DNA of 64,000 nt from Macrocystis pyrifera (lineage: Eukaryota; Sar; Phaeophyceae; Laminariales; Laminariaceae), in the NCBI GenBank assembly GCA_031763025.1, contig JASSKH010000003.1:620001-684000 (forward strand), read 5' to 3'. Made by a program: the position numbers and the translations under genes. The notes beneath the pieces are model-generated. The model searched no databases. It worked only from the letters and a program-made list of their open reading frames with translations, and was not told the DNA's origin. Every line of letters starts with the position of its first letter. Positions within the stretch are counted from its first letter, which is position 1. Shown here piece after piece: positions 1-64,000 of the stretch.

Positions 1-489
1 ATAGGATGGATCGGAAGCGAAATCGTCACCAATCGTCGGGCCTTAAAACCCGTTTCGAACTGTACCCATGTTTCGGGGACAAACCTACTTGAAATTATAC
101 GAAGGTATGTTTTGCAGCAGTATAAAGTTAACGTGGGTGTTTTTATTTCGGGTGAGGCATGCTCTGGAGTTGACTGAGGCGCCCATCCTCCAGTTTTCGG
201 TCCGGGTATCAAAACAAAAGGGCGCGATTTCAGATTTGCGCCGGCGAAGAGTACGTCTGTACCTCCGTCCCTTTTGCCTGTTTTTGTTGTACTAACACGC
301 CCCTCCGGCACAAGTGTCAGTGCTCGTCCGCGGCATCCGTATTTTTGCCTGCCTGACGATTGCTTTGACGCCCCATGCCCACCATTAACCCTGCCCAGTA
401 CACCCTCTCCCCCCCCCGTTCTGTCCGCCTGCCAACCATTCCGATACGCGCTGGGAATAATAAAAATGTGATTGTGGTGAATTTCGCAG

Positions 490-583
490 TATGAATTTCG
501 AGGAGTTCAAGGACTTGATGCAGAATACGCTGGCCTCGCCCACACTCAGTCGCTCCGGGAGCTGTCCTGTACCGCACCTTTGA
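490..583 (+). CDS. Possible terminal exon of an EF-hand-like gene
   Basis: An acceptor-like TTTCGCAG ends at 489. The next codons (one split base, then ATG at 491) read MNFEEFKDLMQNTL and end at a stop at 581-583. The core FEEFKDLM resembles the exiting helix of an EF-hand, where the last loop residues are followed by FxEFxxLM. If real, this is the 3' coding exon of a gene that starts left of the window, and the calcium-binding loop would lie in the preceding exon. A GT at 569 could instead be a donor, but it is a poor match. Only about 30 residues are involved, so chance is not excluded. Confidence 0.33.
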
Positions 584-2301
584 CCGCGCCTTTGGCTTAG
601 TTCGCCCAGCGTTTGCATCATGTTGATGACCATGTTGATGAGAGTTGGGATACTTTCACAGCATGACCACGTCAACACCGGCGGCGATGTGTGCGAGGAT
701 GGATAACTATAGCTGGATGGATGGCTGGATGGCTGGGTGGACGTGTAGGTCCGTTGGGTGGGTGGATGGATTGATGGATGGATGGATGGATGGGCGGGTG
801 GAGGGTGGATGATGTTTACAGTATGCCTGCGAAGGGGAGTCCTTTGCGGTGGATGCTCAACGTATCGGGCGCCTTTGCGTCACGCCGCGGATACGCTATT
901 AGACTAGTATACTTTAAGTTATAGAATACCGTATGTATTTTGGGAGGGACGTGGCGATGTGTCCACCAATGAGATGCCCCACCGTCGCTTGCCCTTTCAC
1001 TATGCATATTGTGCTACTGGAAATTTCTTGGAAATATTGTGGCTAGGTGCTAGACCAATGTGCTTGACCAAAGAGCTGGCGCGCGGGTATGTACATAATG
1101 CTCGGTATACATGTTACGTAGTTTGAGATGGACAGCCGCAGCTTGATACTGTCAGCACGTGTAGCATATAGTACCATACATGGTCACAGTAACATAAGAG
1201 GCATGGGGAGGGCACAAAGAAGCCGTAAGAAGCCACGGCAAATACAAGAAAGCAGACTCCGTAGATGAGCGAGACCACTGGTCTCTTGTCCTCAGAATGA
1301 AGCAGCCTCAGTATTACCGAGATAGGATTTTTTTGTATACAAAATAAGCTTAACAAGCATGTGTATGTACCGTTTGCGTTCGACGTGGCTGGCATGTACG
1401 TCAGGGGGGGGTTCCGTACGGTTGAGCGAGCGTTGTTTTTGGTATTGAGTTTATTTATTACTCGGGTTATCTTTGAAACTCGGTTTGTACCGGCCACCTT
1501 GAAGTATTTTCTTGGCAAGGGTTAAGGTTAGAAAATTCCGAGGGGTACGGTCGGCCTGGGTTGTTGGTCGAAAGACTCTTCTGGGCTGCAAGGCTAAGAG
1601 TTGCAGGCTGCAAGGCTAAGAGTTGCAATACTCCATCAAGTCTACGCCAGTGGTGAGTTTTGGGGCTGTTGCATCGGCCATTGGGTGCGGCAGCAGCAAT
1701 GCCCTTTAGACGACCTTGCCTATTTTGTGAGCTGTATGAGTCGTACGTTTACAGCCACCAGCGTTGGTGATACGCATCAGATCAGCAGCATGGTTTAATT
1801 AGTGAGGAGTGTACACCGGGCTTGTGCCATTAGCCCGGAGTGTGTCAAAGGTTAGAGGATCGAAGCATTATCGGGTAGATAGTGTTGCTGCTATGAAGAG
1901 GTGTCGCTTTCTGTCCTGCGGTTGGGCTTGACGCACTGCTGGGGTACACACATTTGTTACTTGGACCGAACCGGGGGGTGGATGATACTTGCAGTTTATA
2001 GTTCGTCTGAAGGCTTGTGGACCGTGTAAGCGGCATATTGCCACGTATGTACCAGGTACGAAGTGTGTGGTTTGCGATTGTCAAATATCGCTTCTTGCAT
2101 AGTTGCCCTTGATGATGTATCGTATACGCTTGGACATGTGATAACAATGACTACTATACCATGTCAAGACAAACGATGAAAAACTCCCTTCGCGGTATCT
2201 TGCCGTTGCCTAAATTATGCATGTGTTGCCTGTCGCCTATCCCTTATTGCGCGCCAGCAACAATGCGCAAACTACCGCCCGCGCCACTCTTTCATTCGGC
2301 C
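584..2301. other. Gene-free stretch with GGAT minisatellite
   Basis: I see no convincing exon here. Positions 700-810 are a degenerate GGAT/GGCTGGAT minisatellite. A short direct duplication (GGCTGCAAGGCTAAGAGTTG) lies near 1585-1625. The remaining open frames are short and lack splice-site or composition support. Confidence 0.5.
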
Positions 2302-2592
2302 TCATGCCCCTCGGAGATCGCTGCCTTTCCACGCGTCAAAAATAAAAATGCCGCCCATGTGTAGAATTTTCCGACCATCTTCCTCCGGCTCCAGTAGACA
2401 GTGCTCGTAAGACGCCTTGCCTGCATGGCGTTGTTGGTGGGGATCAAGACATCCGGGCTTGAGGAGCCAGGCACCAACACTATTTAACAGAGCAACGCGA
2501 CACGGCGTTGGATTTGTCCACGGATTGACCACGACGAGCTGAGCTAGGTCTTGTCCACTGACAGCTCCTGGCGTCCCACACGTTGCGATCCT
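2302..2592 (-). CDS. Possible 3' coding exon, unrecognised protein
   Basis: On the minus strand, a good acceptor (GGGTTTCGCCTTAG) ends at 2593. It opens a 96-codon frame that runs to a TGA at 2302. The product contains DLAQLVVVNPW, ASYEHCLLEPEEDGRK and GGIFIFDAWKGSDLRG, a balanced composition typical of a folded protein rather than a chance frame. I do not recognise the family. No upstream exon was identified with confidence. A second open frame just upstream on the same strand (2480-2674; contains FALEDRNVWDARS) overlaps it and could be an alternative exon. Confidence 0.27.
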   Translation of the reverse strand, partial: RIATCGTPGAVSGQDLAQLVVVNPWTNPTPCRVALLNSVGAWLLKPGCLDPHQQRHAGKASYEHCLLEPEEDGRKILHMGGIFIFDAWKGSDLRGA

Positions 2593-3934
2593 CTAAGGCG
2601 AAACCCGGAATCGGAGGCATCGGTGGCGAGTCAAACAACAGACGGAGACGTGGGGGGCGAAGGGCGACATTCAACGCGATACATGGTGTGTGGCGTCTGG
2701 GCCATATGCAGCTGAAGTCGGTTCTATAGTATGTCCATGGCTTGTTTTCCTATGTTGTGCTGCTGGAAGAAAATGCAAGACTGACGTTTCAGACAATGCA
2801 AAGGGGGTTCATTTGACATACTGCTACTGCAGCAGTGTCTTTGTCATCCATTGTTTAAATAACCCATAGCAATGTATGGAATGGTGCGCGAAGGTCGCGT
2901 TTCTGCAGGTGACGTGACGTGCGCGTACTCATCGTAACTATTCTACTAACCGTACCTAAACGAGTGCTTCTCTTCTCCAGTAACAGATATCTATTAATAG
3001 TTGAGCAACCGGTTATGAGCCTCGATTTGCGTCCGGTAGCACCTCGGCACTTATATTAGTGGAGGAAAGATATCTGGGCGAGGGGTAGTCGCGTGTTGCT
3101 CGGGAGTGCGGGTCTCTAAAGTAACAGTGCGAGTCGTGCTAATCCGTTACCTCCACAGGGGTTTCGAGATAGAAGTGAGGTGAAGACTACTGTGGAGCTG
3201 TTAGACAACTACATGGACAGAGCATCTCCTGGTAGGCAAGGGAAACACGTTCAGCAACGTGGTCGCAGGAATCACATGTACGGTAGTACCGGCATCTTCA
3301 TCTATAACAGCAGCTCGCGGACACGTCCACAAAGGCCTACGTAGCAAATACTTATTTTGCTTGAATGCATCAGAAGGCGAGTGATGAGATACGACGAGAT
3401 CGAGCACAAAGCTGACGAAGACCAACAGCGACGAATACAGCATAAAAAGGAAGGGAGGAGATCGAGGCTAGAGTAGGTGGAAATGAACGAAGGGTTCGAC
3501 ATTTTAGAGTCGATTCGTTTATTTTGTTCCCGTTTGTTGTTGGATGTTGACTATTTGCGCACGGTCACTCTGATTGTAGACAGTTTGGAATTCGCTTGAT
3601 ATGTTGCACGCATGGCAATTTCGAGGGCGCATAATTGGAAGGGCACACATCGTGAAGTATTCTTTAAAAACAATGACCAACAGAAAAAAGCGCGGGCACA
3701 AAATACCTTTCTCTGACGGTCGACCTTCGCTCTTTTGTCGAGGTTGAGGCCGGGCTTTCATACAAAAACGAAGGCCATTTTCTTTTATCTCGTAAAATTA
3801 AAACACTCGCTTCTTTCTGTTATGAGGCACCTTTTACCTTTGGCCCAACGGGCTAAGACCTTAATATTTCCGTTGGGTTTGTCGTCACCCACGTATACCT
3901 GATTTACTCCTCCTAGCGTACACGGGGCTCTTAA
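2593..3934. other. Gene-free stretch
   Basis: Apart from the alternative minus-strand frame overlapping its left end, nothing in this stretch is supported as a gene. One CTATTAATAG-type palindrome lies near 2992. Confidence 0.45.
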
Positions 3935-4345
3935 TTGCCTTCGGTCGCAAGGGTCGCCGCTCAGGGGTATCATCTCTCGTCCTCTCGTCCTCCTTTGCCC
4001 CACACCATCTGTCTGCAGAAAATGATGTTCGCCGCCTGTTCTCGTCACGACGACGTGTGGAACACGCACGAACATTTGCGATGGGACGCGAACTGGCGAC
4101 GCCTAAACAACAAGCGGTTTGCGCTCAGCACTGCCGAACATCCAAAAGCGCATCTTGTGGGCTTCCTTGCGTCTCGAAGTACAAGTTGGTTTATCTTCAA
4201 CAACAATGTTGAGGGTCGAATCGGTAAATCCCACGGGACCAAGCAATGCACTTCGTACAGGAGAGCTGTTCTGCATAGCATCGCATTGCAAGATTGTGGG
4301 GTCGGTGCTTCAGCAAACGAACACGGACATACAGACGCGGTGTGA
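3935..4345 (+). CDS. Unclassified open frame, possible exon or decayed transposon ORF
   Basis: An open frame of 136 codons starts with ATG at 3935, with a second ATG pair (MM) at about 4021, and ends at a TGA at 4343. Its composition is protein-like, rich in His, Asn and Trp. Visible segments include DDVWNTHEHLRWDANWRR and STSWFIFNNNVEGRIG. I do not recognise a domain. It could be an unspliced small gene, one exon, or a fragment of a mobile-element protein. No promoter or splice evidence favours any of these. Confidence 0.25.
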   Translation: MPSVARVAAQGYHLSSSRPPLPHTICLQKMMFAACSRHDDVWNTHEHLRWDANWRRLNNKRFALSTAEHPKAHLVGFLASRSTSWFIFNNNVEGRIGKSHGTKQCTSYRRAVLHSIALQDCGVGASANEHGHTDAV

Positions 4346-4903
4346 CGACTGTCCGTGGCATGCTGCCGCCGTACATCACGGTAGTACCATCATGGCGACC
4401 AATAGGTCGTATCTACAAGATGCCGCCACGTCTTGCCCTACACAACACTGATTTCCTTTCCCCCCGAGCAATCGAGCGAGAACGCAACGCTGATATGGCG
4501 GTCACCTGCTCTCACCTGCTCTCGGCCGCTGCCGATACAAAACGGTGCAAACCCGGTACAGATTGGAAAACACAATAATCGGGCCTTGCTGCGGCCGCCG
4601 TAGCGCTGGCTGGTCGCTGTCGCCGATGCTTTGTTCGTCCTCTTTCTTCCACCTACGACGGGTGGACCAACACGTAGAATACGGACAGTTTCAAGGAGGT
4701 TGAGGCGTGAGGTATACTTGCCTTGACCCTACAGTAAGTGCATCGGTGATGGGGGCGTTTCAGGCCGCGCGGTATTATAGAGAGCGGTCTCGCGATAGCG
4801 AAGGGGATCACTCCGACGAAATCGGAAAATGACAATGAAAACCGTTTTGTCCTGGTTTCAGGGAAGTCTGCACCCAGGCCCAAATGAGGCTAACCCTGTC
4901 AAG

Positions 4904-5030
4904 GTTGCAGTCCCGTTTTGGGGACAAACCGCTCAAATCTGTAAGTGGTTTGTCTTCAAAACTGACAAACCACTCAAACATGGAAGTGGTTTGTCCCCAA
5001 AACTGATCTAGTGGAAATAAACTGCAGTCC
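4904..5030. repeat. Palindromic MITE family (ACTGCAGTCC ends), compound copy
   Basis: Both ends carry the family end GCAGTCC (GTTGCAGTCCCG at the left, ACTGCAGTCC at the right). The interior has three alternating copies, in both orientations, of the subterminal block GGTTTGTCCCCAAAAC. The copy is longer than the ~70-bp members, as if one element had been extended or tandemly rearranged. Confidence 0.7.
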
Positions 5031-6355
5031 TAAAGAGGCCAACCCGTCCCGCCAAAGTCTTGAGGGGTCGAGACACCAAGAACGACCATATGGGTTGGAT
5101 TGTATCAACACAAAAAGCGCAACACGAAAAAACCACAGACTGCGCTGGGGTTCGACCAAGGCTAATGGGTTGCTGATCGTTCTAGATATTTACAGGGAGT
5201 GTGTTGCATCCCCGACGCTCACCTCTGTCTCCCCAAAGTGATGGGAACGTATGCCGGCAAAACCGTTGTGGGCGCTAGGAACATCGCGTGTTTCTTCCGG
5301 ATGGCTCTTGCCTTGTGCCGCCATGAGCAGCAGTGCTCGACTGAAACGAGGTATCACACCATACAAGAAAAAAACAATGTGGGTCGTGATTTTGTTCAAC
5401 GCGTATGACCATGCTCGTTTCACTGCGGTCGTTTTTCGGTGGGACGGCGAACGACGGAGGGGGGTAGTCACATATCAAGCGTCTCATGAGCGTGAGATTT
5501 TCCACGCGATAATACGTGCGTTCGCTTTCGTGGTGGTGGTTTCAATGGGCACACCTCTGCGAGACACATACGTGTCCCGAGGAAATCAATATAGAACAAT
5601 ATGCGCGCACGCCACCAACGTGGGCACAATTTAGCGCGGTGTTTCCTCGTATGGTTCCCCTTTGCCACGATTCTCACCATTTTTGTGTGTCTAGGCCGTG
5701 CCTAAGCCAGCAGGCGGTCGGTAGGCTTTGCTCTCCCAGCACACGGGGAACATGCGTCCGGTTCATTGAAACGTTATCGCTGGTGGCGATTACATGACGA
5801 CGTCGGTATCATGTCATGGACGTGGTAAAATACAAGAGTTCGAGGACAACATCAGTGGAATCGTAAGTTAATGTTTGCTCGGGGCGGTGAATTATATGTT
5901 ACACTTGGGCTAACTCCCGCAGGATGTCATCCGAGCGTTTCAGTGCTTACCACCCGCATCCGCGGGAATGTGGGAATACATCACGGCACGACCCCGAAAT
6001 AATGCACCAGTGAGTGAGACTGTTGAAAGACCCTTTAACAACGTGAAGGGACGTGCGATATCAGCCAAGGACGACAAAAAGGAAGATACACAGCTCGTAC
6101 AGCACATATATATATAATTATCGTCGCCGCTCTATGCAAAAAGCAAGTATGCCGGTGGAGGGGCCTCACCGCACAGAAGGCAGGGAAAGCAGAGGAGGCA
6201 GAAGCGGCAGAGAAGAGGTAGGTGACGGGGATAGGGCGAGACGCCAACCCCGTCATGATTCCTGGTACCGGGAAATACACACACGTACCACTCGTGCCAG
6301 GGATAAAACAACTTGATATCCCGATTCCATCAACCCTATCCACCATATAACTTAT

Positions 6356-6462
6356 ATTACGGGGGACCATAGTAAATGGGACAAAGTTTTGTTAGTAAAA
6401 ATAGGGAAATATATAGGTTTTTGTGTATACCGTAGGTGCTATTTACTATGGTCCTCCGTAAT
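6356..6462 (-). mobile_element. 107-bp MITE, copy 1 (reverse orientation)
   Basis: The ends are ATTACGGGGGACCATAGTAA and its inverted partner ending CCTCCGTAAT. The interior is the reverse complement of the other copies (GTTAGTAAAAATAGG...). It has the same 107-bp length as the other copies and TA-rich flanks. It is non-coding. Confidence 0.85.
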
Positions 6463-6612
6463 TGATCTCTGTTGCATCTGTATCGATTTCCAAATGCAAC
6501 CAACAACCTCTCTGATTCGTAATCGACACAGCATCGCGTTACCTTGTTTCACGAAAAGTTGCCCACACAAATATGAACTACAACAAGCCAATCGCCTGCT
6601 GGAAACATATGA

Positions 6613-6745
6613 TTTTTTTTTTTTTCATCATCACTTTTACTTTTCAGCCCAACTCGCAGGAGGTTTTACCCTCGGCGATATTCTGGACAAGCCGTGGTCA
6701 CAGGTGTCGTCCCTTTTTCCCCCCCGGTACGTGCCTTTATTTTTT
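6613..6745 (-). mobile_element. SINE-like repeat with T-run, copy 1
   Basis: A run of T is followed by CATCATCACTTTTACTTTTC, then a block containing TTCTGGACAAGCCGTGGTCA and a C-rich run. The same sequence appears in the opposite orientation at 31111-31268, where it ends in poly(A). A poly(A)-ended interspersed repeat in either orientation points to retroposition. Confidence 0.6.
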
Positions 6746-6861
6746 GTCGCGCATAGGGTTCAGCATTCTCACTGCTCGTTGATTTTCATCGAATGTAGCT
6801 AACTCAAGCTCTCGCGCTTTCCGCTTATCAGTTTTTTATGCAAGAAAAAGTCCCTACGAGT

Positions 6862-6942
6862 ATGCGCTCGGTGAGACTTGAGCCCACGACATTGATCTTG
6901 CTGGGCTCGCGGAGCACCTACCAAGCCACCAGGGACGCCGGC
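6862..6942 (-). repeat. tRNA-derived fragment (SINE head or tRNA relic)
   Basis: Read on the minus strand, TGGCTTGGTAGG resembles an A box, and GGGCTCAAGTCTC, about 30 bases further on, resembles a B box. The arms do not fold into a complete cloverleaf, so this is not called a functional tRNA. Nearby (7185-7215 and 7267-7300) is an inverted pair of T-arm-like segments around GAGTTCGATTATCGGC and GAGTTCGATTCTCGGC. Confidence 0.4.
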
Positions 6943-7577
6943 ATATGCACGAAAAAAACATCGTTTTTTCAGTACATCGCCAAGGTAAAACGGCATCCTT
7001 CGAGGCGGTTAGACCGGATAAGCCACTGCCCAATGCTGCTTAGTCAGCGCTGGCTGAATGGTCTACTTACCACTTTGTGAGTTCGACTGGTCTCGGCGTT
7101 GATCTCGGAGGCGATCCCCTCGCCACGCGCTAACGGTCAGAAGAGAGGAATTCACATTACCCTTTTTTCTCCCCTGGAAAAGTTGATGATCGCCGATAAT
7201 CGAACTCACGCATATCATTGATTGGATAGAAGGGGAAACCAAGGCTAGCACATTGTCCAGTATAACCATTGAATGGTATGCGTGAGTTCGATTCTCGGCT
7301 ATTTTTTGCAGGTGGGAAGAAAAAGGGGAAGATAGTTTCTTCTCTTCTGACCAGTAGCGCGCGGCGAGGTGTTCGCCCCGGAAATCAATCCCGAGACTGA
7401 GTCGGATTCACAAAGCACATACCCAGTTGGTTAGGAGGAATCCTACTACTAAACTACTCAGTCAGCGCTGACTGATTGGGAAACTAAGAGTAGAATTTCT
7501 CTTAAAAACCAATTGAGACTCATGGTATGAATATAATTTAACCAACAATCAATAAGAAAAAAACATACCTGACTTAC

Positions 7578-10500
7578 TGTAGACATCGATTCGCACTAAA
7601 ACAAATACATCGGAGAATGCTGCACCTGGACGGGTCCTGAAGAGGATTCGAAGCGGGAGCAATAGAAGCTTCTTGTTTTGTGCCTGTCGACAACGTCTCC
7701 GTTTTTTCTCGTCCTCGAAGCTGAAGAGACTGAAGAGTGCAATCTGCCGCCGCACCCTGTCTAGCACGCCTGCATCCACCGATCGCAGTTTTCCGCCCGT
7801 GCTCTCCCTGATTTTTCAATGGAAACTGCTTACATCGGTCGGCCACGTAGCGTTGGGGAGTGCCGCGGCCGGTGTAGAACGCGCCAGCACCAGGATTGTC
7901 GCTAGCGCGATGATGTGCGCCCGTACCTCTGCCATCACGGCCACCGAGTAAAGTTTCCTCGGTATATCCGTCTCGAGAACCCGCTCTTCCCGTTTCGACA
8001 CACATCTGGCGTTGCAGTACCACGAATTCAGCTTGCATGCGTCTGAGGTCGGCAGCCGCGCGGCGTAAACGTTGCCAGGTGCCACTGTCTCCTCGCGGCC
8101 TGGAAGCCGAGAAGCACAGGGATATTAAGTCAAGCGTCGGTGAAGTCATGGTATACCAAGACGGGAAACGAGGGGGGGCTTTTTCGAATCCAAGCTCGGG
8201 CACGCGAATGAGACGAGGCTGCGATGTCGTGCATCTCACGACTCTATACCTACAGTCGCCAAATCGGACGCGTGGGTGCCGTAGATGTCCTTTCGTTCGC
8301 GCGCACACTTCCAGGGTGCGCGTGGGACCCACTCTGGCTCAGACCCTAGACAAGCCCTTGCTCAACGCGAGGAAAAGCAATGTCGAGGCATTGTCGTTGT
8401 CTTTCTTGCTCACCTGTTTCCCCGAGGCCCATTGTCGAACGGCGCCGTACTCCCAACAAAGTGACATGAGCTGCCGACAGACCTGTTCCCACGTTCAACG
8501 CATACGTCACCATCCGTAGAAGTGAGAATATTTGGGGCACTGCCCCTCCCATCATCACCGGCGTACTCCTGCCGTCGATTCAGCGAGGCTTCGTCGACGA
8601 ACACCCTGGTCTCAGCAGCTTCGTTCCCTAGAGGGTCGGGTGCTTTCGCTGTCGCACAAGACGCACAGTTGCGCTCATCTTGCTGTGTTCCTCCATCAGC
8701 CTGACACTGCTCCTGCGTAGCCCGTGAAGGCTCTGCCCTTGATACAGTTTCTCTCAAATGTTCTGGGGCATGAGAGATTTGACACCTGGGTGTACCAGCT
8801 TGATTCGGAAGGGAGCCTTCCTTGGATCGAGATGAAGCTCGCCAAATGTGAGGTGTACCGCTCGCCAATACCTCACCCTTTTTTATGCCAGCGCAGACGC
8901 ACGTCAGCTCTTCCGGAGAAGAGCAGTCTGACCGCGGACGGTTGCTTTTGTCGGTGTACGTCCTTTCCAGCACTGCGCCTGGGACGAAACCGACGCCGAT
9001 GCTTTGTAAGAAACGACACGTTGCCTCGATGCCGAGCTTTCCCTGGGTATGGCCAGCGTAGCACAAACTGGCCTCTAAAGCCTCCGATACGTTTATGTTG
9101 CGCGATCGAGCCAATCTGAACGCGAGCATGGGCGCAAAGACACACGGGGAACGGCAGCGAGTACGGGACTCGGCTTCATTCGGGGGCGACACTGCCACTG
9201 TAGTGCGCTATCGGCAAAGCGTGACGTCGTGCAAGGAAACAATTGTATCTCGGCACTTAGCGTTGTCACGATCAGACTGAAACTCGGGAGTCGTTTTCTT
9301 GGCGCGGGCTGTTTAACACCGCATCCTGGTTGAAAACGCTCAGCGTGCATGCCGCGTTGAACACCAGGGATTTCGTTTTGGCACCTACTACAGCATCGTA
9401 CCTCCGGCATCATTACGTCGAATGCGAACGTATCTCGTAGCCAAGGTGTTACGTGCGCAACACCTTCGACACAATATCTGCAGGAAACCGACGTATACGT
9501 AACGGAGGTCTGCACGTGTGAGCGCGAAGACGATCGGTACGCCATGGCTTACAAGGCGGCTTGTAGAAGCGTTTTCTCCCAGACCCTCGGAACCCTCCCG
9601 TCCCGAGAATCTCCCCGCTTTGAAGCAATCTGCCTAAATCTCGTTCTTCGCCGACCAAGCCCCCTGTGAACATCATCCAGAGTACGAGGACGACTGTTGC
9701 TAGACGTAGGCCGTGCATCTTTTACCGCCCTGGAAATCCGTTTGGCCTCTTGCAGGCTTCCCCACACCGTTTGGAGGAAGAAAAATACATCTCGTTCCGT
9801 GACTCGGCCATCGCCGTCACTGTCCAACTCTCGTTCGACGAAGGCCTGAAATGATTGCACATATAGTAGCGAAGCGGAAATGCAAGACGCCAATATCATC
9901 ATAGGGCCCAGCCTCGACGGCGTGTCTCTTATCGCAATAGGGAGGTGTATGCTATTTAATAACAGACGGTCTACTGTTAATAAATAAACGTAGCACGCGC
10001 GACGTTCGCCGATTATGCTCAGGCTCATGCTATACTCGTAGCACGCCGGGGAAGCGCACCCACTTGCAGGATACTAGCCGTTTTTTCCTGACGAGAGTAC
10101 TATGCCATCTCGAATATGCACACGGGACAGAACTACTGTACCCCACCACAGTACGTATGGGGGAAGGGGGTGGGGGGAAGAAACCAAGGGGCCACGGCAA
10201 AAGACGGGGTGAGAAGGAGGGAAGGAGGGGAGGGGGAAAGGAGGCATAGCGTCGTTGTGAAGTTGGTTAAGTACCAGTAGGCTATTCCAACACTATACAA
10301 TTTTCTTGCTGCTACGGTCACCTGGCATTCCTCGAGCGTAAAACTGTGCCATGCCAACCCCAGTCCTCGCAGCCGCCTTGCTAGGGCAGCTGTCGGTATG
10401 GCCTTCCCCTCGCTCATGCCCAAAGATTTGCACGCGTGCAGGACTCTGCCGTCGACCTGGACAGACGCATTATATATGCGAGTGGTATTCTCACCGTGTC

Positions 10501-12641
10501 GGCCGTGTGTATCTTAATACCAGAATATTTACGGACTTTACATGGCAAATGCTATGTAAGGGGAGTAGGGATGGGTGAAATTAATGAAGAGAGTTCGTGT
10601 AGGAGACGATAATTATAAGACGACATATATCACACGTGTGATAAGATAACACACCCCTCGGGATAACTTCAAAGCTGATTTTCTCGACAAGTCTGGAAGG
10701 AACAAACGCCGAGCGATGCATCTATCTATGGGAAGATCTCGACGAGATTTTTTCCAAAGGCACAATTTCCGTTGTGCGCACACACTATGGCACATACTTC
10801 CCCCCCTGGGATTCAATAAACTCGGCTCGGAAATTTGCAGCAGGGGGTGTCTTATCTTATCACCCCTGTGATAGTGTCATACATACGGTAAACTGAGGAA
10901 TTATACGGGCACGACTGTCATCCCACATTATGAATGGCATGCGCGAAAATGGCAGTCGACCGTCGACCACATATCGGTTTTTAAGCGACGCGTGGTACGT
11001 ACGAGGTTCCACTGTAGGACCAGGCTCGTAACGAGGGAAGAAAGAAAGTGCTGAATGAACCCTTTTCGAGAAAAAAATGAAGGAACGTACCGTAGTGGGC
11101 AGGGGGAATGAGAGTCTGCTGTGCGACCTCGGATCTGCGTTGCGACCATTGTTGCAAGGAGAGAGACAATAAGGGCGTAGATAATAATAAATGGGAACAA
11201 CAGTGCAAGCAGTGGCCAGATTTTTCTGTGTTGGGCACACGATCACGCGACGGCAACTACGCAAGCACGTACCAGACTGCTGCCAGCGGACGCAACAGCA
11301 GCGATTATGACGCCTTTTCGTATACCCGGTACAGACAGCACAACAACAGGACATTCACAATGAAAGAAAGGAAGCAACAAGAAAGGCAGACATAGACTTA
11401 CAGGGGAATAAGAACTCCAGCCTGGACCAGCTTTCCTGTTTCTTATTACTGTTGTGTAGGTGTCCTGTGCTGTACTGTACCTGATAGGAGGTATTTCGAA
11501 GTCTTGGAGTCTTACTGTAGTCTTGGTAGTGAGTGTCGGACACAAGGAAGGAGCGACCAACACATAGCTTAGAGCCGCGGATGGATGCATGTACGCTCAT
11601 TTGTGGCACACGGCAGACCTTGAGAAAAAATGAGGGGGAGAGAGAGTTCCCGGAGAGCACCCGCCGAGTGAGAGCATGTGACAGCACGAGGCCGCGCATT
11701 ACAGCAGTACGTACGTTCTCGTAGTCGGCTTTACGCTCGCTCGTAGTTCCTTCAAGGAACCCTGCGGAACCCTACTGTACACAATGAAGGCATCGCGGCT
11801 TCTTGGCACCCCATAATATACCTGTCGCAAAATTGTTGAAATTCACACCCGACACGACCGTAGCAACAAAGCTAACAATAAAGCGGTGTTTCCTACAGAT
11901 ATCTACTATTACTATTAAATATTAATAAATAATAAAATAAAAAATCAGTGCCTTTACACAAATCGACGTTGCGCTAGTTATTAGATGGTTGTGCTTGCCG
12001 CCCCAACAGTATTCCGAGCGGATCGCGGACATCATGAAACTACAGGCAGACATATAAACAGACAATATGTACATTGAGCCGAAAAAGACGCCAGTACAAG
12101 TAGCGACTGGCATACGAATACGTATCATGTATGTGCGAGAAATCCAATCCAGAGCTTTATGCAAGACAAAATTTACGTGTGCATACCGACACCCCACCTG
12201 CCAATCCCGCTTGCACCTCCGCACAACTCTAAAAAGTAGCTCAGCGAACGAGATCCCAACCCCACCATAGTCCGGTACAAGAAGCTCTCGCACGGCGGTA
12301 TGATCTGTGTCGGCAAGAGCTTGAGCCTCGACCGCACTGAGGAATGCGGACGGAGGCTGCGCAAACTGTTCTCGGCGTTCTCGGCTTCGCACCAGACGCC
12401 TTGCGCTCCCGACATCTCGGTCGTGCCCGAGTCCCGCCCTACACTCCTGATGGACACGACGTGACTGCTGTGTTGAGGATGATGGGTCGGGTTTGATCCA
12501 TGCCATTTGGCTGGGAGGGCGGGATATTCCTCCGGGACCCGATGTGCGTAGCGGTGGCTGCTGCTGCTGCTGCTGCTGTTGCTGCTTCTTCATTTCGTAC
12601 TTGGTATCGCGTATCTTAATTTTGTAGTCGTCAACAATCAT
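7578..12641 (-). CDS. EF-hand calcium-binding protein, multi-exon, 3' end not resolved
   Basis: Six exons were read on the minus strand: 12641-12198, 10456-10322, 9845-9726, 9509-9402, 9207-8414 and 7807-7578. All junctions are GT-AG and in phase (0, 0, 0, 0, 2, then 1 at the end). The ATG at 12641 follows an in-frame TGA. Together they give about 610 codons before the last donor (GTAAGT at 7577). Residues 19-28 are a Gln tract from CAG repeats. Residues 104-230 are helical and hold one clear EF-hand loop, DSDGDGRVTERD at about 201-212, with Asp instead of the usual Glu at position 12. A less regular loop around VPDYGGVGISFAELL may be its partner. Exon 5 encodes a long hydrophilic, probably disordered segment. 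Exon 6 is basic (DEKKRRRCRQ). The family is not recognised; a calcium-responsive regulatory role is inference. An alternative exon at 8099-7927 fits exon 5 in phase but not exon 6. Later exons below 7578 were not found. Confidence 0.6.
10628..10873. mobile_element. Inverted-repeat element (CACGTGTGATAAG ends), copy 1
   Basis: The left end, CACACGTGTGATAAG followed by ATAACACACCCC, is matched by the right end, GGGGTGTCTTATCTTATCAC followed by CCCTGTG. Length is about 246 bp. It lies in the first intron of the EF-hand gene. A related copy with the same left end is at 22122-22325. No coding capacity. Confidence 0.65.
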
Positions 12642-13917
12642 TACGAGTACGATATGGATGCTGATACTGGTGTCATATCATTACTTGTATTGTGCCAGGT
12701 CCGAAACTTCAACCGGCGGGTTCGAGGTGAAACCGTATGATGGCATTTTTTCGTAAAAATTCCAAAAATCTAAAATCCAAAAAAAAAACTAAAATCTAAA
12801 AATCTAAAAAATCTATAAAAAATAATCTAAAATCATTCCTCGATCATCCCACATTATTCATTCCTGGCTCATCTGACACACAGACTATCTATGAGTACCT
12901 CAACAGCAATCGAACAGCAGCTTAACATGCGTTTTGTTCATATGAGCGTCAGCGGAGTTTGGCACGTGTCTTTCGGCGCAACAAGCTGCGTGATTCTTCG
13001 GTCGCGTGTTGTAGCAGTTAGTAGGTGGGGGGTTCCCCAAAAGGGCGAAAATAATGTTAAACTTTGGTCTCTGTCTCACCAACATTGCCGTCCACAGCAG
13101 CAGCAGCAGCTGCCAGTACTGTGGCCACCGCTTTCGTGGCTTTTCGGTTGTTGTGTTGCGCTCCTGGACACTGTCTGTACCCCCCCGAACTTTCATCCGA
13201 CGGACGCGACTGGTTGGATGTCATGTTACGCTTTCGTGGGGGCAGCCATTACTATAATATAGCAGGACTCTCCGCTCGAGGCATGCTCGCAATGCCATAC
13301 ACCCTCACATTATATATACCTACCTGGTGCGTATTTTATCAACATCTCCTTGTTTCTTATTTATTCGTGGGTTCTTATTACACTTACTCCGAAGAGTTGG
13401 CCTATGTCTCAAGTTTTCTGTCTGGAGTATTTTTATACAGTAAATATCAGAACCACTGTTTGTTGTTATTAGAACAGAAATCTGAAGCACAATTTGACTA
13501 TAAATATAATCTCTGACAGACGCCAATGGCGAGCGATTTCCTGTGGTATAACTCAACATTTGACTCCGATTCTTGACCCCAGCTGTGTTGTCATCCATAC
13601 ATTTGACCCCGATGGCAAGGAGTTTGCTGTGTTATGTAACTCATATATAAACTTGATCCGGTTCTTGATATAATATGTAGGTATAGTAACATGGTGGCAC
13701 CATGGTGTAACATGCGTAGGTAATACTCTAAAAATAATACACTTATCATTACAACACAAAATTGCAAGCGCAGGACCAACGATTTGCGTTGCTCTGCTGT
13801 TCCCTATTAATAGGTGTTGCCAAGTACCTCGTGCCGTGTAAGGTAGACGGAACTGAAAAACTGCGGGAACGAGGAACGTGAAACAGACGCCTTGAAGTGG
13901 TCGAACTATTATTATAA

Positions 13918-14112
13918 TATCCGGGGAGCCGCTGGCCTATATCTTTGACAAGGAATCAGATATAGAATACGCGCGTTCGGTTTATCACAATACTTGTAAA
14001 ATTCGGTAAAAATGGAATATATACGAGACGTATTACGTAGCTTGCAAAGTTGAGTATCAACTATTTAATCAGTCGAACTCACAGCTGACGTATTTCAAAA
14101 ATTATAAAAAAA
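13918..14112 (+). repeat. Interspersed repeat, ~195 bp, copy 1
   Basis: Starting near GGGGAGCCGCTGGCCTATAT and running through AGTTGAGTATCAACTATTTA, this stretch recurs with few differences in inverted orientation at 25393-25611, inside intron 1 of the bZIP gene. No terminal repeats were recognised, so the type of element is not known. Confidence 0.75.
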
Positions 14113-14730
14113 AATAATTGCTTCAAGCTACTGCGTTGGCGGTTCTTCTGTTGCTACTGCTGTTAGTACTGTGTTCTAGCAATGGTCTTGGGATCGCTTC
14201 CACTGTTGAGGGATGCGCGTCAGCGCAGAAACCTTGCGTGGTGGCCGGGCGGGTATGGGTTGGCCATAAGGGGGTTGCTGGGTGCGGCGGTTGGTGCGTG
14301 GGCTGGTTGGTCGAAACCACCACAACACCCCTCACCACCAGCATTTCATTGCTAAGCGATGCGCGTCGTCGCAAAAGTCTTCTGGTGGATGGGTGGGCGG
14401 GGGTGGGCAATACTGCCGCCGCTACCTCCCCCCGACTGGGTCACGGATGGGTCATGGGCGTGTTCGTCCAAGAACTCGTGACACACAGCACCCCAAAAGG
14501 TTGGGGTTTGGCTCATACCGAACGTTTCCGTGAGGGCTATCGATTTCCGCTGCGTGCGGTATGATCATCAATCGTTTGGAGCCATCTTGAAAACAAATAA
14601 AAGTGCGTTATCTTGTCGACCTAGAAAGCGGGTGAGGACGGACGGACAACTTTTTATGTTTGCTAACACAAACCCTAGGTAAATGCTAGGGAATGCGGGT
14701 ACCCCTCGCTCTGTATTTCGAAGACGCATA

Positions 14731-14965
14731 GTCCAATATCGGAGCCATGAATCTCGGAGATGCACTGCTTAACATCGGAGATGCACAACCCAATATCGGA
14801 GGGATACCTCGGAGATGCATGCTCAATGTCGGAGATGTCCAGGTCATCTGGAGATTCACAACTCGATCTCGTACATGTACTGACTGCCCAATATCAGAGA
14901 TGTTCTCGAGCTCGGAGATGCACTGCTCAATCTCGGAGATGCACCACGCAATCTCGGAGATATTC
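14731..14965 (+). repeat. Degenerate tandem repeat (CTCGGAGATGCA unit)
   Basis: About ten imperfect copies of a unit of roughly 18-24 bp built around ATCTCGGAGATGCACTGCTC follow one another. Units vary in length, and some carry AATATCGG or AACATCGG in place of AATCTCGG. Both translation frames across it are open for part of the array and give short repeated peptides (SEMHCSI, NIGDAQ), which I treat as a consequence of the repeat. Confidence 0.8.
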
Positions 14966-17168
14966 GTTCAACTTTCGAGCTCCTCAGCACCTTCGGGTTA
15001 CGAGAGTCTATTCACATCTATCTGATACCAGGTATTTCAGTATTTATACGACGAGTACTTTGAAATTTTTATCACAAATAATGTAATACCCCTCCATCGG
15101 CCGAATGCACCCTCCCTCTCGGACCTAGAAAGTAACGTCGAACATTTCGCGAATTGATCGACAAAACATCGATGCCGCTGTGTATCGGATATCAGTATCG
15201 ATACACGAAAAACGTTCGAGACACCTACCCACCACGCTGGAGCTCGTTTTTGTGTGCACGCGTGGCATTAACAAACACCTTATCCCACGCCAACGCGATC
15301 CCGCTCGGACCTGAGCCCTCCAACCCATCCCTGGATACCACTCTGGCCGTAAATATAGTCAACGTTTCACATTGACATCATAGTCCAAAAGTTTATTATA
15401 TTGCCAGCCAGATGGGTATGTATATAGTAAGTCGCCGGTAGGGCCGCCCGCTGGGGACCCTAATCCCACGCGACCTGACTCGCCAAAATCGAGGGTTGAA
15501 CCAAACTGCCAAAGGAAAACGGCAACAACAACACCAAAACCAGTAATATACTCAACTCAAGGGCGCAAAAAAACGGGGATCCACGAGCTTGTCTCGGAAA
15601 AAAATTGGGTCGACCATCTGATGATGAACCCAACACGTTCGCTACAACAAATACATAAATATGATAGTTTGCCATAATGGCCACCATAATGGTGCACGCA
15701 CGATGTTCCAAGGCCGCGTTTTGTAGAGGTACACGGGGGGGACCTACAGCCCGCGCCATCAGCCATCGCGTGACGTAACTACTTGTACGTTACTCTATAT
15801 ACCCTCCCCAAGTACCTGGTACTATTTTGCGAACAGGGGTAGAGCCATCACGCGACCCACTGCGACGGCGCGACCACCGTACATTTCAAGAACATGGAAA
15901 CCCACAAAAAACAAACTATAAAACAGAAAACAGAACGAAGGGCAGGCGTACGGATAGTATGATGCAATGCCAGTGAGCCATACGGCTTGGCCTGGCCTCT
16001 CGCTGCCCTTCGTTATTCGGTACCTGGTACACACGAACCTACACCAACATGACTACTGTTGAAGAATAACATGCTCCAGGTCTAGGCTACGACCCTTGTC
16101 CTCGTTTGTCTAATCCCCCTATTCTATGTGTACCCGCACCCTTCCGCACCGCCCCCCATTCAGTTCAACTCAACAAACACAGAGTGCGGCAGTAAGGTAG
16201 AAGTGGAAATATACGGGAATCTTCCACATTTGGGCTCGTGCGGGTATCATGTGTACTTGTAAATCGCTCAAAACACAACCTTGCACCAGTCGACCAACAC
16301 CTATGATACCGTAAACCGTAAAGCCCCTGTAAATTTGAAAAAAAATCTTGAGCCCTTCGGCTTCCCAGGCATGCGCCCCGCCCCCAAAACGAGGCATCCC
16401 TCTCAAAACAAACAGCAACACCAAGGGTACACGAAAACAACAAACGACAACCCACTATTATTTTTAGTTCTATACAGGGGGGGTATACACTAAAATCTAG
16501 TAAAACAAAACTGAAAAATATGTTATACCAGGTATTCCACTTCTGGCACAAATACCAACCCGGTGATTTTATTTTCAACTCCGACATCGTGGCGAGTGTG
16601 GTTTCGTTCTCTTTCGTTTCTTCGTGCACCCCTGGTAACACCAAACAACAATCACACCACCACCAAGCGCTAAAATGCGTTGCGCTTGTCACCCACGCAG
16701 GGCTGAGCAACACCGGCAAACGTTGCCTGATATATCGGTACACTCAATACAACAATACCCTGTAGAGCCACGGAAAACTTCACGAAAAGTCGACAGAGCA
16801 ATCGACCGACTGTAGGTTGTCATGAGCACGAGTCATTCAAGATCTATATATATATATATATATACACGTCCATACGTGACGCAGGAAAAATGCCAACGAT
16901 GGCGGTCGGCAAACTCTTTGAAATGGTATACAGAGCAATTGCTGCAGAAGCAACAACGACTGTATCTAGCTGGAGAAACGACGACTTGTCCACGCCAAGC
17001 TCTCCTCAACAGACCAGCTTGTAAGCTCATCTTTATCTCCCTGTTTAGACGAACGGAAACAATTCCAAGCCTGCCATCCCCGATGTTGTATCACATCGTA
17101 GGCATCATAGCGGGCGAGACATTGAAAGGGCAAAAAGGGCGGGTGAGGGGAGGAGAGGGGGCAGGTTG

Positions 17169-17236
17169 GGGGGGGGGGGGGGGTACTCATTTGTTGCTTG
17201 CCTTAGTCATTTAACCATTGACCACGCATCCCTTTT
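17169..17236 (-). repeat. Homopolymer-flanked repeat, copy 1
   Basis: A G run is followed by TACTCATTTGTTGCTTGCCT, then AGTCATTTAACCATTGACCACGC in part. The reverse complement occurs twice at 40001-40083 and 40168-40232, each time next to a C run. The constant association of the unique block with a homopolymer suggests it is part of a mobile unit. Confidence 0.65.
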
Positions 17237-17277
17237 GAGACGAAGCAGGTGGGGGGGGGTATTCGATATCAGTCAAG

Positions 17278-17855
17278 GTCGTGGTCGTATGACCATAGAC
17301 CCTCGGATCCCTAGAATGCCGGAACGGAGCACGTCGGGGTTTCACCGATCAGGCAGACATTGCTTGCACCAAGCGCGAAGCGCCGTGAGGTGGTCGGCGA
17401 GCCGCATGAAGGGTGAGCTGCACCCTACTACGAACCGCTTGTGACGCGGACTTGCATATGGATGACTGACAGCTTCTATGAGTTCATTTATTTTCCGGTG
17501 TGGCCACTTCCAGAGACAGGAATGGGGGTCCTACTCTCTGCAATTGCTCATGGGTGCCTTGCCATAAACACTACCAGTACGTGATACGATCATTCCCCTT
17601 GTGCGCAGTAAAGGTTCTCCACCCCGCGCACATGATCCAACTCGATCGCCAGCTGCGACCGACCGTCAAAAACAAAAAAAGAGGTACCCCGGTTGTCTAG
17701 TTCACGTAGTGAGCGGCATGTCTTACAGTGTTGCTGCCAACCGAGGCCAATCCAACCTATGGGGGTGTACTCGTCATCATGCATGGCCGTAGTCGTATGA
17801 CCATAGGCCCTCGCGTCTCTACAATTCCGGGACGGAGCACGTCGGGTTTTCAGGG
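17278..17855 (+). repeat. Pair of ~70-bp direct repeats
   Basis: Copies at 17278-17345 and 17784-17855 share GTCGTATGACCATAG and GACGGAGCACGTCGG-like blocks with about 85 percent identity by eye. The intervening 440 bp is unrelated. They may be the two ends of a larger element or long-terminal-repeat remnants, but they are too short to say. Confidence 0.6.
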
Positions 17856-18087
17856 AGGGGGGCGTTCAACAAACCTTCCAAGTTGAAGTGGTTGGGTGCT
17901 GATTTGATTTGAATCAAAGGAGGAGAAGGAGGGGGGGGATGCGTTTGGATACGACGCGAGTCTCTCTAAGGTTGTGCCAAGCGTCCTAAAACGAAAGACT
18001 CGGAGAGGCGGTAAACGTGCCAGTTCCGATGGGAGCCGACAAGCTCAGGGAAATCTGGATCCTACGCGCAATGGACCATTGCAAGGG

Positions 18088-18224
18088 TGTGTTTAGTAGG
18101 TTTTTCATAATCGATATACCCGGGTGAACCCGGGTATCTACCCGGGTATGACCGACATAACCAGCTAAGGTACCCGGGTACCCCAGAGTACATACTGAGT
18201 ATAGCCTACCTAGTACTAAACACA
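18088..18224. mobile_element. Inverted-repeat element (GTGTTTAGTA ends), copy 1
   Basis: It begins TGTGTTTAGTAGG and ends CCTAGTACTAAACACA, an inverted pair. The interior consists of short palindromic blocks around ACCCGGGTA repeated five times. Length is 137 bp. A longer relative (56926-57326) has the same ends and the same CCCGGG blocks. Confidence 0.75.
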
Positions 18225-18548
18225 GCCTTTCGCATTCAAGGCAGGAATTAGCACTATTAATAGAGCAAAGCCCCCCGGAGAGGAATGATGCAGCATATTA
18301 CAGTATATCAGCTTGCTACGCCGGATCGGCGGAGGAGCGGAAATCAGAGGCGAGCGAACAATCGAACCGTTCCCAAAACAAAGAAACCAAAGCGATTCAC
18401 GCGCCGCACCAACAAAAACGACCCCAAATTGTATTTCAGAAAACCACACAATCTGAGTTGTCTTCTGTGTTTTACGAAGCCGTCTGGACTTGGCGCTACA
18501 AAACCCCCAAGACTACACAGAAAGAGCGACACGCCTCCCGGCCCCATT

Positions 18549-21500
18549 CTATCGCAGATCGATCGCGAAATCCCACTCCCAACAAAACGTGAAGCAGCTA
18601 TACACATGAGCAAGCCACGAGGACCGACCTGTCTGGGGCAGAGGCAGGGGCGCGCAAACGGGCACCTCTTCCATGATGAGCACCATGTGCGTCATGCCGC
18701 CCTCCGGCGTCCCCAACGGGTAGGCCTGTATGGACACCGTGAGATGGCGCATATCCCTCGTGATGACGCGCACGTCTCCCATTCCCGCTCTCTTCGGGCT
18801 GGAGCCTAAACACGTGTGCAGTAAGGCGTCTAGCTCGCCGCCGTTGTTCGCCTCAGGTGGCCCCTGCTCACAGTTTCGATTGGAAGGTATCCGTTAGAAG
18901 GTATCCTCCAACGGATGTTCCGCCGGGAAGGGCAACAGGTGATGGGCTTTGGCTCGATGGATTGACAGCGACAGCAGTAGCAACTGCAGCATAACATTTC
19001 TTACTTACATCACAGGAAGGTGCGTACGGGCACCCACGAACAAAAGGTAAAACTTAACGGAGCCGTCTTTCTGTGATCTCTCTACGGTATTTCTTTGCTT
19101 TCGTGGTCGATCGTATCAAGGCTGGAATACTGCGAGTAATAGCAATAGCAGCAGTGGTATTATTATAGAGCTCGAGCGACCAGGCAACAGGGTGGCAAGC
19201 ATACCGTGCAGCGGTCGTCCCGCTCTACCAACAAGAATCCGTACCAGCACCTAGCCGACAAGCGCTCAACCCACTTAGTTAGGTAGTTTACAGATACTCA
19301 TACTCGTACTCGTACGTATATCTGAATCATATTCCAAGTGGTCTGTCCTCGAAACAGTGCTCCTTAAGGAGTTGAGTTCTCCTAAGGCACCGACTATAGC
19401 ACAGCCAGAGCATCAGCTACATTGATGGAGCAACGTTAATCGACTAGTCTACACACTATTAATAGTCGCAGTGCTGTCTACCACCCACCCTTTCATGGAG
19501 CACCGACTACACAAAAGCAGCAAACGCAACAGCAATCGATGACAGACAGTAGTACGAGCAGAGTAGAACTTGCATGCTTGAGGCAACGATCACAAAATTA
19601 CAACAGTTTTCAAGAGGCGTCCCACTTACGTTCATGAGGGAGGAGGGGAAAGACTTGACATCCTCGAGCGAGTGTCCCATGAGAGCCGTCCACGCCGCGT
19701 TGACGTGTGCGATGCTGTAAGGCGGCTCCACCGAGCACACAAGTGCCGCGTGTTGAGATGGCTTCATCGCGCCCTCTAACTGTTCACGAAAACGGGCACA
19801 TACCCCGGGCACACGGGCACACAAAAGACGAAGCGAGAACGAGGGAAAGAAATAGAGCGAGCGCGAGGTCGAGACGGAGGTGAGGATACAGAGCAGAAGA
19901 GTGAAACCAACAGACCGACAGACAAAGAGAAAGAGAAAGAGAGCAAGCAGGCCGATACCAAGATTAGTGACAATCGCCTCCAATTGTCGGCAGCACAAAA
20001 GAGGTGTTTTAGAGCAAACCAAGATCAGCGGTGACACGTAGCCTGTCAACTATTGTTGGAATAACACGAGAAACGAACACCATTTATTAAGCAAAATAAA
20101 ACAAAACCAGGATAAATGGCGGTCAAAATGCACCCAGCCGATGGTGAAAGGGTGCACGTCTTTGCCAAAAGAGTAACGCCAGTTCAACTGACGCGTGCAC
20201 GCCCCATGCCTCCGCTGACCGCCACAAAACGTTCCACGTGCCCCGCAAAAAAAAACGCATGGGTTCAACTTATTTCCCAGTCGACAAAACATGAGGCGCC
20301 CCGCAGCGAAACAAGAATACCACCGTACAATGCTGGCGTCAGTACCTCAGTTTGATTGGTCAGGAGAAGGCCTGCGGTCACAAGCTTACGCGATAGAAGC
20401 ACGCCACCACCACCACCACCACCACCACCCCTACTCCCGACCCCGCCACCGACCCCATCAGTCCCTCCATACGCCAGGCTGACATACAGCAGTATCTCCT
20501 ACGCACCGTGTTCGGTATAGTCCTGAAGACACCGCCGCCCGTTGCTCGCTGCAGCTGCTGCATGAAGCCCATCGCGTCGAACATAAGGTCGAGGCGGTGA
20601 ATACGGTTGTCGGGCGAGAATGTTGCCCTCAGCATTCCGTGGCTGCAAATCTCGCACTGTGCGCCGCACTCGGTAGCGTTGTCTGTTCGCATCAACCACT
20701 GGCACATCAGCTATCGTCCAGAACAACAGACAAGCGACATAGGTACGTGGGGGTGGGTAGGAGCAGAAGCCAGTATTAGCATAGCTGGTACTATCAACAA
20801 TAGGCGCTCTCGTGAGCCAAGGCAAGGTAAAGAGCAGTCGGGGCAACGTCACTGGAGAGAAACACATTCGGCAAAGCAAAAAACAGGGCAAGGCGGGCCG
20901 ATGTCGCGGGGGAGAAGAACACGCAGCACAGCAGCGCACAAGTTTGGCAGGGTTTCAGGTGCTGCTCGGCGGCCCTCCTCGACAGATCAGTACGCGACAA
21001 TGCGCCGTATGACCGAAGTGAGAAAAACAGTTGCAGCTACCCACTGCTGCCGCTACTGCTGCCGCTACCACTGCCACTGCCACTGCCACGTTTAGTTATT
21101 AATAGCACCTTGTTTGGTCCCACGACGGTGTCGTCCGGTGACGTGTAGAACTGATACTTCAGCTGGACGGGCGGTGGGCACAGCAGCACGGAACAGCGAA
21201 GACGTCATCAATAAAGAAAAGGCATTTCCGTCATCTATCTATCTCTCATCCCCCCTTCTCTCCCACACCCGCCCTGGGCAACCGCACGATGCCAAGCAAA
21301 CCGCGTGAGTGAGGGCGAGGGTCAGAAAGCGCGCGATGATCGCTCAACAAGAACCAACATCAAGCACTGACTCCATTTCGGACCATCAATGTATACTGGT
21401 ATCATGCTAGCATGACTAAAAGAGCGTCGAGTTGGTACAGTTAGCACAGGGTACTGTAGGTTGCGATCGATCTTCAGCCTTGGTTTTCTCGACAACGGTA

Positions 21501-24500
21501 ACGCTGCTCAAGTCCAGATTAACATTATATTTTCGGAATATGCTCTCGACCAGATCTTTCCGGAAACGCCTTGTTCGGTACTTGTTCGGTATTGGCAACG
21601 TTCCCGTTGCCGTTCCCGAATACTTAGAATCGAGCGCTGAAAAACGATTGCACCCCTCCCTGTGCGAACTGAAGGTCCTTAACGTACAATCACACTACTT
21701 GGAAAGGCCAAAAGTGCAAACCTCGGACAGATAGATCATGATCTATCTATGCAAACCTCGCGTGTTGTGATGAGAGATTGTGCAGGTTGTGCGTGAACAG
21801 TACAGATCCAACCCACAAAGCGTGTACTACTGTATATCATGCAGGTTATACGGGTCCCACCCGGCCACATGAACTACTAGATCACACAAAATCGGGAAAA
21901 GATGATATATCTATCTGCCTCGAAAGGTCTACTGTAGATCATCGAGTGTCAGCGGATGATCTGCAGATGATGTATCCGAGTTGACCAAACATGTCGGAAC
22001 CAAGTGACAGATACAGCATCACCCAAAAGACTTAGCCATAGCTGCTGGCGTGCGGGATTTACCCTCTGCCAGATCTAGGAAACACGGAGAACTCCCGCAC
22101 TTGCGATAAGATGGCACCTTATAGCACGTGTGATAAGCTTACATACCCCTGGGATACAATTTCTAGTCGGCTATTCTCAAAGGGCAAGGGGGGCGCACAC
22201 ACAACGAAAACGGTTCTACAGACGCATGGCTCGGCGGGTGTTCACGCTCCCCGTTGTCGAGATCAAGAGCTTGGAAATCCTTCCGAGGGTGTGTGGTATT
22301 TTATCACCCGAAGTGTGCTAGTGTGATGCGGTACTACTATTGTACTATTGCCAGTCGTACTGCTACACGCTCCCACCCAGATGGTTGGGGCGACCGCACC
22401 TGAGTTAGTAGGTACGGTTGTGGATCAGAAGGAAAAATCGATCTAGCGCCGGTTCCTGGCCGAACATATATTTCAACCGCTTTGTGCGAGCAGGGCTTGA
22501 GCCGCGGGAGGCACCGACGACAATGCGGGTTGCAATTATGATAGATTGGTCTGGGCCTACCTTCCGCCTTGTCGGGTTCTTCTTAGGTGGGCAGATCGAC
22601 TGGATGAAAACCGCGAACGATGCAGTGTCCTGAATCATCCCGTCGACGCCCGTGATCAGTCGGTGGTCTTCTCGTGCCTGCGTGACGTGAGCATGGGGCG
22701 ACATATGATACCGTACATATGGGACCCCGTTTGTTGCATGTCTGTCGACTGCTCAACACTTTAGTCTCGCTGCATTCCTCAATGATAGGTACCACAAAAT
22801 GCACTCATCACGCTAGCGTCACTATCACGAACTATTAATAGCGCCCCCGTCATCACGAAAAGAGAGTAGCTACATACTGGTACTCAAGACTTACAAAAAA
22901 CAGGTACTGTATACCAGTTAAAATATACTGCCTTGTACAGTAGATACTATTGCTGATAACCTGTTGATAACAAGTGTAGTAGTAGTCCATACCTGGTATC
23001 TGGTGGTAGACTAGTAATAGTATAGACTACTGTAGACTGTAGAGAGATCTAGAGGCATGTGCTTCCTCTATCCATGCTTGAGAGATGCTTCGCCGCCGTA
23101 GAGAGCCTATCATCGGGCTATTTTCTAGATACATCAGATACACGCTGTAAGCGTATGATGAATAAAAAATTACACCTTCTGCAACAAGGGCACCAACCAT
23201 CGATCACTATTATAACAAGAGAAGAGCATAAACACAGGTGCTACAGGTATAACGCGATAGAGCACCACTAACCAAAGCCTCCGTCGAAGCAAAACCCAAC
23301 CCACCCCGTGCAAGCTTCTTAAGGCGCAAAGCACTGCCCAACTGCCCGGTCCTCACTGCACGCGTACTGGCCGTACCAGACCAATGGATCGCACAGTATG
23401 ATGCGATGAAAACCGTAACATCCGCCGTGAGACTAGACCACACCACACCACACCACACCGCACGCAACGCGACACGTACACCCAGCGGCTATCTGCTACC
23501 TGCTATCTGCGTGTGGCGGAACCTACCTCCGAGGGCAAAAATGATCTGAACGGCGTGATGGGCGAGACGCAAGCGAAGTCATCGTCAAGAACGCACGCCC
23601 ACGCGTGCGGGGACAGTTCCTCCGCAGCCTTAAGGTAGAACATGTTGAGCACCATCTGCCGCTGAGCCACTCTCTGCGTGGCGTTCGTTTCGCAAGTGGG
23701 CAATACCGACGCAATACCGCAGCAGTACCGACGTAGAATCGACGGACACACGGTAGGCCAAAGACAAAAAAAGGCGGTCCAGATGGAGGGTCAGAGTGCG
23801 CGTGCGCGGGATGGGGGGGGTGGGTGATTGGTGCCATCCAAGAGCGAAGTACAGGCACTGCGGCACCTTCTGCTGCTGATGCTGCTGATGACAGTTGGAG
23901 CTGAGTACCACACACAAATGACAAAGGCGCAAGACCTTGCTCTATAGTTGGCGCTTTCGAGCGCGTCCTGGGTTTCTCCGTTCAAGGTGACGCACACCGA
24001 ATGCTACGCTACGCTTCGCCGCCTTCACTAGCGGGAAGGACAACCTCCCCTACTCTCTACTCCTCGTTTGATCGTTTGACATGCAAGCGATTCTTCCGCA
24101 CTTGGCGAGCACAGCCTCACATCTGCAGCTAGTTTGGAAGCCTCAAGCCGGGCGTCTCTCTCTTCCCTCGCTTTCTCCTGCAACATTTCCCCGACTCCCC
24201 GCTTCAAGCTCTCCAAGTACTGCTTCTTGCGGATGCGAGTGTTCCGCGCATGCTCACGGTTTCTATCCCGGCTAGAAGGCGTACGCCAGGGTGGGCGGAG
24301 TAGACGACGACAGTGGACGCCGAGGGATGGGACGTTTTTGTTCAGTCCTGCTGCAGTAGGGACCACCCGTTCATTCAACCATTCAACCATTCAACCAGTG
24401 TGCAAAATCTGCTACTCTCTGATTCCAAGTACAAAACTCTTCTGTAAGTATGCAATACTTTGTCCCCAGAACGTGCGTGGTGCAGGTACTTATTTACTTA

Positions 24501-27500
24501 TCTATAGTACTGCATTGGTCTACGATTTTTTTTTGTGTACTATACTCGAATGATATAATATGTATACATATACTCGTAATGCGTAGGGGACAAGGACACG
24601 TTGGTGTATCAGCTATCGAGGACATCATTTGTCCGGCCAAGCAGCTGAACCCCTCCTCTCCTTCTCGTGCGATTTGCTACTTCAACAATCGAACGGCGTG
24701 GACGCTATACGTACATACGCAGCGGAAACTACTGAAATTACGAATGAGAAAGACGGGGCAAACTGTCGTGCGTATTATGTAATATCTTTGTAGAGGGTAG
24801 GGGAAGGAAATGAAAAGAACAGGCAGCATTGGTACAGCAGTAGGTTGCATATTCTTGAGGGTTGCGTGTGTGCAGCATGGGGCCAACAGGTCCACTGGCC
24901 GCATTCCAACCAAAAAGGAGTCGTGAAACGCTTTTGAGTGTATACCATGTCTACCTGGTATGTGAGTACATAAGTACGCAAGATATAATGTGTGTATGCT
25001 TGTGATAAAATGAAGGCGTTACTAAAAATCATTGCATGATAGTAAGGTGTGTGAATACGTGGACTGCTAATGCTACATATTTGCACTTCGAAGCGTCAGC
25101 AACACGTCAGCACGCCGCCACCGTGCCACCAGATTGTTCATGCAAGGTGCCCTTCATACACCAGCACCTTATAATATGCACATAATACCTGGGACTTGCA
25201 ACAAATAAAACTCCGGTTCACCAAACTCAAGTGTTGAATATATATACAAGGTTCCCCTTCGGAATGTTGTCGGCTTGAATCCAAGGTGTTGCAAGCTGAA
25301 AAGGGGGGAGCCTCATCATCATCAGGCTCGGCTATTTACTCCGAGTACTGCTGTTGTATACGGCTGTGTGACAGGATGAGAATCGGCGACGGCTGCTAGA
25401 ATATATAATTTTTTAAATACGTCAGCTGTGAGTTGGACTGATTAAATAGTTGATACTCAACTTTGCAAGCTGCGTAAAACGCCTCGTATATATATTCCAT
25501 TTTTACCGAATTTTACAAGTATTGTGATAAACCGAATTCGCGTATTCTATACCTGGTATGTGATTCCTTGTCAAAGATATAGGCCAGCGGCTCCCCTGGA
25601 TGCTGGATTAAAAAAATGTGCGGGAAATGTGAACACAGGAGTAGTTGCATGTATGAACATCTCCTGGTGAGCATTGCACACACATACAAATACAAAAGAA
25701 GCACCGTTGCTGGAGCACTCCATACACATACAAATACAGAAGAAGCACCGTTGCTGTCGCAACGGCCAAAGTGTGAGACGCACGCTGGTGCTGCTGTACT
25801 GCCGTTATATCGCTGTTGATGCTGGTGGTGGTGGTGGTGGTGGTGATGGTGGTGATGTAGTGTGTACCGCGGCTGCGCGGTTGCCTTCGAAATCCCGAGG
25901 AAGTGTCGCTTCGGACCGTCGTCCTGTCCCGTATAAATTGCGCCTTTCTTGAGAATACGAACGTATGAGTTCGTTCGTACTTCCTACAATAGGTCGACAG
26001 GAAACATGGTACGCACGCACACGCACACAAACAAATGGCCCATCCGCGGCCACCAATGCCCCATCCGCGGCCACCACAAAAGGACGGGCTTGACGTGCGA
26101 CTGCTATATATATTGTTCCGTGGCTGCCACATAGTAGAGAGCTTGAGGAATAGTGTGACGAAACACATTGTACAACAGCAGCAGCGGGCAGCAGAGTAAA
26201 ATCTTAAAATATCAAAGCTGAGAGGGGGTTCGTTGAACTGCTTGGTTCTACCAGGTCGGAATAGCTCCCTTTGGATATTTGCCAGATTTTGTGGCATTGA
26301 AGGCCCAGAGCATGCGCCACGGACGCCGGCCGGGACCCACACTTACACAGAGTAGGTCGTCCCGAGCAAGGGACGAGGTACACAGCAGCGGCGGCTACGA
26401 GGCCCAAGCGTGTGGAGATACATAGCATAGCAGCAGCAAGGTCGGGTCAGCTCTTCTCTTGTTTGCAAGCTAAAATAGCTAAAGAGACGCGAAGTCCCCT
26501 TCCCGACCAAACCATGCGCTCCAGCCTCGCCCTGCTGCTGTCTACTTTGCCGAACGCACGCTCGGGGCTCGTAGCCGCTGCTGCTATGCTGTGTTTACCT
26601 TGTCATTATACTACTTGGAACAACCGGACACACGCTCAGGACTGCACAAACGAGGCGGCGGGACGCCCAGCTAGCAGCCTCTGTGCGTGTCAAGGATGTC
26701 TTTTAAACTCTGTGCATTACAGTATTTGGCTGAACGGAATCGCCCGGTCAGCGGAAGGTCAGCCAGTCCTTCGTCATTCTGTCCGATGTGAACAGTAACC
26801 CCAACGTAAATTAATGCGAAACGATACAAGTTACGCCGCTCGACCTTGACAGCAGTAGTTCAGATCGGATGCTGAAATGCACGGATACGACCAAGCAGGA
26901 TGAAGGGGGTAATATATGCTGACGCACAAAATAACGCACTATACACACAGAAGCAGTGGAGGAGTTGTACGATCGAATGCGAACTGGATGCAATACGAAT
27001 GTATCATCGAACTTCACAGGCGGGCGGCGGGGAGCGGATCGGGGCGCAAGCCCCGACCCGCGCCGCGCCCACCCGACAAAGCCCTTGTGCGAGTCGAGGA
27101 TGGCCTCATTCTGTGTACTCTTGCTCACCCGACAAAGCCCTTGTGCGAGTCGAGGATGACCTCATTCTGTGTACTCTTGCTTAAATGGAGTCGCCAGGAA
27201 GCGGAGTGGGTCAACCAAACTCGAAAAGGTGTTGCTGGGACTCGCGTGCAGAGCAACCCCTCTACGCGCTACGCTATGTATTCATATACCTGGTACTGGC
27301 TGCTGTACAATGTTCCTGTCTTGTACTGCTGCTGCTATTTGCTCTCGTACTGCTGGACCAGGCACATGTTGCGGCAACTCCAGCGTCCTTGGTACCCGTG
27401 TACCTGGCTGGTACCGTGTTCACACGCAGTACACTGCTGAACTATTGTATTAATAGTAGACACCAAACACCGCCATCTTCGCATCATACCTGGCCCGCTG

Positions 27501-28147
27501 CTTGTCAGCGTCGGAGGCATCCTCCCCCACGCCTTTCCCGAGATCCTTCTTCCGCTTCTTCATGCCGCTCGCCTGAATCCCCCCCCCCCCAGACCTGCCC
27601 CCCCCGACCCTCGGCTGCTCGTCGTCCGCACCCCCATCCCCATCATGTCCTTCGGCGGCATCGAGTGCTGACCCTGCCCCCGCTTCCCACTCCAATTCCC
27701 TCAACTTCTGCAGGAAATCATCACGAGCGTCTCCATCATCGAGCAGAGATTCGCCTGTGCAGGCGCGCTCTGAACGCTCTTCCTCCGACGGCGAATGCTG
27801 CTGCTCGCCGTGCCGTCCTCCTGAAGCGCCCGCGCTGCCCCTGGTGATACTGCTGCTGTTGTTGTTGCTGCTGTTACTGCTGCTGCTGTTCGGGTCGCGC
27901 TTGGACGATGTAGCGATATCGCATATCTTTGCTGCTGCTGCTGCTGCTGCTGTGTTGATGGCGATTTTTTCAGCGCTGTTGATGCTCTCGTGGCTGCCTG
28001 TGATGCTGCCCCTTCTGCGGCGTTCCGGGGCAGCCTGGCGAGGCTGGCGAGGTCTTGGTCCATAGAGCAGACAGAGTCTGAGTCCCTGATAAGACCTGAT
28101 GGAAGCTTGTCAAGTATGGACCTATCGGATCCGACGATTTTTGCCAT
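18549..28147 (-). CDS. bZIP-PAS transcription factor
   Basis: Eight minus-strand exons: 28147-27490, 24271-24121, 23673-23527, 22677-22561, 21162-21109, 20710-20507, 19779-19630 and 18863-18549 (TAG). Introns are GT-AG and all junctions from exon 1 to 8 are in phase. Exon 2 carries the basic region (NREHARNTRIRKKQYLESLK; invariant Asn and Arg eight apart at about 224 and 232) and a coiled-coil-like helix. Exons 3-6 encode the conserved middle region of this stramenopile family (SPITPFRSF, GVDGMIQDTASF, MCQWLMRTDNATECG, DLMFDAMGFMQQLQRATGG). Exons 7-8 encode a PAS domain (EPPYSIAHVNAAWTALMGHS ... VSIQAYPLGTPEGGMTHMVL). By family it is a nuclear DNA-binding regulator; the PAS domain suggests ligand or redox sensing or dimerisation. 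Exon 1 is low-complexity (Ala/Ser/Asn/Gly) and needs one extra base in the A6 run at 27965-27970 to join its N-terminal frame to the rest, giving about 598 residues. The last exon may end earlier at a GTGCCC donor. Confidence 0.9.
19779..20507. repeat. bZIP intron 6 with CAC microsatellite
   Basis: This intron of the bZIP gene contains a (CAC)n tract at 20402-20429 close to the exon 6 donor. No other supported feature was found. Confidence 0.6.
21719..21982. mobile_element. ~250-bp MITE (CTCGGACAGAT ends), copy a
   Basis: It starts AACCTCGGACAGATAGATCA and ends GATGATGTATCCGAG, an imperfect inverted pair. The interior shares GTACAGATCCAACCC, the ACCCGGCCACATGA-like block and a TGCCT...GAAAGGTCTA block with the copies at 41928, 56646 and 57327. 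It lies in intron 4 of the bZIP gene and is the most diverged copy. Confidence 0.7.
22122..22325. mobile_element. Inverted-repeat element (CACGTGTGATAAG ends), copy 2
   Basis: The left end, GCACGTGTGATAAGCTTACA followed by TACCCC, and the right end, GGTATTTTATCACCCGAAGT followed by GTG, correspond to the element at 10628-10873. The interior has only patches of similarity. It sits in bZIP intron 4. Confidence 0.6.
25393..25611 (-). repeat. Interspersed repeat, ~195 bp, copy 2 (inverted)
   Basis: This is the reverse complement of 13918-14112 with scattered differences and a few short indels. It is located in intron 1 of the bZIP gene. A (GGT)n run follows at 25822-25855. Confidence 0.75.
27070..27181 (+). 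repeat. Exact 56-bp tandem duplication
   Basis: Two adjacent 56-bp copies beginning CACCCGACAAAGCCCTTGTG differ at one base (GGATGGCC versus GGATGACC). Near identity in otherwise diverged intron DNA shows a very recent duplication. Confidence 0.9.
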
Positions 28148-28957
28148 TCCTTCCTCTCCAATGCGTGGCACCTTCGTAGGTCAGCGGGAACGCAGAGATG
28201 GGAAACGTCAACGCGAGAGATTCACAATCTAGCCTACTGGTATGCCGTACGATGAACTACCGCAGCAGCACATACATACAGCAGTCGAAGGGGGATTTGG
28301 TCTTGAACAGGATTGGGTAACATAACCCCGAACAAGCAGCAAGTGCCGAGTTGAACTGCACAGCTGCAAACAGCACACGGGGCGGAAAAACAAGTTTGGT
28401 CTTGAACAACATCAGAAAACACACCTCAGAGAAAGCAACACGCAAGCAGTGCTGAATTGCACTTTGTGCACAGCTGCACAGAGCAGCTGCAACATCAGAC
28501 GGGAGGGAAAGACAACTTTCACGCAAAAACCGTCAAGCAATCGTCGAAAAGATACATGTCAAAAGCTGGAGATGCGCAGAGATGCACACGACAACTGAAT
28601 GCACACGAATAAAACAGCTGCAGCTAGCCAAGACATCAATGAATGCATTGACCCCAATGCATCTTATCCGATCAGCCCGTACCTGAGATCCGTTCACGTC
28701 ATCGTGATCCCAAGAACCAAACCCTCAAGACATCGCCTTGGTCGGGGTTGGCTAGAACAAGATAATCACGCCTTTTCGTCTACATGAGCTCCATGAATTT
28801 CACGCATTTTGATTGGGCGAACGTGTTGGGGCCTCTTACTCTCAGCCCAGCTTGTTCTATCTGCCCTCTGCTTCTGTTTCGCTGTTGTACTCTACTGCTG
28901 CGTCTGAGCGCAACTTTCTCCCGCCAACGGAAATAATCGCCCTGAGCTCTGTGAGAG
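28148..28957. promoter_or_regulatory. Divergent promoter region, bZIP-PAS / UXS
   Basis: The ATG codons of the minus-strand bZIP gene (28147) and the plus-strand UXS gene (28958) are separated by 810 bp, so both promoters must lie here unless there are undetected 5' non-coding exons. It contains an imperfect tandem duplication (about 28290-28380 and 28384-28485) sharing TTTGGTCTTGAACA and CACAGCTGCA blocks. No clear TATA box was seen. A pyrimidine-rich tract precedes the UXS start. Confidence 0.5.
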
Positions 28958-29581
28958 ATGGCAGCCATGGCGAGCAAAGAGAAAGAGTTCGCAACGAAGC
29001 TCCATGAGGCGCAGGCAAAGCCTTTTCTCCGAGTGCTTGGTGAGTGGCTGATGCATCGCTGTCTCGACCCGAGTGCGGTCTGCTGTATCGCGGTACTTTA
29101 GCATTTCGGTGTGTATCACACGCACAGGATCGCGGGTATGATCTATACGACGGAACAAAAGCTTTTTGCACGACCACAAACACCCAGCATGAACATATTA
29201 ATAGTAATCTGGGATGGTGGTATGCACGAGACGTATACTCCGATGCTGCCCACAAGCTGCAGGGTGCTCTCCTCGACAGCGCTGATGTTCGTCTCTTGTT
29301 TATTTCCGCGTCTTGTCTCTGCATAATTGACCGCTTGGCTCGCGGCAGTCACTGGTGGGGCCGGGTTCCTTGGATCGCACCTCTGCCGGCGGTTGTTGGA
29401 CGAAGGCCACCAGGCAAGTGACTACAAGCTACAATAAACTAGAGTTAGTCTACAAAATGTCTCTGCTCTCTGCGACACCTTGCCGTTGGTTCAGGCGTTT
29501 CTTAAACGTGGCGCTACTCAGACACCACAATAATGGATCCACAATCCGCGATACTACTGCTGTGGAAGCTGCTGCTAATAA

Positions 29582-29626
<45 letters not shown>

Positions 29627-31238
29627 GGAACTCGTACTGCGTACCTTGTGTGGTACATACGTAGAGAGCTGCTTCGTACTTGGTACCTGGTACCAATACT
29701 CCTAATCCTACTGCTGTACTCCGTACGTATGCTTTGGGGATGGTGAGTTGCCACTTGCCACTTACCACCGAAAGAAGCCCCCTTGCTATTGTTAATAGTA
29801 GTTACCAGTTGGTTGTCAGTGCCTCGAAGGCAGGGTGTCTGTGTTCTGTGTGGGTTGTGTGCTAGTAGAGCCAAGTATAACCTGGTCCATGCTGCCAGGT
29901 ACCTGCTGGTACCAGTTACCTGGTACGAGTACGTGAGTCCGGCTCATAATCATGCCCCGATTGGTGTACGTAGTCTACCCTGGTGTTACCACTGCAATCC
30001 CGTTTTGGGGACAAACCACTTGGAATATGAGAGGTTTGGCCCCCAAAGGGATCTATTACTATTAATAACTGACTGACTGAATGACTGACTGACCGACTGC
30101 GCTACTTTAACCCCTTTAGAACTGCAGTCCCGATTTGGGGACAAACGACCCTAATTCTATCTACTTTTCACCCTAAACGGGACTGCAGTCCTAATAAATG
30201 GGTCAATTATTAATAAATACCTACTACTGGTGTAGTACTCTGCGGACTTCAGAGGGGAAAAATGACGATAACAGCGCGAGTGGCGGATGATACAAAGTGT
30301 GTTATCCTTCACGGTACTACAATAGTATTGGTAGTTGCAAGCAAGGAAGGTGGCTATTAATAGCTATTAATATTAATAGGTTACAGTATACCCGCAATGC
30401 TGGGCGCTTACGCTGCTCGAAGACGGTTGGTATTATAGCATTACACCCAAGGTATGATTGGTTTGGTTGCTACCTGCTGGTATCTTCAAACAACCAAAGG
30501 GGTAATTACTAACTACTGCTGTAGTAATTACCTGGATTTGTGGTTAATTGTGTTGTTCCTGCTCGTTTGTCTGTGTTGTTGGTATTACGGGGGTCCATAG
30601 TTAATAGGACCTATGGTATACATAAAAACCTATGTATTTACCTATTTTTACTAACAATTTTTGGTCCTATTTACTATGGTCCCCCGTAATAGTATATATT
30701 CGTACACAGCAGCAGCTGCCGTGTATGTTGTTTTTATGTTATTTCTACCCAACCACGGCATCCAGCACGCCGATGTGTCGAGCACACCCACTGCTGTGTG
30801 GCAGTTACTGACTGACTACTTTTGAGGCTCCTTGCTTCCTTTTTACAGTCTACGGAGATGCGTTACATACAGACAGCAGCAGTATATATGATAGTGGAGC
30901 GGTGCAGGTGGTAGACCGAGAGTACCAGGTACATACGATATCAAGATACATGCATCCGAAATCGGAAATACGTGTACGAGTACGCACATACAGCATACGT
31001 AAACGACATTCACAAATGAAATGCCAAATACCTGGTATTGCACAGCAGAAAAGCAGATGTTCCCAGTACCTGGGAGAATAAAATGCCAAGAGTTTCACAG
31101 ATTAAGATGCTCCCAGCGCGATAAAAACCAAAGGCACGTAACGGGGGGGAGAAGGGACGACACCTGTGACCACGGCTTGTCCAGAAGATCGTCGAGGGTA
31201 AAACCTCCTACGAGTGGGCTGGAAAGTAAAAGTGATGA

Positions 31239-31269
<31 letters not shown>

Positions 31270-33922
31270 TACCTGTACAGGTAGTGGGAGTGACTGGTGA
31301 AGTAAATGAGAGAAACAACTTGGGGTACTTCGTGTACTCGTAGTATACTCGGAGTATGCAGTATACAGGGAGCATTTGTGAAGTGGAAGTAACAGCATAC
31401 GTACCGTAGTTCTAACGAAGTATCCGGACGGAAAATTCTGGGCAGTTTCTTCTCACTCTTGTCGTGGTCCGCACGCCAGTTTCGGGCCGTTTTGGGCATG
31501 GGCGAAGGTTAGCGTGTAGGGGTTGGGTTGGGTGTAGGGCCGTTCCTTCACCGCACCTCTTACATGACGTACCATGTACCACTGCGTGGGGCCTGAACAA
31601 GGCGATGTATCATAGGGCACGGAATTTTCGACCACCCTTTACCGAAACAACGCCTTATTCGTGTTAGGGCGGTGGACGACCCTATTAAGTTAATGCAGCA
31701 TTTTCGTGTGCAGCAGTACGTATAGCAGCATGCGCCTTGTTTTTCTTCCTTCCCGTTTATCATCGTCGCCCTTATTTCTTCTCTGATCCGGGGTCACGTA
31801 GAACGCTCTCCTCCCCCCTCCCCACTACAGTAGAGCACTTCTGTTGTTCGTGCCTTTAGTAGTCATTATTAGTATCGCGAGAGAGAAGACTTGAGCCCTT
31901 TCTTCCCTCGTCGTCTATTACAGGATCGAAGTGCGCCTACCCATGCTACGCGCTCTCAGCATCTGATTTGTTTATGATTTTTGAAAGTAAAGAAACTGTC
32001 ACCAGTCACCACGGTGGGATTTTAAAGTCACGGAATCAGTCAACTCTACTCTAATAACAGCACTAATAAGACCATATACTGCTCATACTGCACTGCCGCG
32101 TGGAGGGAGATACGTGTGCTCGGAGAAGGAAAGTACAGCAGTGTTGCGGCAGTAGCAGTGCTGAACCCAGTGAATATGTGTGATGTCAACCACACACAAC
32201 ACCAGGAGAGTAGACGGATGCTCACTCACTTCTTTCTGCATGTTGCGAGTATACTATGTACTACTCATCGAGCTGCGTGCCACCGTGCCCGCTAAAGATG
32301 CACATCGTAATACTACTACAGCAGTAGCTGCAGTTTGGTCCGTCGTCCCTTCACCTTGCTCCCAAAGCGGTTATGAATCGATTAATGGTTTGTGCTTTGT
32401 ATTATATTAATGTATACCAGGTATATGTACCAGGTATAGCCTAAACTCTGACCACTCGCCGTTGATCATTCTTGGCTTGTATCACGGTGTGTATGACCAT
32501 ATGACACCCTTTTCAGGTGATCTGCCTGGACAATTACTTCACGAGCCAGAAGCTCAACATTCAGGTGTGTGGGTGTTCTTCACATTGAACCGTTCTTCTA
32601 CTTGCCGGCCGTCGTTGATCAATCAGTATATTAGTATTCGTAGTCATCGTCGCCAACCGCCGGATAAGAAATACCATTAAAAAATTCGAAAGCCTTGATG
32701 AGTGGTATTAATAGTTGACTGCGCTCTTTCCCACGTAAGAATTCAGTATGGGCCAACACTCCTGTTTCTCAAGATTAATATTATACTTTCAAGTACAGTA
32801 TGAGGTGCCCTGTTGTAGTCTAGGAAGTAGACTGCTTGTGGTAGACGTCGCATTCGAACATGTTGGAGACTGGACACAGGCATGCTTGCCTCTAGGACAA
32901 ACTCTACGGTATCAGTCTAGACCACCAGTATCATTTATATTCATACTTGAACTAATTGCATTCTGATTTCGAGTTGACCCCTTTGCGCGTTCCCCGCTGT
33001 TTTTTTGTACGCAGCATATTGTGGGTGTGCTGCTCTCTCTGTGTACCTTTGTTGTTTGTTCGGTTTGTGCCTCTGCTCTCACATTTTAGTTGCACTCTTG
33101 TTAATGTTTCGTACCTGTGATGATGCTTGGGGGCTTGTGGCGTTGGTGTTTGTGTGGCTATTGAGCAGGACCTGTTTGAACGGCCGAACTTCGAGTTCGT
33201 GAGGCATGACATCACCGAGCCCTTTCGGGCGGAGGTAGACCAGATCTACAACATGGCATGCCCAGCCCAGCCCCCCGTGCACTACCAGTACAACCCCATC
33301 AAGACTACCAAGGTGCGAACACAGCTGACTTGGCTGCAGCGCTGAAGCAGTATATAGCTGCAGTCCGACAGCAAATAATGGCACTGCTATTGGTTCGTAT
33401 CATGTGATGCACATATTACATCCCTGATTACGACGTGACACACGACAGCCTTATCAAAGTGACAGGATATAATTACGTGATTTGTTTCGTTTTTGTTCTC
33501 CTTCCCGTTTATTGCCTTCGCCCTTGTTTTCTCTGTCCCTCTTAGCCCTAACTCAGATCCGGTGTGACATAGACATGGTGTAGCATACATAGCAGGCTCT
33601 CCTCCCCCCCACCACGGTTCGTGCCTTCATTTGTGATTATTATCTTCCCTCGTCAACTATGATACAATTTTAGCGTTGAATTACCATTTATTGCATTCTA
33701 CGTACACTTTTTTTGTGACATTGTCGCTCCTATATTCAACGTCAGTTGGAATTGCGTGGCGCTGAACCCTACCGGCATTGCAATGCTACTATTACGGGGG
33801 TCCATAGTTAACAGGACCTATGGTATACATAAAAAAACTATATATTTAAGTTTTTTTACTAACAATATTTGGTCCCGTTAACTATGGTCCCCCGTAATAT
33901 CAATAACAGGACAACAGATACG

Positions 33923-33966
<44 letters not shown>

Positions 33967-36900
33967 CTCACATTAACTCATGGCCACAGTACAAACAGTA
34001 CAATGCAATCCGTGGTCGCAGGACAGGCTCAAATAACTCTGTCTGGAGTGGAAGAATACCTCTGTACAAAATAAAAGAAACTAATCCCAAAAGAGATACA
34101 TTGTAACATACAGTAGTAAAGGACAACAATGCCGCTGACGTTCGCAAGTGAACTCTAGTCCACAAGAACCTTTTAGAAGGTCGAACTGCCTCCAGCCATC
34201 AATCCACCAGTTGCTACTTGACAACAAATAACCAGTCAGTAGCGCCAGAAACGAACGGTGATTCATAGGGCAGGGCCCTGTCAGCTCTAATCGGTACAAT
34301 ATGTACTGGCTGCGTCAATTGCCAGTGCACTGGGCCCGAACGGTGTACTGTTTCGGCGAAACCACGACCACTTGCCCCGCCCGGCTGGCAAGAGGACCTC
34401 ACCGGGGGCGCCCCCGGAGAACCCCCCCTGGAAGCGCCGTTTTTATTCTCGATATGATATGGCTTCACTATAAAGCCCATAAGGCTTTAATTTGCGTCAG
34501 GTTTCATATGCAATTTGTGGGTTGGCGGGATGGTATTATTGTCAGACTGATTGATTGGCCCGGGAAAAACGAGAAAAAATCAGATGAAGCATACCGTGAT
34601 GTGGTGGTGCAGGAGTGTACGGTAGACTCCGCACTGCAGAACGCAGCCTGGATAACGTGAAGGTTGGGATAAATATGCGCCTTTTCGTGTGCCCGAAGAC
34701 GGAAAATAAATAATTCACTTTATTTCCAGTACGAATTAATTAAATCCTAGTAGCCGGCACAGCTTCCACACCAGCAATGGGAGCAGCAGCGGGGCTCCTT
34801 GGCTGGCTCCTTCCGTAATTCGGCAGGGGCTCGGCCCCAGGGACGCCGTCAGGGTCCGCAGAGCCCATGCCATCAGTGGCTGAGGTAGCTTCCTTCGTCC
34901 ATCACTAGCATCACTAGCATCGTGCTCACGGTCTCCCTCCCTCTTTCCCGCTCTCTCCTCCTTTTCGCATACTCTCCCGGTACCCGGCGTCCGGCGCTGT
35001 ACTTTTTGAAGCGTTTCTGTTGTAGTTTTCTGGCTTTGCCGTGGAGCGTACGTAAGTCGTTAGTGTACTGGCAGCACTGGTAGCCCCCTTGGCCAGTACC
35101 CTGGTACAGCACTGGCGGTCCATACTGGACCATGGCCCGGTTCTGGTGCTTGACGTTTGACAGAAGTTACTGACTCGAACGTAACGAGACGTTCTACGTA
35201 AGTATTGCAATGCTTGTAAAACGAGATGAAGCGCGAGTCTTTTGTTTTCGCTCATTAGGTTAGGATTATTCGTTCATCAGGGTTATATTCCTCTCAAGCA
35301 CTCCAATGCAGGCGGTTGGGTTTGGGGTTTTGAGTCCGTAAATGCAAGATGCCAATCCTGGAACACCGATCAGGACCGGCTCCCGCTATGTGCAGGAGCA
35401 GCCTGCACCAAACTCTGTGCAGGTCGAGTGTCGTGTGTTTCAATCTTGCCCGTCGGCCCAGGCCAACCCGACCCCAGGCCTCGCACTAGCCCGAAGCCCA
35501 ACCCTTTGCTGGGCTCGAGGTCGGCAGGGGCAGTCACGCGGCTCCGCCGCGCCGAGTGTTTTCTTGGCGTTTTCCACAAAACTTCGTGCGGCCGAAAGAC
35601 CGGCCTTGACCAACAAGACCCGCATGCTGTACAAAGTTTTGTGCAGGCCGCTCCTGCACACAGGTCGAGTCATCAGGACTCATTAATGTTTCAACCACTT
35701 GGATTGGCATGCAGCGGGACCGTCAATACCCAGCAGTAGTAAGTGTTGCAGTAAGTATTGCATATTCGGGTAAGGCGATGACTACTGGTACTGCTGGGTA
35801 GTATTGATAACCTACAGTAGTGAAAGTTTAAGTTTGTGTATGTTGGAAAGTCAACCTTTCCACACATAGGACAGACAGACCAGATGGACAACTCCCACTT
35901 GATGATGGATGTCTTTCAAGGCAGATCGATTCCCGATCTTGAATGGTTTATAGCTCATTTTGCGGAGTGGGACCCCTGTAATCTGCATGATCGAGCACAT
36001 GTTTCATGGGTTGGATCTGTACTGTTCAGACATGGCCTGTAAAACCTCTCACAATGGCAGCTGATGAACTAGATGATCGATTGCTGTAGATAGATAGATC
36101 ATGATTTGTCGGACGCGTTTTGTCCTTTCCGTACATGGTATCGAATGCGTTATGCTCTCCATCCCCTGGCATCTCTGTGTTTTTGTACCATGTACTACTG
36201 TGGTATTTTTTATGCTGATCCTGGAGGATTTTTTTTCCGACGTATTTACAGTGTTACACAGAGTATTGTACCTGGTATCGATAAATACATTTTACGTAGC
36301 ATATCGATATATCAACTGGAATACCTGCACTTCAGTATACCGCTCTGGCCGGGAATATAACCTCCGTTTTGTACTGTGAAAAGCATCAGTACTATTAATA
36401 TCAATATATTAAGAGTATCAATGCTATTAATAGTATCAGAGTCCAAACGGTATTTTATGCGGAGACTATTAATAGTATCATGTTTTGTTTTTCGATGGTA
36501 CCGAATTCGGTTCTCGTTCGCTACCCATCACTTCATAGACTCCTATATCTATATAAATATACCTGGTATTTGATACTTGTATGGTATACTACTCTACGTA
36601 GACGGAAAGATAATGGTCTTCATATTTCTAACCCAGGGGTAATTACCTGGTACGTTTTCGGTCGCAGCGACGACTCGTTGCCACTGACGCGAGGCATGCT
36701 TCAAGGCAGGCGGTTCTATAACAGCCATCCAAGCTAACGCCCTCGAGAGTACTCCACGTGTACATATATACGTATATACTGTACTCTATGTGTACGTATC
36801 GTATGCAAACGTCTTTGGGGCTGTTGCCGGAGATTTCGATTCCGCAGTCTTGTCATAAGTGTGCCCACAGTCGGGAGTAGTCGAGGGTCTCCTCCGTCAA

Positions 36901-39900
36901 CCACTCCTTTTTTTTTTTTTTTTTTAACGTTCTAGTTATGCCTCGGCCTTATAGCGTGGTCGCTTTGAGAAACAAGTTAAAGAATGTGACGGCTGCATGG
37001 CCAGATGCATGCCCACAGGTGTCGTCACGCCCTTCAGCTCTAAGCTCCCACTTCCAAAAATATCAAGGTGTCCCGGCGTCAATTATCAATCATCAATCAC
37101 GACACGTCCGTGTACCTGTTCGACCGTCCACAACAACATGGCGGCATCCTCTATGCCTGAGACCCCACCCTACTCTTCTCCTGAGATTCGGGGTCGATGC
37201 CCGTCGTCGCTTCCTTTGGCCCCCCCTACGAGTATGCGCCTCAAGCCTCCCTCGGCCTACTTCCGAGCTAGACGATGATGCTCGAACCAGGGAACTCGCT
37301 CCTAATTTGGTCTCCCAACGGGCCGGTCAGGTCCGCCAGAACCGTCTCTCGTGGGATCCCAACCTGGTTTCCCAATATAGGTATTGTCCTCGCTTCCGCC
37401 GGTGGCAGCGGTGCCCTGGAGCGAGAGGATCGTTTCATGATAGCCATGGGCGGAAGCGAGGACAGTGTCCCCTGCCATTGGGAATAGGGATGGAATTCCG
37501 CTTGAGGTTGTGGTGGTTCTTACTGGCTGGCCCGTTGACAGACCCAATCAGGAGTGCGTTCTTCGTTTCGATCATCATCTTCAAAACGGGAGCGGGAGGG
37601 AGGGAGGGAGGGAGGGTTGCCATGGTTGCCATGGTTGCCATGGACGAAAACGAGGAGAATGCCTACTTTTGGTGGGAACAGGGTTGGGGGGAACAGGTTA
37701 TGGCTTGCTTCACCGGCCGGTTTTTGGCACAACGAGAGAGGAGTGGCTTCCCTGAATGGAGCATCGTCGCCCAGCTCGGAAGAGGGCAAAGGTGTTGGGT
37801 CGGCGGAAGGCACGTTCTTTTTTAACAGCCGCCACGAAACTCCCCACGCTGTTGCGGGGGGGGGGGGGCATAGCAATACACGGTGCCAGGTATTACTTAA
37901 TATTGCATATTAATGGTAATCAGACCACACGACGGGCCGAAAAACCATGTATCCCCTTGATGTTTTTACACCCTAATTGTTTTATGATTACGATATTGTG
38001 ACCACTACCCGCAATACTGTATGAAATGAGGCTACCGAGGTCTTGCCGGATCATTACTGCAGTTGACTGTCAATGCGTTCTACGAAGCTCTCGCGCGAAA
38101 TATTCTGGACGATACTAGAGGTGTCTGGGTCACCAATCACGAAGCGCACAACTTTTCGCGGGACTCTTGATCTGTATCCGGCCTCTTCATATGCGCTGGG
38201 CCTCTTGACGTGTTTTCAACCTTGTTTGTTAGAAGACTGCACGTGCCGTTTTGAGTCGGCTTGCAATGCACAGACTGCTGTGGACTGTAGACCGCGATGG
38301 ACCCTGTGCCCTGTGAGTGGATTGCTGCCGTTCATTGCCTGGTGACGGTCGAGTGTTTTGTAACAGGTCCACGTTTTGTGCCAGGAAAACGAAAAGCATT
38401 CCTCAGCAGTGAAACTGTGATTCGATCAGGTTGGACTTGTCGCCCTCGATCACGATACGGTTTCAGTCGATACTGAACCAAATTATGTGGCTACAGCATG
38501 AAATATTCATACTATTTTCGGCCTATCGGACCTCGGCTTCTTACATACGGATCTCGGCCCATCGTAAGGCCGAATACAGCATACAGTTTACAGCACCGAC
38601 ATCAGCGTCCGCATTAATTCGCACATCCACACTCTCCTCTGTCGATGGCTACGTCCTCAACAGGTACACACAATCCATCCCCCATCCCATCTCTTCCATT
38701 GTATCCCATTCCATCCCATGCCTTCTCATCCCAGCCCTTCCCGTTCGATCACATTCCATCACATCACATAAGATCCCAACCCAACCCACCCCACAGCCCC
38801 CCATCCCATTACATCTCACTTCATACCAACCCATCCCACCGAATCCGTCCCCATGCCATCATATCCGATCCCATCCCATGCCGTCCCATTCCATGCCATC
38901 CCGTCCCTTCCCTTCCCATAACGTCACATCCCGTCCCATGCCATGCCGTTCCATCCTATCCCATAACATTCCGCCCGGGCACATGACATCCCATCCCATG
39001 CTCTTCTCCCATCCGAATAACATCCTATCCTATCCAACCCCCATCACATGCCATCCCATCCCATCACACAATAAATAACATATGCGGATGCCGCGTGCTC
39101 TCCCTACTTCGTACCAGGTATACATTATACGTGTATTATGGTTAATGTTCAGCAGGTACCAGATACCAGATACCAGATACCAGACGCATTCTTTGTTGTT
39201 GTTGGGGTTATGTCTGTACTGCCTACGATGACGATTAATATTAATAGTGCAAACCAAGACGTAGTGCGGAATTTGCAAACCTCTTCAATTTATTGCAAAT
39301 CTTCTTTTGTTTGGTGGCAACGTTTTTATGTACCGTCACAGGTATCGTTCTTTGGTGCGATGAACATGCTCGGCCTGGCCAAAAGGGTGAACGCGCGCAT
39401 CCTCCAAGCGTCGACGAGCGAGGTGAGGAGTATGGAGGGAGCGGGAGAAGGGGGGGGGGGGGGGGGGGGGGGGGGGGTCTGTTATGGGATGTCTGTCCCG
39501 TAACGGTTGAACTCTAATGATTCGGGCTTGTCGCCGATTTTAAGAGGGTTGTGTGATTGACTCGACTCAGACCGATTGCTGCACTCGGTGAGGGCGGTGG
39601 CAATGGATCGCTGGCACCACGCGGACGATTTTTTTTTGCCGCTTGCTTCAATCCGGTCCTACTACTGCTACGAATACTATTAGTACTATTATTGTATCTG
39701 CTAGTGCTACTACTTCGTGCTTCTACTATTAATACTACTGTACTATTACGGGAGTCCATAGTTAACAGGACCTATGGTACACACAAAAACCTATATATTA
39801 ACCTATTTTTACTAACAAAATTTGGTCCCATTAACTATGGACCCCCGTAATACTATTAAATCTACTATTACTGTTAATAGTGTGACAATATTTGAGTAGT

Positions 39901-42900
39901 ACGTGTGCCGTGTGTCCCGATTTATTACAAATGGGAACATGGCTATTAATAGTTACTTGCGGCATCGAACATTACCGCGTACCCCCCCCCCTGAGTGCTC
40001 CGCCTGGAAAGGGATGCGTGCTCAATGGTCAAATAGCTGAGGCAAGCAACAAATGAGTACGCCCCCCCCCCCCCCCCCCCCCCTCAGTGCCTTAGCGTAA
40101 ACTAGGTGTGTCTATATTTGGAGTAGGAACGGTGCTAGGAAAGGTGCTAGGAACGGTGCTCCTTCTCCAAAGGGATGCGTGGTCAATGCTCAAATGACTA
40201 AGGCAAGAAACAAGTGAGTACCCCCCCCCCCCACTCGACGCTCGCACACACCCTTGCTTGCTTACTTAACGTTGTCTGCTTCAAGGTGTATGGGGACGCC
40301 CAGGAGAGCCCTCAGACGGAGTCTTACTGGGGCAATGTGAACTGCCACGGTAAGACTGCTAACGTTGACATTAAGCGCTACAGTATGCTACACTTGTTTC
40401 AAGTCGTTTGTTTCAAGAACCGTGGGTGCGCTTCTGAAAACGTCAAGCTTGCCAAATTTACGCCGCTCTCCCATGGAAATAGTGTGGGACAGTATTTTCA
40501 GTATTAGATTGATCATAAATAAATGCTATATTGCTATGACGGGCGACGATAGTAATCAGGACCCATCATCTACACAAAAACCTATATGTTGCAGTATTTT
40601 CTGTCAGCATATTTGGACCCGATTACTATTTTCCAACGTAATGTTATTAGTAGTGATGATAAAAGGGTCACCCTTGCCCTTGGTCTCTGCCATACTTGCA
40701 CCAAAGTGTGCACGTGCATTGTCATCTGTTACCGGTATGTGTTTTGTTTTTCGATGTACTTGTCGTGTTTCCTTCTACATTGTGGAACGTTGATTGAGTC
40801 CTCGGCTGTTAGATTTTCGGCGATGATTAATATTCACGAAAGCAGCAAAAGCGACAATAATACAAGCAGCCATAGCACTGGTCGAGCATTTGCCATTGCC
40901 AGAAAGTCCGTTAAGATTGGCGAGAGTTCACCCAACTTTTGCTCGCGCGGATCGGCGTTTGTTCGTCAAACACGTACGGTTATCCATGCCTACGTGGTAC
41001 TATTAGTAAAAGCTTGCAGCAATACTTTTAGAATATCTGTAGACTACTGTAATATAACTACAGCAGTAGTACCTTGTATTGCTAATACTACGGAGGGCTT
41101 TGTGTACCGGTGTATCGTACCGAACTCACATCATTATAGTATCCTGAGCGAGGTTTGCGACTATTAACCGCAATGCATCCGGTAGCCGTCTCACTCTTTC
41201 ACCAGAGTTTTTGTAGAACATTCCTTCTCAGTGCAAGATGTCCAGCCCGAGCGAGCGTTCCTGTTACTTCCTACCGGTGTTCAATATGAGAAAATGAAAA
41301 TAGTAAAATTGATGTCCTTTCAATCGACCAGGGCGGTTTAGGCTGTATCAACTGCTGAGAGCGCCTCGGGAGCTCCTCGTATAGTAGTAGTAGTGTTATT
41401 GACGAGGCGAATCCTGAGAGCGCGTAGGGTGGGTAGACGCAATTCAACGCGAGTCGAAGAGGAAACAAAGGGCTGGAGTCTTCTCTGTCTTGTCTGTCGC
41501 GATAAAAAAGGGCGAGAGACGTACCGTCGTGGAGAGGGGGGGGGCGCCTGCCGTGTGACCGCGGATCTGACGTACGACTAGGGAGGGGGAGAAAGAAGGA
41601 CCGATATAACCAATTAACGGAATATATATATATATGTGTCCGTGGTGTACATGTAGATCTATGCTGCAGGCGTCCTATAGTATTCAGGTAGTGACACCAA
41701 GTGCTATTCCTTGTGTCCTTCGAATTGTCCGGTTTGGTGCAACAGGGGTCCGGGCTTGCTACGACGAGGGGAAGCGGGTGGCGGAGACTCTCTGTTTGGA
41801 TTTCCACCGTCAGCACAACATCGCCGTCCGCGTTGCTCGGATATTCAACACCTTCGGGCCCGGGATGCACCCATACGGTACGAGCAGAGTCTTATCAATA
41901 ATCCTATCTAACGGTCAGAAAATATTTCACGCCTCGGACATATCATGTACAGATCATGTACAGATAGATCATCTAGATCATTTAATTCCTCACCTGCCGT
42001 TGTGAGATGCTGTGTAGGATATATCTATCTATCTATCTGTACAGTACAGATCCAGCCCAGGAAACACGTGCTAGATCGTGCCAGTTGTACGACCCGGCGA
42101 CATGATGAGCTAGATATACAGATCGTCTGCCCTGAAAGATCTAGATCATCTGTATGCTCTATCTGTAGATGATCTGTCCAAGCTATGAGATCTTTTAGTG
42201 GTGTTCATTAGTAGTCTGGATGCAGCACGTATGATAACCCTTCTCCACAGTATTGGACCGTATTTAACATGAGCGCGCAGCAGAGCATGTCGTGTTCTGC
42301 GATACCAGGTACCAGGTATGATATTTCTGTGAGTTGATGGACGGGAGTGGGACCTCTGTTGTTGTTGCTCTCTTCTCCTCTGTGCGTTGCAGACGGTCGC
42401 GTGGTGAGCAACTTCATCATGCAGGCCTTGAGCGGAGAAGACATTACCATCTACGGGGACGGTGGCCAGACCCGCTCGTTCTGCTTTGTCGACGATCTCA
42501 TCGAGGGCCTGGTCAGGCTCATGAACAACGAGACCGAGGTGAGGTCAGCGAGTTGAAAAATGGAATCTCCCAACAATGTGGGGCTATCACGGAGTATGAT
42601 ACAATGAACTGAACGTGCGGTAGCGCATATACGAAGTACCGCTCAGGGGGAGAATAGTCTAGGATCTATCCACTCGCACGGAAAGCATGTCTCGTCTGGG
42701 TTGGTTAGATCTTTGCCGCGTGCGCGCCTAGGTTCCCGCAGTAAACCTCACCTTCTCCGTCTCTAACACAAGCTATTCGTCAAGTTGCGGGGGCTCAGCG
42801 GCCACTCCTGTGCTTCATGCGACCAGACGATGGTGATGAGCACACCCGGAATGCGTGGTGGCCACAAGGCAAAGGCAAGCACTTTCACAGCAGGGAAGAT

Positions 42901-45730
42901 GTGCCTGGTACGCAGGAACGATGCCGTCGTACTACTAATAGATACGGCCGCCACGACAGCAGCACGCAGCAGCACCTACGAACGAAAAGAAGAGCTCATA
43001 ATTTCAGAGTCGACTTCCACACTGGACACGCGTGAACACGCGAAGCCTTTCTCATAACGCTGAATTTAGTCGAGGACGTATAGTACCCTGCTTCATGCAC
43101 GAGTTTGGGTGCCTTACACATGGATCTGAGTGTCTCACAAGTGAATCTGGGGCTCTCGTCCAAAATCAGGATTTATGGGGAAGTGAGGCGTGCTGTATCC
43201 GCCAAGCAAAGCCAAGGGAGGGGCGAGAAGAACCGACCCGCGGGTCGGGTGGGTCATGACCGGTAAAGAGCACTGCTATTTTTCGTTTTTCAGCCGGAGA
43301 ATGGCACGTAAGAGACACGCCCATGAGGTTTTGACCAGCGGAACGAGATGATGCCCATGTACCCAGTCGGTAATCCTCTTTCCCCACCCCCGCCGCTGCT
43401 TTAATGGCATGATGATGCTGGGTATTTCCTGTTCAGATCGGACCGATGAATATTGGGAACCCGACCGAGTTCACGATCAAGCAGCTGGCGGAGATGACGA
43501 TCAGACTCACCAATTCCTCGAGCAGGATCATCTACAAGCCGCTTCCGCAGGTCCCGTATTTTTTTGTTGCTCGTGTTGTTTGATGGTTTCATGTAAACCT
43601 GGTTGGGTGTTTGTGGCGATCGGTGGGATGTCGGGATACATCTAGAAGATACTCACTGTAGATATGCACTCCGTAGCCGCTATTGTCAAATATTTCATTG
43701 ACCTTTTCGCGCTATAAAAAACCATGGCGCGGAGCATGTCACAGCGGACAGAGACGGGGGGTGCAAGCTGCTTTCAGACTCCGGATCTGTTACGACGAAA
43801 CAAGGGGCCAGTGTTGTAGGTATGGGCAAAACCTTGACGATAAAAAACGAAAGAAAATAGTGGCAGGCGTTCTTTTTATGCTTCACAAAAGGAAGGGGCG
43901 TCGAATCGCTTGGCGTCGTTGAAGCGAACTACTGCTGCTGCCCAGCAAGGCGACCGCTGTATCGAGTGCTGAAGCAAATATCTCTCTTCTACCTCCTGTG
44001 CTTTCCTCCCCTGCCTGCATTTGTGCCAATCAGGCGCCTACATGACCTCCCTCGCCCACACGGTCTGGACGTGTGGTTTGGTGTGCGTTCTACAGAATTT
44101 ATCTTTTCTCGTGACTGCAGTATGGGTCCACGTACATGAAAGAACCAAATGATAACATCAGCCTACGTAAGGCTTTGGGAGGCGCTGAGAATTTCTGATT
44201 AAGAGGTGGTGCTCACCGGCGAGCGGTACACGGAATCCATAATAGCTTGTGCTCAAGACTGCTTAAGGATGGTGTCGCCATAAGGTTCTAGGTTCTAAGG
44301 CTTGCTGATGCTACCGTGAGTCATTCTTGGTGGTGGGCGTATATTGAAAATAAGACGTTCGCATGTGCACATTTCACGTAGTGTTCTGTGCGGCAGCTGG
44401 TTTATTTTGCTCAGGCTCCTTCTCTCTTTTTCTCCCCCTTGATGATGCTGATGATGATGTTGATCTTGGGATGACCCGGTTGTGTTTCCTCGTTTTCCCT
44501 TGACCTTGATGATTACAATGTTGACGATGATGGCGATCTCAGGACGACCCTAAGCAGCGCAGGCCCGACATTTCCTTCGCCAGGGAGGCGCTCGGTTGGC
44601 AGCCGACGGTTGAGCTGGAAGAGGGCCTCAAGAAAACCATTGACTATTTCAGGTGTGATGATGTGATGGGCACAAGCAGTTCCATTTTTTTTTTTCGGAG
44701 CATCAAAAGCGAAACCGGCCCCTAGCATGGACCTGATTCTACAATGCCAAAGTCATATTGGGATATTACAGTACAGTAGTTGCGATAATGAAAGGCTTTT
44801 CGACCGAAAGAATTGTTGGTTTTTTACCTTTTTGGAGAAAACTGCAGCCCCGTTTTGCGCACAAAGCACTCAAACTCCATGCAGTTTGTCCCCGAAACCG
44901 GACTGCAGTACCAGAAAGGTTCAAGGAAGGGCACCACCGCGGTAAACAGTTGCAAAACCTCCACCATCCACCAAAGCACACAAGTTGGCGACAGTCGAGA
45001 ATGTCCTGCGCTCCTCGAAGTCCTAGCGACAGCTATTATAATACTAGTATGGTAGGGCGGGGCATACACTCTCGCCCGGAGGGAGAGGTTAGAACGGAGC
45101 AGGAGTAGGTAAGAGTGCCGCGTGTCCCGCCGGACACAGCGGGGAATGGTGCTTCCTTCCTTCCTTCCTTCCTTATTTTCTTTCTTCCGGCTAGCTTTTT
45201 GTTTTTGTGTTCGGTGACAATGTCTTGACTTCGTGCTGGCGTCCGTGTTGGTGTTGCTGTCTGTGCTCGTGCAGTAATGTCGCCTGTTGGGTCTGTTGAT
45301 ACGTTCAAGCCGCTCTACACACCGAACAACACCACCACACAATACGACACAACATGACACAACACGGCTTGCCGCGTGCTTGTACTCATTGATGGTCGGG
45401 CACTGATTGCGCCTCTTCTCGATGCCTTAAGCCTTCGCATCGCTCAAACTGTTGTAATACATGGGAAAATATTTATATTTGCTGGTTTTATGTATGTTTC
45501 GCCCCAAGGCGGGGGGAGTTGTTGGCACACCGTGTTTTTACGCCGCCCTGATTGATACCGAGCTCTAATCGATGTCCTTTTTTTTTTTTTTCCCTGCCCC
45601 CGCCCCGGCCAGCCAACTCGACATGAGGAACTTTAAGAAGCCCACCACGCACAACGCGCACAAGAATTCTGACAAGGACAGGGAGAGGGCCGTGTCTAGG
45701 GCTGCCGCGCTCTCCACGCCTTCCTCCTAA
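28958..45730 (+). CDS. UXS: UDP-glucuronate decarboxylase (UDP-xylose synthase)
   Basis: It converts UDP-glucuronate to UDP-xylose using bound NAD. Eleven exons: 28958-29039, 29349-29413, 32517-32564, 33169-33312, 39342-39422, 40286-40349, 41746-41877, 42393-42538, 43437-43550, 44543-44652 and 45613-45730. They sum to 1104 bases, 367 residues plus TAA, with every junction in phase. Introns are GT-AG except intron 2, which is GC-AG (CAG/GCAAGT at 29414). This is a short-chain dehydrogenase fold: the NAD-binding motif TGGAGFLG is at residues 29-36, LDNYF at 53-57, RHDITEP at 77-83, catalytic STSE at 137-140, the Tyr-xxx-Lys pair in YDEGKR (Tyr167, Lys171), ARIFNT at 192-197, DGRVVSNF at 206-213, [15 protein letters not shown] in exon 8 and [10 protein letters not shown] at 293-302. 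There is no N-terminal signal or membrane segment, so it is a cytosolic form. Length matches plant cytosolic forms plus a basic 38-residue tail. The product feeds xylose-containing polysaccharides. Intron 4 is 6 kb and carries several insertions. Confidence 0.96.
29991..30050. repeat. Palindromic MITE (ACTGCAGTCC ends), copy b
   Basis: The left half is ACTGCAATCCCGTTTTGGGG, then ACAAACCACTT; a shortened right half reads GGTTTGGCCCCCAAAGGG. The right terminus is lost. In UXS intron 2. Confidence 0.65.
30121..30191. repeat. Palindromic MITE (ACTGCAGTCC ends), copy c
   Basis: It is bounded by ACTGCAGTCCCGATTTGGGG and CGGGACTGCAGTC, with a diverged centre. It lies 70 bp from copy b in the same intron. 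Confidence 0.7.
30584..30690 (+). mobile_element. 107-bp MITE, copy 2
   Basis: Starts ATTACGGGGGTCCATAGTTA and ends ACTATGGTCCCCCGTAAT: inverted repeats of about 28 bp. The flanks are TA. In UXS intron 2. Confidence 0.9.
31111..31268 (+). mobile_element. SINE-like repeat with poly(A) tail, copy 2
   Basis: From GCGCGATAAAAACCAAAGGC through TGACCACGGCTTGTCCAGAA to AAGTGATGATT, followed by about 30 A residues. It matches 6613-6745 in reverse and, in part, 49914-50000. The poly(A) tail at the 3' end is the signature of retroposition. No internal polymerase III boxes were confirmed. Confidence 0.65.
31735..31885 (+). repeat. Interspersed repeat, UXS introns 2 and 4 (first copy)
   Basis: The blocks CTTCCCGTTTAT, CCCTT, TGATCCGGGGTCACGTAGA, CTCTCCTCCCCCC and GTTCGTGCCTT recur in the same order at 33490-33650 in intron 4 (there TCAGATCCGGTGTGACATAG). 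By eye similarity is 70-80 percent. Type unknown. Confidence 0.55.
33490..33650 (+). repeat. Interspersed repeat, second copy
   Basis: Same ordered blocks as 31735-31885, with extra sequence between the CACATAG-like block and the C-rich block. In UXS intron 4. Confidence 0.55.
33791..33898 (+). mobile_element. 107-bp MITE, copy 3
   Basis: Starts ATTACGGGGGTCCATAGTTA, ends GTTAACTATGGTCCCCCGTA plus AT; 108 bp. In UXS intron 4. A (GTT)n microsatellite (33921-33966) follows directly. Confidence 0.9.
34402..34417. other. Perfect 16-bp GC palindrome
   Basis: CCGGGGGCGCCCCCGG is a perfect self-complementary 16-mer in UXS intron 4, surrounded by unique sequence. It could form a cruciform or a very stable RNA hairpin. 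Function unknown. Confidence 0.7.
35389..35660. mobile_element. Element with ~34-bp inverted ends
   Basis: TGTGCAGGAGCAGCCTGCAC at the left (continuing CAAACTCTGTGCAG) is matched in inverted orientation at the right end (CTGTACAAAGTTTTGTGCAG then GCCGCTCCTGCACA) with about four differences. The 272-bp unit is GC-rich in the middle. Only this copy was seen in the window. In UXS intron 4. Confidence 0.6.
36938..37825 (+). other. Long open frame over a direct and inverted repeat module (UXS intron 4)
   Basis: A 295-codon frame is open here, the longest in the window. The region consists of related ~110-230-bp modules: one on the plus strand near 37262-37440 and two inverted copies near 37420-37560 and 37562-37795, sharing TGTCCTCGCTTCCGCC, TCAACGGGCC-type and CTTCCGAGCTNGNCGA-type blocks. 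Peptides such as [12 protein letters not shown] (+) and [13 protein letters not shown] (-) correspond. No domain is recognised. It is bounded on the left by a T run (36908-36926) and on the right by a G run (37857-37868). It could be a decayed mobile element or a nested gene fragment. Coding status is doubtful. Confidence 0.35.
38660..39072 (+). repeat. CATCCCATCC minisatellite
   Basis: Some 400 bp of degenerate 5- and 10-base units (CCCAT, CATCCCATTC, CATGCCATCC). It lies in UXS intron 4. The open frame that crosses it (Pro, Ser, His-rich) is a by-product. Confidence 0.9.
39451..39477 (+). repeat. Poly(G) tract next to UXS exon 5 donor
   Basis: An uninterrupted run of 27 G begins 29 bases after the exon 5 donor (39423). 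Such runs are error-prone in assembly, and in RNA they can form G-quadruplexes close to a splice site. Confidence 0.9.
39745..39851 (+). mobile_element. 107-bp MITE, copy 4
   Basis: Starts ATTACGGGAGTCCATAGTTA, ends TTAACTATGGACCCCCGTAA plus T. In UXS intron 5, flanked by TACTATTAATA-type sequence. Confidence 0.9.
40001..40232 (+). repeat. Two homopolymer-flanked repeats (copies 2 and 3)
   Basis: GGGATGCGTGCTCAATGGTC (about 40010) and GGGATGCGTGGTCAATGCTC (40171) each continue into GCAAG(C/A)AACAA(A/G)TGAGTAC and a C run (40062-40083 and 40220-40232). They are tandem members of the family also found inverted at 17169. In UXS intron 5, just before exon 6. Confidence 0.75.
40536..40642 (+). 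mobile_element. 107-bp MITE, diverged copy
   Basis: Same 107-bp length and same order of blocks (GGACC..., ACAAAAACCTATAT, ATTTGGACCC, ...CGTAAT), but about a quarter of positions have changed, including in both terminal repeats. This is an old insertion in UXS intron 6. Confidence 0.7.
41928..42185. mobile_element. ~250-bp MITE (CTCGGACAGAT ends), copy b
   Basis: Starts CACGCCTCGGACATATCATG; ends GTAGATGATCTGTCCAAGC. The interior has GTACAGATCCAGCCC, CCCGGCGACATGATGAGCTA and GCCCTGAAAGATCTAGATCA in the family order. In UXS intron 7, starting 50 bp after exon 7. Confidence 0.8.
44841..44909. repeat. Palindromic MITE (ACTGCAGTCC ends), copy d
   Basis: ACTGCAGCCCCGTTTTGCGC at the left, CCGGACTGCAGT at the right. 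69 bp. In UXS intron 10. Confidence 0.75.
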
Positions 45731-45809
45731 GCATGGGCCATTGTTATTCTTAATAGTGATGGGACTACATTAGTGATAATTAGTGGCGATCGACTATTAA
45801 TAGTAGTGG

Positions 45810-46225
45810 CTATTGTGAGTGATCGACCTGCCGTGTGCGGATGGGATGGTTCGCGCCTCCTCTAGCCCGCTTGGCAACGTACGAGTACTGTACCGCTAGT
45901 TTCTTGAGAAAAGTCGATCCATCCATCAAGCAAGGTGGATCGATGTGCGTTGTGGGGGTTTTGACCTTTAGTAGTCGCCGTCGCTGCACGTGTTCCACCT
46001 GGTGATTAGTGATCGTAAGCACGTCTCCCTCCTAGTAAATACCCAGTATTCCTCACGAGTGATACAAACGGTCGTTCGGGGAGTGTCTTCGCCTACTCCA
46101 GCCCCGCTTGGCAACGCTCAAGGACTGCTGTAGCGTTTGCTCACTCGGAAAAGGTTTCTAGCCATCAAGGGTCGATCGATGTGCGCTGTGAGGTTTTGAT
46201 TTGGTGTTGGTTCGTCGTGGCTCGT
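45810..46225 (+). repeat. Diverged tandem duplication downstream of UXS
   Basis: Blocks at 45810-45985 and 46060-46225 share CCCGCTTGGCAACG, CATCAAG, GTCGATC..ATGTGCG and GTTTTGA in the same order, about 250 bp apart. It is an old direct duplication of the sequence just past the UXS stop codon. Confidence 0.6.
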
Positions 46226-48649
46226 ACAAGTCCGGAAGTAGTGCTCGGCGTGACAGTCAGCATTTGGCGTGCGCTCGTTCGATACGCGCAAGGACCTTGA
46301 TGGTGAACTCGCGGGTGTGGCTTGCCTCTTGAATTTAACGGCAATTGGGGCCTTCAGTTTCGTCTTGAAGGTGCTGAAGCAGGATAAGGGCGCGGGTTGA
46401 AAGCCGTTGCCTCGGGCTGAACGTGAGGTGGGTGGGTTGTTGCGAGTGGGGGGGGGTGGGTGGGGGGATTGGAGAAGCAATGTGCGACTCGCAAGTAGGG
46501 ACTGAGTCTTGCGCTTGCCCGTCTCGTCTCTTCTTGCGATGGGTTCCTGGCGTTGAGAAGGGTATTTCCTGTTGGTCAATGGTTTTGAGAGGAAGCTTCT
46601 GACCGGCAGGAAACACCTCATGCTGTACAGGCCGTTTTCGGGACAGCAGATGCAGTCACTTAGTTGCAGGGAAGCTTTTTGGCCACGTGTTTTGTTGTCA
46701 TATACGTATTCTTCTGTATTATCGTTTTGATCGGTGGTGGTAGGAGGATGGTTTTCGTTCTATTTCGCTTTTTTGTGTTTTTCGTGTTTTGTTTCGTCCA
46801 GTCGCGTTTGACGTCTGCCCTCTGTACTGCATTTTACACATCACTACGTAGTGACTACGTCACAAGCCTGTCCATTCACGTATATATCCTACAGTAGTAA
46901 CTATAGTAGTAGCACATCGCTTGGATCGACGCACATACAGTATCGTATAGAGGTAGCAAGTCGTCTGGCTTGAAGCGTTTATCTCTACTACGACAGTGCT
47001 GTTTTCGAACGTCTGTCGGTCTGCCCTCTGCTGTATTTTTCGCGCCTTTTCTGTTTGCCCAAAGCCAATGGTTTGCTGTGACGTAAGTTCACCCTCTATT
47101 ATAGTACTACTACTCTAGTAGGATAATGTTGTCTGGCTTGAGGGATTTCCTGTGCGAGTGTCTGTCACGCGTGCTCTTGTTTTTGGTGTTTGCGACGGGA
47201 TGCTTTTTCGCTCTTGAGAAGAAACGACTGCCCTTGGGAGCCCCTGCTTCGGCAAAAAAAGGTGCATGTCCAATTTTGGAGTCATTCTATCACAACAGGC
47301 AGTAGTATTATCGTAGGGTGCGAGTTGATTTTTCCCCGCTCCCTTGTTGTACGCATCAATCGCGTTCAGGCCGTTACATCAAACCGGCAAATACCGAGGG
47401 AGGAAAACCTGCATTTGTCTTGTTCTTGTGTGCATTGGATACGGATAGTAGGGTTGAACGACAACGACGGTGAGGTCTGTACCTTTTGATTGACTTGAGA
47501 CAGAGTCGCCGCTTGCTGACAAGTCTTGTTGTTTCAACAGTACGAAGTCTATTCATAATAATATTACACTGTAAGTGTACTGCTACTGCGGCGCGTGGAG
47601 GGCGGCCTTCTGCGTCAGATCACAAGTTGCCTTCACAGTACCACTATATAGGGGTAATCAAAGGCACCGTCATCGTATCATGATAAAACCACCGACCTGG
47701 GAAGGTCAATCGTTCACATGATCATCCGGGCTAGAAAGGACTCCTCGAATCGTGCCCGCATCTTTTAATAGATCAGTAGTAATGATCAGGTTGTCAGCTG
47801 CATCTATCTCCCTAAATAATCTTCCAGAGACGTTACGTCGGACCAATCGCATGCATACTCGTAGCTTTCACGTTCCACAAAGGAGAAAGTCTAGGCGTGG
47901 AGGGTGGGGGCGCTGAACGGTGCAAACGCTTGTCCCGTCGAGCGTGTTCGAGGCCTTGCCGCCACAAATAGGAGTCCTCATTTTGCATGTGCTTCTCCCA
48001 GCTTTTAGGTCTTTGTCATGTACGTACTATTATACTACCGTATAGTGCAGTGCCATTGAATGGCATTGCCATTGCCGTCCCCCAGGTGTTGCTTAACAGC
48101 AGTATCATTGCTTGTTCAAACGATACAAACGATACTCGCCGCAGCATGCCCCATTAGTTTAATAGCCTAATAGCCTATTGTAAGAGCAAGCCAAGTCCTG
48201 TCTTGCTCTTGGCGATACGCATTGTTCAACATCGCAGCGCAATAAAAAAGTCTGACAAGGCAATTCCGTAGCTCTGCTCCCACTCGGCAAATAACTAGAT
48301 CGCTCAATGTCATAATGGACGAAAAATAGAAATTGACGTCGAGCACCACCGCAAAAAAAAAAAAAAAGCTTTCTCATCATCAAACACACCCAGAAAGTGT
48401 CGAGCATCAGGTACGTTAGCACATGCATGGGGACACATGGCTAGCACCAAAGAGGAAACTCCGGCGAACAGAAATGAGGCATCACCTTGTCATATCATAA
48501 GCAATAAAGTAGCAATCCGTGCGTTCCACGTACAGTCACAAAATCAATATCCCCATCCTTTTAGCATCCCCACGAGAAGGAGAAGCGTCACCTTTGACCC
48601 TCTCCCGCTCTCCACCGACTACACATACATGTCGTTCGATCCCCCTTAA

Positions 48650-49735
48650 CTGCATCGGCCTCTCCACAAGCCCGATGCGCCGTAGCAACCACCCCGACGC
48701 AACCCAATCATACTGTTTTCGCCTGAACCTTGGCATATACAGCAGTAGTACACGTCGTAGCAATCACCCCGAGACCAGCCAATCATACTGTTACAACCCT
48801 GGGCAATCAGTAGAAGCCGCAGCAAACCACCCCAACGCACGCCAAGCCAATCGTACTGTAACTGCCTGGAGCTTGGCCTATCTATCAGTAGTAGATAGTC
48901 GTGGCAATCACCCCGAGGCGAGCCAATCATGCCGCAAGTGCCTGAACCTTGGCCTATCAGAAGCAGCCGTAGCAGCTACCCCGACGCAAAACATAATATT
49001 GCCTTACTCCTGACTTATCAGTAGAAGCCGTAGCAAACCACTCTTACGCAAGCCAATTGTACTTGCCACTGCCTGAACCCTGGCCAATATATCAGTATAG
49101 TAGAAGTCGTAGCAATCATCTCCAGGCGAGCTAATCAATCATCTCCAGGCGAGCTAATCATACAGCAACTGCCTCAACCTTGGTCTATCAGTAGAAGTCG
49201 AAGCAATCACCGGCAGGCGAGCCAATCATACTGCAACTATCTGAAGCTTGTCTCGTATATCAGTAGAAGTCGTCGCAAGCACCTCCATGCAAGCCAAAAA
49301 AATCTTGACTGCCTGAGCGTTGGTTGGCCTATGAGTAGAACCCGTAGCAAACGCCCCGACGCAGGCCAATCATGCTACTGCCTGAACCCTGACTGATCAG
49401 TAGAACTCGTACCGATCACCCCGACGCAGGCCAATCAGCCAGTCAGACTGCTTCCTTCAGAACCTTGAACAAACAGTAGTGGCCCCAACCACTCCCACGC
49501 AAACCGATCATGATGATCCTGCCTGCACCCGTCTTTCAGCAGAAATTGCAAACAACCACTCTAACGCAAGGCAATCAAAATATTCCTGTCTGCATCTTGG
49601 CGTATGATACAATTATACGGTTCCTGTCTGCCCCCTGGCCTATCCGTAGGAGCCGTACTGTAGCAGCCACCCCGACGCAAGCCAATCAAAATGATCCTGT
49701 GTGCAACCTGGCCAATCAGTAGAAGCCGAAGAACC
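48650..49735 (+). repeat. 1.1-kb minisatellite, ~70-bp unit
   Basis: About 15 imperfect copies of a unit of 65-75 bp. Consensus parts in order: ATCAGTAGAAGCCGTAGCAA, CCACCCCGACGCAAGCCAAT, CATACTGC and CTGCCTGAACCTTGGCCT. The units differ by substitutions and small indels, so homogenisation is not recent. Parts of two frames stay open over several units and give repeated peptides (RRSNHP-A-SY type on plus, MIG--RGDCY type on minus). These follow from unit length and are not evidence for a gene. Confidence 0.9.
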
Positions 49736-49913
49736 CCATGACCTTGCCACACACGCCTCTATCCCCTCGCGGTCTCTGAGGAGGGGCGTCAAGAAGGTCC
49801 GCGTCATCCACCTGCGGCGGTCCGCTGCTTATCGAGCGCACGACAAAAAAGGGCGCCAGATATAAGTTAAGGGGTGAGCAAAAAAAACATGAGGATAAGA
49901 GACAAACCAAAGG

Positions 49914-50000
49914 GCCTATTTTATTTATATTTACTCTCCAACTTTCTGGACGAGCCGTGGTCACGGGTGTCTGCCCTCCTCCCCCCCGGTCCAGTAATGC
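49914..50000 (-). mobile_element. SINE-like repeat, truncated copy 3
   Basis: TTCTGGACGAG-CCGTGGTCACGG and the following C-rich run match copies 1 and 2. The A/T-run end is replaced by TTTATTTATATTTACTCTCC. Confidence 0.5.
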
Positions 50001-50103
50001 CTTCATTTTCTTCAAAAAACCCTTTGGGAATGCAGAGGGGAAAAATGACGACTACAGCGGCGGCCACCGTGTGATTGGGGGGTGATGCAATGGTTGGTGT
50101 CCT

Positions 50104-50210
50104 ATTACGGGGGTACATAGTTAATAGGACCTATGGTATACATAAAAACCTATATATTTACCTATTTTTACTAACAAAACTTGGTCCCGTTAACTATGGA
50201 CCCCCGTAAT
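50104..50210 (+). mobile_element. 107-bp MITE, copy 5
   Basis: Starts ATTACGGGGGTACATAGTTA, ends GTTAACTATGGACCCCCGTA plus AT, with the standard interior. In the UXS to NUP35 intergenic region. Confidence 0.9.
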
Positions 50211-50716
50211 AGTGACAATGGTTGAAAGGAGTCGTACGGCACGGGCGCAAAACATGATACTGTCATACTCCTATTGCTGAGCGCTCGCTCACGCTCCCCG
50301 AGGACGTTTGACAGCACCAAAATTACCAAGCAATGTTTGGTCGCTATCTTGGGGTTGACGCCAAAGGGGGTTAATATCGGGCATAGACGAGGCGCATTCA
50401 GCATTACCGGTGCTAGTCGATTATCATCGAATTTTCGTGACTCACGCTCTCGATCGCGCTTTCCGTGACTAGAAAAAGGCACATAATAGTTTTTTTTTTT
50501 TTTGGCAATTTGTTCAAAATAGTGGGCGGTACCATGGTAACAGGTATTATGGTGAATTGGCGAGAAAGCAGCTGCAGATAAGGTTAAGGGGCGAACAAAA
50601 CGGTCTGCAGAGAATAAGAGGCGAATACAACGGTCTCAGCCTGAAGAGGGGAACAAAATAGGTCTACGATAACATCTGCGACAAGAGCGAAAAAAAAGGG
50701 TATTAACCCTTCTAGT

Positions 50717-50785
50717 ACTGCAGTCCTGTTTTGGGGACAAAGCACTTGGAATCCGAGTGGTTTGCCCCAAAATCGGGACTGCAGT
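50717..50785. repeat. Palindromic MITE (ACTGCAGTCC ends), copy e
   Basis: This is the cleanest member: ACTGCAGTCCTGTTTTGGGG with the mirrored end CCCCAAAATCGGGACTGCAG plus T, 69 bp. The two halves would pair over almost their whole length. Confidence 0.85.
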
Positions 50786-50991
50786 ACCAAAGGGCTTAAG
50801 GTCAAAAGAGCGAACGAAAACGCCTTCTACGGTAAAAGGGGGAAACCATGTCACGAGGCACCAGTTTGAGGCGTCGCCAGTCACACCTTAGGACCACATT
50901 CCCACACTAAACTTACATCAACAGACCGAGTCTAACTGCCGTCCGTCACAGGCCTAAACTGCTGCCAGGTAATAATTTAGTAACTCTTTTA

Positions 50992-51073
50992 ACACTGCAG
51001 TGTACATGAACCTACTGTGCTAAATCTGACTCTAATTCCAGGTGTTTTGTCCGCCTCAACGGTGGTGCAGTCC
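50992..51073. repeat. Palindromic MITE, decayed copy f
   Basis: ACACTGCAGTGTACATGA at the left and TGTTTTGTCCGCCTCAACGG then TGGTGCAGTCC at the right. Only the ends and the GTTTTGTCC block are recognisable. Confidence 0.45.
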
Positions 51074-52873
51074 TCAAGGCCTAAACGGGTTGGTTGAGCC
51101 TTACAGTAGTTTTACTATTAATAATCCGTAGAAGGATTGAAAGAAAAGAAAAGAAAAGCCGTCTGCTGACATCTATATTCTGTTCTGTCGAAAAAAAAAG
51201 GTATGACTATGGTAAGAAAAAGGATGCGGATCGAACAGAAGGTGTGACTGGCAAGAAAAAGGGTGGGGATCGAACACAACGTATCACCATGTTAAGATGG
51301 CGGGGGGGCAAGCGCTTCGGCGGCGGGTGGCGGCAGAGAGGCGGCCAGCTCTTCGAAACGGCACCATTCCGTTGACCGTTAACGGTTAAAGAGAAGGGGC
51401 ACCGACACTGCAACAAAAATACTGCCGGCCGAGCATGCCAACTGAGCGTGACCTTTCCGAGTACATACTTCCAAGTACATATATGGTACACCTGGTATTA
51501 TCAATAACAGCACACAGGCTTCAACAGAAAAGTGCCTGGCCATGGGCAAGCCACGTGGCATCGTCGTACTCGGTGACGGCGGCAACATCTACTGTAGCAA
51601 CAACTACCAACCAACGAACAGATTTCCGCGAAAAGTACAGTTTTCGGTCGAAAGGCTCGGTTTGTAGTCAGCGCATAACAGTACGAATATGCGTGTGGTA
51701 TGTGGCGCTTTTCAGCTCGACTTTCCAGCACGGATGTTCAGTCTAAGATTGTATACCATACCAGGTATGCATGTACCAATTATAGGTAACAAAAGACCTG
51801 GTACCTGGTAAACATGCCAGCCAACGGAATACTATTAGGGGGATTTTTACCAACTATTGATAATTCATTTCGCCAAAGAGGGACGCTATGCTCTAATAAT
51901 AGCTTGTTGTGCTTCGGATTGTCCCTTTTTCTCCTTTCGTTCTTTGTCCTATTCTGTTGTTTACATGTTGTGGTAATGTTTATTGTGCTTGTTATGTATT
52001 GTCTGCCACGTCTCCTTCGGGGGGGCACGACATTTTTTTTTTTTTTCGATATTGGTTTTCTATGTTTCTTCCGATTTTTATCTCTTTCAATGCATGCTAG
52101 AATGTGTATGCGGCTCCTGTCGTATTCAGTACGATGACATGGCATTGCATTATTGCGTTGTCTACTCTGCTTACTGCATAACAATGTACTCTAGTATCTC
52201 TGTGTCGTAGTTTTGTGACCACAGCAGTGCTTTTACCTATCTCTCTATTAATAGGATGAAGAATCGGCAGGTGCTGGATGTCGACAGGTAGAAAGGACGG
52301 TTTCATGTGAAGAACACACACCAGCAGTAGCAGCTGAAGCAGAGTCACAAAAATGCTGTGTGCTGACAAAAGAACACGCGCAGTAGTGCAATCCAATGAA
52401 TTGTGAATATTTACGCTGGACAAAAACGATCGCACCGCACACAGAAGCTCACCTATATACGTATATTATATGCGTATGACACCAGGTATGCATGTCCCAA
52501 GTGCTACCTGGTACCGGTACCAATTACAACTATTTAATACAGAAAACGTCAAATATTTGCAATGCAGAGCAGCGTATATAGCTCCTCCTTTAAGGACCTT
52601 AAGGACCTCGCGTGCTCGGTCCGTGACAAGTGTTTGGGCGCTAAAGTGCAACCCCTAATTGCAACCCATACCGTAGTACACTATCAATGAGCCAATACGC
52701 AGTTCGACCCCTAACTGCAACCCTTAAGTGCACTCCCTGATCGCAATCCATACCGTAGTACGCTATCAATGAGCCAATAAGCCACTCGACCCCTAATTTC
52801 AACCCTCAAGTGCACTCCAAATTGCAGTCCTCACCCTAAGCCGTCCGACGTTGGGCGTACTCTCTAGACTCAC

Positions 52874-55800
52874 CCGCTAGAGCGTGGGGCGTTGGAACTT
52901 CGACCTCTTCCCGCAGCTCCCCTAACCGCTTCTCTCCCAAGCACGGGCTGCCCGGCAGCAAGCGGCGGGATGCGGCCTTCTCTCAAAGCTTGCCAGACCT
53001 GTGCCAGCGAGTACCCATCATTTCGCGGGAGCATTTATGTATCGGTTGATGACATCCGGCCAAGCACAGGAAAACCAAGCACAAAACTCGCCCCCGTGGC
53101 GCAGACAACGATCAGGGTAATCTATGTATCAACTTAGCTTTGGGGGGTTCTTCCTGAACCTTTCGACCACCGAGCGCCACACGCAACTATTCATAGGAGT
53201 ATCATACCTTGGGACCATGCTTTTGCGGATCTCCTGTTTTTTTCGTTTTTTCTTCAGACAGCAGACGTCGCAGTATGTCTGTCAAGCTCCGACTTAGGAG
53301 CCACACGGGCTTCGCACACCATGTATACTCCATCACGGTGAACCACAGTAATCAGGACCCAGGATGGGCCCAAAAATAATATATATTCCCTGTGTTAACA
53401 CACGATATTTTGGTTCTGCTTACTACATAAGCCCACCCGTAAGAGGAGCAGAGACCTCAACACTTCTACTGCTGCAAGAAGTATCCCACACGGAATTCAA
53501 GCATTTTGTACCCCAAAACGAGTTGGCACCTATTGGCGCCCATCAATGGGCTAAGCCTTGACCAGGCACAAGTACGTACGTATCAGTACTCAACCTGCCT
53601 GTGCTCGATCGAGTATTGCAAGGGGTCCATTGACCTAAGAACTCTCAACAGACCTGCGCGCAGTACCGAACGTTTCAATCACCAACGCAAGACGGATCAA
53701 TGTTTCTGGTACCATAGTGTATATATACCAGAACAGTAGTGCATTCAGTAGTTATAGAGCAGTACTAATAGTACATACTGTAGTGAATACTATAGTACAT
53801 GCCAGTACTGCTGTACGACCTACTCAAGTAGAATAATGTACCTCGTCTTCGTTGACCCTCTGTACGCCGAGCATGACCGTCTCCGTTAAGCGCGAGCCGT
53901 GTCCAGCAGCGAGCGCCTTCTCTGCCTGCAGTCTTGTCGCGTACCTTACCGCAAGTATAATCAAACCAACCATTCGAGCCAAGCGCACCAGGGGAAGGAA
54001 AGGGGGCTGGGGGTTTACATCATGGATACTGAAGCCAGCGGCAGTACTTGCACCACCCAGGAGCCCGCCAGAGTATCATATCATGCACATGATAAGGTAT
54101 GATGGATCACTGCGTCAGGCGACAGATGAGTTCAGGCTGTATATAAAGGCAGTCATCGACTACCGAAACACCGCAACCGAATTGCGTTGAGATGATATCA
54201 TGACATGATGACATGATGATTATTCGAATGATGTTATGATGCTTCGTATGGTGCCGCGCTATCATGTTTTGATACGCCAGCGGAGAATCCAGACGACGCA
54301 AGAGAGCGCACCCTGTCCCGTGTGCGCAACGTGACCGAAGCCGTATGAGACCAAACACTACTGTAGACTGTAGGGCAAAGAAAGGAAAACGACTGGTAAA
54401 GCAAGGAAAGAGACTGGTGGAGCCAAACCCCCGAGAATAAAAACATATACAAGGCGCTTCGCTCCGCGGGCGGCCTACGCCGCCCGCTACGCTCGCTCAG
54501 GAAGGAAAAATACATCAAGTTACGCGAAGCGGACAGAGGTCCATGATTGAATATAGTTTTTCATGATTGTAGTTGCAAACTGGTGACTTGATAATACCAA
54601 GAGTTCCGCCGCCATGCTTCATTGATTGAGGAGAAAACAGCTCGGACGCCACATACGCTTCGCGTCGCGGGCGGTATGGTACGTATGTAAATACCCCAGG
54701 TAGGGTAGTCTTTTTCTTCTTTTGATGTGCTTGCTGTACGTACGAAAGAGAAAGCACAGCACGGCACAGCAGCACCGCAAAAACAATGAAACTGAAACCG
54801 AAAACATTCCTCACTCTCTGCCACAGTGACCCCCGTCGCCCGCGTCGCGTGAAGCCCGGTGCTCACCGTGGCCGTCGTACGCCAACTCGACAATGTTGGT
54901 GCTCAGACTACGTAGCTCTCTTTTTGAGCTTCAGCCCGGTCGCAAAAACAATTACCGCTTGAATGTTATCTTGCAATCCCGAATGACCCTTATAAACTCG
55001 TACATACTCTATCCAAATTCACATATGGAGGCCAGACAGAGCCCATTCATGCTTCCCTCGTGTCTCGAGGCACACACGACGCCTAGCCACGAAAACATCG
55101 ACCGCGCTCCCTGCAACCCCCCCTCTACCCGCCAGCACCCACTGACACCCGCGACGGCGCCGGGCCTGCCCGTGGTGCCGTGCTCCGGGTACACGCACCC
55201 ACACGAAACGAAAGAAGAAGAAAGGAAAAAAGGACTGAAAGTGCCAAGAGAAATGGAGAAAACAAAGACCCACTGGAAAGGTCCGGCAAGTAATAAAAAG
55301 AGACGATTCCCAAATGGGAGCCCCGAGAGGCAAGGGATGTACCAACCGAGCACGGTCAGAGAGTGAGATATCTGTATGTAGTTCTATATATGTGCGCGCA
55401 CGTTTTGACGTGGTTGCTATCGACGTCTCGTTGAGGTGCTGTCAAGGCATCATACTCGCTGCTGCCAGCCGTTCCAAGGCTGGCAAAAACCTGATACACA
55501 ACTAATACTAAAATTATGGAACATAAAGCTCTTGGTGAACAGCGGGAGCACGCCAAGCTATTCATATTGTATTCACGCCCACCCTGACCCCTTCCCTGCA
55601 TAGGACGAAAGGACGGACTCCAAACCACACAGTGTATCCGATCAGGTGTATACTTACTTTCGTGCATGGCGCGCCAGAGCAAACAGCAGCCAATGCAACT
55701 ATAAAAAACTGACTCGCGCGATCTCATCTACTCATCACTCTGGGCGTAAATACAAGGACGGCTTGGTCTTCATATTAATGTCTGTCCGGTCCTTCTATTT

Positions 55801-56564
55801 CCGTCCATGGTGGTTCATCGTACAGTACTGCTGTCCTTCACTCACTTTAAGTATAGCCAGTTGCTGTCGGGCGCCCCTCTCTGCTCCTCGATGTGTCCAA
55901 ACTGCAAGAAGGAGGTCAAAACGTCGTTCGACTTTCCGGCCGGCACGCCCCACACCACAACCCAGGTCGCCCTCTGCTCGTCAGGCAAAGCGTTCACGGC
56001 GCCCGCAACAATCCCATGTCCCCCACCACGCCTCTGCCTCAACCCACCCGGAGCCAACACATCATCGCGCACGTCATGGCTGTCCGCCAAAGACCGAGTC
56101 GGCATGTCATCGTCATCGTCGTCTCCCATCAGACGGCTAGATCCGTTGGAATCAACGGGCACAAGGGCCACCTCGCCGCCATAGCCCCCCGTGTCACCGC
56201 CTTCCAAGCCACCACCCCTAACACCCCCGACACGGACAGTGCTCGCTTGCCCGTAACCCCTCCCGAGACCGGCGCCCGCCCCCCCGCCCATCGCGCCCCA
56301 TGTCGCCGGCGGCATCATGAAACCGTTCGGATGTGTCGGTCCGCGCGCAAAGGGCGACGCTTGCGCCGCGGGAGCCTGGGGGGTTGCCCCCCCCCGGCGC
56401 CCCCGTTGCGGAACGCGTTGAAGCCGGAGCCTTCGTAGTAGGCAGGGCGGGAAGGCTGTCCGGGAGGAGGGTCCGACGAACGGAAGCTGGCGCGCTGTTA
56501 TCAAAATCGAAGAAAGCGGCCCCCGAGTGAGGGGAGGTGGAAGAGAGTGAAGACAGAGCCGCAT
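52874..56564 (-). CDS. NUP35: NUP35/NUP53-type nucleoporin (MPPN RRM), ends unresolved
   Basis: The core is an RRM of the Nup53/Nup35 type split over two minus-strand exons. Exon A (about 56564-55846) ends TWVVVWGVPAGKSND..., FGHIEEQR and DSNWLYLK. Exon B (53944-53842) continues YATRLQAEKALAAGHG and TETVMLGVQRVNEDE. The junction (GTGAGT donor at 55845, AAG/G acceptor) is in phase and restores NW-YLKYA, the family hallmark. In other eukaryotes this protein sits in the inner ring of the nuclear pore and contacts the membrane and NUP155/NUP93. Upstream of the RRM, exon A is Gly/Pro-rich and carries an acidic patch (MGDDDDDDMP). A third exon (52998-52874: VWQALREGR...) fits in phase but is not conserved enough to be sure. 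The first exon and the amphipathic C-terminus were not found. Exon A needs single-base corrections near 56477-56482 and in the C9 run 56387-56395 to keep one frame. A ~1-kb repeat lies in the intron between A and B. Confidence 0.82.
53348..53427. repeat. Possible very old 107-bp MITE relic
   Basis: GTAATCAGGACCCAGGATGG at the left and TATTTTGGTTCTGCTTACTA at the right resemble the diverged copy at 40536 (GTAATCAGGACCCATCAT and ATATTTGGACCCGATTACTA). Internal sequence is partly deleted. It lies in the NUP35 intron downstream of exon B. Confidence 0.4.
54446..55388 (+). mobile_element. ~1-kb interspersed element, copy A (in NUP35 intron)
   Basis: From TATACAAGGCGCTTCGCTCC to TGTAGTTCTATA, 943 bp, matching 57514-58642 along the whole length apart from one ~170-bp block present only in copy B. 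The extreme ends are a short inverted pair (TATACAA and TTCTATA), and TA is repeated at the insertion point. Neither copy encodes a recognisable protein, so it is probably a non-autonomous DNA element. It fills about half of the intron between NUP35 exons A and B. Confidence 0.85.
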
Positions 56565-56645
56565 CTTGTCATGTTTGTGAATCGTGTCAGCGCTATGAGT
56601 GCTAAGGGCGGGGTTGAGCACGGCGCATGTGGAAATAAAATATTG

Positions 56646-56891
56646 CACACCTCGAACAGATGATATATCTATCTACTGCAGATCAGCTAGATCCTGAACT
56701 GCAGATAGAGTACGCTGTGAAGGATCTGATAGTACAGATCCTACCCAGGAGATGTGTGCCACATCATGCAGATTACGTGGCTTCCATTCCGGCAATCTGA
56801 GCTAAATCATACCGGTCAGGAACCCATCTGCCCTGAAAGATCTAGATCATGATCTGTATGACCTATCTGTAGATGATCTGTCCCAGGTGTG
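56646..56891. mobile_element. ~250-bp MITE (CTCGGACAGAT ends), copy c, complete
   Basis: Starts CACACCTCGAACAGATGATA and ends GATGATCTGTCCCAGGTGTG: inverted ends of about 20 bp. 246 bp. This intact copy supplies the empty-site reference for the interrupted copy at 57327. Confidence 0.85.
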
Positions 56892-56925
56892 AATAACTTG
56901 AAGGGTGGATGGAAGCTTGCAAGGG

Positions 56926-57326
56926 TGTGTTTCGTACGGTACACCATTCTTGGCCGTGATTATAATACCTGCTTGGAACATGATGCGATTATAAAGCGTA
57001 GATTATATTGTCGGCCAGATTGGTATGCTCTGAGATACATGTGTACTAAAACTGGTTATGCTGGTCATACCTGGGTAGATACCCGGGTACACCCAGAGTA
57101 GATACCCTACTAAACAGATACTCTGGGAAATCCTGGTACCAAACCTGGTTATGTTGGTCACACCCAAAATAGATCCCGGATATATTGGCTCATATCCGGG
57201 TGTACACACTGTACGGTATATACTCTGGAGTACCCGGGTACCAAACCTGGCTACATTGGTCGAAAACCGGGTAGAAACCCGGGTACCCGGGCACATCCAG
57301 AGTATACAGTACCTCGCTAAACACTC
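56926..57326. mobile_element. Inverted-repeat element (GTGTTTAGTA ends), copy 2
   Basis: Begins GTGTGTTTCGTACGG and ends CCTCGCTAAACACT. The interior is built of ACCCGGGTAC, TACTCTGG and ATGCTGGTCATACC-type blocks repeated three times with drift. At 400 bp it is three times the length of the copy at 18088, which suggests internal amplification. It directly abuts the next element. Confidence 0.7.
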
Positions 57327-58724
57327 CACACGTCGGACAGATCAGATAGATCATCTAGATCATCTACAGATAGATCCTAACCTGCCCTTATGAGATGTTG
57401 CGCAGCATCTGTCTAGTACAGATCCAACCCGGGAAACATATGCTACTACAGATCATGCAGCTTATGATGCGGCTCCGACCCGGCAACACGAGCTAGGTCA
57501 TACAGATCAGGAATACAAGGCGCTTCGCTCCGCGGGCGGCCTACGCCGCCCGCTACGCTACTCAGGAAGGAAAACTACATCAAATTATGCGACGCGGACA
57601 GAGGTCCATGCTTGAATATAGTTTTTTATCATCGTAGTTGCAAATTGGCGACTTGATAATGCCAAGAGTCCCGCCGCCATGCTTCAGGAGAAAACAGCTC
57701 GGACGCCACATATGCTTCGCGTCGCAGGCGGGTCGCTCACATGCCGTACGTACGTACATACCCCAGGTAGGTGCGTAGGGTACTTATTTTCTTATTTTGA
57801 GTAACAGTTAACTGCTGTATGTACAAAAGAGAAAACACAGCACGGCACAGCAGCAGCACCGCAAAAACCATGACAATGAAACTGAAATTTCGGAAAGAAA
57901 AAAAATCCCTGTCCCCTCTCGTGTAATAATTTCCTGCCTGATTGGAACACCTTGCACGGGTCAAAAAGAAAAATGAAAAAATCAAACAGCAGAGCTTCTC
58001 TCTCAGCCTCGTACGCCGCCCGCCCCTCTCGCGACCACCTCGCAACCGATTCGGTCCGGGTATGCTTTCCTCCCCCTCTGCCACAGTGAGTCCCATCGCC
58101 CGCCTCGCATGAAGAGCGGTGCTCACCGTGGCCCTCGTTCGCCAGCTCGACAACGTTGGTGCTCACGCTGAGTCGCTCTCTGTCTGATTTTTGGTTTCGT
58201 CGCAAAAATAAACACCGCTTTAACTTTATTTTGCATATCAAAATGATCCTAATATACTCGTACATAGTATAACCGGAAGAGGCCAGACAGAGCCCATTCA
58301 TGATTTCCTAGTGCCTCGAGGCACACGCGACGCCTAGGCACGAAAGCAGCGACACCGCTCCTTGCACCCCCCCCATTATCCGCCAGAACCCGCTGACATC
58401 CGCGACGGCGCCGGACTCGCCCGCGGTGCAGTGCTCCGAGTACACGCACGCACAAGAAGCGAAAGAAGAAAAAAGTTGAAAAAAAAAAAAGAAAGTGCCA
58501 AGAGAAATGGAGAAAACAAAACCCAGCTGGAAAGGTCCGGCAAGTAATAAAAGGAGGCGATTCCCAAGTGAGAGCTCTGAGAGGCCAGGGATGTACCAAC
58601 CGAGCACGCTCAGAGAGTGAGATATCTATAAGTAGTTCTATACAGCCGCATCTGCCCTGAAAAATCTAGACCATCACGTAGGTACGATCTGTAGATGATT
58701 TGTAGATGATCTGTCGGAGGTGTG
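57327..58724. mobile_element. ~250-bp MITE, copy d, interrupted by the 1-kb element
   Basis: The left part, 57327-57513, starts CACACGTCGGACAGATCAGA and runs to GTCATACAGATCAGGAA. The right part, 58643-58724, starts CAGCCGCATCTGCCCTGAAA and ends GATCTGTCGGAGGTGTG. Joined, they align end to end with the intact copy c. The 1-kb element copy B sits between them. Confidence 0.85.
57514..58642 (+). mobile_element. ~1-kb interspersed element, copy B (nested in a MITE)
   Basis: From TACAAGGCGCTTCGCTCCGC to AAGTAGTTCTATA, 1129 bp. It matches copy A (54446) at roughly 85-90 percent by eye and carries an extra ~170 bp around 57890-58070. The target can be read from the host MITE: GGAA/TA/CAGCC, so the site duplication is TA. 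Confidence 0.85.
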
Positions 58725-59457
58725 AAACACTCGCTCTGGGAGCCTGGTGAATGCGTTTTGGCCATTCTGTGCGTTGCGTTTGGACGAAGTGCTTCGAATA
58801 GATGGTGAACGCCACTTCATCATAGGAAACCTTTCGTCCAGCATGCCGCAGCCGCGGAAGAGACCGTCCAAGGCTAAGTAAGGCTGATGCAGCGGCAAAG
58901 GCGTAAAGTATCATACCACCACGCTTAGCTACGTACACATTGGACGCCCTGGTTCGAATGACATGCCCTGCTACAAGTAAGGATGAGTGGTTGTGTGATG
59001 TGTCACGCGGTACACAGAAACACGCACGCATGCGATCGATGGTGCTTTTACCTTGGAGCTTCCGAATAAGTCGCCCTCCACGTATCGTTCCTCTTGGGCT
59101 TCGTGCCGAGCTGATATTTGCGAGGGGAGGGGGGGGTTGAGGCGTCAATGACGGCTTGCTTTAACGGCAGCATCTAAGCCAAGTTATAGCAGTAGTTGTA
59201 GCTAGCGGGTCGTCCCCTTGGTCTAGTAATAGTAACAGAGGTATATAGCCAGGTAATGCCTTAACTTGTTTGGTTATCGGGCTGATTCTCACTATAATCA
59301 AGTCTGACTACACTGCTGGTGTGAGCCGGCTATGCATGGCACGTAAAGAAATATTTATGAAAAGAACGAAAAAAAAACGAAAAAATGTGTGTACGGCGTA
59401 TGGTTCCAGTATTATGAGGAGGCATTTTGGATAGAACGCCATCAAACTCAACGCTTA

Positions 59458-59485
59458 CCCTAAACCTAACCCTAACCCTAACCCT
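59458..59485 (+). repeat. Interstitial telomere-type repeat
   Basis: CCCTAAACCTAACCCTAACC then CTAACCCT: about four and a half units of the C-rich strand of TTAGGG-type telomeres. A diverged trace (CCCTAATCCTAACC) occurs at about 60851. It is internal rather than at a chromosome end, since a gene continues past the window edge. Confidence 0.8.
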
Positions 59486-59776
59486 TGGCCGACCTGTACG
59501 GAAGTTGCGCGGAAAAAATGCGGCAAAAAAAAAAAAAAAAAAAAAAAAAATGTCCACCAAATTAGAGATCATACGTCAATCCATACTAAACACCATACAC
59601 TTATTTGCGGGCCTCGTATGTACCATTGGCTGTTGTGAATATGTACACGTCGCGCACCATCGGCAGTGAAGTCGGAACGCTGCGGCCGATGAAGACGTAA
59701 AAAGCGAGTGCGAGTATGTATGTAGCGGGAGTAAGCAGGATGGATCCGATGAGCCTTGGGAGTTCGAGACAAGAGG

Positions 59777-60204
59777 TTACCGCATTTGCCCACGGGGTAG
59801 GCCGAGGGAGAGAGGGGGCCTGGGACCTGTTCGCCTATTTTGTTGTACTTTGAGACCGTGGGTCACACCGAAGTGAGGTGGGTCAATCACTGTTTCGTAA
59901 ACACCGTACCGGTATGTAGGTATCACACGGGCCATAAGACTACACACCTCCTGAGCTGATTTTTTCAGCCGATTTTGTCTACATACCAAGGGTGACTCTG
60001 GAAAGGTCTCGTCGAAATCTTCCCATAGACGCAAATCTCGACGTTTTTTTCACTCTCCCCATTGCTGACAATCTCGGAAAATTGTGCGAGGGTTGTGTTA
60101 TCTAGCGTGTTATACGGCTCCGGGTATGTGTTTGCTCTGAGACAGGTCATGACAAAAACAGCACTGCCGTACGAGTTCGAGAACCAGTAAGTACTGTACA
60201 GCAC
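59777..60204 (-). CDS. Possible coding exon, unrecognised, frame-interrupted
   Basis: On the minus strand, two adjoining frames both have strong coding character. 60204 to about 60050 reads YWFSNSYGSAVFVMTCLRAN and ends in NGESE. From about 60050 to 59777 the next frame reads RLWEDFDETFPESPLVCRQN, EVCSLMARVIPTYRYGVYET and PPHFGVTHGLKV. They meet at the A7 run (T7 at 60044-60050 on plus); one more A would join them. An acceptor-like CTGTACAG precedes the first codons. The family is not recognised, and no neighbouring exons were placed. Confidence 0.4.
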
Positions 60205-61910
60205 TGCTGTGTTGTGCGGGCACTACCCAAGCACTGTCTCACGTCTGTCCGGTGCAAATGCGTTACCGTACCCTAAACCTCGTACAGTAGTATTAATAGG
60301 TGTTTCTACACACATATTCGTAGCGGCGTGCCGCATACCGGTAGAAACGATCGATACTACGCGCGCAATCAAAGACTGCTGTGATTCTTTTCACGAGTTC
60401 AAGCCTTTACGGATGCACCACGAAAGCTGTGAAGCACTTACCTCTACCTCGGTTGCGTGATTGGTACCCCTGGTACCCATCTTGGGAACCGTACACCGCA
60501 TCTCCGCCCCTGCGCACGCACGGCCAAACGCCAACACAACACAAAAGTTTGGGCATGTTTGATGTCTGCGCTATATTTTGTCAAACGTGGTGCGTCTCAT
60601 GAGTACTCAGTCTTATCACAGCAGTATGTCTCGTGGCTCATGTCGTTCGATCAAATACGAGCATGACACCACATGAACCGGCCGCGGCAGGTCTGCCCGC
60701 GGAGGCGAAGTTCCTGACAAGTGTCCCGATGATGCTTCAATGAGGCAGGGTTTTGTCACGAGACCGCTGTATATAGGGGACTTATTTCCCGACGGTGATA
60801 ATCGTTTCGGCCTCGGCCAATGATGGTCACCACCCAGACCCGGAACTCTACCCTAATCCTAACCAGAGGCGTGCCGTGAGGTCGTTGTGCTAGGCTCTAC
60901 AGCAGTAGTTTCTGTGCGGGCAAACGTACAAGGACTTCGCCTGCGCGGGCAGATCTACGCGAGCTCCATACGAACTCTTGTCAGTACGTAATCGGACTCG
61001 GACTATTAATGTTAATAGTAGAACGAATTCGATACTCGTACGGCACATGTACACCGAGCGAGTCGTTTGGTACTACGAGTACACGAGTTCCTTGTGACCC
61101 TTCGCGGCTATCAAGTAGTGCACCGCTGTCAGTTGGAAACAGACTCGGGGAAGTCTGGTACGAAGACTACAGCAGTAGTACCTACGACGACAAACACGTA
61201 CGACGTATGAACTGCTACGAGTATCTGGGAAGCTGTGTCTACATCAGCAGTACACAAGTACAAAAAAGTCAACAGCCAAACGGGAAGTACTGCTTCTGCT
61301 GCTGCGTACGAGTAGTGTTGGGAGTAGGTAGTCGGAAGGTCAAATAATGGCCTACAAACGATACACGAACAGCTGCCCACGCCGGGATGCACGGGGTAAC
61401 CGTGCGAGTAGATAGCTTAGCTTTGGCAGCGGCCACTTTGACAGCTCAACGCTGCTGTACGGCAGCATCGCAGTTGCCGCGGACAGACAGGCGTAACAAT
61501 CGCAGCGAAGACCTCATCAACCAGCAACGGGATACGCATCAACACCCTGCAAAAACCACACCCAAATAGCTTACCCAGATAAACCGCTGGAGTTTTCAAA
61601 CATGCTTGATACGTGAGTGCCACCGATCCACCGCTGGTGTGCCGGTCCCAACCTGGAGGGGTATATATATATATATACGGCCAGTGGGGTGCTGGTGTGG
61701 TTCGTGGTTCGCACAACGTCGAGGGTTTCAAGATCCTGGGAAGCGTCCTATTCAGCAATTGATACTAAATTTTGAATTTTGTACACACTTTTTCGCTCCG
61801 CGGTCCTGTTGAGAGGTCTCTCATCATCAACCAAGCACGGCAGACCAAAGCAGGCACGAACCAGCGTAATCCTACTGCCAGAGAAGCGAACTGGAAGTCG
61901 CGACGTTGCG
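60205..61910. other. Gene-free stretch upstream of the TIPIN-like gene
   Basis: No supported exon. Several CTATTAATAG/TTAATAG motifs (near 60290 and 61005) and CAGCAGTA/GTACGAGTA words occur. A 112-codon frame at 61009-61347 (+) is simple in composition and not recognised. The TIPIN promoter should lie at the right end. A (TA)n tract is at 61662-61676. Confidence 0.45.
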
Positions 61911-64000
61911 ATGTCAGAATCGGAGGGTGAGCGTCGGCCTCGACCTATCGGTGCGGCAGACGAAAACGATGAGGATAGCGACGATGACCGCAATGATCCC
62001 AAGCCTGCCGGCAACGAAGCAGCGGACACGGCAGCGCAACAGGTCGCGCCAGAGGAGACGACCAAGAAGGCCACGTCTACGAGGAGGCCCGCTTTCTCGG
62101 AGAACGATTTGGTCAAAGAGAAGGGCTTGCTCCAAATCTACGAACGATTCCCCGAAAAGTGCAAGTACAAGGGGAAGGGTCGAGAGGTGAGCAAATTCAA
62201 ATTTCCCGACCAAACGCGTTGGTCAAGCCAAACATGCTTAGCCGGCGCAGAAAGAAAGAAGGCCAGGAACCAGGAGACGGCAGAGACGCCCCCTTCCATC
62301 GCTTGGGGGCTTACTGGCTGCTGTAGTTCGCAACACGTTTATCGTTGGCACACCATATGTACCACACGAATATCTCAACCTCAACCTCTGCTTGTCTCGC
62401 GTTTTTACAACACACAAGAGGTGCCTTGGTGCTATTGCTATTCCTACTGGTAGCTCCAGTATCCTATCCGCCCGCATATGATTTCTATCCATTCACCGTG
62501 AACTTGGTGAACATGGTGTATTGCTGACTGTACCAGGTACCTAGTGCCTGGTATCTGGTACGAGTATAATATGATATCGCATACCCTGGGGCACCTGGTT
62601 ACAGGTGTACTCCTAGATATGAAGGTATCAAGATGATCGTGTTGATTTGTGATAAGCTCCGTGGCTGTTGTGTGTCCGAGCTACTCGTATAGTTTGTTTG
62701 TACGTATGTACAACATCAGTAGACGACGAAAAACAAGAGGAGAGTGGTCTTATCATCAGTCTGTTTACTGCTTGAAGTACCGGGTACAGTGGTATGGTGT
62801 GAGCGAGCACCAGTACTCCAGCATCACAGCTCCTTGCAGTGCAGTTCGAAAACTCGATGTACCCCCCCTTATCCCTTAGACGCAGCCCAGCAGCGGCGGG
62901 TTGCTATTAGGAGTGTCACAGGTGTGTGGCCGATGCTTGTAGTCGGTATTCGTGACGTAAATAGGCTGTTTCCTATGCGGTTCGATTTTTGAGCTTCAGA
63001 TTTTGACCCGATCGCATTTTCAGATGTGAACTACGAGTACTGTAGGCAAATCGAAACAGTCTTCCTACGAGTATGCGGAAAATTCGGATTTATTGTGCGT
63101 GCATAGATTCGAGCAACGCCGAGACCAACTGCTGTTGTTGTGGTCTGACGCCGTGAAGAGACACGCAGGGTGCGCCGCACTGCGCTGAGGACCCAAGCGT
63201 CCGAGCCAACGCTGACTGCCTTTGGTCCGGCGGCGAAGAGACGTGCCGAGTGCGCTAGAATCAACTTGTCTTGGTATTTTTGTATTTCACAATGTGACTG
63301 ACTGCTGCTGCTCTACCGTACGAGTCAACGAGTACGTATCCACGGAGAGGTGCGCGCCGAGTGCGCTTCTCTTGGTCTCTAGGCCCGAGCCCGCGCCAGC
63401 CGACTGTATGTAGTCTGGCCACGGAGAGACGTGCCACCCGCCGACCGCCGCCGACCGCGCGTCGGGCACGAAGCAACGTCGCTATACTGCTGTGTCACCA
63501 TCCAACTGATCGATGATTCTGCTGCTGCTGCTTGCTGTCGTGGATAACATCTTTAATTAGAGACCATGCCTTTTTTCGATTTGAAAATCTGATGACCCAA
63601 GTCGTCGGAATTTGGGCCAAAATCGGACGACTTGGGTCATCGAATTCTAAAATGGAAAAAAAATCCGGTCGGATTTTGCATACAGGTATTCGGACTGCAT
63701 AAGCAGCATAAGCAGGGGCTTTCAATTTTGAGATCGAAAAATACAAATCTGAAGATCGCAATCGAACCGCATAGGAAACAGCCTTATGTTCTGCTTGCTT
63801 GCCCTCTCAATTCTCGAAACGCGTCATCAATAGCAACACGGGATGGGGCGTTCACCCACTCATTGCTCACGGCACGGCACTTGAACCAAACCTCCAACAG
63901 GCGGAGTTCCTGCGAGGCCTGATGGTGGCCTACAAGGAGTGGGGCTACCAGCTTTACCCCGGCGTCGCTTTCGAGGACCTCGCCAGCCGTACGGAAAAGC
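61911..64000 (+). CDS. TIPIN: TIPIN/Swi3/Csm3-type replication fork protection protein (5' part)
   Basis: Exon 1 runs 61911-62186 (92 codons from ATG; an upstream in-frame ATG exists at 61779). Exon 2 begins at 63901 after AACAG and runs past the window edge. The phase-0 junction joins KYKGKGRE to AEFLRGLMVAYKEWGYQLYP and then GVAFEDLASRTEK. This reproduces the Swi3 domain pattern: a G-L-x-x-I/L stretch, basic FKGKGxE, then L-x-x-L-hydrophobic-x-x-Y-x-x-W-x-x-x-L-hyd-P and F-E-D-hyd-x-x-R-hyd-E-K. In yeast and animals the protein pairs with Timeless/Tof1 to stabilise stalled forks and support checkpoint signalling. Residues 1-60 are acidic and disordered (DENDEDSDDDRND), as in homologues. Intron 1 (1714 bp) holds no recognised element. 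The C-terminus lies beyond the window. Confidence 0.87.

Follow-up and report, generated by a model that had tools for sequence, protein, structure and literature searches.

The stretch of DNA analysed here (the window, 64,000 nt of the brown alga Macrocystis pyrifera) carries a UXS (UDP-glucuronate decarboxylase) gene and seven related copies of a short repeat, named below by their first position: five clear copies, one diverged copy (40536) and one relic (Table 1). In the UXS model, position 29348 is the start of the match and not an exon border, and the outer ends of the gene lie outside the exons found. The junctions are of the GT-AG type, except that the donor of the first modelled intron is GC. 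The introns contain three clear copies (30584, 33791 and 39745) and the old copy 40536, all four in the same orientation, and no gene was recognised around the three copies located outside the UXS introns. ARAGORN predicted no tRNA, and Rfam gave no match at the gathering score, so that none of its RNA families corresponds to the repeats at this cut-off.

Table 1. UXS gene and repeat copies in the window (flanks are given as left / right; divergence is from the 13-copy consensus unless stated otherwise)
Feature	Span	Strand	Length	Situation or remark	Flanks	Divergence
UXS gene	29348..44652	+		nine exons, located by means of a bacterial relative		
MITE copy	6356..6462	- (family orientation)	107 bp		TCA / ATA (family orientation)	8.4%
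MITE copy	30584..30690	+	107 bp	UXS intron 29414-32516	GGT / AGT	3.7%
MITE copy	33791..33898	+	108 bp	UXS intron 33313-39341	ACT / ATC	9.3%
MITE copy	39745..39851	+	107 bp	UXS intron 39423-40285	ACT / ACT (perfect 3-bp duplication)	8.4%
Diverged old MITE copy	40536..40642	+		UXS intron 40350-41745	GCT / GTT	27%
MITE copy	50104..50210	+	107 bp	about 5.5 kb beyond the last UXS exon found	CCT / AGT	8.4%
Relic MITE copy	53332..53443	+	about 112 bp	decayed arms; nhmmer 53324-53451, E 2.7e-26 (model included the relic itself)		31% (consensus built without the relic)

The assignment of these repeats to a MITE family, i.e. non-autonomous transposons with terminal inverted repeats (TIRs), is well supported: they are short and non-coding, carry TIRs and occur as several copies with the same ends. 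Each element consists of 28-bp TIRs of the type ATTACGGGGGWCCATAGTWAA... that flank an AT-rich centre of 51 bp without any gene, and it lacks coding capacity because 107 bp leave no room for one. In the clear copies, the two arms agree at 24 (6356), 26 (30584), 26 (33791), 25 (39745) and 25 (50104) of 28 positions, and the motif TACTAAC is conserved in all five. A 17-nt end pattern, allowing up to three mismatches, has 10 matches in the window, which are the ten arms of these five copies (mean 0.08 and maximum 1 in 100 shuffled sequences); the pattern found no further family ends in the window outside the known copies. Likewise, a profile of all seven copies (E up to 10) found no additional place in the window; it also matched palindromic echoes of its own copies on the opposite strand. 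The earlier note had thus placed the five clear copies correctly (four of 107 bp and one of 108 bp), as well as the diverged family member; the relic that it put at 53348 is real, but this position is internal to it.

Further copies, which the earlier note had called for, exist outside the window. A degenerate end pattern has matches in three contigs, each from a different bacterial MAG (L002, L003 and L004), with alga-like ends, which together hold eight copies, seven full-length and one truncated; the same pattern has none in the viral contigs. A search with the exact 20-nt end gave no match in either the viral or the genome contigs. The copies from the window and from the MAG contigs have common ends (ATTACGG...CCGTAAT), and the length ranges from 106 to 115 bp across the 13 measurable copies from both sources, the relic being 112 bp long. 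That bacteria carry the MITE is unlikely for L003 and L004, where the copies lie at a contig end beside other repeats of the window and are followed by the bacterial genes, with a rise in G+C that is clear in L003 and slight in L004. L002 has a copy and a short flank only, at the contig end and with no G+C shift; by analogy with the two others, this copy is probably not bacterial either. The blastn matches of 39745 and of 6356 with L003 continue past the element on one side, over some 30 bp of flank and with reduced identity, an extension for which the present reading does not account.

The constant length of the copies had been taken as a sign of recent spread, a view that the pairwise K2P distances among the five clear copies (0.08–0.18) do not support. 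Constant length would be uninformative on recency, since at this divergence an element of 107 bp should have acquired few indels in any case. The proposal that the family includes both old and younger copies is supported; the distances from the consensus reach 27% for 40536 and 31% for the relic versus 3.7–9.3% for the clear copies.

The target-site duplication was approached copy by copy: in 12 copies (six from the window and six from the contigs), the agreement between left and right flank was contrasted with that of re-paired flanks. Over 3 bp, 25 of 36 letters agree versus 19.3 after re-pairing (P 0.0002 with 5000 shuffles, 0.0006 with 200,000 shuffles). Nine duplication lengths (1 to 9 bp) were tried; apart from 3 bp, P falls below 0.05 at 9 bp alone (0.03, with no perfect pair). 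Five of the 12 copies have a perfect 3-bp pair (ACT in three, AGT in two), and the other seven have no perfect ANT pair. The signal is modest and uneven: P is 0.006 for the 14 measurable copies, 0.017 for the six window copies, 0.20 for the six contig copies and 0.08 once 6356 and 40536, whose flanks have matching odd letters, are removed. Two of the five perfect duplications lie within GTA repeats, in which 3 bp match whether or not they were duplicated; P is 0.004 without these two copies. The element begins with A in 14/14 copies and ends with T in 12/14, whereas the base outside the 3-bp flank is T in 10/14 on the left and A in 11/14 on the right; the outer A and T therefore look element-owned. 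Taken as a whole, these flank statistics, rather than empty sites, favour a duplication of 3 bp, ANT, which is mostly ACT or AGT and usually lies within TANTA, the N on the left being mostly C or G. A 5-bp TANTA duplication was rejected, as under it the two outermost bases of the element would differ from target to target. A TA duplication, as earlier read from the border letters (TA at the left border of 12/14 copies and at the right border of 11/14) and from in-phase insertions in GTA repeats, is considered less likely: phase cannot separate 2 bp from 3 bp in such repeats, the re-pairing test favours 3 bp, and the border TA looks like part of the ANT next to the element-owned A and T.

We therefore view the family, with a probability of about two in three, as non-autonomous MITEs of about 107 bp that duplicate 3 bp (ANT) and are moved by a transposase from elsewhere in the genome, of the Pangu type of the PIF/Harbinger (PHIS) superfamily, to which an ANT duplication points. 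The mechanism can be viewed as follows: the transposase would bind the two TIRs, excise the element and insert it elsewhere with duplication of the ANT site. An autonomous partner of the Pangu type would encode a DDE transposase and have a second open reading frame. In the window, no transposase with the family ends was found, and no empty site was seen; a Pfam search of 97 of the 114 listed open reading frames (E up to 0.01) yielded 11 families, and no transposase is among their names. Pangu elements have ANT duplications and TIRs of 11–40 bp (PMC4482050), and Harbinger elements with ANT duplications exist in Ectocarpus (PMC12477816). The present family, also from a brown alga, resembles them by its statistically favoured ANT duplication and its 28-bp TIRs. 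It differs from them in that its TIRs start with AT and not with the usual AG or GG (PMC4482050), in that it is a non-autonomous element of 107 bp and in that its target looks narrower. Its size class, intronic copies, AT-rich centre and hairpin are shared with the plant MITEs Stowaway and Tourist. The termini of Stowaway are CTCCCTCC, and those of Tourist are GGG with a TWA duplication; the ends of the family match neither. With this family, the transposons of brown algae, which have been little studied, gain a short mobile member; should the ANT reading be true, a class known in Ectocarpus would be extended, in MITE form, to another alga.

It is possible, although rather unlikely, that the family is instead a Stowaway-like MITE of the Tc1/mariner type, the border TA being a 2-bp duplication, the element proper TTACGG...CCGTAA and the ACTAGT-like surroundings a target preference. 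Besides the frequent border TA, this would fit with the abundance of Mariner-Tc1 elements in Ectocarpus, mostly non-autonomous, whose 11,912 copies are the highest number among the DNA superfamilies in the part of the table considered (PMC12477816), and with the loss of significance of the flank agreement without 6356 and 40536. One of these elements, the 217-bp MITE TcMar-N1_Ec32 (PMC12477816), is a short non-autonomous brown-algal element with many copies, like the present family; the latter differs by its length of 107 bp and by its flanks, which favour ANT over TA. However, a Tc1/mariner origin predicts no copy-specific flank agreement beyond TA, whereas agreement is seen at 3 bp, including the odd G of 40536 and the odd A of 6356. 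Of the two transposase groups named in the earlier note, Tc1/mariner thus fits less well and the PIF-like one agrees with the Pangu type; border TA can mislead, since the left and right flanks, once compared within each copy, indicate a different group.

The copies in UXS raise the question of a function. The earlier note counted four copies in the introns of this gene, which is correct if the diverged 40536 is included; the clear intronic copies are three, as 50104 is situated beyond the exons that were located. This concentration is not significant (P 0.06 for 4/7 copies in the UXS span, 0.09 for 3/5). The predicted fold-back hairpin is supported, as six of the seven window copies fold far better than shuffled sequences (z -3.5 to -9.2; 6356 was folded with its end one base short), the relic giving -0.85. 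The UXS copies might be kept because hairpins in the sense strand of the pre-mRNA give rise to small RNAs by cleavage or influence the splicing of UXS, with which their common orientation and the slightly better agreement of arms from the same copy would be consistent (56 mismatches versus 63 after re-pairing in 13 copies; 805 of 20,000 shuffles as low). Such a function is nevertheless very improbable: folding is common to any element with inverted ends, the bias towards UXS is not significant, and the arm agreement is weak in the window (as low in 40 of 720 re-pairings of six copies and in 40 of 120 of the five clear ones) and is what common descent would lead one to expect. Intron-creating elements of the introner type could also account for four intronic copies with TIRs and for the conserved TACTAAC, but this has almost no likelihood, given that the UXS introns with copies are 863–6029 bp long, that their splice sites are far outside the elements and that none of the four copies spans an intron. 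The intronic copies would rather be tolerated passengers that are spliced out. In Ectocarpus, introns often hold non-autonomous DNA transposons, and intronic transposon content is barely related to expression (PMC12477816).

More tentatively still, the family might be a new Pangu-like MITE lineage, an unlikely proposal that would combine ends starting with AT, an unusually narrow TANTA target (TACTA/TAGTA) that also permits GTA-type repeats (two copies of L003) and arms corrected stepwise towards each other. If such correction takes place, the copies of an element could reveal how changes pass from one of its ends to the other. Considering positions 11 and 19 of the arms, both arms have A,A in 6356 and 40536 and T,T in 39745 and 50104, while intermediate copies associate T,T with A,A (30584) or T,T with A,T (33791).

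The family is an ordinary MITE with 28-bp terminal inverted repeats (arms), and all five clear copies that an earlier note had listed were recovered where it placed them, with a length of 107 bp in four and 108 bp in one. The relic that it had suspected is also present, but the start that it gave, 53348, is internal to the element. A 17-nt end has 10 matches in the window with at most three mismatches (0.08 expected from shuffles), which are precisely the ten arms of the clear copies. A profile built from all seven copies retrieved the same seven together with their palindromic echoes on the opposite strand and, with an E-value threshold of 10, nothing else in the window. The heptamer TACTAAC, the yeast branch-point consensus, occurs 11 times in the window, including once in each clear copy (30649, 33857, 39810 and 50169 on the + strand, 6391 on the - strand). 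The family may already be present in some repeat library; among the texts returned by word searches on brown-algal or kelp MITEs and Tc1/mariner, and on Pangu, only one paper, on Ectocarpus, treats brown-algal transposons in depth (PMC12477816).

Copies of the MITE family in the window, named in the text by start position, and bacterial MAG contigs carrying further copies
Feature	Coordinates or accession	Strand	Remark
Clear MITE copy	6356-6462	-	arms 24/28 matching
Clear MITE copy	30584-30690	+	arms 26/28 matching
Clear MITE copy	33791-33898	+	arms 26/28 matching
Clear MITE copy	39745-39851	+	arms 25/28 matching
Clear MITE copy	50104-50210	+	arms 25/28 matching
Diverged MITE copy	40536-40642
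Relic MITE copy	53332-53443
L002	JALZVB010000211.1		MAG named Saprospiraceae
L003	JALZVY010000069.1		MAG named Phycisphaera
L004	JALZWD010000061.1		MAG named Flavimaricola

An exact 20-nt end matched neither viral nor genome contigs. A degenerate 19-nt end had no match in viral contigs and matched three contigs of a species-level genome collection. The 20,244 bases analysed from these contigs contain eight copies, seven of measurable full length and one truncated. L003 and L004 have further repeats in common with the window, L002 the MITE alone. The G+C content of L003 rises from about 0.5 to 0.65 near 1.8–2.0 kb, after which come bacterial genes (aromatic aminotransferase, prfB); in L004, where the increase is smaller, bacterial genes also come next (prs from 4184, atpD). 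L002 shows no G+C shift; its copy sits at the extreme contig end, and bacterial genes, one XdhC-like and one for a TonB-dependent receptor, lie deeper in the contig. All three look chimeric, with the MITE at one end and, in two, more alga-like DNA. The simplest reading is that their MITE-bearing ends are DNA of the host, taken to be a brown alga and probably a kelp, joined to bacterial contigs during assembly. A bull-kelp microbiome study, matched here by taxon name alone, names all three taxa and reports that kelp DNA made up 39–50% of whole-tissue assemblies (PMC9238374); a second kelp MAG study concerns Macrocystis gametophytes, and no tie between it and these contigs was made (PMC11556038). 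The blastn matches of 39745 and 6356 to L003 do not stop at the element but run on for about 30 bp on one side, where identity is lower (39710-39744 and 6328-6355).

A Tc1/mariner origin came to mind because TA stands at most borders (12/14 on the left, 11/14 on the right). The left and right flanks of each copy were compared for duplication lengths of 1–9 against right flanks re-paired among copies, leaving out the relic and the L004 copy at 2677, whose right end is rearranged, the truncated contig copy being one-ended. Of these lengths, 3 bp is conspicuous: the two flanks share 25 of 36 letters, compared with 19.3 after re-pairing (P 0.0002 with 5000 shuffles, 0.0006 with 200,000), and five pairs are perfect (three ACT, two AGT), while at 9 bp P is 0.03 with zero perfect pairs. 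This agreement varies with the subset (P 0.006 for all 14 copies, 0.017 for window copies, 0.20 for contig copies, 0.08 without two odd-letter copies and 0.004 without two lying in GTA repeats). The element begins with A in 14/14 copies and ends with T in 12/14, and the bases just outside the flanks (T in 10/14, A in 11/14) vary more than these end bases. Taken together, the flank agreement and the steadier element ends make a duplication of ANT, mostly within a TANTA site, the most likely one. ANT duplications are described as a hallmark of the Pangu group of PIF/Harbinger (PHIS) transposons (PMC4482050), and have been reported for some Ectocarpus Harbinger elements (PMC12477816). However, Pangu ends usually start with AG or GG whereas those of the MITE start with AT, which counts against Pangu.

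Constant length had been taken as a sign of recent spread, a view that the divergences do not favour. Pairwise K2P distances among the clear copies are 0.08–0.18; relative to a consensus of 13 copies (relic left out), the clear copies differ by 4–9%, the seven contig copies by 10–13%, and the diverged copy and the relic by 27% and 31%, respectively; lengths range over 106–115 bp. With about 4–10 substitutions per clear copy, few indels would be expected anyway, and constant length is therefore no sign of a recent burst.

As judged from its sequence, the UXS (UDP-glucuronate decarboxylase) gene is real, and one exon matches human UXS1 (PDB 2b69, E 1.4e-15). Nine exons were placed on the + strand between 29348 and 44652 with a bacterial relative, a guide with which the 5' and 3' gene ends were not found; the junction string puts the end of exon 8 at 43550. 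Copies 30584, 33791, 39745 and 40536 lie in its introns in identical orientation, 6356 lies ahead of the first exon, and 50104 and 53332 lie beyond the last one found. As the exon-to-exon span covers 24% of the window, the concentration in UXS introns proposed earlier is not established (4/7 copies, P 0.06; 3/5 clear copies, P 0.09). The first modelled intron (29414-32516) has a GC donor (GCAAGT) instead of GT. Within one UXS intron, a run of about 24 G (39454-39478) faces one of about 22 C (40062-40083) some 580 bp away, one on each side of copy 39745.

RNA folding is far better than in shuffles for six of the seven copies (z -3.5 to -9.2, 6356 being folded one base short) but not for the relic (z -0.85); it is a consequence of the inverted ends and no evidence of function. 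Arms of the same copy agree slightly better than re-paired ones (56 mismatches within copies and 63 after re-pairing, over 13 copies; 805 of 20,000 shuffles reached so low a count), equally low re-pairings numbering 40/720 for six window copies and 40/120 for the five clear ones. At arm positions 11 and 19, window copies form a series from A in both arms through mixed states to T in both, which becomes less tidy once contig copies are added (left/right in 13 copies: A/A 5, A/G 3, T/A 2, T/T 2 and G/A 1 at position 11; A/A 6, T/T 4 and T/A 3 at position 19). The copies being few and related, this pattern is only a lead.

There are other repeats as well. A second, nearly palindromic element (ACTGCAGTCCCGTTTTGGGGACAAA...) is found at 50703-50799, 30104-30193, 44841-44913, 4904-5003 and 29991-30042, and in L004 at 2949-3045; the first and last of these copies have TTAA at their borders and CCCTT/AAGGG ends, as do piggyBac-type MITEs. 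Two duplicated stretches (54496-55388 and 57561-58642; 78–90% identity), about 3.1–3.3 kb apart, have a Nup35-like exon between them.
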